DNA of 64,000 bases from Xestospongia muta (taxonomy: Eukaryota; Porifera; Demospongiae; Haplosclerida; Petrosiidae). The stretch lies in contig OY848921.1 in the NCBI GenBank assembly GCA_963693285.1, positions 7,267,229 to 7,331,228 of the forward strand, in the 5' to 3' direction. Under the pieces are notes generated by a model, which saw only the letters and a program-made list of their open reading frames with translations, was not told where the DNA came from and ran no database searches. Both the position numbers and the translations under genes were made by a program. Of the stretch, positions 1-64,000 are shown one piece after another. How positions within the stretch are numbered: the first letter of the stretch is position 1; each line of letters begins with the position of its first letter.

Positions 1-63
1 TACAATCTTGATTTAAGTTGTTATCAACAAATATTTTAATCTCTCTTGTTCTTTCTTCTCTAG

Positions 64-1304
<1,241 letters not shown>

Positions 1305-1305
<1 letters not shown>

Positions 1306-1974
1306 TGGTCACTATTATATGATGTACTATTGTCTATTGTGTAATAATAACGGACTTCCACAACAAAATGAATTATCTCTTCTTTTATCGTCACATCAAA
1401 CAAATTAACAGCGATTATATTAGAGGGCAGGAAAGTAGTTCTCTGATGAATGAAGTTGATTTTAAGTTTGTCTGTTATATTGTATGATATGTTTCAAAGG
1501 TCAGTATGTCATTGTCTGGAAATGTCTCTTTCTTTACCTCTTAAGTTAATAGACCACATCACTGTTCATTTTATATTCCATTGATACAATGTCACTATGG
1601 AATTATATAGATATAGAATGAAAGGACTGTATTGTATATTAATAATGTTGGTAAGTATATCATACATTTTGTCTTAAAATATAGGTCAATTTTATTGACA
1701 TTAGTGTTTGGCAACATCAAAACAACAAACTGTTTTTATTCTAATTGCTATTTTTAGCTCAAGACAATATCTGAATTTGGTATTCATTACTTCAGTTTTA
1801 TATTAAATGTTATCACACATTAAGAATACTATCCTAACAAATTCTTACTTAAAGAAAGAAATTTGATCCAAAAAATGTGCTGTGTTGATTTTTTATAGTG
1901 TAAATGTTTATCATAACATACTGGTGACCTGTCCATTAGTATTCACATCAGGTATGGTAGCTAATATTTTATTG
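1305..1974 (+). repeat. RNFT 3' flanking segment, duplicated
   Basis: No gene is seen here. The stretch (GTGGTCACTAT... to the CCATTAGTATTCACATCAGG area) recurs after each RNFT copy, at 23560-24230, 49050-49740 and 54230-54930, and as a rearranged piece at 38159-38770. It marks the edge of the duplicated RNFT block. Confidence 0.7.
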
Positions 1975-2640
1975 ACTATTTCACAATTCTGTTTTAAGTT
2001 AATGGATGCATTAATGGAGATGTCCTATGATACCAATAACAGTCATATACTACAAAGATATACAAGAAGACAATAGGATAAGTTTGTTCAGCTAATAAAC
2101 GTGAATGGGATGATTTGTGAAGATAAATGTACTCATAATCTATTAACAATACTAAATTTTAATATCACCATTATTTATAACTGTGATGATGTGTGGTGTT
2201 TACCATTATAGAGTGACCTAGTACACATCACCATCTTTTTATTAGTGAAACCACTAATATCATCTATACAACTACAGTGGGAATATAATATCAACATAAT
2301 AAAAGATACTTTCAGTTTCAATGTATTTGTTGTACACTGTGATAACTGTGAATGAATAATAACAGAGCTATTGTTATATAAGGATAACAATACTGTTAAT
2401 ACATCTATTACTGGTCTATTACCTAATACTACATACACATGTTGTGTATTAGCAGTAACATCATATGGAGAGAGTGAACCAGTATGTCAAAACATCACTA
2501 CTACTAATGATGAAAGTAAGTTTTATAATATAATTAAGTACTGTGTTCCTCTTTGTCAGGTACTGACAGTGATTGTATTAGTATACCTCATCTCTTACTA
2601 TTACCATACAATGAATTAATGGTTTATTTCTTAGTATGAC
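1975..2640 (+). pseudogene. FN3 remnant with unrecognised upstream exon
   Basis: Two decayed pieces. At about 1998-2210 is a sequence whose sister at 54965-55182 still has an open frame starting MIPITVTYYKDVQEDN; I do not recognise the domain. At about 2280-2514 is the C-terminal half of the family FN3 domain (ITGLLPNTTYTCCVLAVTSY). A frame continues into a hydrophobic stretch (VLTVIVLVYLISYYY) and then stops. The N-terminal SRCR exons are absent. The same arrangement recurs at 35.9-36.3 and 55.0-55.7 kb, so the truncation predates the duplications. Confidence 0.6.
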
Positions 2641-2784
2641 TATATGTATAGTCATATGGTAATAATGCTGACCCTAGTAGTAATAATAAATGAAAAGTCA
2701 TAAATCAGAAATAAGATAAACAATAAAATATACAGACAGCCACATATACTTCACATGATCACTCATTCATTAATAATGCTTTAT

Positions 2785-3390
2785 ATAACATTTATTGACT
2801 GTGCTTATCTTACCTTGTACACAGTTAATGTTCAATATAATTGTTTATATTAGAACTAATGATAACTTGAGGTTGACTTTGTCATTGCAAGATGTTATTG
2901 TTTATCATATAACATGTCCAGCAGTAATTTGATGATGACCTATGAGTGTCTATTAAATGAATAAGCATTGACATACATGAATACAATGCTAAATGTTTTT
3001 TCTATTTGCTTGTTTTGCTTTAATTTTCATGTGAACTTATTGTGTATTGATCATCTAAAGCTAAATAATGAGACAATTATCACTAGTTATATATATATAA
3101 TATATATATATATAATATCTATTGTCATAGTTATCAACTAGCTAATGTACTTATATAAATGTACTCATTAACATGCACAATACAAACAAAAAGTACATAG
3201 ATGTTCATTCATAACTATACTGTTTGCATATTTATGGTCATAAGTAAACTAACATTTGTTGATTTTATTAATCTCATGTGTACACAGTGAGAACTTAGTT
3301 ATTGATACTATATTAAAACAACTGATATATGAACTCATTATTACATCATTATATATTTTGTGTTAGTACATATTGAAAGTACCTTAACAA
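2785..3390 (+). promoter_or_regulatory. Receptor 5' block: distal repeat plus promoter-proximal block
   Basis: The distal part, from about 2785 to 2975, recurs before other receptors (10385, 18445, 39060, 55930 and 60500). The proximal part, from about 3235 to 3386, contains GGTCATAAGTAAACTAAC, CATGTGTACACAGTGAGAA and TGAACTCATTATTACATCAT. It recurs almost unchanged 35-120 bp upstream of nine receptor start codons. A TA-rich tract sits at about 3094-3118. Its position and conservation suggest a shared core promoter; no factor site is claimed. Confidence 0.55.
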
Positions 3391-3439
3391 GTTTATTGTT
3401 TAAGTGTACAGGCAGCAATTAAAGAAAAGTAACTTCATT

Positions 3440-3706
3440 ATGATCTCTTGTCTATTAATGTACTTTTTACTACTACTACTACAAGGAGGTAGGTAATCTA
3501 TAAGCTTAGTCCCTCAGTTGTATTCTTTAACAAATCTAGTACTTGTAGATGATAATTGTAATGAAGGAGACCTTCAACAAAGTTCCATGAATATCAGTAT
3601 ACTACAGATCTGCAGTGAAGGCATGTGGAAGTATATTTGTGCTAAATCAGTCTCTTACCAATGGAGTGAAAAAGAAGCTAAAGTAGCTTGTTATCAAATG
3701 GAACGT
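3440..3706 (+). pseudogene. Duplicated signal-peptide and SRCR1 first exons
   Basis: A signal-peptide exon (3440-3488, MISCLLMYFLLLLL) and the first SRCR1 exon (from 3549, with ILQICSEGMWKYICAK and the NQW-equivalent) are followed not by the usual donor but, from about 3706, by a second copy of promoter-proximal DNA leading into the next receptor. This is a partial head duplication with no remaining SRCR1 half, SRCR2, FN3 or membrane exon. A sister head occurs at 31245-31527. Confidence 0.75.
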
Positions 3707-3772
3707 ATGAAAGTACTTTAACAAGTTGTTTGTTTAGATGTACAGGCCGTAGTAAAGAAAAGAAAGTTCATT

Positions 3773-5962
3773 ATGATCTTCTGTCTACTAATGTGCTTTT
3801 TGCTACTTTTACAACTAATACAAGGAGGTAAGTAATAATCCCTCAGTTTAATTTAATAACACATCTAGTATATGTAGATAGTAGTTGTAAGGAAGGAGAA
3901 CTTGGATACAGCCCTAGAAATACCAATATACTACAGATCAGTAGTGGAGGCACATGGAAGGATATTTGTGCTAAACCAGGCTCTAATCAATGGAGTGAAA
4001 ATGAAGCTAGAGTGGCTTGTTATCAAATGGGAATGGCATGGAAAGAAGGATCAGGTATTGTAGTTGTGCTAATTTTCTTAATTAAAATGTTTATTCTGTA
4101 CTCAGACATTAAATTAAATACTACTACTGGGAGTTTTAATGGTATCGTTTATTCTAAAACTTTTCTTGTTCTGGATTAGAAGAAAACCTCATAAACTGTT
4201 CAGTTGATGATCACATATATAGTTGTTTCTACCATGAACATGGTCATTACTATTATGCAACAGCTAAATGTATTAAAGGTATACTATATCACTAATCAAT
4301 CTTGTACAAAAATATAATTTATAGCTAATCATTCCTGTATATCTGGAAGTCTGTCATTAGTAGACACAATTTTGAAAATCTGTGTATTTGGTCAATGGCA
4401 CACACTCTGTGGCAATACTTGGACATTAGTGCAGGTAAAAGTAGCTTGTAGACAACTGGGAAGAAATCCAATTGGTATGATTATCACCATTTGAAATTAG
4501 TAATTGTTTTTAAAACAATGCTATATTATATATAGGAGCTAAATACACACTTCTATCTAGCAAGGAGTCCATTCCAGTAATGAATGCTTATTTTAGTTGC
4601 AATGGTACTGAGAATGACTTTAGAAAATGTACAGTACACAGGATCTCAAGATGTGATATGAAGTCAAATTTACTGAAACCAGGACTTACCTGTGGAGGTA
4701 TCCTTTGACTGTCTTAAACTTTCAAAATATGATATGTATAGTTTACTTCTTTAGTGAGCCCTCCTAAGAATCTGTTGACTCATTCACTGAATTACTCAGT
4801 GTATATAATAATAGCATGTCATTAATATAATACAAACATGATATATATGCATGTATATATAGACATATATAATAATAGTGCTATTGTATATGTGTGTGTA
4901 TGTATGTATATGCATGTATATACATGTATATGTGTGTGTGTATTAATTGCTATTGTGACAGCTGTCATTTAGTGTTAGAATAACTCAGTTTACTAATCTA
5001 ACAAATGAGTATACAGTACATGAGTACACTGTAAAAAATGATGGTTGATTTAACAATCATTTGGTTATACAGGTTGCAATGGCAAATTGATTTTTGTCAA
5101 AAAAATAATCATAATACTGTCTTCATTACTAATGTACTACTGTTTATATAGCTACAAAACCATCAATCTCATAGTAGATCAGTAATCAAAATAGTATTAT
5201 GTTTACATTTTACATATGCAACCTGTATAACCATGTATTAGTTAATTCAACCAATCAATTTTTACAGTGTATGCACTACTTCTTGTCACAAATCATTGTT
5301 TATTTTATTTGTTTACACAGATACGAACCACTCAAATATCACAACTATCATAGTATCCTCTGTCACCATGGCAACTACTAGTACTCCTGCTACTACATCT
5401 CAGTCCTGTGCTCCATGTACACTTATTTCAACATGTACACAAACACCTCCTCCTATTATATGTAGTGGTACATCTACTAGTGTGGGTGTTTCATGGGTTG
5501 GTGGTATACTTGTGGGTGTGGTATGTGGCATTCTTGTGATGATCATAGTGTGGGTGATAGTCACAGTTGTTAGCAAGAAGAAGACAATAATTGATAGGAA
5601 AGAAACAAAAGAAAGGTTTTGTATGGCCATTATTATTGAGTTTTATCAGTTATATTTTTAGATCACATGATGATGGGCACCAACTAAACATGGGAAGCCT
5701 TGATAATCCATCATATGAGCAAACCGTCATACAAAGTACACCATCCAACAGTAACACTCAAGGCACAGATCTTCCTGAGGACCAGTATTCAATTCCTGTT
5801 AATGTAAAGTCAAAAGTAATGAATAGTAACTCTCAAGTCAATGATACCAGTGGTGGTGTTCCTTCTTTTATTTATCAAGATAATATTCAAATGGAAGGAG
5901 TATACTCATTAGCTGATGATGAGCAAGTTGGAGATCTGTATAATCATCTCCAAAGGAATTGA
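3773..5962 (+). pseudogene. SRCR-SRCR-FN3 receptor, frameshifted, FN3 deleted
   Basis: A full-length family member in exon order: signal 3773-3827, SRCR1 3878-4054 and 4106-4278, SRCR2 4325-4474 and 4536-4697, FN3 remnant 4755-4811, stalk/TM 5321-5615, tail 5662-5962. The second SRCR1 exon is 173 bp where relatives are 174-180 bp (multiples of three). One T is missing from the TTTTCTTGTTCTGG run and a stop follows. The FN3 exon is cut after VYI and joined to intron DNA. A conserved SRCR1 Cys is Ser (ILQISSG). The tail is still open and carries NPSY, DQYSIP, a YSLA variant of the first paired motif, and YNHL. Two independent lesions make a functional product unlikely. Confidence 0.85.
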
Positions 5963-6715
5963 GAAGAAAACATAAGAAACGGAATTAAATTAACTTATTA
6001 CTATTAAATACATAAATTACTGATTAAATGTTGTGCTATTCTGTAAGTCAGTGAAATATATAACTATGTGTGTATAATACAGTACATTTAGACATAACAC
6101 TGACATGTACCATCTTTTTAACTTGAAATAGTAACTTGAGTTTGATTCTGTAATGTTCATTAGCTGATTGGCCAGCACTGTATTTTTTGTTATTGTGTTT
6201 TCTAAGAACTGAATATAATTTTATCAGAGAAATACGTGATTTATGTCAATTAATGTTTGAGCATTACACTGTAAATTTCATTAGTTATTTTCACATACCA
6301 AATTGTAGTTTATGTCAATAGATTTAAGTGAATTTCTCACTCAATAATTTGTTGCTATGTCACATTGCAAAGCAACAAATCATACAGAAAGTAATTGACA
6401 TGAATTTTGAATCCCGTAGAATTCCACTGATGTAAGTTACAAATTAGTTAGTAAAAGTAACATATTATATTTTACAGTAACATATGATATTTGATTAAAA
6501 AGAAAATGAGTTAATACAAAATTGTCTACAAATATTCTAATAAAATAATTATCATTGTTGTATTCACATAATGGCACTTCTTGATGTGTACAATATAATT
6601 CAAATAAGATCACACTGATATGTACAAACAAACCTATTTCTATCAATTTCTATTTATGGTCACATATGTCATAATATAACAGTAATTGATGACTTCTTAT
6701 TTGTAAAATAACCAA
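5963..6715 (+). repeat. Receptor 3' flank repeat
   Basis: No gene is seen. The block begins GAGAAGAAAACA after the stop codon and includes AATTCCACTGATGTAAGTTAC. It follows most long-tail receptors (16450, 29854, 41991, 58916, 63220) and marks the 3' end of the duplicated unit. It probably includes the 3' UTR. Confidence 0.6.
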
Positions 6716-6818
6716 CTGTTAAAACATATCAAAAAACAGTTTTGTATACATACAGTTGCTATATATGCATAACCATTCTATATGTATGCAAAACTGTTTT
6801 TTGAAATATTTTAATAGT
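6716..6818. repeat. Inverted-repeat hairpin, possible MITE
   Basis: Arms of about 30 bp (ATCAAAAAACAGTTTTGTAT and its imperfect complement TATGCAAAACTGTTTTTTGA) flank a loop of about 40 bp. It is absent from the corresponding 3' flanks at 16.9 and 42.4 kb, so it looks inserted. No clear target-site duplication was resolved by eye. Confidence 0.5.
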
Positions 6819-6994
6819 GTTTTTTTCATAAATCAGGTCACAAATATTTGACGGAAGTGGTCCCTTTTTGCAAATCAGGTCACATATCATTACCTATAAT
6901 GTGATGTTTATAGAGTTTTGTTTATACTTATTTAAAACAGTCACTACTGAAGAGAATTTGCTGGCGAAGTGTACAAGTAACAGCTTTGAACAAA

Positions 6995-8031
6995 CAGCTC
7001 ATTATGATCTTCAGTCTCTTGCAATTATAATTATAAGTTATATATGCTTCCCAGTTTTAAAAATTCTCACTACTAGCACTTGCAAATAGAAACAGCTACA
7101 TTTATAATTCTAATAAAGTAGGAGCCCTCAAATATCAAAACTCAAAGAGTCATATTCTACAAATCTGTACAGGAACTCAATGGCAATACATTTGTGCTAA
7201 ACCTAATTTTACCTTTTGGAGTGAAAATGAAGCTAGAGTGGCTTGTTATGAAATGGGGATGTCATGGGAAGAATGATCAAGTAATACTAATTGAAATTGT
7301 TATCTTACTTTCTACTTTTAAATAGAATTGAGAACTACAGTCTCTAATTCATTGAACACTTATCATAAAACCTTTTCCTGTTTGGGTGTAGAAGAAAGAC
7401 TTATAGATTGTTCAGCTAATGATAATTATGATTGCTACTTTGGTCCATACTATTATGCAACACTTCACTGTTTACCAGGTATATTCTATTATAAATTATT
7501 ATTATTATTATTCTATTATAGTTACGCCATCTTGTAAATCTGGAAGTTTTACAGTAGAAGACAAAACTCGTAGAATCTGTCTTTTTGGTCAATGGTACAC
7601 ACAATGTGGTAATAATCTCAGATATTGTCCAGTAAAGCAGTACTCAGACTGTGATAAATATTCATTGAAAGCAGGACTAATTTGTAAAGGTATTACTCAG
7701 CTCAATGTTACAATATATCTAGTTTAATTTAATAGTCAACCCTCCTAAAAATATACTGGTTCATTTACTAGACTTATTATCAGTTCATATACAATGTAAT
7801 TATAATATGACAAATGACACAGTAAATTTTAATGTTTACTGTACTACTCTGAAGCAAAAACAGATTAGTTTGTATTCTAGGACAATATTATATAATGATA
7901 ACAGTACTACAATTAATACATCTATTACTGGTCTGTTACCTAATACTACATACATATGTTGTGTATTAGCAGTAACATTATATGGAGAGAGTGAACCAGC
8001 ATGTCAAAATATCACTACTACTAATGTAACA
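6995..8031 (+). pseudogene. Short-SRCR2 subclass receptor, broken, no TM
   Basis: A divergent subclass. Decayed signal exon near 6997; SRCR1 at about 7090-7276 (ILQICTGTQWQYICAK, CYEMGMSWEE) and 7326-7480; one SRCR2 exon at about 7544-7711 (CKSGSFTVEDKTRRIC, GQWYTQC) that joins the two ends of the domain and lacks the TW-L-Q-ACRQLG core; FN3 at about 7736-8031. A TGA replaces GGA at the end of the first SRCR1 exon and the donor there is damaged. Downstream, the stalk, TM and tail are gone: at about 8103 the sequence passes directly into receptor 3' flank. Sisters lie at 17.4 and 37.1 kb. Confidence 0.75.
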
Positions 8032-8103
8032 AGTGAGTGTATTTTATATTGCTTGTACTAGGATAAACTATTTGATATATTTATTTTAATGTAATGATCT
8101 TGT

Positions 8104-8453
8104 ATACTTATTACTATTAAATACATAAATTGCTGATTATATGTTGTGCTATTCTGTAAGTTAGTGAAATATATAACTATGTGTGTATAATTCAGTAATT
8201 TAGACATAACACTGACATGTACCATCTTTTTAACTTGAGATAGTAACTTGATTATGTAATATTCATTAGCTAATTGGCTAGTACTATATTTTTTGTTAAT
8301 TATAATTTTATCAGAGAAATATCTGGTTTGCGTCAATTAATGTTTGAACACTGTAAATGGTCATTAGTTATTTTAACAAACCAAATTGTAGTCTATGTCA
8401 GTACATTTATTTGTACACACATAGTAGTTTAACACACTAAAATACACAGACAA
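8104..8453 (+). repeat. Receptor 3' flank repeat
   Basis: No gene is seen. The block matches the 3' flank at 63240-63590, and together with the next fragment shows that 7.85-8.86 kb and 62.28-64.0 kb share a common origin. The 7.85 kb copy lacks the membrane and tail exons that the other copy still has. Confidence 0.6.
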
Positions 8454-8844
8454 TGCACTCAAGAAGAAAAGAAGCCACACCATCTACTAACTGTATTAAC
8501 GATGGCACAAAGAGCCATATTGTACAAATCTGTACAGAAACTCAATGACAATGCATTTGTGCTAAGTCTAACTCTACCTTTTGGAGTGAAAATGAAGACA
8601 GAGTGGCTTGTTATGACATGGGGATGTCATAGGAAGAAGGGTCAAGTAATTACTAATTTGAATTGTTATCTTATTTTCTACTTTGACATAGAATTGAGAA
8701 CTACTGTCTCTGATTTATTGAACACTTCTCATAAAACTTTTTCCTGTTTGGTTGTAGAAGAAATGTTTAAATGGAAGGAGTATACTCATTAACTGATGAT
8801 CAACAGACTGAGACAAGTTTGTATAATCAACCCCAAAAAAACTG
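8454..8844 (+). pseudogene. SRCR1 half-domain joined to receptor tail end
   Basis: The first SRCR1 half (HIVQICTETQ, WSENEDRVACYDMGMS) and about 70 bp of the second half (VSDLLNTSHKTFSC) run, after VVEE, directly into the last tail segment (MFKWKEYTH in the open frame; the original frame reads EGVYSLTDDQQ and SLYNQ). Everything between, from mid-SRCR1 to mid-tail, is deleted. The junction changes frame, and TGA (in CAATGACAAT) replaces the TGG of QW. The same junction occurs at 63604-64000, so the deletion happened before the block was duplicated. Confidence 0.7.
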
Positions 8845-8847
8845 AAC

Positions 8848-9784
8848 AGGGTTAAATCAGTCAAATTGATTACGTTTTTATATTTTTTCATGTATAATAG
8901 TTCTGTTCCTGTTTTAATACAATACTAGTGTATTATAACTAATTTTATAATTTTGTGTATGTAGTATTTGGATTATGTACCAAAGCAGTGCCCCAAGAGT
9001 AACAAAAATAGCCGAATAGAAGAGTGTGTGTGTTGGTATAAATGATAATTGAAAATAATAAAATATAATAAATGGCTGAGTGTGGGTTAGAAATCTCACC
9101 TGAGGTTCTCAAAAATATTTTTGTCTTTATAACACGTCCCTAAAATATGGCTCATACTTGTAAGACTAGGATAAAGTAAGCAAAGTTCATTTAAGTACAA
9201 AATTATATACTAATAAAGATTAATGGACAATCAGTTATTAACAAATGGAACTGGTACATATATCTATTCCACTGTTCAATCAAATAACACATTTACTATA
9301 TATTCTAATTGAAATAGACACATAGATATAGGCACATGAAGTCTCAACTCCAATGTTGTTCACATCACATCAGTATCCATTTGATAAAAACAACGACATC
9401 ATATGTTTATTTATATAACATAAAAGACTACTTATGGCCTTAAATAAACAAACTGAGTTTGCTGACTGATTTCCACATTTACACAATGGGTTAATGTTCA
9501 GTAGTTGGTTTCATGTAGTCATCCTGTACATGTATATATGTGACTACAGTGTGTGTGTGATTAAAGTTGATGAAGTATATAAAGATAAAAGTTGAAAGCA
9601 AATATTAGCATGTTTCTCTACTACCAGAAGGTATAGACATTCGTCACATAAGTCATAATATAACAGTAATTGATGACTTTGTTATCTTAAGTATACACAG
9701 TGGGTGTTCAGTAATTGATGTTTACTTTCAAAATGACTAATATAAACATTATATATCATTATCTATTATGTAATGTTTATACAG
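8848..9784. other. Intergenic, no gene seen
   Basis: 8870-9110 matches the 3' flank found after SRF2 (21540-21830) and SRF6 (52400-52690). The remainder is AT-rich and includes a copy of the upstream sequence of the small NPAY-tail remnants (about 9470-9780; compare 34.5 and 42.7 kb). Short open frames here show no domain. Confidence 0.5.
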
Positions 9785-9834
9785 TTTTTGTTTATATATG
9801 TTTAAGTCAGTCAGTGCTTTAGGGAATTTGCTGG

Positions 9835-10310
9835 AGAAGTTTCTAAATACCAAGACAGACAGCTTATCATGATCTCCAGTATTTTCATTATACTACTGTA
9901 AACAGGAGGTAAAGATTACATAACTGGATGCTTCTTAATTTTAAATATTTCCACTTTTAGTACTTGCAAACTACTACTATAATGATTCTTATGATAAGGA
10001 ACCCTCAACTATAGATACTTAACAGTCATTTATTATAAATACAGGAGGCTAATGAAATATATTTCACTTAATTTTCTTACATGGTTTATTTATACTCGTT
10101 TTCAGATCATAAGATCAAATGGGAAACATGAAAGTATTCATAGCACCCTGCATATAAACATTACAAAAGGATCTGGGCATAGTGACTGTCATAGTCTGTC
10201 AAGACAATGACCTTCCTGACGATGAAGATTTGTATACGGCAACAAATTCATATGATATTAATAATATTCCTTCCAGGATTTATCAAGTGAATGATACTGC
10301 AATATAAACA
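9835..10310 (+). pseudogene. Small receptor remnant (signal, SRCR1 edge, NPxY tail)
   Basis: A signal-like exon (ATGATCTCCAGTATTTTCAT at about 9871), an SRCR1 N-terminal edge (about 9960-10070) and, after a TTTCAG acceptor, a tail-like exon. Sisters at 34785-35270 and 42888-43300 preserve the tail better (GNPAYEHYKR; the NP-x-Y is damaged here). There is no SRCR2, FN3 or TM. Stops occur in all copies, so this is an old pseudogene lineage. Confidence 0.5.
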
Positions 10311-10384
10311 CTACAAAGTATATAATCTATGACTATTTATGGTCATAAGTAAATCATTGCATTTGTTGAATTAACAAAAACTAT

Positions 10385-11035
10385 GTGTCAATCTGTTTAT
10401 GGTCATAGCATTTATTGACTGTGCTTATTTTACCTTGTACAAAGTTAATGTTCAATATAATTGTTTATTTAGGGCTAATTATAACATGAGGTTGATTTTG
10501 TCATTGCAAATGTTATTTTCTATCATATAACAAGTCCAGCAGTAGTTTGATGATGACCTATGAAGTGTCTATTAAATAAATAAGCATTGACAAACATGAA
10601 TACAATGCTAAATGATTATTCTATTTGCTTGTTTTCTTCAATTTTGATAATTTCATGTGAACTCACTTAAGTACTGATAATCTAAAGATAAAAATGAGAC
10701 AATTATCACTAAATTATATATATATATATATATAATATCTATTATCATAGTTATCAACTAGCTAATGTACTTATATAAATGTACTCATTAACATGCACAA
10801 TACAGACAAAAAGTACTTAGATTATTCCATATGTTCATTTATAGCTATACTATTTGCATTGCTCAATATATGGTCATAAGTCAACTAACATTTGTTGTCT
10901 TTATTAATCTTATGTGTACACAGTGAGAATTTTGTTATTGATACTATATTAAAACAACTGATATATGAACTCATTATTACATCATTATATATTTTGTGTT
11001 AGTACATATTGAAAGTACAAAAGTACAGGGAGTAG
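10385..11035 (+). promoter_or_regulatory. 5' block of SRF1
   Basis: Distal repeat 10385-10595, a TA tract at about 10718-10738, and the proximal conserved block 10870-11022. The last begins 184 bp and ends about 32 bp before the SRF1 start codon. It matches the blocks at 3235, 18917, 24253, 31036, 39550, 49780, 56457 and 60993. Confidence 0.55.
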
Positions 11036-11053
11036 TAAAGAAAAAAGTTCATT

Positions 11054-12949
11054 ATGATCTTCTGTCTACTAATGTGCTTTTTGCCACTATTACTACTACA
11101 AGGAAGTAAGTAATAATCCCTCAGTTTAATTTAATAACACATCTAGTACCTGTAGATAGTAGTTGTAAGGAAGGAGAACTTGGATACAGCTCCATGAATA
11201 CCAATATACTACAGATCTGTAGTGGAAATGTGTGGAAGGATATTTGTGCTAAACCAGGCTCTAATCAATGGAGTGAAAATGAAGCTAGAGTGGCTTGTTA
11301 TCAAATGGAAATGGTATGGGCAGAAGGATCAGGTATTGTAGTTGTGCTAATTTTCTTAATTAAAAAGTTTATTTTCTACTCAGACATCAAATTAAATACT
11401 ACTAAGAGTTTTTCAAGCATCGTGTATTCTAAACGTTTTTCTTGTTCTGGATTAGAAGAAAAACTCATAAACTGTTCAGTTGATTATTACATACATAGTT
11501 GTTACTACTATGATCATGGTAATTCCAACAGTTACTGGTATGCAACAGCTAAATGTGTTGAAGGTATACTATATCACTAATCAATCTTGTACAAATATAT
11601 ATTTTATAGCTAATCAGTCCTGTATATCTGGAAGTCTGTCATTAGTAGACATTTTTTGGAAAATCTGTGCATTTGGTCAATGGAACACACTCTGTGGTAA
11701 TACTTGGACATTAGGTCAGGTAAAAGTAGCTTGTAGACAACTGGGAAAAAATCCAATTGGTATGATTATCACCATTTGAGATTAGTAATTATTTTAAAAA
11801 TAATGCTATATATAGGAGCTAAATACACACTTGTATCTAGCAAGGAGCCCATTCCAGTGATGAATGCTTATTTTAGCTGCAATGGTACTGAGAAGGACTT
11901 TAGAAAATGTACAGTACACAGGATCTCAAGATGTGATATGAAGTCAAATTTACTGAAACCAGGACTTACCTGTGGAGGTATCCTTTGACTATCTTAAACT
12001 TTCAAAAATGTGACATGTATAGTTTATTTTTTTAGTGAACCCTCCTAAGAATCTATTGACTCATTCACTGAACTTCTCAGTGTATATACAATGGAATTAT
12101 AATATGACAAATGATACAGTACATTTTAATGTTTACTGTACTACTATAAAACAACAACAAAGCACAAGATATTCTAAGACAGTATTATATAATGATAACA
12201 GTACTACAATTAATACATCTATTACTGGTTTATTACCTAATACTACATACACATGTTGTGTATTAGCAGTAACATCATATGGAGAGAGTGAACCAGTATG
12301 TCAAAATATCACTACTACTAATACAAGTAATTAATATTATGTACTAAGTCATATAACAATATCTATCATCTCTTCTCCTATAATGACAGTGTATACTAAT
12401 TCAACTACAAATGGTGATACAACTACTAGTACTAGTGAATCAGTATGTCAAAATATCACTACTACTAATATAAGTAATTAATATTATGTACTAAGTCATA
12501 TAACAATATCTATCATCTCTTCTCCTACAATGACAGTGTATACTAATTTAACTACAAATGGTGATACAACTATTAGTACTAGTGAACCAGTATGTCAAAA
12601 TATCACTACTACTAATATAAGTAATTAATATTATGTACTAAGTCATATAACAATATCTATCATCTCTTCTCCTACAATGACAGTGTATACTAATTCAACT
12701 ACAAATGCTGATACAACTACTACATATATATTATTGGGTGGTATAGTTACCAGTATTATTACTAGTAGTATTATTACTGCTATTACAATGACAGGAATGT
12801 TCTTGTTCTGTCGAAGATCTATAAAGACTAAAGTAAAATCCACTACACCTCAAGTAGTGTCTCCTGTGATCTATGATGAACTGAATATAACTCATGATTC
12901 TGACTTCCCAGTATCTGATAATCCAGCTTATGATCCAGCATACATTTAA
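11054..12949 (+). CDS. SRF1: SRCR-SRCR-FN3 receptor, short ITIM-like tail
   Basis: A type I membrane receptor of 481 aa when spliced as 11054-11105, 11156-11332, 11384-11563, 11610-11759, 11816-11977, 12036-12326, 12390-12473, 12537-12620, 12684-12949. Every junction is GT-AG in phase 1 and the frame is open throughout. Order: signal MIFCLLMCFLPLLLL, SRCR1 (about 19-136), SRCR2 (about 137-240; FGQWNTLCGNTW, ACRQLG), FN3 (about 241-337; LLPNTTYTCC, SYGES), two near-identical 28-aa stalk exons, TM (about 408-435, YILLGGIVTSIITSS) and a basic stop-transfer. The tail holds VIYDEL (Y457), which fits the ITIM consensus, NPAY (Y476) and Y480. An inhibitory role is inferred from motifs only. The closest relative is SRF3. 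Confidence 0.85.
12327..12683 (+). repeat. 147-bp intron-exon tandem duplication in SRF1
   Basis: Unit 12327-12473 is repeated at 12474-12620 and partly at 12621-12683 with exactly 147-bp spacing. Each unit is a 63-bp intron (GTAATTAAT...GACAG) plus an 84-bp symmetric exon encoding YTNSTTNGDTTTSTSE, then VCQNITTTN, which copies the end of the FN3 exon. Because the exon is 3n and phase 1-1, the duplication lengthens the stalk by 28 aa per copy without changing frame. Confidence 0.9.
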
Positions 12950-13395
12950 AATATAACTGTTTTATTGTTATATGTATTTAATTCTCAGTTGTTATGTTAA
13001 ATGATTCTGTTATTAACATGGTAACATATCATTTACTGATCTTGTGCAAAAGTTTTACAATATTATTTCAATTTATTTGTTTAGTCTTTAAGTTATTTAC
13101 ATTTATTACAAGCTCACTTCTATAAAATGGCGACTTTAATGATAACATTAGTAGGAAAGGGTGTGGCACTTGCACATAATCTGTGAGATAATTACATTTA
13201 AATTTGGTGGCTACAATTAGTAAATTTGGTTTTCCATGGAGTACAATTTATACAATCAAAATAAATATATAAAATTGCAAGTAGAGAACTGTTTTCATTG
13301 CTGTATTCACATATTACCACTCCATAATCCAAATAAGACAATATAATTATGACTCATATCACACTTCCTTGATAGGCATAAACAAATTTATTATC
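12950..13395. other. 3' flank of SRF1, no gene seen
   Basis: AT-rich, and homologous to 26184-26626 after SRF3. It presumably contains the 3' UTR and intergenic DNA of the short-tail receptor. Confidence 0.5.
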
Positions 13396-13886
13396 TAGAT
13401 CATAGGTGTGCGCAAAGGATTTGAAGTGTGGAAGAGTAAATTTTTTAGAGAATTATTTATTTATTTGCGCGTGGCTTCAAATAACAAATTATTATAATTT
13501 GATTATTCTTGGTCCATTACAGCAAAACTATCAATAACAGTATTAATGGGTAATTTATCATTTAAGTCATTCTCAACAAATAGTATCATAAGGTCTTCCA
13601 ATCTGTTGTGATGATGTAGAGCGAAATTTATTCTTAACTATTGCTAGTTTATTAAAACTTTTAGTAAACTTGTATTTGAAACATATCCTGATGAATCTGT
13701 TATCTCTTCAACTCTCTTCAGACTCTTCTCTCTTTTGAGTCTCTTCAAACTGCTGTAATTGCTGTTGAGCCTCAGTAGCAGTGGTAGGAAAACTGGGAAA
13801 AAATCTCCTTATATCCATTGTGCCATATGATGATCAGCAAAGAGTTAGAAAGAGCCCCAAGCCCCCCTGTGCACATCTATGATCTA
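13396..13886 (-). mobile_element. Decayed DNA transposon, hAT-like (copy 1)
   Basis: A 491-bp element bounded by 19-bp imperfect terminal inverted repeats, TAGATCATAGGTGTGCGCA on the left and TGTGCACATCTATGATCTA on the right. On the minus strand near 13818 an open start reads MDIRRFFPSFPTTATEAQQQ, followed by a Gln/Glu-rich stretch that then stops. That start style resembles the N-terminus of some zinc-finger hAT transposases, but no catalytic domain is present. The same element sits at 26627-27080 with the same flanks, so it was duplicated with the block rather than inserted twice. The superfamily assignment is tentative. Confidence 0.55.
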
Positions 13887-14323
13887 AATCTCTATTAATG
13901 TTCACAAGTACATTTTAACAACTTTAGGCGTGACTTGCATACACAATATATACCTCCCTCCATCTCAATCTCATGCATAAATTCTTATTCCAACGTGTCT
14001 TGTTCATATCATAAACATATATCCAATGGATAAGTCTACAATATAATATGTGTATTTATACAACATAAAAGATTACTTATGGCATTACATCTACAGAGAT
14101 TGTTGATTTAGTATCCCACATTGGCTTATTGTGCACTAGTTGGTATACCTTGAATCAACTGAGTTTGTTGACAGACTGTCCCACACGTACATAATGGGTT
14201 AATGTTAAGTAGTTGGTTTTGCATGTGTAGTTGTCCTACCTGTACATATATATATGTGACTACAGTATATACTGTGACTACAGTTGATGAAGTATATAGA
14301 GATAGAAGTTGACAGCAAAGATT
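13887..14323 (+). promoter_or_regulatory. 5' region of the MMFLCLL-type receptor
   Basis: Homologous to 27081-27515 before SRF4 (TTGAATCAACTGA, ACATAATGGGTTAATGTT, TGTGACTACAGTATATACTG) and unlike the promoter block of the other receptors. The second gene of each duplicated pair therefore has its own upstream sequence. Function inferred from position only. Confidence 0.45.
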
Positions 14324-16450
14324 ATGATGTTTCTCTGTCTACTAATTTATCTGCTGCCAAAAGGTATAGTCATTGCAAATTATACATTCAGTTTTGATAT
14401 TCACGTTATATATAACAATAAGTGTTGGCAAACAAATGCTCTAAAAATGGAGATCTTAGATTCAGTCCATCAAACAGTCATATACTACAGATCTGTACTG
14501 AAGATAAATGGAGTGATATTTGTGCTAAACCAGGCTCTAATCAATGGGGTAAAAATGAAGCTAGAGTGGCTTGTTATCAAATGGAAATGCTATGAAGAAA
14601 AGGATCAGGTATTGTAGTTGTGCTAATTTTCTTAATTAAAATGTTTATTCTCTACTCAAACATAAAATTAAATGGTATTGGAACTTTTTCAGGCATTGTT
14701 TATTCTAAAACTTTTTCTTGTTCTGGATTAGAAAAAAACTCATTAACTGTTCAGTTGATGATCACGTATATAGTTGTTACTACTATGAACCAAGGGGGAT
14801 GTTGGCACTTAGGCCACTCCAGCGATGGCCGGACCACTTTTCAACCACTTTTTATATATATATTATATATAGAAAGTATAAAGTTTATCATATATCAGAA
14901 GCACTTTAGTTCAATGAATTTTGACTTCAGATTGCACCAGGAGCTAGTCTCTGAAGCCATCAATTCATAAATTTCCTGGGGCATGCCCCCAGACCCCCTA
15001 GAATGTTTTAGTCCATGGACTGACCATTTCAAAATAGCCGATGCAGCCCCTGTGAACATAATAAATCTAGCCATTACTGGTATGCAACAGCTAAATGTAT
15101 TAAAGGTATACTATATCGCTAATCAATCTTGTACAAATGTATATTTTATAGGTAATCTGTCCTGTATATCTGGAAGACTGTCATTAGTAGACATTTTTTT
15201 GAAAATCTGTGTATTTGGTCAATGGCACACACACTGTGGTAATACATGGACATTAAGTCAGGTAACATAACTTATAGACAACTGGGAAGAAATCCAATTG
15301 GTATCATTATTATTACAATTATAAACATAACTATTTTATTTATTGTTTGCTCCTAAATTATTAGAACTTCTCAGTGTATATACAATGGAATTATAATATG
15401 ACAAATGATACAGTACATTTTAATGTTTACTGTACTACTATGAAGCAACAACAAAGCACAAGATATTCTAATACAGTATTATATAATACAAACAGTACTG
15501 TTAATGCATCTATTACTGGTCTATTACCTAATACTACATACACATGTTGTGTATTAGCAGTAACATCATATGGAGAGAGTGAACCAGTATGTCAAAATAT
15601 CACTACTACTAATGTAATATGTAAGTGTACTGTATATAATTATGTGATATATGTAGCACAAAACAAAATAATACGATTAGTTAATGTGATAATCTTGTTC
15701 CTTAAAAGTAGCATGTCACTAATAATAATTATGACAACTGTCACTAACTGTTACAATAACTCTGTTTGCTAATCTAACAAATGAGTATACATGAGTAGGT
15801 ACTGTTTCTTAATCACAAATGATTATTTATTTTGAGTGATTTTGTTTTATGTACAAAGATACAACCTGGTCTCATATCTTTGTATTTCATATCATAGTAT
15901 CCATTGTCACCATGACAACTGGCACTCCTACTAGTACATCTCAGTCCTGTACTCAATGTACATCTGGTGCTTCATGGGCAGGTGGTGGTATACTAGTGGG
16001 TATGGTTAGTGGTGTTCTTGTGATGATCATAGTGTGGGTGATAGTGACAGTGATTAGCAAGAAGAAGTCAATAATTGATAGGAAAAGATATATAGAAAGG
16101 TTTAGTATGACCATTATTGTTAAATTTTTGTCATTTATATTTTTAGATCACATGATGATGGGCACCAACTAAACATAGGAGTTCTTGATAATCCATCATA
16201 TGAGGAAAACATCATACAAAGTACACAATCCAATAGTAACACTCAAGGTACAGATCTTCCTTAGGACCAGTATTTAATTCCTGTTAATATAAAGTCTAAA
16301 ACAATTACTAGTAATTCACAAGTCAATGATATCAGTGGTGATGTTCCTTCTTTTATTTATCAAGATGGTGTTCAAATGGAAGAAATATATTCATTAGCTG
16401 ATAATCAGCAAGTTGGAGAAGGTTTGTATAATCATCTCCAAAGGAATTGA
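14324..16450 (+). pseudogene. SRCR-SRCR-FN3 receptor, multiply broken (sister of SRF4)
   Basis: Signal exon 14324-14363 (MMFLCLLIYLLP), SRCR1 first half to about 14607, second half interrupted, SRCR2 first exon at about 15153-15262, FN3 at about 15364-15616, stalk/TM at about 15860-16100, tail from 16147. Lesions: a TGA in place of a Trp codon near 14594; a GC-richer insertion at 14790-15070 inside the second SRCR1 exon; a stop in SRCR2 (QVT then TAA); loss of the second SRCR2 exon and of the FN3 start; a TAG in the tail near 16262. The tail still shows NPSY, IYSLADN and LYNHL. It occupies the same place relative to SRF1 as SRF4 does to SRF3. Confidence 0.85.
14790..15070. mobile_element. GC-richer insertion in an SRCR1 exon
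   Basis: About 280 bp unlike its AT-rich surroundings (GGCCACTCCAGCGATGGCCG, GGGGCATGCCCCCAGACCCC) separates CTACTATGAAC from CATTACTGGTATGC, which are contiguous in sister exons. It replaces a few bases of the exon. It looks like a transposon fragment. I see no terminal repeats and cannot assign a family. Confidence 0.55.
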
Positions 16451-17435
16451 GAAGAAAACACAAATAATGGAATTAAATTAACTTGTTACTATAAATACAT
16501 AGATTACTGATTTTTCTTGTATGTATTGTACTATTCTGTAAGTCAGTGAAATGTATAACTACATTCAGTACATTTATATATAATACTGACATGTACCATC
16601 TTTTTAACTTGTAATAGTAATTTGAGTTTAATTCTGTAATATTCATTAGCTGCTGATTGGCCTGTATTTTTTGTTATTCAGTTTCCTAAGATTAATTATA
16701 TCAGAAAAATACCTGGTTTTGCCAATTAATGTTTGAGGATTACACTGTAAAGTTCATTAGTTATTTTAACAAAACAAATTGTAATTTATGTCAGTAGTTT
16801 TATTTGAATTACTCAGTCTATAATTTGTTGATATGTTATATTATAAAACAACAAATTATTCAGCAAATAATTGACATGAATTTGTATATGTCATATTACA
16901 AAGCAACAAATATTATGCTTTAAATAATTCAAGTGAATTTTGAATTCCATATAATTCCACTGATGTAAGTTACAAAATAGTTAGTAAAAGTAACATATTA
17001 TATTTTACAGTAACATATGATATTTGATTAAAAATAAAGTGAGTTAGTACTAATTTGTCAACAATTATTTTAATAAAATAATTGTCATTGTTGTATTAAC
17101 ATAATGCCACTCATGATAAGTATGGTATATTTCAGATCACACTTCCTTGATACGCACAAACAATTTTTATTTCTATAAGTTTCTATTTATGGTCACATAA
17201 GTCATAATTAAATCAGTAATTGATGACTTTGTTATCTTAAGAATACACAATGGGTGCTCAGTAATTGATGTTTACTCCCAAACTGATTAATATAGACATT
17301 ATATATCATTATTTATTATGTAATCTTTATATACAATTTTGTTTTTACTTATTTAAATCAGTCACTGCTTTAGCGAAGTTGTTGGTGAGGTGTGCTTTGA
17401 AGTAACTAGTCATTATAATCTCCACTCTTCAGTCT
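16451..17435. repeat. Receptor 3' flank and short-SRCR2 5' region
   Basis: 16451-16990 matches the 3' flanks at 5963 and 29854. 17150-17430 matches the upstream DNA of the short-SRCR2 subclass (6640-6990, 36900-37140; GTAATTGATGACTTTGTTAT). No gene is seen. Confidence 0.5.
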
Positions 17436-18260
17436 TTCTATTTTCCTTATTCTTCTGTTATCAGAAGGTAATGATTATAATTATAAGTTATATGTGCTTC
17501 TCAGTTTTAAAGATTCTCACTACTAGCACTTACAAACGAAGATTACTAGATTTGTAATTCAACTAAAATGTGAGCCCTCAAATATCAAAACTCAAACAAT
17601 CATATACTACATATCTGTATTGGAAGTATATGGCAATACATTTGTGTTAAACCTAATTTGGCATTTTGGAGTGAAAATGAAGCTAGAGTGGCTTGTTATC
17701 AAATGAAGATGTCATGGCAAGAAGGGTCAGGTAATAACTATTTCTAATTATTAACTTACTTTCTACTTTGACATAGAATTAAGAACCTCTGTCTATAAAC
17801 AAATGACCACTTATCATAAAAACTTTTTCTGTCTGGGTGTAGAAGAAAGACTCATAGATTTTTCAGCTAATGATAATTATGATTTCTACTTTGGCCAATA
17901 CTATTATGTAACAGTTCACTGTTTACCAGGTATATTCTATTATAAATTATTAGCATTATTCTCTTGTAGTTACTCCATCTTTTAAATCTGGAAATTTCAC
18001 AGTAGAAGACAAAACTCATAGAATATGTTTTTCTGGTCAATGGTACACACTCTGTGATAATAATCTCAGATATTGTCCTATAAAACACTACTCAAGCTGT
18101 GATACATATTCATTGAAAACACAACTAATTCGTAAAGGTATTGTTCAGCTCAGTATTACAATATATTTAGTTTACTTTTTTAGTCAACCCTCCTAAAAAT
18201 ATATTGGTTCATTTACTAGACACATTATCAACACAAATACAATGGAATTATAATATGATA
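17436..18260 (+). pseudogene. Short-SRCR2 subclass receptor, truncated in FN3
   Basis: Decayed signal exon (TTTCCTTATTCTTCTGTTATC), SRCR1 at about 17532-17730 (AFWSENEARVACYQMKMSWQ) and 17778-17930, shortened SRCR2 at about 17970-18137, FN3 start at about 18183-18258. The SRCR2 start Cys has become Phe (TPSFKSGNF), an SRCR1 CS pair has become FS, and FN3 ends abruptly after IQWNYNM at a junction with upstream-type flank DNA. There is no stalk, TM or tail. The first SRCR1 exon also has frame damage near its start. Confidence 0.7.
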
Positions 18261-19075
18261 ATTATAACATAATGATACGTCACATGTGATATTAATTTTA
18301 TATTGAATGTTTAGACCATTGTCACTAAATATTGTTAGTTTGTCTACAATTATAGATCATTTCAACATATTCATTATCACAAAATTGTACTCAATAATAT
18401 GACCTTTTTATTAGACTATATTCTGAATTAACATAAACTATGTGTCAATCTATTTATGGTCATAACATTTATTGACTGTGCTTATTTTACCTTGTACACA
18501 GTTGATGTTCAATATAATTGTTTATATTAGAACTAATGACAAATTGAGATTAATTTTGTCATTGCAAATGTTATTTTTTATCATATAACAAGTCAGTAGT
18601 TTAATGATGACCTATGAAGTGTCTATTAAATAAATAAGCATTGATGATCATGAATACAATGCTAAATGATTATTCTATTTGCTTGTTTTCTTCAATTTTG
18701 ATAATTTCATGTGAACTGACTTAAGTACTGATAATCTAAAGATAAAAATGAGACAATAATCACTAATTTATATATATATAATATCTATTATCATAGTTAT
18801 CAACTAGTTAATGTACTTATATAAATGTACTCAATAATATGCACAATACAAACAAAAAGTACTTAGATTGTTCCATATGTTCATTTATAGCTATACTATT
18901 TGCATTGCTCAATTTATGGTCATAAGTAAACTAACATTTGTTGACTTTATTAATCTCATGTGTACACAGTGAGAATTTGCTTATCGATGCTTTATTAAAA
19001 CAACTGATATATGAACTCATTATTACATCATTATATATTTTGCATTGGTACATATTGAAAGTACGAAAGTACAAG
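18261..19075 (+). promoter_or_regulatory. 5' block of SRF2
   Basis: Distal repeat from about 18445 (ATTTATTGACTGTGCTTATT) and the proximal conserved block 18917-19070, ending 30 bp before the SRF2 ATG. 18270-18440 is intergenic sequence shared with about 38900-39060. No gene is seen. Confidence 0.5.
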
Positions 19076-19099
19076 CAGTAGTAAAAAAAAACGTTTATT

Positions 19100-21480
19100 A
19101 TGATCTTCTGTCTACTAATGTGGTTTTTGCCACTATTACTACTACAAGGAGGTAAGTAATAGTCCCTCAGTTTAATTTTAATTTAATAACACATCTAGTA
19201 CCTGTAGATAGTAGTTGTAGTGAAGGAGAACTTAGACACAACTCCATGAAAAGTGATATATTACAGATCTGTAGTGGACACGTGTGGAAGGGTATTTGTG
19301 CTAAACCAGGGTCTAATCAATGGAGTGAAAATGAAGCTAGAGTGGCTTGTTATCAAATGGGAATGGTATGGAAAGAAGGATCAGGTATTGTAGTTGTGCT
19401 AATTTTCTTAATGAAAAACTTTATTTTCTACTCAGACATCAAATTAAATACTACTGAGATATTATCAGGCGTTGTTTATACTAAATCTTTTTCTTGTTAT
19501 GGATTAGAAGAAAAACTCATAAACTGTTCAGTTGATGACTACATACATAGTTGTTACTACTATGATAATGGTAATTCCAACAGTTACTTGTATGCAACAG
19601 CTAAATGTATTGAAGGTATACTATATCACTAATCAACCTTGTACAAATATATATTTTATAGCTAATCAGTTTTGTAAATCTGGAAGTCTGTCATTAGTAG
19701 ACATTTTTTTGAAAATCTGTGCATTTGGTCAATGGCACACACTCTGTGGTAATACTTGGACATTAGATCACGTAAAAGTAGCTTGTAGACAACTGGGAAA
19801 AAATCCAATTGGTATGATTATCACCATTTGAGATTAGTAATTATTATAATAATAATGCTTTACATATATATAGGAGCTAAAAACACACTCGTATCTAGCG
19901 AGGAGTCCATTCCAGTAATGAATGCTTATTTTAGCTGCATTGGTACTGAGAAGGACTTTAGAAAGTGCACAGTATATAGGATCTCAAGATGTGATATGAA
20001 CTCAAATTTACTGAAACCAGGACTTACCTGTGGAGGTATCCTTTGACTACCTTAAACTTTCAAAAACATGACATGTATAGTTTATTTCTTTAGTGAACCC
20101 TCCTAAGAATCTATTGACTCATTCACTGAACTACTCAGTGTATATACAATGGAATTATAATATGACAAATGATACAGTACATTTTAATGTTTACTGTACT
20201 ACTATAAAACAACAACAAGAAAACACAAGATATTCTAAGACAGTATTATATAATGATAACAATATTGTTAATACATCTATTACTGGTCTATTACCTAATA
20301 CTACATACACATGTTGTGTATTAACAGTAACATCATATGGAGAGAGTGAAACAGTATGTCAAAATATCACTACTACACCTACTAAAACTATTTCTAATAC
20401 TAGATGTAAGTATATGATGTATTATTATTGTGCATTGTTCATTTACCCTATGTTTACTTCTAAACTACTACCTAATGATTATATTTGTGATCTGTTTGCT
20501 ATGCAGGTAGTATATGCTCTGATATATCCAATGTTGTTGTGACAACTGTCAATACTATTACCATAACTACATTTCCTAATGTAACAGGTAAATATACTAT
20601 AAATATGTGTATTGTTCATTTGATTACTTAATCGATAACTTGTTATTTTTATGTGTTTATTGACACAGGCATGACCTGTTCTCGTACTACTGATCCAATA
20701 ATATTGACTGTTTTCACAACAACTGGTATTCCTGTTAGTATTACTCCTGTTACAATAACTAAGTCTGCTTATACAACAGGTAATTATACTATATATAATA
20801 TACACATTACGTACATTGTTCATATGATAATTTAATTGATGATTTATTCCTTCTCATATGACTGTATACAACTGTATTGGAATCAACTGTTTTATAACAG
20901 CTATTACTCATGTTACCATATCTCCATCCTGTATTATTAATTCAACATGTATACAAACACCTTCTCCTATTGTAAGTAGTGATACATTTACTAGTGGTGG
21001 TCCATGGGCAGCAGGTGGTATACTGGTGGGTGTGGTGAGTGGTGTTTTTGTGATGGTGATGATGTGGGTTATAGTGACAGTATTCAGGAAAAAGATGACT
21101 GGTACAAAAAGTAATGAGAATAGGTAATCTATGTATAATTCCAATGTGATAAACTTCTGGACTCTTTCAGATCAAATGATGATGAGCACCAACTAAACAT
21201 AGGAACTGTTGGTAATCCTTCATATGAACAAACCATCATCCAAAGTACACAATCCAACAGTAACTATCAAGGCAGAGACATCACTGAGACTCCTTACTTG
21301 ATTCCTGTTAACATCAGGTCTAATACATCGACTAATACATGTACTTTACAAGTTAATGATACCAATAGTGGTGTTCCTTCTTTCATTTATCAAGAGAATG
21401 TTCAAATGGAAGGAGTATACTCATTAGTTGATGATCAGCAGACTGGAGAAAGTCTGTATAATCAACTCCAAAGGAACTGA
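19100..21480 (+). CDS. SRF2: SRCR-SRCR-FN3 receptor, long stalk, ITAM-like tail
   Basis: Spliced as 19100-19151, 19208-19384, 19436-19615, 19662-19811, 19874-20035, 20094-20405, 20507-20587, 20669-20779, 20901-21123, 21171-21480, it gives 585 aa with no stop. Signal MIFCLLMWFLPLLLL; SRCR1 to about 136; SRCR2 to about 240 (GQWHTLCGNTW, ACRQLG); FN3 to about 337 with a Pro/Thr extension; two extra stalk exons (81 and 111 bp, both phase 1-1; CSDISN and MTCSRTTD starts); TM about 444-468 (WAAGGILVGVV). The tail has NPSYEQ and Y566-SLV-x9-Y579-NQL; the second motif also fits the ITIM form SLYNQL. SRF6 has an identical exon plan and length. The ligand is unknown and an activating role is inferred. 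Confidence 0.88.
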
Positions 21481-22237
21481 GCAGGGTCAAAACAAGTCAT
21501 GCAAATTATAATTAAATATTAAATAAGTCAAGCAAATTATATTTGAATATTTTATTTTATTTTTCATATATAATAGTTCCATTTGTGTTTTAATACAATA
21601 CTAATGTATTATAAGTAATTTTATAATTTTTTGTGCATGTAGTATTTGTATCATGTACCAAAGCAGTACCACAACAATGGTAACAAAAAATCTGTGGATA
21701 GATAAAATAAGAGTAGGTGAGTTGGTACATATAAAAATGGCAATTGACATTAATAGAATAATATAAATAGCTGAGTATAGGTTAGAAAAAACCTTACCTG
21801 AGGTTCTTCAATGAATTTGTATATATGTGTATTGGTAGTTATGTAACTAATGTAGTTACCCTTTATGATTAGGATAATAATAGTTTGTTTACGAGGGATA
21901 TATTTAGAATATAGATTGTCAAATTACAAGTAAGATAATGAGATAAGGTAATGTACTGTAAATTACAAATAATGATGTCATCATGTGACTTGTTAAACTA
22001 ATAACAAAGTTGTGTGTCATTGGACTATCTACATACAATTGGCATTTCATAATATAACAGACTATAGTATATTGTAGTAACAGTTCAGTGTCTAACTGAA
22101 CAATCTTTACATTAAGATTTAGCTCTGTTACCAACTGATTACTGAAGATACTTGCTTCATGATCTTACTTATAGTACAATCTTGATTTAAGTTGTTATCA
22201 ACAAATATTTTAATCTCTCTTGTTCTTTCTTCTCTAG
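21481..22237. other. 3' flank of SRF2 merging into RNFT intron
   Basis: 21540-21830 is receptor 3' flank (copies at 8870-9110 and 52400-52690). From about 21835 (TAGTTATGTAACTAATGTAG) the sequence matches the intron downstream of the first RNFT exon at 44765 and 47235. The RNFT copy that follows is therefore truncated at its 5' side and lacks its own promoter and first exons. Confidence 0.6.
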
Positions 22238-23229
22238 TCTTGTGTTCATGACTCCAATGCTCTTTCTTGACCTCTGGAATTTATTCTGGTGTATTTGTGT
22301 AACAGGTAAAAATATAATATTTGATAGCATAATATTTTTAATAGAGAATGTTCTTTTATTTATTTCAATCTCTTTTATTTTTGCAAATTTTATTATATGT
22401 TTTGTAACAATGGTATTAAAAGCATTGATAGCAATATGTTTCCTCCAAGTATTGCCCAGTAGAAAGAAGGCAACAAGAATTAGTGTAAAATATCATTGAG
22501 TCAGAATGTTTAACATTAGAAATAATGTTGACTAATATTTAGAAAATTTTGTAAATATTTTCTTGAAGTTTGTACATGTATTTTACTATTATTGTACTCT
22601 ATTTTTTTTACATATCAACACAATTATTTTCACATGTATAGGGCAAATATTACATGTTACTGGAGTACATTTCTCAATTCTATCGTACACTTGTGCCCAC
22701 TCCATTATGGTTTGGTTTCTGTTTTAATTATTATGACACTGGTGCTGTCTTTGCTATCATAATAACTGCTAGTTATCTTATGATTAAAGGGGCTGTCATT
22801 CTCTCTAGAGGATGAGAACTAATCAGAGCTATTTGTTCCTTCATTAAAGACAAGGTGTGTGTTGTATAACATATAGCTACTAATAATACTATGTTATTAT
22901 TTTAGTAGTTGTAATAACTAGTACAGTTGTACAAACTATAAGTTAATTTACATTATAAGTTTTTGGGTGTGGCTATCACACAATGAAATAATTGTATTGA
23001 TTATGAATGTATTGAGAATTGGATGACCAACCACATATTAATACTGTTATTGTTTTCTATAGACTTATGGTGTTCCTCTCAAAAGAGATGACTTGTTATA
23101 ACTTTGTGAGGAGAATGTGTGTCCTATTTGTCAGAATGAGTTTAATGGCCTATTATGCTACGTTGTAAGGTAAGATACATGTAAAATACATATTGTACAT
23201 TAGGAATAATACATTCAAGTATAAATGAT

Positions 23230-23313
<84 letters not shown>

Positions 23314-23446
23314 GCATGTTTTCTGTGAAAACTGTGTATTGCAGTGGTTTGATAGAGAAAGAACTTGTCCTTTATGTAGAGCTAGCATAGCCAATGACCC
23401 CAAATGGAGAGATGGGTCAACAACAGCATGGCCACAGCTTTTCTAA
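22238..23446 (+). pseudogene. RNFT1-like: RNFT-like RING E3 ligase, broken copy 2
   Basis: Exons at 22238-22305, about 22387-22469, 22642-22854, 23063-23169 and 23315-23446. The last is intact and encodes the C-terminal RING half (HVFCENC, RERTCPLCR) ending WPQLF. Lesions: both splice sites of the second exon are lost; CGA to TGA in RGRELIRA; TTAGAA to TTATAA in the pre-RING segment; one base lost in FNGP (107 bp instead of 108). The intact RNFT protein would be an ER or other endomembrane ubiquitin ligase with several membrane segments before the C3HC4 RING. This copy cannot encode one. Confidence 0.88.
23231..23312. repeat. (CT)n microsatellite at RING-exon acceptor
   Basis: About 80 bp of pure CT ends in CCAG, the acceptor of the final RING exon of RNFT copy 2. 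It is the short allele of the tract seen at 1060, 46180 and 48650. Confidence 0.97.
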
Positions 23447-24250
23447 CACTTATTATTTATACTAGTCTGATTTCTTATATTGATATCTCTCTCTGATTTC
23501 CCTACTTTTTTCTTATCTTCATCACCATATTATTTCATTGTATTATAATTACAATTATAGTGGTCACTATATATGATGTACTATTGTCTATTGTGTAATA
23601 ATAATACACTTCAACAACAAATATTTCATCTTTTGTCATCACATCAAACAAATTAACATTGATTACATTAGAGGGCAACTATAGGAAAGTAGTTCTTATA
23701 ATCAATGTATTATTGAGGTCAATCATATGTTTGTCTATTGTATTGTATGATATGCTTAAAAGGTCAGTTTATCATTGTCTGGAAATGTCTCTTTTAACTA
23801 CCTCTTAAGTTAAAGTTAATAGACCATATCACTGTTCATTCTATACTCTATTGATACAGTGGTCACTATGGAACTATATAGATATAGAATGAAAGCACTG
23901 TATTGTATGTTAATAATGTTGGTATGTATATCATACATTTTGTCTTAAATAGGTCAATTTTATTGACATTAGTTTTTGGCAACATCAAAACAATAAACTG
24001 TTTTATTTTAATTGACATTTTTAGCTCAGGACAATATCTGAATTTGGTATTCATTACTTCTGTTATATATTAAATGTTTACACACATTAAGAATACTTCC
24101 CTAACACATTCTTACATAAAGAAAGAACTTCAATAAATTTAATACCAAATATGTGCTGTATTGATTTTTTATAGAGTAAGTGTTTACCATAACATATTGG
24201 TGATCTGTCCATTAGAATCTACATCAGGTAATATAGTATTCACTACATAG
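23447..24250. repeat. RNFT 3' flank segment
   Basis: Matches 1305-1974, 48947-49750 and 54130-54930. It ends at CACAATTTATGGTCATAAG, where the SRF3 promoter block begins, so in this unit the RNFT flank is fused directly to a receptor promoter. The same fusion is present at about 49775 before SRF6. No gene is seen. Confidence 0.6.
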
Positions 24251-24252
24251 CA

Positions 24253-24415
24253 CAATTTATGGTCATAAGTCAACTAACATTTGTTGTCTTTATGTTATGT
24301 GTACACAGTGAGAATTTACTTAGTGATGCTAGCTATGTTAAAACAACTGATATATGAACTCATTATTACATCATTTTATATTTTGTATTAGTACATATTG
24401 AAAATACGAAAGTAC
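24253..24415 (+). promoter_or_regulatory. Proximal promoter block of SRF3
   Basis: Conserved block starting TTATGGTCATAAGTCAACTA and ending ACATATTGAAAATACGAAAG, about 55 bp before the ATG at 24470. The distal 5' repeat seen before other receptors is absent, as before SRF6. Confidence 0.55.
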
Positions 24416-24469
24416 TTTAACAAATTGATTGTTTAAATGTACAGGCAGTAGTAAAGAAAAAAGTTCATT

Positions 24470-26183
24470 ATGATCTTCTGTCTACTAATGTGCTTTTTAC
24501 TATCACTACTACTACAAGGAAGTAAGTAATAATCCCTCAGTTTAATTTAATAACACATCTAGTACCTGTAGATAGTAGTTGTAAGGAAGGAGAACTTGGA
24601 CACAACTCTATGAAAAGTGATATACTACAGATCTGTAGTGGAGGTGTGTGGAAGGATATTTGTGCTAAACCAGGTTCTAATCAATGGAATGAAAATGAAG
24701 CTAGAGTGGCTTGTTATCAAATGGGAATGGCATGGAAAAAAGGATCAGGTATTGTAATTGTGCTAATTTTCTTAATTAAAATGTTTATTCTCTACTCAGG
24801 CATAAAATTAAATAATACTGGGAGTTTATCTGGGATTGTTTATTCTAAAACGTTTTTTTGTTCTGGATTAGAAGAAAACCTCATAAACTGTTCAGTTGAT
24901 GATGACATAAGCACTTGTTACTACCAAAAACATAATTCCAACCAATACTATTATGCAACAGCTAAATGTGTTAAAGGTATATTATATCACTAATCAATCT
25001 TGTACAAATATATATTTTATAGCTAATCATTCCTGTATATCTGGAAGTCTGTCAATCGTAGACAAAGGTTTGAAAATCTGTGTATTTGGTCAATGGCACA
25101 CACTCTGTGGTAATACTTGGACGTTAGGTCAGGTAAAAGTAGCTTGTAGACAACTGGGAAGAAATCCAATTGGTATGGTTATCACCATTTTGAGATTAGT
25201 TGTTATATTAAAAATAATGCTATATATATAGGAGCTAAAAACAGACTTGTATCTAGCAAGGAGTCCATTCCAGTAATAAATGCTTATTTTAGCTGCAATG
25301 GTACTGAGAATGACTTTAGAAAATGTACAGTACACAGGATCTCAAGATGTGATATGAAGTCAAATTTACTGAAACTAGGACTTACATGTGGAGGTATCCC
25401 TTGACTATCTTAAACTTTCAAAAATATGACATGTATAGTTTATTTCTTTAGTGAACCCTCCTAAGAATCTATTGACTAGTTTACTGAACTTCTCAGTGTA
25501 TATACAATGGAATTATAATATGACAAATGATACAGTACATTTTAATGTTTACTGTACTACTATAAAACAACAACAACAACAAAGCACAAGATATTCTAAG
25601 ACAGTATTATATAATGATAACAGTACTACAATTAATACATCTATTACTGGTCTATTACCTAATACTACATACACATGTTGTGTATTAGCAGTAACATCAT
25701 ATGGAGAGAGTAAAGTGTTGTGTGAAAATATCACTACTACTAATGTAATAAGTAAGTGTACTGTATATAATTATGTGATATACATAGCACACAGCAAAAT
25801 TATATGATTAGTTATTGTGATAATCTTGTTCCCTAAAAGTAGCATTATAGTGTTATTATGACAACTGTCACTAACTGTTACAATAACTCAGTTTGCTAAA
25901 CTAAATGCTAAATGTTAGCATATGCTGTATATTAGTATGTACTGTTCCTTTACTATATATAATTAATAATTGGTGTATAGTTACCAGTATTATTACTAGT
26001 AGTGTTATTACTGCTATTACAATGACAGGAATGTTCTTGTACCGTCAAAGATCTATAAAGACTAAAGTAAAATCCACTACTTTAGAAACAGTGTCTCCTG
26101 TGATCTATGATGAACTTAATATAACTCATGATTCTGATTTCCCAGTATCTGATAATCCAGCTTATGGTCCAGAATACATTTAA
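24470..26183 (+). CDS. SRF3: SRCR-SRCR-FN3 receptor, no stalk, ITIM-like tail
   Basis: Exons 24470-24521, 24572-24748, 24800-24976, 25023-25172, 25232-25393, 25452-25751, 25981-26183 give 406 aa, open and in phase 1 at each internal junction. Signal MIFCLLMCFLLSLLL; SRCR1 has a shortened variable loop (CYYQKHNSNQYYYATAKC); SRCR2 and FN3 are close to SRF1. The stalk found in SRF1 is gone. The acceptor TATAG lies where SRF1 encodes GGIV, so FN3 joins TM (ITSIITSSVITAITM) after only a few residues. The tail has VIYDEL (Y382) and NPAY (Y401), nearly identical to SRF1. An inhibitory role is inferred from the motif. The acceptor choice is the least certain part of the model. Confidence 0.8.
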
Positions 26184-26626
26184 AATATAACTAATTTATT
26201 GTTGTATGTATTTAATTCTCAGTTGTTATGCTGAATCATTCTGTTATTAACATGCTAACATATCATTCCCTGACCTTGTACAAACGTTTTTACACTAATG
26301 TTTGAATTTATTTGCTTAGTCTTTAAGTTATTTACATTTATTACAAGCTCACTTCCATAAAATGTTGACTTCAATAATAACATTAGTAGGAAAGGGTGTG
26401 GCACTTCCACATAGTCAACCAGATAATTATATTTAAAACCGGTGCCTACAATTACTGAATTTGATTTTATATGGAATACAATACAATCAAAATAAACATA
26501 TAAAATTGCAAGTAGAGAACTGTTTTCATTGCTGTATTCACATATTACCACTCCATAATCCAAATAAGACAATATGATTACGACTGATATCACACTTCCT
26601 TGATAGGCATAAACAAATTTATTATG
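26184..26626. other. 3' flank of SRF3, no gene seen
   Basis: Homologous to 12950-13395 after SRF1. A 112-codon open frame on the minus strand (26255-26593) shows no domain and is not conserved as a frame in the sister copy. Confidence 0.5.
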
Positions 26627-27080
26627 CAGATCATAGGTGTGCGAAGAGGATTTGAAGTGTGGAGGAGTAAATTTTAAGGGTAATTAATTGTTTATTAGCA
26701 CATGGTTTCAATTAATTATCATTCAAGTCATTCTCAGCAAATAGTATCATAAGGTCTTCCAATCTGTGTTGTTATAATGTAGAACGTAATTTATTCTTAA
26801 CTATTGCTAGTTTACTAAAACTGTTAATAAACTTGTATTTGAAACAGATCCTGATGAATCCCGTTATCTCTTCAAGTCTCTTCAAACTCTTCTCTCTTTT
26901 GAGTCTCTTCAGACTGCTGTAAGTGCTGTTAAGTGTCAGTGGTAGTGGTAGGAAAAATGGGAAAAATCTCCTTATATCCATTGTGCCATGTGATGAGTAA
27001 CAAGGAGTTAGAATTTGTAAAAGTTAAGGCAAAAGAGGGGATTGCCCCCCCAACGCCCCTCTATGCACATCTATGATCTA
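26627..27080 (-). mobile_element. Decayed DNA transposon, hAT-like (copy 2)
   Basis: 454-bp sister of the element at 13396-13886 with the same terminal repeats (CAGATCATAGGTGTGCGAA and ATGCACATCTATGATCTA) and the same flanks. The minus-strand start MDIRRFFP is retained, but the following frame differs through indels. It helps date the block duplication to after the insertion. Confidence 0.55.
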
Positions 27081-27515
27081 AATCTCTATTAATGGTCATA
27101 AATACACTTTTAACAACTTTAGACGTGACTTGCATGCACAATATATACCTCCCTCCATCTCAATTTCATGTATAAATTTCTATTCCAATTTGTCTTGTTC
27201 ATATCATAAACATATATCCAATGGATAAAGTCTACAATATAATATGTGTATTTATACAACATAAAAGATTACTTATGGCATTGGATCAACAGAGATTGTT
27301 GATTGATTATCCCACATTGGGTTATTGTGTACTAGTTGGTTTACCTTGAATCAACTGAATTTGTTGACAGACTATCCCACATGTACATAATGGGTTAATG
27401 TTTAGTAGTTGGTTTTGTGTAGTTGTCCTACCTGTACATGTATATATGTGACTACAGTATATACTGTGACTACAGTTGATAAAATATATAGAGATAGATG
27501 TTAAAAGCAAAGATT
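27081..27515 (+). promoter_or_regulatory. 5' region of SRF4
   Basis: Matches 13887-14323. It contains direct copies of TTGAATCAACTGA-type and CCCACATGTACATAATGGG-type sequence and TGTGACTACAGTATATACTG shortly before the ATG. It is a different upstream class from the other receptors. Function inferred from position. Confidence 0.45.
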
Positions 27516-29853
27516 ATGATGTTTCTCTGTCTACTAATTTATCTGCTGCCAGAAGGTATAGTCATTGCAAATTATACATTCAGTTTATGTTATAACTATA
27601 AGTGTTGGCAAACAAATGCTCTAAAAATGGAGATCTTAGATTCAGTCCATTAAAAAGTCATATACTACAGATCTGTACTGAAGATAAATGGAGTGATATT
27701 TGTGCTAAACCAGGCTCTAATCAATGGAGTGAAAATGAAGCTAGAGTGGCTTGTTACCAAATGGAAATGGCATGGGCAGAAGGATCAGGTATTGTAGTTG
27801 TGCTAATTTTCTTAATTAAAATGTTTATACTCTACTCAGACATAAAATTAAATACTACTAATGGGAGTTTTTATGGCATTGTTTATTCTAAAACGTTTTC
27901 TTGTTCTGGATTAGAAGAAAAACTCATAAACTGTTCAGTTGATGATCACATATATAGTTGTAGCTATGGTAATTCCAGCCATTACTGGTATGCAACAGCT
28001 AAATGTGTTGAAGGTATACTATATCACTAATCAATTTTGTACAAATATATATTTTATAGCTAATCATTCCTGTACATCTGGAAGTCTGTCATTAGCAGAC
28101 ACATTTTTGAAAATATGTGCATTTGGACAATGGCACACACTCTGTGGTAATACTTGGACATTAGGTCAAGTAAAAGTAGCTTGTACACAACTGGGAAAAA
28201 AACCAATTGGTATGATTATCACCATTTGAGATTAGTTATTATTTTAAAAATAATGCTATATATAGGAGCTAAAAACAGACTTGTATCTAGCAAGGAGTCC
28301 ATTCCAGTAATGAATGCTTATTTTAGTTGCAATGGTACTGAGAATGACTTTAGAAAATGTACAGTACACAGGATCTCAAGATGTGATATGAACTCAAATT
28401 TACTGAAACCAGGACTTACATGTGGAGGTATCCTTTGACTATCTTAAACTTTCAAAAATATGACATGTATAGTTTATTTCTTTAGTGAGCCCTCCTGAGA
28501 ATCTATTGACTCACTCACTGTCTTACTCAGTGTATATACAATGGAATTATAATATGACAAATGATACAGTACATTTTAATGTTAACTGTACTACAATAAC
28601 ACTACAACAACAAAAAAGCACAATATATTCTAAGACAGTAATATATAATGATGACAATACTTTTAATACATCTATTACTGGTCTATTACCTAATACTACA
28701 TACACATGTTGTGTATTAGCAGTAACATCATATGGAGAGAGTAAAGTGGTGTGTGAAAATATCACTACTACTAATGTAATAAGTAAGTGTACTGTATATA
28801 ATTATGTGATATATGTAGCACACAGCAAAATTATATGATTAGTTAATGTGATAATCTTGTTCCCTAAAAGTATCATTTCACTTATAATACATATATACAT
28901 ATATATAGTGTTATTGTGACAACTGTCACTATAACTGTTACAATAACTCATTTTGCTAATCCAATGCTAAATGTAAGAGTATGCTGTATATTAGTATGTA
29001 ATGTTCCTTTACTATATATAATTAATACCTTTGTTATTTTCATTTGTCTGTTGACACAGACAAGACCTGCTCTTGTGCTAATACTACATACGCATGTTGT
29101 GTATTAGCAGTAACATCGTATGGAGAGAATGAATCAGTGTGTGAAAATATCACTATTACTACTGAAACAAGTAAGTGTACTGTATATAATTATGTGATAT
29201 ACATAGCACAAAACAAATAATATGATTAGTTAATGTAATAAATAATCTTGTTCCCTAAAAGTAGCGTGTCACATATAATACATATATACATATATATAGT
29301 GTTATTGTGACAACTGTCACTAACTGTTACAATAACTCAGTTTGTTAGTCTAACAAATGAGTATACATTAGTAGGTACTGTTTTTTTATCCCAAATGATT
29401 ATTTATTTTGAGTGATATTGATTTTGTACAAAAATATGACCTACTCTAGTCATATTGTTAATATCATATTATTCATTGTCACCATGACAACTGGCACTCC
29501 TGCTACCACATCTCAGTCCTGTGCTCAATGTACACTTAATTCAACATGTATACAAACACTTCCTCCTATAGTAAGTACATCTAATAGTGGTGCTTTATGG
29601 GCAGGTGGTATACTGGTGGGTATTGTGAGTGGTATTCTTGTGATGATCATAGTGTGGGTGATAGTGACAGTAGTTAACAAGAAGTCAATAATTGATAGGA
29701 AAAGAAAAATAGAAAGGTTTAGTATGATTATTATTATTGAGATTTGTCAGTTATATTTTTAGATCACATGATGATGGGCTGCAACTAAAGATGGGAGATA
29801 ATCCATCATATCAGCAAACCATCATACAAAGTAATCAACTCCAAAGGAATTGA
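27516..29853 (+). CDS. SRF4: SRCR-SRCR-FN3 receptor with shortened tail
   Basis: A workable model of 504 aa: 27516-27555, 27603-27788, 27840-28013, 28060-28209, 28266-28427, 28486-28782, 29060-29170, 29413-29716, 29763-29853. Signal MMFLCLLIYLLP. SRCR1, SRCR2 and FN3 are intact. Exon 29060-29170 is chimeric: a stalk-type start (KTCSC) joined to a second copy of the FN3 end (TTYACCVLAVTSY). TM is about 436-461 (WAGGILVGIVSGILV). The tail is only about 30 residues: NPSYQQTII then NQLQRN. It equals the family tail with an in-frame internal deletion that removes all distal tyrosines. Two acceptors are weak or displaced (AAG at 27602; TTTTGAG at 29412, because the usual ACAG is lost), so I am less sure that this gene is expressed as a membrane protein. 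Confidence 0.65.
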
Positions 29854-30690
29854 GAAGAAAACACAAAAATGAAATAAAATTAACTTATTATTTTTAAATA
29901 CACAAATTACTGATTTTTCTTGTGTATATTGTACTATTCTGTAAGTCAGTGGAATTTATAACTAAATTCAGTACATTTATACATAATACTGACGTGTACC
30001 ATCTTTTGAACTTGAAATAATAATTTGAGCTTCATTCTGTAATATTCATTAGCTGCTGATTGGTGATTGGCCAGTATGTTCATAAGAACTGTATATAATT
30101 TTATCAGAGGAATACATTGTTTGTGTCAATTAATGTTCAAACATAACACTGTAAATTCTCATTAGTTATTTTAACAAACCAAATTGTAGTTTATGTCAAT
30201 AGATTTATTTGAATTACTCATTCTATAATTTGTTGATATGTCATATTATAAAGCAATAAATTATACAACAAGTAATTGACATAGAATTCCACTGATGTAG
30301 GTTACAAATTAGTTAGTAAAAGTAACATATTATATTTTACATTAACATACAATATTTGACAAATATTCTAATAAAATAATTATTATTGCTGTATTCACAT
30401 AATGGCACTTAATAATGAGTACATTGTAATTCAGTTCACACTTCCTTAATATACACAAACAAAAGTTTTATTTCTATAAATATCTATTTATGATCACACA
30501 TGTCATAATATAACAGTAATTGATGACTTTGTTTCCTTAAGTATACACACTACACAGCAGGTGTTCAATAATTGATGTTTACTTTCAAACTGACAAATAT
30601 AAACATTATATATCATTATCTATTATGTGATGTTTATACAATTTTTGTTATACTTATTTAAACCTGTCACTGCTTTAGGGAATTTGCTGG
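29854..30690. repeat. Receptor 3' flank and short-SRCR2 5' region
   Basis: 29854-30330 matches the other receptor 3' flanks. 30480-30690 matches the upstream DNA of the short-SRCR2 subclass. No gene is seen. Confidence 0.5.
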
Positions 30691-30714
30691 TGAAGTATAC
30701 AAATAACAATGTTG

Positions 30715-30869
30715 AACAAACATGATCTCATTTTCCTTATTCTTCTGTTACTAGGAGGAATGATTGTAATTATAAGTTATGTATAGTTCTCAGTTTTAAA
30801 CTTTTTGCTACTAGCACTTGCAAATGGAAACAACTACATTTGGGGATGTCATGTATGTATGTATGTATG

Positions 30870-30898
<29 letters not shown>
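30715..30898 (+). pseudogene. Short-SRCR2 head fragment ending in (ATGT)n
   Basis: A signal-exon remnant (TTTCCTTATTCTTCTGTTAC) and about 20 bp of the first SRCR1 exon (CACTTGCAAATGG) break off at GGGGATGTC and run into about 12 ATGT repeats at 30850-30898. Beyond the repeat is ordinary receptor 5' DNA. The microsatellite marks the deletion junction. Confidence 0.6.
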
Positions 30899-30900
<2 letters not shown>

Positions 30901-31035
30901 TATCTGTTATATTATATTTATCAACTAGCTAATGTACTTATATAATTCTACTCAATGACATATACATGACAAATTAAAAGTACTTAGATTGTTCCACATG
31001 TTCATTTATAGCTATATTGTTGCATGGACCAATTT

Positions 31036-31190
31036 ATGGTCATAGGTAAACTAACATTTGTTGACTTTATTATTCTTATGTGTAAATGGTGAAAATTTAC
31101 TTATTGATACTATATTAAAACAACTGATATATGAACTCATTATTACATCATTATATATTTTGTGTTAGTACATATTGAAAGTGCCTTAAC
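31036..31190 (+). promoter_or_regulatory. Proximal promoter block before a dead receptor
   Basis: The same conserved block as at 3235 and elsewhere, here preceding a receptor that has lost its start codon. A CACAGTGAG-type core has become AATGGTGAA, so it is among the more decayed copies. Confidence 0.5.
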
Positions 31191-31244
31191 AAGTTTATTG
31201 TTTAAGTGTACAGGCAGTAATTAAAGAAAAGTAACTTCATATTT

Positions 31245-32567
31245 CTTGTCTATTAATGTACTTTTTACTGCTACTACTACCACTACAAGGAGGTAGGTAA
31301 TTTATAAGCTTAGTCCCTCAGTTGTATTCTTTAACAAATCAGTACTTGTAGATGATAATTGTAATGAAGGAGACCTTGAACAAGTTCCATGAATACTAAT
31401 ATACTACAGATCTGCAGTGAAAGTATGTGAAGATACATTTGTGCTAAATCATTCTCTTACCAATGGAGTGAAAATGAAGCTAAAGTGGCTTGTTATCAAA
31501 TGGGAATGTCATGGGAAGAAGGATCAGGTATTGTTGCTGTACTAATTTTCTTAATTATATGATTTATTGTCAAGTTACTATTTCAAGTGCATTGTCTGCA
31601 AATTTAATGGTTCAATCTGTGGCACATCATCAGTAAACATACTTTTGGACTATAATATGACAGATGACACAGGTCATTTTAATGTTTATTGTACTACTTT
31701 GAAGCAACAACAAAGCACGAGATATTCTAAGACAGTATTATATAATTGAGACAGTACTGTTAATACATTTATTACTGGTCTATTACCTAATACTACATAC
31801 ACATGTTGTGTATTAGCAGTAACATCATATGGAGAGAGTAAAGTGGTGTGTCAAAATATCACTACTACTAATGTAATAAGTAAGTGTACTGATTTTTATA
31901 TGTTGTTCTGTGTCCTCCTGTTATGATCATAATTATTATTTTACACAGATATAACTTGCTCTTGTATTACTGATATAATAGTATCAGCTGTTCTCATAAA
32001 AACTGTTACTCCTGTTACAATATCTCAGTCTTGTACTCTCAATTCAACACAAATTCAAACACCTCTCATTGTGAGTAGGGATATATTTCTTAGTGGTGGT
32101 CCATAGGGAGCTAGAGGCATGATGGTAGGTGTGGTGGTGAGTGGTGTTCTTATTATGATATGGGGATTAGTAGCAGTGATTAGGAAAATGAGAAGAAACA
32201 CTAATATGAAAGATATGATGGAAGGTAATTTCTTTACAATTCTTTTATTTACTAGACGCTTTCAGATTACGAGATAGGTAACAAACTAGACATGGGAGCC
32301 CTTAGCAATCCTGTATATGAACAAAGCAATATCCAAAGTATACAATCTAACATTACTTATCAAGGCACAGATCTTCCTGGGAACCAGTACTTAATTCCTG
32401 TTAATGTAAAGTCAAAAACAATGACTAGTAATTCACAAGTCAATAATACCAGTGGTGGTGTTCCTTCTTTTATTTATCAAGATGATGTTCAAATGGAAGA
32501 TGTATACTCATTAGCTGATGATCAGGAGACTGGAGAAGGTTTGTACAATCAATTCCAAATAAATTGA
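31245..32567 (+). pseudogene. SRCR-FN3 receptor, internally deleted pseudogene
   Basis: Head like 3440-3706 but with the ATG lost by a small deletion. The first SRCR1 exon, about 31348-31527, is frameshifted. About 30 bp of intron remains, then about 60 bp of unrelated sequence leads into FN3 (31643-31880, DDTGHFNVYCTT), which contains an in-frame TGA. A stalk/TM exon follows at about 31950-32225 with TAG in place of the PW Trp, then a tail ending at 32567. The second SRCR1 half and all of SRCR2 are missing. The tail is open: NPVYEQ, DVYSLADD and LYNQF, so neither distal tyrosine has a full YxxI/L/V. Confidence 0.8.
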
Positions 32568-33060
32568 GAAGGAGACAACAACAAAATTACTGTCAGAAAT
32601 CTTGATTTTTACTAAGCCTTGTTATTTTATTATTATATATAATTATGTATTGAGGTGATTTTTACAAATTAGATTTTCAAGCATACAATGTTTAACTTCA
32701 ACTATTGCAAGGGGCTTTATGGATAAATAGATGCATAGAGAATCTATGTTTGAATGGATAGTTGGATGGATGGATAGATGGTCGGACAGATACACTACAT
32801 GAGCATGTGATTATTTGGTATAAAGATGAATAGAGGACAGATAATTGGAAAATGAATGCAAGGAAGGACTGTTTTTGTTACAATTCACATTATCATAATG
32901 ATCTATGTTATAACTGATCTGTTTACATTGACTAACACATCACTACTACATTCTTGATAATTCTAAGTTAATCAGTCAATAAGATGGCTTTCTCTCTTCT
33001 TTTTTGTTGTTGTCATGTTTCTCTATTTATATTGTTTGGATAATCTTATTTGTTTACACA
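32568..33060. other. Intergenic with degenerate GGAT repeats
   Basis: A short GGAT/GATA-rich patch (about 32755-32790) lies in AT-rich DNA. No coding or RNA feature is seen. Confidence 0.5.
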
Positions 33061-33061
33061 C

Positions 33062-33865
33062 TAGTCGTGATCAATGGGTAAGTGGTATACTGATGGGTGT
33101 GGTAAGTGACATTCTTGTGATAGTGATGGTGTGGGTGATGGTAACAATAGTCAGGAGAAAGAAGACTGCTAAAAATAATGAAGACAGGTAATCTATGTAT
33201 AATTCTATAGTAACACATTTTGTAGGCTTTTATGGTCACATGATGTCAGTCACCAACTAAAAATGGAAATCCACAGTAATCCTACATGTGAACAAAACAT
33301 CATCGAATATACCTAATCCAACAGTAACTATCAAGGCAGAGATCTTCCTGAGGACCACTATTTAATTCCTATTAAAGGAGTATCGAGGACAATGACTAGT
33401 AATCAATGGGTAAGTGGTATACTGATGGGTGTGGTAAGTGACATTCTTGTGATAGTGATGGTGTGGGTGATGGTAACAATAGTCAGGAGAAAGAAGACTG
33501 CTAAAAATAATGAAGACAGGTAATCTATGTATAATTCTATAGTAACACATTTTGTAGGCTTTTATGGTCACATGATGTCAGTCACCAACTAAAAATGGAA
33601 ATCCACAGTAATCCTACATGTGAACAAAACATCATCGAATATACCTAATCCAACAGTAACTATCAAGGCAGAGATCTTCCTGAGGACCACTATTTAATTC
33701 CTATTAAAGGAGTATCGAGGACAATGACTAGTAATTCACAAGTTAATGATACCAGTTCTGTGCGTCCCTCTCAAAATGATAATCTTCAAATTGAAGGAGT
33801 ATACTTATTAGTTGATGGTAAGTAGATTAAAGTAAGTCATCACAATTATCTCAAAAAGAGATTAG
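33062..33865 (+). pseudogene. Receptor TM-tail fragment, internally duplicated
   Basis: A TM segment (WVSGILMGVVSDILVIVMVW) with RRKK stop-transfer and a tail exon (HQLKMEIHSN). In the tail the usual NP-x-Y is NPTC and a TAA follows shortly after (EYT stop). The TM-plus-tail piece is repeated once (next entry), after which the tail continues to GVYLLVDGK and loses frame. There are no ectodomain exons upstream. Confidence 0.7.
33071..33734. repeat. 332-bp tandem duplication
   Basis: 33071-33402 and 33403-33734 appear identical by eye, including the intron between TM and tail. Each begins TCAATGGGTAAGTGG and ends ATGACTAGTAA. The absence of visible differences points to a very recent duplication or an assembly artefact. 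Confidence 0.9.
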
Positions 33866-34730
33866 AAGAAACAAATCAAATAGAGTCAAGCAATTACACT
33901 TTAAATAATGCTAAAATTTAGTTTGTTTTAAGTAGTTCTTTTATATGTATGTTGTCCTAGTTTGTATATGAAATCATTATGACAAACATATTAATACATT
34001 AATACTCATCAGCTGATTGCATGACCAATGATTGTTTTCTTTTCTGAAGGTTTGGTGCTGGATAAGTATTTAAACATCTGATTATAATTTTATCAGATAA
34101 ATGCTTGCTAGTTTTATAGGCATGGTAAAAGTCATTTATACAAATATCTAAACTTACTGTCAAAACAGGAAGAGGTGTGATTTCAAAGTTATGGTTTGGT
34201 TAATTTACATAATAACAATAAAGAATGAGGCATATATGATAAATGGATGGACAAATTTTCAATGGTCATGTCAACTGGATCAAGAGCTTTATCATTTGAC
34301 ATAGCATCTTATTAATATGTAAAAGTTTAAGCTACATTACAATATCTGCTCTTAGTCCTCTTAAAGGTATGAGCAACTAGAAATCACATAAAATATCAAA
34401 ATACAATTTGATTGAAACATTATATGTTTTCTAATTTTGGCCATGACATACTTGATAATGTCACTAGATGATGTTTACAGCAATATTATTATGACTCAGT
34501 TCTCGCATCCTTTGATATACATAACAGAATTCAATTTATTTCTATAAATTTCTATTTACGGTCACATAATTCATAATATAACAGTAATTCATGACTGTGT
34601 TATCTTAAGTATACACAGTGAGTGTTCATTAATTGATGTTTACTTTCAAAATGACTAATATAGACATTATATATCATTATTTATTATGTAATGTTTATAC
34701 AGTTTTGTTTATATATATTTAAGTTAGTCA
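33866..34730. other. Intergenic, no gene seen
   Basis: AT-rich. From about 34500 it matches the upstream DNA of the small NPAY-tail remnants. No domain-bearing frame on either strand. Confidence 0.5.
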
Positions 34731-34784
34731 CTGCTTTAGGGAATTTGCTGCAGAAGTTTGTAAATAACAAGAAAGACAGCTCAT

Positions 34785-35280
34785 CATGATCTCCAGTATT
34801 TTCATTTTCCTTATACCATAGTTAACAATTACATAAGCTGCATGCTTTTCAGTTTTAAAAACTCTCACTTTTAGTACTTGTAAACTACTACTATAATGAT
34901 TCTTATAATAATGAACCCTCAACTATAGATACTTAGCAGTCATTTACTATAAATACAGGAGGCCAATGGGAATATATTTGCACTAAACCTAAGATGTACA
35001 ACTGTTCACTTAATTTCCTTACATGGTTTATTTATACTTGCTTTCAGATCATAAGATCAAATGGTGGTTATGAAAATATTCATGGCAACCCTGCATATGA
35101 ACATTATAAAAGGAACTGGGCATAGCGACTGTAATTGTCTGTCATAGTCTGTCATGACAATGATCTTCCTGACTACACTGACTACAAGTATTTGTATGTG
35201 GCAATAAATGCACATGATACTAATGGTATTCCTTATGATATTCATTAACTGAATGATACTCTAATTAAGATACAACATAA
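34785..35280 (+). pseudogene. Small receptor remnant (NPAY tail), copy 2
   Basis: Sister of 9835-10310. Signal-like ATG at about 34787 (ATGATCTCCAGTATTTTCAT), SRCR1 edge near 34875-34990 (GGCCAATGGGAATATATTTG), and after TTTCAG a tail piece coding GNPAYEHYKR. Several stops. The NPAY motif is better preserved than the ectodomain. Confidence 0.5.
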
Positions 35281-35429
35281 ACATTACAAATTATATAGTC
35301 TATGTCTATTTATGGTCATGAGTAAATCATTGCATTTGTTGATTTTGTTTTCTCTTGATATTTGTTTTTGTTCTGAATTGGGTCAGTGGAGCATGGTACA
35401 TAGCTAAAGAAGCTAAAGACAAGCAAGTT

Positions 35430-36278
35430 ATGATCTTCTGCTTATTAATTTACCTTTTTCTACTGTTATCAGGAGGTAAATAATAATCAATATAAATAAT
35501 TTTATGTTAGCACTTTAGTTAACAGTTGTTCTGATGAGGAAGCCCTTAGATACAACTCTACAAACAGTCATATATTACAGATCTGCATTAAAGGTCAATG
35601 GAGTTACATTTGTGCTAAACCAGGCTCTAATCAATGGGGTGAAAATGAAGCTAGAGTGGCTTGTTATCAAATGGGAATGTCATGGCAAGAACAATCAGGT
35701 ATTAAAGTTTGTTTGATGGACTGAATAATTTATCTTATATACTCTGGAATAGGTTTGAGCACTACTGACCGATACCGCGAAGTGAAGTTTAAAAATATTT
35801 ATTTGTTCTGGTGTAGAAGAAAATATCATAAATTATTTCATTATCCCTACTCATGATAACGAAATTTACAACTACCAGTATATAACACCTACAGTGGTAA
35901 TATATCACCTTAATAAAAGATACTTTCAGTTTCAATGTATTTGTTGTACACTGTGATAACTGTGAATAAAGAATAACAGAGCTATTGTTATATAATGATA
36001 ACAATACTGTTAATACATCTATTACTGGTTTATTACCTAATACTACATACACATGTTGTGTATTAGCAGTAACATCATATGGAGAGAGTGAACCAGTATG
36101 TCAAAATATCATTACCACAAATGATAAAAGTAAGTTTTGTGATATAATTAAGTACTGTATTCCTCTTTGTCAGATAGTGACACTAATTATTGTACTAATA
36201 ACACCTCATCTCTTACTAATATTTTATCATGATTTGATGGTTTATTTGTATATATGGTTAGTCATAATGGTAGGTTAG
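35430..36278 (+). pseudogene. SRCR1 plus FN3 half, broken
   Basis: Signal exon 35430-35475 (MIFCLLIYLFLLLS) and first SRCR1 exon 35519-35698 are intact (ILQICIKGQWSYICAK, NEARVACYQMGMSW). The second SRCR1 half (about 35753-35900) carries a one-base shift before CSGVEE, also present at 43.6 kb, and then decays. SRCR2 is missing. The FN3 C-terminal half (from 35985) runs into a hydrophobic frame (IVTLIIVLITPHLLLIF) ending at 36278. The last part matches 2371-2619 and 55323-55655. A hydrophobic extension kept open in three copies could be chance in AT-rich DNA. Confidence 0.6.
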
Positions 36279-37145
36279 ATAGATAAAGTTTATATTGAGA
36301 ATTATGCTAAATTTAAAGAACCCAATATATGATGTTGATATGCTGATTAATTCTGTATATTCTCATGAGCTACTATATTCATAAAACCATTGACCAATCT
36401 ATTAGTACTTTTATTAATGTCAGATTGATAATGCAAAGAAAAAACAAAGAATATGTTACTGCTTTGCTTTTTGTATCTCTATTAATTGTTTAGGATTTGT
36501 ATTAATTTTTTGTTTAAGCATTAGACTGTAAAAGTTCATCAGTTATTAAAAAAAATAAATTGTAGTCTACGTCAGTGGATCACTATAGAATCTAGAGTAT
36601 ATTTGAGTTACTCACTCTAAAATTTGTTGGTATGTTATATTACAAAGCAATAAATTAGATAGCAAATAATCCAGATGAATTTTAAATTGCATAGAATTCC
36701 ACTGATGTAAGTTACAATTTAGTTACTAAAAATAACATTAATTTTAATAGTGATATATATTTGATTAAAAGAAAATGAGTTAGTACTAATTTGTCTACAA
36801 TGATTATAATTATCATCGTTGTATTCACATAATATCATTTGATGATGTGTACAGTATAATTCAGATCACGCTGATATATACGAACAAATTAATTTCTATA
36901 AATTTTTATTTATGGTCACATAAATCATAATTATAACAGTAATTGATGACTTTGTTATCTTAGATATACATAGTGGGTGTTCAGTAATTGATGTTAACTT
37001 TCAAAATGACTAATATAAACATTATATATTATTATGTATTATGTAATGTTTATACAATTTTGTTTGTATTTATTTAAATCAGTCACTGCTTTAGAGAATT
37101 TGTTGGTGAAATGTACAAGTAACAACTTTGAACAAACAGTTCATC
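36279..37145. repeat. Receptor 3' flank and short-SRCR2 5' region
   Basis: 36500-36800 matches receptor 3' flank (AATTCCACTGATGTAAGTTAC). 36900-37140 matches the short-SRCR2 upstream DNA. No gene is seen. Confidence 0.5.
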
Positions 37146-38158
37146 ATGACCTCCTGTCAGTTCATTTTCCTTGTTCTTATGTTACTAGGAGGTAATGATT
37201 ATAATTATAAGTTATATATACTTCTCAGTTTTAATGATTTTCACTACTAGCACTTGCAAATGGAAACAACTACATTTGTCATTCTAATAAAATGTTATAT
37301 TCTACAAATCTGTACAGGAACTCAATGGAAATACATTTGTGCTAAGCCTAACTCTACCTTTGGAGTGAAAATGAAGCTATAGTGGCTTGTTATGAAATGG
37401 GGATGTCATGGGAAGAAGGATCAGGTAATACTAATTGAAATTGTTATCTTACTTTCTATTTTTAAATAGAATTGAGAACTACTGTCTCTGATTCATTGAA
37501 CATTTATCATAAAGCCTTTTCCTGTTTGGGTGTAGAAGAAAGACTTATAAATTGTTCAGTTAATGATTATTATGATTGCTACTTTGGTCCATACTATTAT
37601 GCAACAGTTCACTGTTTACCAGGTATATTCTATTATAAATTATTAATATTATTATTCTTTTATAGTTACTCCATCTTGTAAATCTGGAAATTTCAAAGTA
37701 GAAGACAAAACTCATAGAATCTGTCTTTTTGGTCAATGGTACACACTCTGTGATAATAATCTCAGATATTGTCCCATAAAACAGTACACAGTTTGTGATA
37801 AATATTCATTGAAAGCAGGACTAATTTGTAAAGGTAATACTTAGCTCAAGGTTACAATATATCTAGTTTACTTTTATAGTCAATCCTCCTAAAAATCTAC
37901 TGGTTCATTTATTAGACTCATCATCAGTACAAATTCAATGGATTTATAATGATTATGACAAATGACATTATTAAATTTTAATGTTTACTGTACTACTGTA
38001 ATACAACAACAACAGAGTAGCTGTTATTCTAAGACAGTATTATATAATGATAGCAATAATGTTAATACATCTATTACTGGTCTATTACCTAATACTACAT
38101 ACACATGTTGTGTATTAGCAGTAACATCATATGGAGAGAGTGAACCAGTATGTCAAAA
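37146..38158 (+). pseudogene. Short-SRCR2 subclass receptor, best-preserved copy
   Basis: Signal exon 37146-37191 (MTSCQFIFLVLMLL), first SRCR1 exon about 37253-37422, second 37470-37622 (CYFGPYYYATVHC), single SRCR2 exon 37666-37833 (168 bp; CKSGNFKVEDKTHRIC, GQWYTLCDNN), FN3 37880-38158. The first SRCR1 exon has lost about 30 bp and one further base in STFWSEN, so the frame fails. FN3 is cut after PVCQN and joined to RNFT 3' flank DNA. SRCR2 lacks the intron and the W-x-L-x-Q-V-ACRQLG middle, so this subclass arose by a fusion-deletion within SRCR2. All three copies are dead. Confidence 0.75.
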
Positions 38159-38790
38159 TGTAGGTCAAGTTTATTGAATTAGTTTTTGACAACATCAAAA
38201 CGATATTTTTGGCTCAGAACAGTATATCTAAAATTTGTTATTCATTGCTTCAGTTTTATATTAAATGTTATCATACATTAATATCACTATCCTAACACAT
38301 TCTCACTTCTCACATTCTGATTTTCCTACTTTTTTCTTATCTTTATCACCATATTATTTCACTGTATTATAATTATAATTATAGTGGTCACTATATATTA
38401 TGTACTATTGTCTATTGTGTAATAATAATACACTTCAACAACAAAATGAATTATCTCTTCTTTTGTTATCACATCAAACAAATTAACAGTGATTATATTA
38501 GAGGGCAACAATAGGAAAGTAGTTTGCTGATAATCAATGTATTATTGAGGTCAATCTTAGGTTTGTCTGTTGTATTGTATGATATGGTTGAAAGGTCAGC
38601 ATGTCATTGTCTGGAAATGTCTCTTGTAATTACCTCTTAAGTTAAGTTAATAGACCACATCACTGTTCATTGATACAACATCACTATGGAACTATATAGA
38701 TATAGAATGAAGCCACTGTATTGTATGTTAATAATGTTGGTAAGTATATCATACATTTTGTCTTAAAGTATAGGGATATATAATGTCTAT
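38159..38790. repeat. Rearranged RNFT 3' flank piece
   Basis: Two parts of the RNFT 3' flank occur here in swapped order: the TAGGTCAAGTTTATTG part first, then from about 38305 the TGATTTTCCTACTTTTTTC part. No RNFT exon is present. Confidence 0.55.
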
Positions 38791-39705
38791 ATTAATACCC
38801 AGAGTGATAATCCAAGTGGTAGTTACAAAGTCTGTCAAATAAAAGACAAATAATGAATATCATATATTGAATACTGTATTTGTTGTTTTGTTTTGTTTTG
38901 TCTCAAAGTTTACATATTAATACGTCACATTTGACATGAAATGTCAGATCATTATCACTTAATATTGTTAGTTTGTCTACAATTATAGATCAGTTCAACA
39001 TATTCGTTACCACAACATTGTACTCGATAACATGATATTTTATTAGACACATTTACATAAACTATATGTCAATCTATTTATGGTCATAACATTTATTGAC
39101 TGTGTTTATCTTACCTTGTTCACAGTTAATGTTCAATATAATTGTTTATATTAGAACTAATGATAACTTGAGGTTGATTTTGTCATTGCAAGATGTTATT
39201 GTTCATCATATGACAAGTCCAGCAGTACTTTGATGATGACCTATGAAGTGTCTATTAAAGAAATAAGCATTGACAATCATTAATACAGTACTAAATGATT
39301 TTTCTATTTGCTTGTTTTACTTCAATTTTGATATTATCATATGAATTCATTGTGTATTGATCATCTAAAGCTAAAAAATGAGATAATTATCACTAAGTTA
39401 TATATATAATATCTATTATCATATTTATCAACTAGCTAATATATTTATACAATTGTACTCAATGACATTTACATGACAAATTAGAAGTACTTAAATTGTT
39501 CCATGTGTTTATTAATTTTATAACTATACTATAATGCATAGCACAATTTATGGTCATAAGTAAACTAACATTTGTTGACTTTATTAATGTTATGTGTACA
39601 AAGTGAGAACTTAGTTATTGATGCTATATTAAAACAACTGATATATGAACTCATTATTACATCATTATATATTTTGTGTTAGTACATATCGAAAGTACTT
39701 TAACA
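38791..39705 (+). promoter_or_regulatory. 5' block of SRF5
   Basis: Distal repeat 39060-39270 and the proximal conserved block 39550-39705, ending about 55 bp before the SRF5 start codon. 38790-39060 is AT-rich intergenic DNA with no gene. Confidence 0.55.
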
Positions 39706-39758
39706 AGTTACATGGTTGTTTAAATGTACAAGCAATAGTAAAGAAAAGTAAGTTCATT

Positions 39759-41990
39759 ATGATCTTCTGTTTACTAATGTGTCTTTTGCTACTACTATAT
39801 CTATTACAAGGAGGTAAGTACTAATCCCTCCATTTAATAAATTAATAATTTAATAACACATCTAGTACCTGTAGATAGTAGTTGCAAGGAAGGAGAACTT
39901 AGACACAACTCCATGAATACCAATATACTACAGATCTGTAGTGGAAATGTGTGGAAGGATATTTGTGCTAAACCAGGCTCTAATCAATGGGGTGAAAATG
40001 AAGTTAGAGTGGCTTGTTATCAAATGGGAATGGTATGGGAAGAAGGATCAGGTATTATAGTTGTGCTCATTTTCTTAATTAAAATGTTTATTCTCTACTC
40101 AGACATAAATTTTAAAACTGTTAGGAGTTATTCAAACAACATTTATTCTAAAAATCTTTCTTGTTCTGGTTTAGAAGAAAACCTGATAAACTGTTCAGTT
40201 GATGATCACATATATAGTTGTAGCTATGATGGATCAGATAATTCCAACCGTTACTGGTATGCAACAGCTAAATGTATTAAAGGTATACTATATCACTAAT
40301 CAATCTTGTACAAATATATATTTTATAGCTTATCGGTCCTGCATATCTGGAAGTCTGTCATTAGTAGATAAAATTTTGAAAATCTGTGCATTTGGTCAAT
40401 GGCACACACTCTGTGGTAATACTTGGACATTAGGTCAGGCAAAAGTAGCTTGTAGACAACTGGGAAGAAATCCAATCGGTATGATTATCACCATTTGAAA
40501 TTAATAATTGTTTTAAAAACAATGCTATATATAGGAGCTAAAAACAGACTTGTACCTAGCAAGGAGTCCATTCCAGTAATGAATGCTTATTTTAGCTGCA
40601 ATGGTACTGAGAATGACTTTAGAAAATGTTCAACACATAGGATCTCAAGATGTGATATGAAGTCAAATTTACTGAAACCAGGACTTACATGTGGAGGTAT
40701 CCTTTGACTGTCTTAAACTTCAAAAATATGACATGTATAGTTTATTTCTTTAGTGAACCCTCCTGAGAATCTATTGACTCATTCACTGAACTACTCAGTG
40801 TATATACAATGGAATTATAATATGACAAATGATACAGTACATTTTAATGTTTACTGTACTACTATAAAACTACAACAACAAAGCACAAGATATTCTAAGA
40901 CAGTATTATATAATGATAACAATACTGTTAATACATCTATTACTGGTCTATTATCTAATACTACATACACATGTTGTGTATTAGCAGTAACATCATATGG
41001 AGAGAGTGAACCAGTATGCCAAAATATCACTACTACTAATGTAACAAGTAAGTAACTGTATTGTATATAGTTATGTGATACACACATAGCAAAAATGACA
41101 ATTGTTTAATGTAATAATTTTGATATAATGCATAGATGATATATATATATATATATATATATATAGTGTTATTGTATTGTATGTATGTATGTATTTACAC
41201 GTGTGTGTGTATATCAATTGCTATTATGTCAACTTTCATTTACTGTTAGAATAACTTTGTTTACTAATCTATCAAATGAGTATACAATATATGACTATGT
41301 ACTGCTTTTTGTCCCAAATAATTGTTTTTTTATTTGTTTACACAGATATGAACAACTCAAATATCACAACTATCACTGTATCCACTGTCACCATGACAAC
41401 TACTAGTACTCCTGCTACTACATCTCAGTCCTGTGCTCCATATACACTTAATTCAACATATATACAAACATCTCCTCCTATTGTAAGTAGTGATACATCT
41501 ACTAGTGTGGGTGTTTCGTGGGTTGGTGGTATACTTGTGGGTGTGGTGTTTGGTGTTCTCATGATGATCATAGTGTGGGTGATAGTCACAGTTGTTAAGA
41601 AGAAGAAGACGATAATTGATCAGAAAAGAAATATAGAAAGGTTTAGTATGACCATTATTATTGAGCTTCATTAGTTATATTTTTAGATCACATGATGTTG
41701 AGCACCAACTAAACATGGGAGGCCTTGATAATCCATCATATGAGCAAACCATCATACAAAGTACACAATCCAATGGTAACACTCAAGACACAGATCTTCC
41801 TGAGGACCAGTACTCAATTGCTGTTAATATAAAGTCAAAAACAATGACTAGTAATTCACAAATCAATGATACCAGTGGTGGTGTTCCTTCTTTTAATTAT
41901 CAAGATGATATTCAAATGGAAGGAATATACTCATTAATTAATGGTGAACAAGTTGGAGAAGCTCTCTATAATCATCTCCAAAGGAATTGA
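39759..41990 (+). CDS. SRF5: SRCR-SRCR-FN3 receptor, ITAM-like tail
   Basis: The cleanest member. Exons 39759-39813, 39875-40051, 40103-40282, 40329-40478, 40535-40696, 40754-41047, 41346-41640, 41687-41990 give 538 aa. Signal MIFCLLMCLLLLLYLL; SRCR1 about 20-137 (CSGNVWKDICAK; variable loop SCSYDGSDNSNRYW); SRCR2 about 138-241; FN3 about 242-338 with many N-x-S/T sequons (NMT, NDT, NTS, NTT, NIT); Thr/Ser stalk about 340-397; TM about 398-423 (WVGGILVGVVFGVLMMIIVW) then KKKK. The tail has NPSYEQTII, DQYSIAV and Y519-SLI-x9-Y532-NHL, which fits YxxI-x9-YxxL. An activating signalling role through SH2-domain kinases is inferred from the motif; no other evidence is in the window. Confidence 0.92.
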
Positions 41991-42839
41991 GAAGAAAACA
42001 AAAAAATGGAATTAAATTAACTTATTACTATTAAATACATAAATTGCTGATTATATGTTGTGCTATTCTGTAAGTCAGTGAAATGTATAACTATGTGTGT
42101 ATAATTCAATACATTTATACATGATACTGACATGTACCATGTTTTAACTTGAAATAGTAACTTCAGTTTGATTCTGTAATATTCATTAGCTGCTGATTAG
42201 CTAGTACCTATTTTTGTTGACTATAATTTTATCAGAGAAATACCTGGTTTGTGTCAATTAATGTTTGACATAACACTGTAAATGCTCATTAGTTATTTTA
42301 ACAAACCAAATTGTAATTTATGTCAGTAGATTAAGTGAATTACCCACTCTATAATTTGTTTATGGCATATTACATAGCAAATTATACATTAAATAAATCA
42401 AATGAATTTTGAATTCTATACAATTCCACTGATGTAAGTTACAAATTAGTTACTAAAGTAACATATTATATTTTACAGTAACATATGATATTTGATTATA
42501 TACTAATATGTCTACAATTATTCTAAGTTTATAATTAAATAATTATCATTGTTGTATCATAATTATCATGGCACTCAATCATGTGCACATTATAACTCAG
42601 ATTACACTTCCTTAATATTCACAAATAAATGTTTTCATTTCTATAAATTTCTATTTATGATCACATATATAATAATATAACAGTAATTGATGACTTGTTA
42701 TCTCAAGTATACATAGTGGGTGTTCAATAATTGATATTGACTTTCAAAATGACTAATATAGACATTATATATCATTATCTATTATGTAATGTTTATACAA
42801 TTTTGTTTAGACTTATTTGAAACAATCATTGCTTATGGA
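41991..42839. repeat. Receptor 3' flank and remnant 5' region
   Basis: 41991-42500 is the standard receptor 3' flank. 42640-42840 is the upstream DNA of the small NPAY remnants. No gene is seen. Confidence 0.5.
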
Positions 42840-42879
42840 ATTTGCTGGAGAAGTTTTAAATAATATAACAGACAGCTGA

Positions 42880-43310
42880 TTGTGATCTCCAATGTTTTCA
42901 TTTTACTTATACTACTGTGAACAGGAGGTAATGATAACATAACTGGATGCTTCTCATTTTTTACATATTCTCATTTTAGCACTTGAAAATTATTACTACT
43001 GTGATTCTTATAATAAGGCATGCTCAACTATAGATTCTCAACAGTTATTTACTATAAATATAGGAGGCCAATGGAAATATATGTGCACTAAACCTAAGAT
43101 GTACATCTGTTCACTTACTTTCCTTATATGGTTTATTTATACTTGTTTTCAGATCATATAATCAAATGAACATGAAAATATCCTTGGCAACCCTGTATAT
43201 GAACATTATAAAAGGAACTGAACATAGTGACTTTAATTGTCTGTTGAGACAATGACCTTCCTAACTACACTGACTACAAGTATTTGTATGTGGCAATAAA
43301 TGCACATGAT
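42880..43310 (+). pseudogene. Small receptor remnant (NPxY tail), copy 3
   Basis: Sister of 9835 and 34785. Signal-like exon near 42884 (ATG lost), SRCR1 edge about 42980-43090, then after TTTCAG a tail piece reading LGNPVYEHYKRN. Frames are broken. It runs directly into the next fragment at about 43315. Confidence 0.5.
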
Positions 43311-43314
43311 ACCA

Positions 43315-44045
43315 ATTATTTACCTTTTCCTACTGTTATCAGGAGGTAAATAATAATCAACATAAATAAATTTATGTTAGCACTTTAGCTAACAGTTGTT
43401 CTGATGAGGGAGCCTTTAGGTACAAGTCCACAAACAGTCATATATTACAGATCTGCATTAAAGGTCAATGGAGTTACATTTTGTGCTAAACCAGGCTCTA
43501 ATTAATGGGGTGAATATGAAGCTTGTTATCAAATGGGAATGTCATGACAAGAACAATCAAGTCTTAAAATTTATTTGATGCACTGAACAATTATCTTCTA
43601 TATTTTGGAATAGTTTTGAGCACTACTGACCAATACCATGAAGTGAAGTTTAAAAATATTTATTTGTTCCGGTGTAGAAGAAAATGTCATAAATTGTTTG
43701 ATTATCTCTGCTTATGAACTTTACAGCTGCCTCTATGAGTATAAAATTGGAACTCATGCTTACTATTATGCTAACTTTCACTGCATTTCAGGTATATTCT
43801 CAATGTGTTTTAATTAATTATACCACTATTATTATTATAGCTGGTCTGTCTTGTAAATCTGGAAATCTCTTGCTAGAAAATAAAATTCTAAAGATCTGTG
43901 CATTCGGTCAATGGCACACACTCTGTGGTGATACTTGGACTTTAGCTCAGGTTAAAGTAGCCTGTAGACAACTGGGAAGAAATCCAATTGGTATGGTCTT
44001 TAAACTCATGAACATTACATTATTGGGATTTATTAGGAGCTAAAA
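43315..44045 (+). pseudogene. SRCR1-SRCR2 fragment fused to RNFT DNA
   Basis: Signal remnant (TTACCTTTTCCTACTGTTAT), SRCR1 first exon about 43390-43558 with an extra T and a stop (CTAATTAATGG), SRCR1 second exon about 43614-43791 ending YYYANFHC, SRCR2 first exon 43841-43990 (ICAFGQWHTLCGDTW, ACRQLGRNPIG) and the start of the second (GAKSSLV). At about 44053 the receptor stops and the sequence continues as the intron end of an RNFT exon. The shared frameshift before CSGVEE links it to 35430-36278. Confidence 0.65.
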
Positions 44046-44072
44046 GTAGCCTTGTTGTTCTTTCTTCTCTAG

Positions 44073-44140
44073 TCTTGTGTTCATGACTCCAATACTCTTT
44101 TTTTGGACCTCCGGAATTTATTCTGGTATATTTGTGTAAC
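44073..44140 (+). pseudogene. RNFT1-like: Isolated RNFT exon fragment
   Basis: One RNFT exon (MTPILFFLDLRNLFWYI-like after changes) with its donor altered (CAGGTAAAA to TAGTAAAAA), followed by part of the next intron. It is joined on the left to the receptor fragment and on the right to sequence leading to RNFT copy 3. Confidence 0.7.
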
Positions 44141-44419
44141 TAGTAAAAAATATAACATCGGATAGCATAATATTTTTAATAGAGAATATTCTTTTATTAA
44201 TTTTAATCTCTTTATTTTTGTAGTTGAAGCACTTCCATTTTCTAACTGGAAGTTATAATGTACCAGGATTGTTTTTAATTGCATAGTGTGTGTGTGTGTG
44301 TTGGTAGTAACTAAAGAAATGTATGCCTTCTCTAGCTTTCTAGATTTTGTGAAATATATCAAAATAATAACTGTACCATCAAAGTCTTAGAATGATTTTG
44401 ATTGTTTTATTTGACTCAA

Positions 44420-44455
<36 letters not shown>

Positions 44456-44457
44456 AG

Positions 44458-46117
44458 GTCTATTAGTTCTCATAGGCATGTTTGCAATATATTTACATTG
44501 TAACCAGACTATCAAAAAACAAGTAGCACTTAAAGTAGGTCTTTCATTTCGAATCCAAACTAAAAGATGAACATTTCATCTTTTTCCTCTCAACAGAATA
44601 GAAGACAGAAAAAATTTTTATTATTAGTTATTTTATTTCTATGTGGCAACATTTACTTTGTCTATTACGTCTTCAGAGAAGAAAAATTACATAATTGGTA
44701 AGTGATACATTAAACATGTACATATACATTAGATATATATTAGAGATATATTAGATACACAGATATATGTACTAGTAGTTATGTAACTAAGGTAGTTACC
44801 CTCTATGATTAGGGTAATATTATTTTGTTTATGAGGGATATATTTAGAATATAGATTGTCAAATTACAAGTAAGATAATGAGATAAGATAATTTACTGTA
44901 GATTACAAATAATGATGTCATCATCATGTGACTTGTTAAAATAACAAAGCTCTGTATTATTGGACTATCTACATACTATTGGCATTTCATAATATAACAG
45001 ACTATAGTATATTGTACAACAGTTCAGTGTCTAACTTAACAATCTTTCCACTAAGATTTAGCTCTGTTACCAACCAATTACTGATGATACTTGCTTCATG
45101 ATCTTGCTTATAATACAATCTTGATTAAAGTTGTTATCAACAAATATTTTAATCTCTCTTGTTCTTTCTTCTCTAGTCTTGTGTTCATGACTCCAATGCT
45201 CTTTCTTGACCTCTGGAATTTATTCTGGTGTATTTGTGTAACAGGTAAAAATATAACATCTGATAGCATAATATTTTTAATAGAGAATGTTCTTTTATTT
45301 ATTTCAATCTCTTTTATTTTTGTAGATTTTATTATACGTTTTGCAACAATGGTATTAAAAGCATTGATAGCAATATGTTTCCTCCGAATATTGCCCAGTA
45401 GAAAGAAGGTATGTTATCAACAAGAATTTGAGTAATATTTCAAAGAGTCAGAGAATGTTTAACCTTAGAAATAAATATTAACTAATATTTAGATTTTTGA
45501 TAAAATGTTTGCAATTATTTTCTTGAATTTTGTACTTGTGCTCTATCCTTCTCTTACATATTAAACACAATTATCTTCACATGTATAGGGCAAATATTAC
45601 ATGTTACTGGAGTACATTTCTCAATTCTATCGTACACTTGTACCCACTCCATTATGGTTTGGTTTCTGTTCAAATTATTATGACACTGGTGCTGTCTTTG
45701 CTATCATAATAACTGCTAGTTATCTCATGATTAAAGGAGCTGTCATTCTCTCTAGAGGACGAGAACTAATCAGAGCTATTTGTTCCTTCATTAAAGACAA
45801 GGTGTGTGTTGTATAACATATAGCTACTAATAATACTATGTTATTATTTTAGTAGTTGTAATAATTAGTACAGTTGTACAAAGTACAAGTTAATTTACAT
45901 TATAAGTTTTTGGGAGTGGCTATCACACAATGAGATAATTGTATTGATTATGAATGTATTGAGAATTGGATAACCAACCACATATTAATACTGTTATTGT
46001 TTTCTATAGACCTATGGTGTTCCTCTCAAAAGAGATGACTTGTTAGAACTTTGTGAGGAGAATGTGTGTCCTATTTGTCAGGATAAGTTTAATGGACCTA
46101 TTATGCTACATTGTAGG
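44458..46117 (+). pseudogene. RNFT1-like: RNFT-like RING E3 ligase, copy 3, last exon in gap
   Basis: Exons 44458-44697 (LLVLIGMFAIYLHCNQTIKK), 45177-45244, 45326-45408 (IIRFATMVLKALIAICFL, splice sites intact), 45589-45801 and 46010-46117 (EENVCPICQ). This is the copy with the best splice sites. The first exon has lost one base (AGAATGAAC to AGATGAAC), giving a stop, and two substitutions alter the RING half (DE to DK; LRCR to LHCR). The final RING exon should lie inside the assembly gap. Without the one-base loss it would be a candidate live gene, so a sequencing error there would change the call. Confidence 0.75.
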
Positions 46118-46179
46118 GTAAGATACATGTAAAATACATATTGTACATTAGGAATAATACATTCAAGTATAAATGATTG

Positions 46180-46544
<365 letters not shown>

Positions 46545-46744
46545 NNNNNNNNNNNNNNNNNNNNNNNNNNNNNNNNNNNNNNNNNNNNNNNNNNNNNNNN
46601 NNNNNNNNNNNNNNNNNNNNNNNNNNNNNNNNNNNNNNNNNNNNNNNNNNNNNNNNNNNNNNNNNNNNNNNNNNNNNNNNNNNNNNNNNNNNNNNNNNNN
46701 NNNNNNNNNNNNNNNNNNNNNNNNNNNNNNNNNNNNNNNNNNNN
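46545..46744. other. Assembly gap, 200 N
   Basis: Exactly 200 N, so probably a placeholder of unknown true size, between a CT tract and a GT tract (46745-46779). From the sister copies, the missing sequence should contain the last RING exon of copy 3 and may contain its 3' flank and first exons of copy 4. Confidence 0.95.
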
Positions 46745-46776
<32 letters not shown>

Positions 46777-46930
46777 TTGTAGTAACTAAAGAAATGTATA
46801 CCTTCTCTAGCTTTCTAGATTTGGTGAAATACATTAAAGTAATAACTGTAATAACATCAAAGTCTTTAGAATGATTTTGCTATCATAATCTTGTTTTATT
46901 TGACTCAACTCTCTCTCTCTCTCTCTCTAG

Positions 46931-48946
<2,016 letters not shown>

Positions 48947-49775
48947 CACTTATTATTTATACTAGTCTGATTTCTTATATTGATATCTCTCTCTGATTTT
49001 CTACTTTTTTCTTATCTTCATCACCATATTATTTCACTGTATTATAATTACAATTATAGTGGTCACTATATATGATGTACTATTGTCTATTGTGTAATAA
49101 TAATACACTTCAACAACAAAATAAATTATCTCATCTTTTGTCATCACATCAAACAAATTTACAGTGATTATATTAGGAGGGTAACAATAGGAAATAGTTT
49201 ACTGATAATCAATGTATTATTGAGGTCAATCATATGTTTTTCTGTTGTATTGTATGATATGCTTGAAAGGTCAGTATATCGTTGTCTGGAAATGTCTCTT
49301 TTAACAACTGCCTCTTAAGTTAAAGTTAATAGACCATATTACTGTTCATTCTATATTCCATTGATACAATGTCACCATGGAATTATATAGATATAGAACG
49401 AAAGCACTTTACTGTATGTTAATAATGTTGGTAAGTATATCATACATTTTGTCTTAAAATAAAGGTCAATTTTATTGACATTAGTGTTTGGCAACATCAA
49501 AACAATAAACTGTTTTATTTTAATTGATATTTTTAGCTCAAGACAATATCTGAATTTGGTAATCATTACTTCTGTTATATATTAAATGTTTTCACACATT
49601 AAGAATACTATCCTAACACATTCTTACATAAAGAAAGAACTTCAATAAATTTAATACCAAAAATGTGCTGTGTTGATTTTATATAGAGTAAGTGTTTACC
49701 ATAACATATTGGTGATCTGTCCATTAGAATCTATATCAGGTATGGTAGCTAATATAGTATTGACTACATAGCACA
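48947..49775. repeat. RNFT 3' flank segment
   Basis: Matches 23447-24250 through to the fusion with the receptor promoter block, showing that 22.2-25.8 kb and 47.6-51.2 kb are duplicate blocks. No gene is seen. Confidence 0.6.
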
Positions 49776-49779
49776 ATTT

Positions 49780-49932
49780 ATGGTCATAAGTCAACTAACA
49801 TTTGTTGTCTTTATGTTATGTGTACACAGTGAGAATTTACTTAGTGATGCTAGCTATGTTAAAACAACTGATATATGAACTCATTATTACATCATTGTAT
49901 ATTTTGTGTTAGTACATATTGAAAGTACGAAA
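49780..49932 (+). promoter_or_regulatory. Proximal promoter block of SRF6
   Basis: Conserved block (GGTCATAAGTCAACTAAC to ACATATTGAAAGTACGAAAG) ending about 55 bp before the ATG. The distal 5' repeat is absent, as in SRF3. Confidence 0.55.
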
Positions 49933-49990
49933 GTACTTTAACAAATTGATTGTTTGAATGTACAGGCAGTAGTAAAGAAAAAAGTTCATT

Positions 49991-52355
49991 ATGATCTTCT
50001 GTCTACTAATGTGCTTTTTACTATCACTACTACTACAAGGAAGTAAGTAATAATCCCTCAGTTTAATTTAATAACACATCTAGTATCTGTAGATCGTAAT
50101 TGTAATGAAGGAGAACTTAGACACAACTCTATGAAAAGTGATATACTACAGATCTGTAGTGGAGATGTGTGGAAAGATATTTGTGCAAAACCAGGTCCTA
50201 ATCAATGGAATGAAAATGAAGCTAGAGTGGCTTGTTATCAAATGGGAATGGTATGGAAAAAAGGATCAGGTATTGTAGTTGTGCTAATTTTCTTAATTAA
50301 AATGTTTATTCTCTACTCAGGCATAAAATTAAATATTACTGGGAGTTTATCTGTGATTGTTTATTCTAAAACATTTTTTTGCTCTGGATTAGAAGAAAAC
50401 CTCATAAACTGTTCAGTTAATGATGACATAGGCACTTGTTACTACCAAAAACATAATTCCAACCAATACTATTATGCAACAGCTAAATGTGTTAAAGGTA
50501 TACTATATCACTAATCAATCTTGTACAAATATATATTTTATAGCTAATTATTCCTGTATATCTGGAAGTCTGTCAATCGTAGACAAAAGTTTGAAAATCT
50601 GTGCATTTGGTCAATGGCACACACTCTGTGGTAATACATGGACATTAGGTCAGGCAAAAGTAGCTTGTAGACAACTGGGAAGAAACCCAATTGGTATGAT
50701 TATCACCAATTGAGATTAAAAATTATTTTAAAGTAATGCTATATATAGGAGCTAAAAACACACTTGTATCTAGCAAGGAGTCCATTCCAGTAATAAATGC
50801 TTATTTTAGCTGCAATGGTACTGAGAATGACTTTAGAAAATGTACAGTACACAGGATCTCAAGATGTGATATGAAGTCAAATTTACTGAAACCAGGACTT
50901 ACATGTGGAGGTATCCTTTGACTATCTTAAACTTTCAAAAATATGACATGTATAGTTTATTTCTTTAGTGAACCCTCCTAAGAATCTATTGACTAGTTTA
51001 GTGAACTTCTCAGTGTATATACAATGGAATTATAATATGACAAATGATACAGTACATTTTAATGTTTACTGTACTACTATGAAACAACAACAACAAAGCA
51101 CAAGATATTCTAAGACAGTATTATATAATGATAATAATACTGTTAATACATTTATTACTGGTCTATTACCTAATACTACATACACATGTTGTGTATTAGC
51201 AGTAACATCATATGGAGAGAGTGAACCAGTATGTCAAAGTAACATTACTACACCTACTAAAACTATTTTTAATGCTAAAAGTAAGTATATGTTGTATATT
51301 ATTGTGTACTGTTCATTTACCCTATGTTTACTTCTAAATTACTACTTAATGATTATATTTGTGATCTGTTTGCTATGCAGGTAGTATATGCTCTGATATA
51401 TCCAGTGTTGTTGTGACAACTGTCAATACTATTACCATAATTACGTTAACTAATGTAACAGGTAAATATACTATACATATGTGTACTGTTCATTTGATTA
51501 TTTAATTGATAACTTGTTATTTTTATGTGTTTATTGACACAGGCATGACCTGTTCTCGTACTACTGATGCAATAATATTGACTGTTTTCACAACAACTGG
51601 TATTCCTGTTAGTATTACTCCTGTTATAATAACTAAGTCTGCTTATACAACAGGTAATTATACTATATATAATATACACATTACTGTACATTGTTCATAT
51701 GATAATTTAATTGATGATTTATTCCTTCTCATATGACTGTATACAACTGTATTGGGATCAACTGTTTTATATCAGCTATTACTCATGTTACCTCATCTCC
51801 ATCCTGTATTATTAATTCAAGATGTATACAAACACCTTCTCCTATTGTAAGTAGTGATACATTTACTAGTGGTGGTCCATGGGCAGCAGGTGGTGTACTG
51901 GTGGGTGTGGTGAGTGGTGTTTTTGTGATGGTGATGATGTGGGTTATAGTGACAGTATTCAGGAAAAAGATGACTGATACAAAAAGTAATGAGAATAGGT
52001 AATGTATGTTTAATACCAATGTGATATATTTGTGGACTCTTTCAGATCAAATGATGATGAGCACCAACTAAACATAGAAGCTATCGGTAATCCTACATAT
52101 GAACAAACCATCATCCAAAGTACACAATCCAATAGTAACTATCAAGGCAGAGACATCACTGAGACTCCTTACTCGATTCCTGTTAACATCAGGTCTAATA
52201 CATCGACTAATACATGTACTTTACAAGTTAATGATAGCAATAATGGTGTTCCTTCTTTCGTTTATCAAGAGAATGTTCAAATGGAAGGAGTATACTCATT
52301 AGTTGATGATCAACAGACTGGAGAAAGTCTGTATAATCAACTCCAAAGAAACTGA
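49991..52355 (+). CDS. SRF6: SRCR-SRCR-FN3 receptor, long stalk, ITAM-like tail
   Basis: Exons 49991-50042, 50093-50269, 50321-50497, 50544-50693, 50749-50910, 50969-51280, 51381-51461, 51543-51653, 51776-51998, 52046-52355, with the stalk, TM and tail plan of SRF2. The total is 1755 nt (584 aa) against 585 in SRF2, because the second SRCR1 exon is 3 bp shorter. The SRCR1 half resembles SRF3 (CYYQKHNSNQYYYATAKC), while stalk, TM (WAAGGVLVGVV) and tail resemble SRF2, so the gene looks like a recombinant of the two. The tail ends YSLV-x9-YNQL with NPTYEQ upstream. All junctions are GT-AG, phase 1 (phase 2 before the tail). Signalling role inferred from motif. Confidence 0.88.
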
Positions 52356-53104
52356 GCAGGGTCAAAAATGAATCATGCAAATTATAATTAAATATTAAAT
52401 AAGTCAAGCAAATTATATTTGAATATTTTATTTTATTTTTCATATATAGTATTTCCATTTGTGTTTTAATACAATACTAATGTATTATAAGTAATTTTAT
52501 AATTTTTTGCGCATGTAGTATTTGTATCATGTACCAAAGCACTACCACAACAATAGTAACAAAAAATCTGTGGATAGATAAAATAAGAGTAGGTGGGTTG
52601 GTACATATAAAAATGGTAATTGACAATAATAGAATAGTATAAATGGCTGAGTATAAATTAGAAAAAAACCACACCCAAGGTTCTCGATGAATATGTATGT
52701 ACATGCAATGGTAGTTATATAACTAAGATAGTTCCCTTTATGATTAGGATAATAATAGTTTGTTTACAAAGGATATATTTGGAATATAGATTGGTCAATT
52801 TACAAGTACATAATGAGATAAGGTAATTTAAAGTAAATTAGAAATAATGTTGTCATCATCATGTGACTTGTTAAACTAAAAACTATGTATTATTGGACTA
52901 TCTATATATTGTTGGCAATTCATAATATAACAGACTATATTGTACAACAGTTCAATATCTCACTTAACAATTTTTACATTAAAATTTAGCTCTGTTACCA
53001 ACCGATTACTGATTATACTTGCTTCATGATCTTGCTTATAATACAATTTTGATTAAAGTTGTTATCAACAAATATTTTAATCTCTCTTGTTCTTTCTTCT
53101 CTAG
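52356..53104. other. 3' flank of SRF6 merging into RNFT intron
   Basis: Homologous to 21481-22237. From about 52709 it matches the RNFT intron. No gene is seen. Confidence 0.55.
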
Positions 53105-54130
53105 TCTTGTGTTCATGACTCCAATGCTCTTTCTTGACCTCTGGAATTTATTCTGGTGTATTTGTGTAACAGGTAAAAAATCTAATATCTGATAGCATAA
53201 TATTTTTAATAGAGAATGTTCTTTTATTTATTTCAATCTCTTTTATTTTTGCAAATTTTATTATATATTTTGTAACAATGGTATTAAAAGCATTGATAGC
53301 AATATGTTTCCTCCGAGTATTGCCCAGTAGAAAGAAGGTAACAAGAATTAGTGTAAAATATCATTGAGTCAGAATGTTTAACATTAGAAATAATGTTAGC
53401 TAATATTTAGAAAATTTTCTAAATATTTTTTTGAAGTTTGTACATGTATTTTACTATTATTGTACTCTATTCTTTTTTACATATCAACACAATTATTTTC
53501 ATATGTATAGGGCAAATATTACATGTTACTAGAGTACATTTCTCAATTCTATCGTACGCTTGTACCCACTCCATTATGGTTTGATTTCTGTTCTAATTAT
53601 TATGACACTGGTGCTGTCTTTGCTATCATAATAACTGCTAGTTATCTCATGATTAAAGGGACTGTCATTCTCTTTAGAGGACGAGATCTAATCAGAGCTA
53701 TTTGTTCCTTCATTAAAGACAAGGTGTGTGTTGTATAACATATGCCCACTAATAATACTATGTTATTATTTTAGTAGTTGTAATAACTAGTACAGTTGTA
53801 CAAACTATAAGTTAATTTACATTATAAGTTATTTGGGTGTGGTTAAGACACCATGAGATATTTGTATTGATTATGAATGTATTGAGAATTGGATAACCAA
53901 CCACATATTAATACTGTTATTGTTTTCTATAGACTTATGGTGTTCCTCTCAAAAGAGATGACTTGTTAGAACTTTGTGAGGAGAATGTATGTCCTATTTG
54001 TCAGGATGAGTTTAATGGACCTATTATGCTACGTTGTAGGGTAAGATACATGTTAACTACATATTGTACATTAGGAATAATACATTCAAGTATAAATGAT
54101 TGATTCTCTCTCTCTCTCTCTCTCTCTTTT
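53105..54130 (+). pseudogene. RNFT1-like: RNFT-like RING E3 ligase, copy 5, last exon deleted
   Basis: Exons 53105-53172, about 53254-53337 (acceptor lost, TTGCAAAT), 53511-53723 and 53933-54040 are intact in frame, but the following (CT)n tract is only about 25 bp and runs straight into TTTTCTAACACTT, which is the stop-codon region of the last exon. The deletion removes the acceptor and the second RING half (HVFCENC to WPQL), leaving CPICQDEF without its partners. There are no first exons. A microsatellite-mediated deletion is the likely cause. Confidence 0.88.
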
Positions 54131-54964
54131 CTAACACTTATTATTTATACTAGTCTGATTTCTTATATTGATATCTCTCTCTGATTTTCCTACTTTTTTC
54201 TTATCTTCATTATTTCACCGTATTATAATTATAATTATAGTGGTCACTATATATGATGTACTATTGTCTATTGTGTAATAATAATAATACACTTCAACAA
54301 CAAAATGAATTATCTATTCTTTTGTCATCACATCAAGCAAATTAACAGTGATTATATTTAGAGGGCAACAATAGGAAAGTAGTTTGCTGGTAATCAAGAT
54401 ATTATTGAGGTCAATCTTATGTTTGTCTATTGTATTGTATGATATGCTTGAAAGGTCAGTACATCATTGTCTGGAAAAATCTCTTGTAACTACTTCTTAA
54501 GTTAAAGTTAATAGACCACATCACTGTTCATTCTATATTCCATTGATACAATGTCACTATGGAACTATATAGATATAGAATGAAAGCACTGTACTGCATG
54601 TTAATAATGTTGGTTAGTATATCATACATTTTGTCTTAAAATATAGGTCAATTTTATTGAATTAGTTTTTGCCAACATCAAAACAATACTGTTTTAATTT
54701 TAATTGATATTTTTAGCTTAAGACAGTATCTGAATTTGGTATTCATTACTTCAGTTTTATAATTAATGTTATCACACAACAAGAATACTATCCTAACACA
54801 TTCTTACTTAAAGAAAGAACTTCAATAAATTTGATGACAAAAATGTGTTATGTATGATATTTTATAATGTGGGTGTTTACCATAACATACTGGTGATCTG
54901 TCCCATTAGTATTTACATCAGGTATGGTAGCTAATATATTATTGACTATTTCACAATTGTGTTT
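54131..54964. repeat. RNFT 3' flank segment
   Basis: Same flank as at 1305, 23447 and 48947, continuing at about 54965 into the unrecognised-exon/FN3 remnant just as at 1975. So 0.06-2.7 kb and 53.1-55.7 kb are duplicates. Confidence 0.6.
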
Positions 54965-55655
54965 TTAGTTACTGAATGCATTAATGGAGATGTCCTATGA
55001 TACCAATAACAGTCACATACTACAAAGATGTACAAGAGGACAATAGGGATAAGTCTGTGCAGCTAATAAACATGAATGGAATTATTTGTGAAGGTAAGTG
55101 TACTTATAATCTATTAACAGTACTAAATTTAAATATCATCATTATTTATAACTGTGATAATGTGTGGTGTTCACCATTATAGAGTGACCTAGTACACATC
55201 ACAATCTATTAATTAGTGAAACCACTAGTATCATCTATACAACTACAGTGGGAATACAATATCAACATAATAAAATATACTTTCAGTTTCAATGTATTCA
55301 CTGTACGCTATGATAACTGTGAATGAAGAATAACAGAGCTATTATACATCTGTGTCACAATACTGTTAATACATCTATTACTGGTCTATTACCTGATACT
55401 ACATACACATGTTGTGTATTAGCAGTAACATCATATGGAGAGAGTGAATCAGTATGTAAGAGTATCACTATTGCTAATGATGAAAGTAAGTTTTATGATA
55501 TAATTAAGTACTGTGTTTCTCTTTGTCACGTACTTACAGGGATTGTACTTGTAATACTTCATCTCTTACTATTACCATATCATGAATTGATTGTTTATTT
55601 GTTTGTATGGTTATCTATGGCAATAATGCTGAACCTCATAGTGATAATGAAATGA
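54965..55655 (+). pseudogene. Unrecognised exon plus FN3 half remnant
   Basis: Sister of 1975-2640. Open frame 54997-55182 (MIPITVTYYKDVQEDNRDKS, with CEGKC) of unknown type, then FN3 C-terminal half (GLLPDTTYTCCVLAV) and a hydrophobic extension (IVLVILHLLLLPYHELIVYL) that stops at 55655. No splice-consistent gene could be built. Confidence 0.55.
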
Positions 55656-56640
55656 AAAGTCATAAATCAGAAATAAGATAAACAATAAATATATACAGAC
55701 AGTCACATATACTTCACATGATCACTCATTCATCACTAATGCTTTACTTTATATAGAAATCCACAGAAAGTAAACAATCCTGCATGCAAACACTGACATA
55801 CCACTTCAACCAAATACGCTGGATAATTAATTCATACAATAATCTCACAAAATATTATCATCAACTAGTCCATTGGTAGGTACTTTTAATAATAGCAAGA
55901 GTGATAATCCAAGTGATAGTTATGAGTCCTATGTGTCAATCTATTTATGGTCATACATTTATTGACTGTGCTTATCTTATCATGTACACAGTTAATGTTC
56001 AATATAATTGTTTATATTAGAACTAATGATAACATGAAGTTAATTTTGTCATTGCAAGATGTTATTGTTTATCACAACCAGTCCAGCAGTAGTTTGATGA
56101 TGACCTATGAAGTGTCTATTAAATAAATAAGCATTGAGGATCATGAATACAGTGTTAAATGATTTTTCTATTTGCTTGTTTTCCTTCAATTTTGATATTT
56201 TCATATAAACTCATTGAGTATTGATCATTTAAAGATAAAAAAATGAGACAGTCATTACTAAGTTGTATGTATGTATGTATGTATGTATTTATGTATGTAT
56301 ATTCATAATATCTATTATATTATAATTAAACAAAATAGGTAATGTACTTACATAATTCTACTCAATGACATGTACATGACAAATTAAACTATATAGATTG
56401 TTCCATGTGTTCAGTTATGACTATATTGCTTGCATAACACAATTGCTTCATTTGTGGTCATAAGTAAACTAACATTTGTTGACTTTATTAATCTCATGTG
56501 TACACAGTGAGAAATTAGTTATTGATACTATATTAAAACAACTGATATATGAACTCATTATTACATCATTATATATTTTGTGTTAGTACATATTGAAAGT
56601 GCCTTAACAAGTTTGTTGTTTAAGTGTAAGGTGGCAGATA
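55656..56640 (+). promoter_or_regulatory. 5' block of SRF7
   Basis: Distal repeat 55930-56140, an ATGT microsatellite at about 56264-56300, and the proximal block 56457-56610 ending about 50 bp before the ATG. 55656-55930 matches 60190-60480. No gene is seen. Confidence 0.55.
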
Positions 56641-56658
56641 AAGAAAAGCAAGTTTGTT

Positions 56659-58915
56659 ATGATATCTATTTTATTATTATACTTTTTATTTCTATTACTA
56701 CTACAAGGAGGTAAGTAATTTATAAACCTAGTCACTCAGTTGTGTGTATTAACACATCTAGTACTTGTAGATAGTAATTGTAATGAAGGAGCCCTTATAT
56801 ACAGGTCCATGGAAACTGATATACTACAGATCTGTAGTGAAAATGAATGGAAGTATATTTGTGCTAACCCAGGCTATAACCTATGGAGTGAAAATGAAGC
56901 TAGAATGGCTTGTTATCAAATGGGAATGGTATGGGCAGAAGGATCAGGTATTGTAGTTGTATTAACGTTCATAATTAAAAGGTTTATTCTCTACTGTAAC
57001 ATAGAATTAAAACTTTTAGGAGATTATTCAAGCCCTATGTATTCTAAAACTCTTTCTTGTTCTGGATTAGAAGAAAAACTCATAAACTGTTCAGTTGATG
57101 ACTACATATATAGTTGTTACTACGATGGATCAGATAATTCCAACTGTTACTGGTATGCAACAGCTAAATGTATTAAAGGTATACTATATTACTAATCAAT
57201 CTTGTACAAATATATATTTTATAGCTAATCTGTCCTGTATATCTGGAAGTCTGTCATTAGTAGGCAAAATTTTGAAAATCTGTGCATTTGGTCAATGGCA
57301 CACACTCTGTGGTGATACTTGGACATTAAGTCAGGAAAAAGTAGCTTGTAGACAACTGGGAAAAAATCCATTTGGTATGATTATCACCATTTGAGATTAG
57401 TAATTATTTTAAAAATAATACTATATATATAGAAGCTAAATACACACTTGTATCTAGCGAGGAGTCCATTCCAGTAATGACCGCTTACTTTAGCTGCAAT
57501 GGTACTGAGAATGACTTTAGGAAATGCTCAACACACTGGATCTCAAAATGTGATATTAAGGCAAATTTACTAAAACCGGGACTTACTTGTGGAGGTATCC
57601 TTTGACTATCTTAAATTTTCAAAAATATGACATGTATAGTTTATTTCTTTAGTGAACCCTCCTAAGAATTTATTGACTAGTTTACTGAACTACTCAGTGT
57701 ATATACAATGGAATTATAATATGACAAATGATACAGTACATTTTAATGTTTACTGTACTACTATAAAGCAACAACAACAAAGCACAAGATATTTTAAGAC
57801 AGTATTATATAATGATAACAATACTGTTAATACATTTATTACTGGTCTATTACCTAATACTACATACACATGTTGTGTATTAGCAGTAACATCATATGGA
57901 GAGAGTGAACCGGCATGTCAAAATATCACTACTGCTAATGTAACAAGTAAGTAACTGTGCTGTATATAATTATGTGATACACACATAGGAAAAACAAAAT
58001 GACAATTGTTTAATGTAGTAATTTTGTTCCTTAAAGGTAGCATGTCATTAATATAATACATACATGATATAAATGTGCATGTATATACATATATGTATAT
58101 AGTGCTATTGTATATGTGTGTGTGTGTGTATATATATATATATCAATTGCTATTGTGACAATTGTCATTCACTGTTAGAATAACTCAGTTTACTAATTAA
58201 ACAAATAAATATACAGTACATGAGTATGCACTGCTTTTTATCACAAATGAATGTTTATTTAATTTGTTTACACAGATATGAACCACTCAAATATCACAAC
58301 TATCACAGTATTTACTGTCACCATGACAACTGGCACTTCTGCTACCACATCTCAGTCCTGTGCACCATGTACACTTAATTCAACATATATACAAGCACCT
58401 CCTTCTATAGTAAGCGGTAGTACATCTAATAGTGGTGCTCCATGGTCAGGTGGTGTACTGGTGGGTGTGGTGAGTGGTGTTATTGTGATGATCGTAGTGT
58501 GGGTGATAGTGACAGTGATTAGCAAGAAGAAGTCAATGATTGATAGGAAAAGAAATATAGAAAGGTTTTGTATGACTATGATTATTGAACTTTTGTCAGT
58601 TGTATTTTTAGATCACATGATGTTGCGCACCAACTAAACATGGGATGCCTTGATAATCCATCATATGAGCAAAACATCATACAAAGTACACCATCCAACA
58701 GTAACACTCAAAGTACAGATCTTCCTGAGGACCAGTACTCAATTCCTGCTAATGTAAAGTCAAAAACAATGACTAGTGATTCACAAGTCAACGATACTAG
58801 TTTTGGTGTTTCTTCTTGTATTTATCAAAATGATGTTCAAATGGAAGGAATATACTCATTAATTAATGGTGAACAAGTTGGAGAAGGTCTCTATAATCAT
58901 CTCCAAAGGAATTGA
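56659..58915 (+). CDS. SRF7: SRCR-SRCR-FN3 receptor, ITAM-like tail
   Basis: Exons 56659-56710, 56771-56947, 57005-57178, 57225-57374, 57433-57594, 57653-57946, 58276-58564, 58612-58915 give 533 aa. Signal MISILLLYFLFLLLL is more divergent than in sisters. The usual CTACTCAG acceptor before the second SRCR1 half is mutated (CTACTGTAAC); an ATAG a few bases on restores phase 1 and costs about two residues. SRCR1 loop CYYDGSDNSNCYW has an extra Cys. SRCR2, FN3, stalk and TM (WSGGVLVGVVSGVIVMIVVW) are intact. The tail has NPSYEQ and Y514-SLI-x9-Y527-NHL, as in SRF5. Activating role inferred from motif. Confidence 0.85.
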
Positions 58916-59334
58916 GAAGAAAACACAAGAAATGGAATTAAGTTAACTTATTACTATTAAATACATAAATTGCTGATTATATATTGTGCTATTCTGTTAG
59001 TCAGTGAAATGTATAACTATGTGTGTATAATTTAGTACATTTATACATAACACTGACATGTACGTACCATCTTTTAACTTGAAATAGTAACTTAAGTTTC
59101 ATTTTGTAATATTCATTATTACATGCTGATTAGCTAGTACTTGTTTTTGTTGATTATAATTTTATCAGAGAAATACCTGGTTTGTGTCAATTAATGTTTA
59201 AGGATTACACTGTAAATGCTCATCAGTTATTTCAACAAACCAAATTGTAATTTATGTCAGTAGATTAAGTGAATTACCCACTCTATAATTTGTTTATGGC
59301 ATATTACATAGCAACAAATTATACAACAAATTAT
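58916..59334. repeat. Receptor 3' flank repeat
   Basis: Standard 3' flank as at 41991-42400, cut off at about 59334 by the inverted segment. No gene is seen. Confidence 0.55.
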
Positions 59335-60165
59335 GTTGATATTATATTCCCACTGTAGTTGTACAGATGGATCTAGTGGTTTCATTAATTAATAGATTGT
59401 GATGTGTACTAGGTCACTCTATAATGGTAAACACCATACATTATCCCAGTTATAAATAATGATGATATTAAAATTTTGTACTGTTAATAGATTATGAGTA
59501 CAATTATCTTCACAAGTCATTCCATTCACATTTATTAGTTGAACAGACTTATTCCTATTGTCCTCTTGTACATCTTTGTAGTATGTGACTGTTATTGGTA
59601 TCATAGGACATCTTCCTTAATACATTCAGTAACTTAAAACACAATTGTGAAATAGTCAATAAAATATTAGCTACCATACCTGATGTAAATACTAATGGGA
59701 CAGATCACATTGTAAACACACACATTATAAAATATAAAAAATAAACACAACACATTTTTGGCATCAAATTTATTGAAGTTCTTTCTTCAGGTAAAAATAT
59801 TTTAGGATAGTATTCTTAATGTGTGATAACATTTAATATAAAACTGAAGTAATGAATACCAAATTAAGATACTGTCTTGAGCTAAAATTATCAATTAAAA
59901 AAAAACAGTTTATGTTTTGATGTTGCTATAAACTAATGTCAAAAAAATTTAAGACAAAATCTATGATATGCTTACCAACATTATTAACATACAATACAGT
60001 TCTTTCATTCTATATCTATATAGTTCCATAGTGACATTGTATCAATGGAGTATAGAATGAACAGTGATGTGGTCTATTAAATTTAACTTAAGGGGTAGTA
60101 CAAGAGACATTTCCAGACAATGACATACTGACCTTTTAAGCATATCATACAATACAACAGACAAA
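59335..60165 (-). repeat. Inverted copy of RNFT-flank/unknown-exon segment
   Basis: The minus strand of this stretch matches the + strand at about 54430-55260 (and 1480-2290), including the open frame MIPITVTYYKDVQEDNRNKS at 59419-59604. At 60166 the sequence returns to + orientation and matches 55605 onward. The segment was therefore inverted within a duplicated unit, with loss of the FN3 half that should lie between. Confidence 0.85.
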
Positions 60166-61190
60166 TGTTTGTATGGTTATCTATGGTAATAATGCTGACC
60201 CTCATATTGATAATGATATGAAGTCATAAATCAGAAATAAGATAAACAATAAATATATACAGACAATTACATATACTTCACATGATAACTCATTCATCAC
60301 TAATGCTTTACTTTATATAGAAATCCTCAGAAAGTAAACAATCCTGCATGCAAACACTGACATACCACTTCAACCAAATATGCTGGATAATTAATTCATA
60401 CAATAATTTCACAAAATATCACCATCAACTAGTCCATTGGTAGGAGGTACATTTAATAATAGCCAGAGTGATAATCCAAGTGATAGTTATGAAGTCCTAT
60501 GTGTCAATCTATTTATGGTCATAACATTTATTGACTGTGCTTATCTTATCATGTACACAGTTAATGTTCAATATAATTGTTTATATTAGAACTAATGATA
60601 ACTTGAGGTTGATTTTGTCATTGCAAAATGTTATTGTTTATCATATAACAAGTCCAACAGTACTTTGATGATGACCTATGAAGTGCCTATTAAATAAATA
60701 AGCATTGATGATCATGAATACAATGTTAAATGATTATTCTATTTGCTTGTTTTCCTTCAATTTTGATATTTTCATATGAACTCATTGAGTATTGATCATC
60801 TAAAGATAAAAAATGAGACAGTCATTACTGAGTTGTATGTATGTATATTCGTAATATCTATTATATTATAATTAAACAAAATAAGTAATGTACTTACATA
60901 ACTCTACTCAATGACATGTACATGACAAATTAAAGTATATAGATTGTTCCATATGTTCAGTTATGACTATATTGCTTGCATAACACAATTTGTGGTCATA
61001 AGTAAACTAACATTTGTTGACTTTATTAATCTCATGTGTACACAGTGAGAATTTAGTTATTGATGCTATGTTAAAACAACTGATATATAAACTCATTATT
61101 ACATCATTTTATATTTTGTGTTAGTACATATTAAAAGTAGGAAAGTACTTTAACAAATTGGTTGTTTAATTGTACAGGCAGTAGTAAAGA
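60166..61190 (+). promoter_or_regulatory. 5' block of SRF8
   Basis: 60190-60480 matches 55656-55930. Distal repeat 60500-60700, proximal block 60993-61145, ending about 55 bp before the ATG. No gene is seen. Confidence 0.55.
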
Positions 61191-61202
61191 AAAAAGTTCA
61201 TT

Positions 61203-63091
61203 ATGATCTTCTGTCTACTAATGTGCTTTTTGCTATCACTACTACTACAAGGAAGTAAGTAATAATTCTCAGTTTAATTTAATAACACATCTAGTACCTG
61301 TAGATAGTAGTTGTAATGAAGGAGAACTTGGATACAGCACCATGAATAACAATATACTACAGATCTGTATTGAAGATAAATGGTATGACATTTGTGCTAA
61401 ACCAGGTTCTAATCAATGGGGTGAAAATGAAGCTAGAGTGGCTTGTTATCAAATGGGAATGGCATGGAAAGAAGGATCAGGTATTGTAGTTGTGCTAATT
61501 TTCTTAATTAAAATGTTTATTCTCTACTCAGACATAAAATTAAATACTACTAGGAGTTTTTCAGGGATCGCTTATTCTAAAACGTTTTTTTGTTCTGGAT
61601 TAGAAGAAAAACTCATAAACTGTTCAGTTGATGATCACATAAATAGTTGTCACTACTATGAACATAATTTTAACCATTTCTTGTATGCAACAGCTAAATG
61701 TGTTGATGGTATACCATATCACTAATCAATCTTGTGCAAATATATATTTTATAGCTAATCATTCCTGTATATCTGGAAGTCTGTCAATCGTAGACAAAAG
61801 TTTGAAAATCTGTGTATTTGGTCAATGGCACACACTCTGTGGTAATACTTGGACGTTAGGTCAGGTAAAAGTAGCTTGTAGACAACTGGGAAGAAATCCA
61901 ATTGGTATGATTATCACCATTTGAGATTAGTTGTTATATTAAAAATAATGCTATATATATAGGAGCTAAAAACAGACTTGTATCTAGCAAGGAGTCCATT
62001 CCAGTAATGAATGCTTATTTTAGCTGCAATGGTACTGAGAATGACTTTAGAAAATGTACAGTACACAGGATCTCAAGATGTGATATGAAGTCAAATTTAC
62101 TAAAACCAGGACTTACCTGTGGAGGTATCCTTTGATTATCTTAAACTTTCAAAATATGACATGTATAGTTTATTTCTTTAGTGAACCCTCCTAAGAATCT
62201 ATTGACTCATTCACTGAACTACTCAGTGTATATACAATGGAATTATAATATGACAAATGATACAATACATTTTAATGTTTACTGTACTACTATGAAGCAA
62301 AAACAGATTAGTTTGTATTCTAGGACAATATTATATAATGATAACAGTACTACAATTAATACATCTATCACTGGTCTGTTACTTAATGCTACATACACAT
62401 GTTGTGTATTAGCAGTAACATTATATGGAGAGAGTGAACCAGCATGTCAAAATATCACTACTACTAATGTAACAAGTGAGTGTATTTTATATTGTTTAAC
62501 TAGGATAAACTATTTGATATATCTATTTTAATGTAATGATCTTGTTTACTTACAAAGGTAACATTTGCTCTTATGTTATTGATATAACTAGTGTTATTAT
62601 GACAACTGTCACTCAGTCTGTTAGTCCAACAAGCAAGTATACAGTACATAATTATGTACTATTTGTTTTTCCTAAATGATTGTTTATACTCAATAATGTT
62701 TGGATGATCTTATTCTGTTTACACAGGTGGTAGCAGTACATGTACTAGTGTTGGTCATTGGATAGGTGGTATACTGGTTGGTGTGGTAAGTGGTGTTCTT
62801 GTGATGGTGATGGTGTGGGTGATAGTGACAATAGTCAAGAGAAAGAAAACTGACGCAAAAAATAATGAAGATAGGTAATCTAAGTATAATTCTATAGTGA
62901 TACATTTTGTGGACTTTTTCAGATCAAATGATGATGGTTACCAACTAAACATAAGTACCCTCAGTAATCCGACATATGAACAAAACAACATCAAAAGTAC
63001 ACAATTCAACAGTAACTATCAAAGTAAGGACCTTATTGAGACTGCATACTCAATTCCTATTAACATCAAGTCCAATACATGCACTTTATAA
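61203..63091 (+). CDS. SRF8: SRCR-SRCR-FN3 receptor, tail cut by stop codon
   Basis: Exons 61203-61254, 61304-61480, 61532-61708, 61755-61904, 61963-62124, 62182-62475, 62558-62632, 62727-62874, 62923-63091 give 467 aa. Signal, SRCR1 (ICIEDKWYDICAK; loop CHYYEHNFNHFLYATAKC), SRCR2 and FN3 are intact. Exon 62558-62632 starts after AAAG and uses a GC donor (GCAAGT). TM is short-stalked (WIGGILVGVVSGVLVMVMVW). The tail has NPTYEQ and AYSIPI, then CAA to TAA ends it at 63091. Downstream, the old frame stays open to 63220 and would have encoded GVYLLADDQ and LYNQL. The stop is therefore recent and leaves a receptor without the distal tyrosine pair. Confidence 0.78.
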
Positions 63092-63590
63092 GTTAATGAT
63101 ACCAATAGTGGTGTTACTTCTTTCATTTATGTAGACAATGTTCAAATTGAAGGAGTATACTTATTAGCTGATGATCAACAGACTGGAGCAAATCTGTATA
63201 ATCAACTCCAAAGGAATTGAGAAGAAAACACAAAAAATGGATTAAAACTAACTTACTACTATTAAATACATAAATTGCTGATTGTATGTTGTGCTATTTG
63301 TAAGTCAGTGAAATATATAACTATGTGTTTATAATTCAGTAATTTAGACATAACACTGACATGTACCATCTTTTTAACTTGAGATAGTAACTTGAGTTTG
63401 ATTATATAATATCATTAGCTGATTGGCTAGTACTATATTTTTTGTTGATTATAATTTTATCAGAGAAATACCTAGTTTGTGTCAATTAATGTTTGAGCAT
63501 TACACTGTAAATGCTCATTAGTTATTTTAACAAACCAAATAGTCTATGTCAGTACATTTATTTGTACACACATAGTAGTTTGACACACTA
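63092..63590. other. Former tail of SRF8 and 3' flank
   Basis: 63092-63220 is the untranslated remainder of the tail exon ending LQRN stop. 63221-63590 is the receptor 3' flank shared with 8110-8450. No other gene is seen. Confidence 0.65.
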
Positions 63591-63603
63591 AAATACACAG
63601 ACA

Positions 63604-64000
63604 ATGCACTCAAGAAGAAAAGAAGCCACACCATCTACTAACTGTAGTAACGATGGCACAAAGAGCCATATTGTACAAATCTGTACAGGAACTCAATGGC
63701 AATGCATTTGTGCTAAACCTAACTCTACCTTTTGGAGTGAAAATGAAGATAAAGTGACTTGTTATGAAATGGAGATGTCATGGGAAGAAGGGTGAGGTAA
63801 TACTAATTTGAATTGTTATCTTACTTTCTACTTTGAAATAGAATTGAGAACTACTGTCTCTGATTCATTGAACACTTCTCATAAAACCTTTTCCTGTTTG
63901 TTTGTAGAAGAAATATTTAAATGGAAGGAGTATACTCATTAACTGATGATCAACAGACTGAGGCAAGTTTGTATAATCAACTCCAAAAAAACTGAACAGG
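63604..64000 (+). pseudogene. SRCR1 half-domain joined to tail end (copy 2), window edge
   Basis: Sister of 8454-8844 with the same deletion junction. An open frame of 63 codons (MHSRRKEATPSTNCSNDGTK, then IVQICTGTQWQCICAK and WSENEDKVTCYEMEMSW) stops at TGA just before a donor-like GAGGTAATAC. About 70 bp of the second SRCR1 half then joins the tail end (EGVYSLTDDQQ-type, SLYNQL) after GTAGAAGAAA. No signal peptide, TM or complete domain is present. Confidence 0.65.

Follow-up and report, generated by a model that had tools for sequence, protein, structure and literature searches.

One chromosome of the sponge Xestospongia muta carries a row of near-copy genes that, to judge from their sequences, encode single-pass surface receptors, and we put at roughly 0.5 the probability that the row is an array of recognition or engulfment receptors with predicted phosphotyrosine docking tails, possibly paired. 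The array extends over ~360 kb on a single strand, includes the 64-kb window (the whole stretch of DNA analysed here) and holds 114 of the 120 FN3-exon matches; each of these matches is a piece of an exon, some genes contribute several, and their number is not a count of intact genes. Within the window six genes are fully intact, four bearing a long tail and two a short one.

All six spliced cleanly in models built from genomic DNA, with every intron GT-AG, and the predicted proteins run from a signal peptide through two SRCR domains, an FN3 domain and a stalk to a TM helix and a tail. The initial annotation had proposed four spliceable genes with a common tail, one TM helix and a two-SRCR plus FN3 ectodomain, and this description is borne out: the four long-tail genes splice free of internal stops, the junctions within the ectodomain being phase 1 and the tail exon being entered at AG|A. 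These genes, on the forward strand like every copy described below, are G4 (19100..21480; 10 exons, 585 aa, a Thr/Ser-rich stalk, tail motif at 21418), G8 (39759..41990; 8 exons, motif at 41928), G9 (49991..52355; 10 exons, motif at 52293) and G10 (56659..58915; 8 exons, 533 aa, motif at 58853). The tail signature YSL(I/V)-x9-YN(H/Q)L reported for them reads YSLV-x9-YNQL in G4 and G9 and YSLI-x9-YNHL in G8 and G10, and the NP(S/T)Y motif placed about 60 residues upstream of the pair lies 63-65 residues away in the alignment. Read in order, the long tail exon contains NPSY, YLIP, IYQ, YSLV and YNQL in G4 (21171..21480) and NPSY, YSIP, IYQ, YSLI and YNHL in G10 (58612..58915). The models place the join between TM and tail exons at 21123|21171 in G4, 41640|41687 in G8, 51998|52046 in G9 and 58564|58612 in G10. 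The two intact short-tail genes, known from their splice models, are G2 (11054..12949; 7 exons as modelled, with extra stalk exons possible; TM-plus-tail segment at 12725..12946) and G5 (24470..26183; 7 exons), and both tails read VIYDEL...NPAY; their modelled tail junctions are 12326|12684 in G2, unless extra stalk exons intervene, and 25751|25981 in G5.

Beyond these, the window contains two genes with cut tails and several broken copies. In G6 (27611..29850) the long-tail exon ends early after NPSY and the signal-peptide exon was not located, and in G11 (61203..63217) a stop-free ectodomain is followed by an in-frame stop in the tail exon ahead of the YSL/YNQL pair. G1 (3773..5962), upstream of the range first reported, has an open YSLA-x8-YNHL tail and an FN3 exon matched only in its first part, with a stop inside. 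One broken long-tail copy (14431..16447) has stops in both its SRCR match and its tail; another broken copy (31241..33858) keeps a stop-free YSLA-x9-YNQF tail and is accompanied by two decayed tail duplicates. A repeated intergenic frame yielded 0 Pfam matches above cut-off and 0 PDB matches, and a plasmid search with G4 as query gave no match.

In the two proteins scanned against Pfam (G4 and G10), SRCR was matched in two stretches each, at 62.2 and 68.7 bits relative to a cut-off of 26.1, and fn3 was matched in both, above its cut-off of 25 in one (25.9) and below it in G4 (22.2). PDB matches of the SRCR domains include CD163, CD5L and CD6. Across eight genes, the SRCR1b exon holds 8 of the 11 most variable ectodomain columns, yet accounts for 60 of the 344 positions (P 6e-5 on the assumption of independent columns); its pN/pS is 0.99, with a bootstrap range of 0.67-1.63 that overlaps the other exons. 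A whole-protein search, in which 7995 candidates were scored, returned 11 proteins, ten of them SRCR-containing and one roundabout-like, two with Ephydatia-type names.

The long tails were read at 33 of the 53 array places with E<=1e-3, some places being pieces of one tail and loci L042-L046, which are re-cuts of places already in the set, being counted once; since the 33 are the best-matching tails, the sample leans towards conserved copies. They are 58-100% identical to the G4 tail, and 23 are stop-free. Among these 23, NPxY occurs in 22 (2.6% in shuffles) and YxxP also in 22 (20% in shuffles), and the first tyrosine of the terminal pair, Y84, is kept in 22 and the last, Y97, in 20, with leucine three residues after the latter in 17. 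Both tyrosines at the x9 spacing are found in 18 tails and an x8 spacing in two; one tail has lost the second tyrosine, and two have no pair. Three tail segments had no Pfam match, and none of 288 candidates for G10 residues 395-533 reached E<=10; this absence of tail homologues weighs little because the candidates were restricted to full-protein length and spliced sponge proteins are probably few in the set searched.

The plan of the long tail, in which NPxY is followed ~65 residues on by YSLx and then YN(Q/H)L, resembles the tails of CED-1, Draper and MEGF10, single-TM receptors in which NPxY precedes a YxxL or an ITAM. In the excerpts of the sources at hand, the CED-1 tail has NPXY at 962-965 and YXXL at 1019-1022 (PMC9388098), and the Draper and MEGF10 tails combine NPxY with an ITAM, Draper-II carrying an ITIM bound by Corkscrew (PMC8092387). 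The array departs from them in that the first motif of its pair is mostly YSLA or YSLV, whereas Draper and MEGF10 have a true ITAM; their ectodomains are of EMI and EGF-like type, and no array is described for them. The Pfam scans of G4 and G10 gave no EMI or EGF match, and the likeness is therefore limited to the tail plan.

With this tail as the closest guide, we infer ligands, phosphorylation, partners and signalling outcome as follows. The two SRCR domains and the FN3 domain would bind an outside target, whether microbes, debris or other sponge cells. The NPxY motif of the long tail would bind a PTB adaptor of the CED-6/GULP type and drive uptake, and a Src-type kinase would phosphorylate the YxIP, YSLx and YN(Q/H)L tyrosines, to which SH2 proteins could then bind; tandem-SH2 kinases may be among the binders, with an affinity that is low or dependent on the copy. 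The short tail, with its ITIM-like VIYDEL and its NPAY, would give a different output, perhaps via SHP-type phosphatases. Genes for candidate SH2 partners, among them a Syk-like tandem-SH2 kinase and SHP-type phosphatases, are present in the genome.

A stronger version of that last step is in our view possible, at odds well short of even: the long tails would be activating and the short, ITIM-like ones inhibitory by way of SHP-type phosphatases, so that recognition by near-identical ectodomains is kept in balance, much as at invertebrate allorecognition loci. The short TM-plus-tail segment has 10 strong copies genome-wide, all inside the array and interspersed among long-tail copies, and VIYDEL is exact in 8 of them, the others reading VIYDEV and MIYDEL (one each). 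The ectodomains of G5 (short tail) and G9 (long tail) are 91% identical, as against 72-86% for other pairs, although this is one pair among eight ectodomains, of which two belong to short-tail genes. SHP-type SH2-SH2-phosphatase frames are present at five loci in the genome, and in the excerpt consulted, ITIM/ITAM-type tails occur at the allorecognition loci of Hydractinia and Botryllus (PMC12065747). Against this, the motif [SIVL]xYxx[LIV] arises in 18.5% of short-tail shuffles, and long tails have it in 10 of 23 cases against 27.6% in shuffles. More tentative still is the full proposal of a sponge paired-receptor locus. Here a same-strand array of dozens of SRCR-FN3 units would join near-identical ectodomains to either an NPxY/pseudo-ITAM tail or a short ITIM-like one; Syk or Shark kinases and an expanded set of SHP phosphatases would read the tails, and the system would serve microbe discrimination or allorecognition. 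If true, sponges would join ascidians and cnidarians in having balanced recognition through tyrosine motifs, with another, unrelated ectodomain.

We consider it unlikely that the proteins are instead receptors for cell adhesion or aggregation, their NPxY motif acting in integrin-like anchoring or in turnover. In the sponge Geodia, an adhesion protein does combine fibronectin, SRCR and complement-control modules (Pahler 1998, known here from its title as cited in PMC10855680), but adhesion alone would not obviously need dozens of array units or two tail classes, a point of argument only.

Less likely again is rapid birth and death of genes whose tails do little, with motifs that seem conserved just through the youth of the copies. 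In-frame stops interrupt 10 of the 33 tails, fragments are many in the array, and the pN/pS of 0.56 for 21 open tails indicates weak constraint, close to the 0.62 of 12 tails with stops or early ends; the 21 exclude two early-ending tails (L035 and L036) counted among the 23 stop-free. Constraint is uneven along the open tails, at 0.37 in the NPxY block, 0.40 in the C-terminal YNQL block, 0.58 in the YxIP stretch, 0.72 in the IYQ stretch and 0.74 in the YSLx stretch, and low values also occur outside the motifs (0.41 for residues 27-38). The copies are young, so the conservation of the tails is partly common descent. Yet the five tyrosines (P 0.005), NPxY (P 0.010) and YxIP (P 0.025) are better conserved than random columns of the same 21 tails, and the number of fully intact genes in 64 kb also speaks against decay.

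In vertebrate immune receptors, the ITAM pattern YxxL/I-x6-12-YxxL/I recruits tandem-SH2 kinases. The genome has a Syk-like SH2-SH2-kinase locus (C7:7839500-7846500) whose best 11 PDB sequences are all SYK/ZAP-70, matched in two stretches each, and whose kinase exons match Pfam PK_Tyr_Ser-Thr; a separate locus has SH2, ankyrin and kinase exons plus a second, partial SH2 match, and further SH2-kinase genes are present. A C12 locus (L060), considered as a tandem-SH2 kinase, was set aside as presumably RasGAP-like. Despite that Syk-like locus, the retention of both tyrosines in most tails and a relaxed pattern (V allowed) in 8 of 23 stop-free tails against 5.9% of shuffled ones, recruitment of a Syk-type kinase by the pair as an ITAM is the least probable reading, given that the strict pattern is found in 2 of 23, in the window only in the YSLI copies G8 and G10, sisters on a midpoint-rooted FastTree tree shown without support values, that the +3 residue of the first tyrosine is A in 11 (V 7, I 2, P 1), and that conservation at the two +3 columns does not exceed that of randomly drawn columns of the tail (P 0.77; 21 full-length open tails). 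We thus rejected the ITAM as a conserved feature: by sequence, the tails appear to resemble, and mostly not to match, the vertebrate activation motif. The case is a caution against naming an ITAM family from a YxxL-like pair present in a few copies. The receptor system first proposed retains its tandem family, conserved tail tyrosines and Syk-like kinase locus and loses the pair as an ITAM; the array may have an immune role.

Related receptors share parts of this design. CD5 and CD6 are likewise SRCR receptors, and excerpts describe a CD5 pseudo-ITAM, YSQP-x8-YPAL, that fits poorly at +3 (PMC5983667) and three single-exon SRCR domains (PMC8158487), whereas the array proteins have two, each spanning two exons, plus FN3. 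Excerpts also describe clustered Hydractinia Alr and Botryllus FcoR genes (PMC12065747), with 41 Alr genes, and oyster CgIgIT2 (PMC11999971); these too are invertebrate receptors with ITIM, ITAM or hemITAM tails, but they have Ig-type ectodomains and studied allorecognition or immune roles. Among sponges, SRCR expansions are likewise known in Amphimedon, Aplysina, Dysidea and Halichondria, and the excerpted reports include SRCR combined with FN3 (PMC6208332, PMC8242945) and tandem arrays (PMC10855680), the largest described Amphimedon cluster having nine genes as against the 114 FN3-exon matches over ~360 kb here, a figure in exon pieces rather than genes. The word ITAM occurs 0 times in the texts of these three papers, and a literature search of titles and abstract starts, with most subscription journals outside its scope, found no ITAM-like tails on sponge SRCR receptors.

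The portions of that literature consulted list the SRCR expansions of sponges by domain and do not cover their signalling mode. Together, a large array with conserved tyrosine tails, two tail classes and matching SH2 enzymes in the same genome offer a concrete path, open to testing, by which an early-branching animal could pass from recognition to uptake or signalling.

The receptor array is real and large, and it carries conserved putative phosphotyrosine docking tails. When the genome examined (158 Mb, 28 contigs) was searched with the receptor FN3 exon and 150 of the 188 candidates were scored, at least 120 matches reached E ≤ 0.001. Of these 120, 114 fall on one strand between positions 7245946 and 7609899 of contig C5, which contains the window at 7267229-7331228, the last two (beyond C5:7600963) being weak at 24–31% identity; six lie elsewhere, four at C5:3.30–3.32 Mb and single ones on C1 and at C2:540673. 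Because matches are exon pieces, two from some genes, the array holds fewer genes than FN3 matches. The long tail exon yields 54 matches at E ≤ 1e-3, 53 within the array and one at C5:3310522. All ten strong copies of the short tail also lie in the array, with one further weaker match there and several on C2. SRCR domains are abundant in the genome, with at least 173 exon-level matches. According to the portion of the source available, the largest SRCR tandem cluster described in Amphimedon comprises nine genes and a sea urchin SRCR array sixteen (PMC10855680). A solitary FN3 plus SRCR2b exon copy at C2:540673-541180 shares 80–83% identity with a window gene on a different contig.

Searching exon peptides against the window reveals tandem copies in series on the plus strand, six of which are complete in our splice models: the long-tail genes 19100-21480, 39759-41990, 49991-52355 and 56659-58915 and the short-tail genes 11054-12949 and 24470-26183, each named below by its start. 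Every intron in these models is GT-AG, as the script's choice of the nearest in-phase AG and GT favors, and no frame contains an internal stop. Exon borders of gene 19100 were read straight from the sequence, and the donor ending the FN3 exon of gene 56659 was set as GTAAGT after 57946 in place of the script's nearer GT. Splice sites occupy matching places across copies, with two exons for each SRCR domain; introns within the ectodomain have phase 1, an arrangement that would let exons be exchanged with the frame preserved. Of the two proteins scanned with Pfam, both have SRCR above cut-off and one also fn3; the second has an fn3 match that falls below it. Copy 14431 has an apparent differing signal peptide (MMFLCLLIYLLPKG, frame at 14306-14430); copy 27611 resembles it at the start of SRCR1, and its signal exon was not located upstream of 27603. 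Between receptor copies, a hydrophobic open frame (GKYYMLLEYISQFYRTLVPTPLWF...) recurs at approximately 474, 22648, 45595, 48061 and 53517, and for the one copy tested PDB gave no match and Pfam none above its cut-off. Long CT/TC dinucleotide runs occupy 46181-46544 and 48649-48811 and probably account for the overlapping long open frames near 46.1–46.9 kb.

We read 33 long tails, the best-matching among the 53 in the array, and 23 lack an in-frame stop. The initial annotation proposed ITAM-like tails, YSL(I/V)-x9-YN(H/Q)L, in four genes, and this pattern is indeed present there. Across the 23 stop-free tails, the strict pattern Y..[LI].{6,12}Y..[LI] occurs twice (2.5% of shuffled tails), probably through one event, as the two are sister copies. 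Allowing V raises the count to 8/23 against 5.9% in shuffles, an excess resting on the two strict sisters and six tails of a second group. The +3 residue of the pair's first tyrosine is A in 11 tails, V in seven, I in two and P in one, with another residue or none in the remaining two; on the tail tree, the I copies pair together, V holds two separate positions and A is spread widely. Set against random columns in the 21 full-length open tails, neither the two ITAM +3 columns (P 0.77) nor all four ITAM columns taken jointly (P 0.34) are better conserved. With the +3 columns no better conserved than random ones, the strict pattern so rare and A widespread, what the copies retain is not the ITAM, and the label does not hold for the receptor family.

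In the same 21 tails, the five tyrosine columns are conserved above random sets of five (P 0.005), and NPxY and YxIP columns above random columns (P 0.010 and 0.025). NPxY is found in 22/23 stop-free tails versus 2.6% in shuffles, and YxxP likewise in 22/23 versus 19.8%, the sole copy without it being gene 39759, one of the four first singled out. An ITIM-like motif, [SIVL].Y..[LIV], is seen in 10/23 (27.6% in shuffles).

Pairwise pN/pS among copies is 0.56 for the 21 open long tails, 0.62 for 12 with stops or an early end and 0.71 for eight short tails. Along the open tail it runs from 1.29 (first 13 residues) through 0.37 (NPxY block), 0.41 (residues 27–38), 0.58 (YxIP stretch), 0.72 (residues 51–70), 0.72 (IYQ stretch) and 0.74 (YSLx stretch) to 0.40 (C-terminal block). 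Ectodomain exons give 0.75 (SRCR1a), 0.99 (SRCR1b), 0.81 (SRCR2a), 0.44 (SRCR2b) and 0.77 (FN3), with overlapping bootstrap ranges; in eight genes compared, SRCR1b holds 8 of the 11 ectodomain columns with at least four residues.

In both intact short-tail genes of the window, the TM helix is followed by a tail of about 45 residues with VIYDEL, which fits the ITIM consensus, and NPAY. The VIYDELNIT DNA pattern has eight exact places; seven further short tails read carry VIYDEL (five, all among those eight), VIYDEV (one) or MIYDEL (one). Since 18.5% of short-tail shuffles show an ITIM-like motif, the argument is from conservation of VIYDEL and not its presence, and the short-tail copies are young. 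The ectodomains of short-tail gene 24470 and long-tail gene 49991 are 91% identical, closer than either is to its own tail class.

Candidate partners were sought among 76 exon matches to SH2 in the genome. A locus on C11, presumably Shark/HTK16-like, has SH2, ankyrin and kinase exons plus a second, partial SH2 match. On C7 lie SH2-SH2-kinase exons, both SH2 domains matching SYK and ZAP-70 best; a Syk-family kinase is reported in Amphimedon, in the part of the article available (PMC9601881). Five SHP-type SH2-SH2-phosphatase loci are present, one split into exons (C8:8076200-8080200; loci L058, L053) and four as single open frames: one near C5:8742000 (L054) and three in tandem at C3:11955300-11961500 (L057), the last read in part. 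Among the 120 matches listed for an SHP-type open frame of this genome, the nearest named one, at 77% identity, is from Amphimedon queenslandica; the remaining named ones, including Ephydatia, Dysidea, Oscarella and arthropods, stand at ~53–61%, and one more match reaches 97%. These matches make a demosponge the most likely source of the sequence. Rows of SH2 matches also occur at C8 ~6531713-6583593 (L048-L051, L056), where the one read (L048) is a single-frame SH2-kinase, and at C6 ~217583-237933 (L052), where the copy read is an SH3-SH2 frame with a kinase piece nearby.

Motifs of these kinds have precedents, here as given in extracts of the sources cited. CD5 is an SRCR receptor with a pseudo-ITAM (PMC5983667), an oyster Ig receptor carries an ITAM (PMC11999971), and ITIM/ITAM-type motifs occur in Hydractinia and Botryllus allorecognition receptors (PMC12065747). 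In CED-1 the NPXY motif spans 962-965 and the YXXL motif 1019-1022, Draper and MEGF10 combine NPxY with an ITAM, and Draper-II bears an ITIM that binds Corkscrew, the SHP homologue (PMC9388098, PMC8092387). The tail plan of the sponge array is like that of CED-1 and Draper, whereas neither EMI nor EGF domains were found by Pfam in the ectodomains of the two proteins scanned; the resemblance therefore concerns how the tail is laid out and how it may work, and does not make these receptors members of that group. Judged from these sequences, a candidate engulfment-type or paired-receptor role would fit the family better than the ITAM reading.
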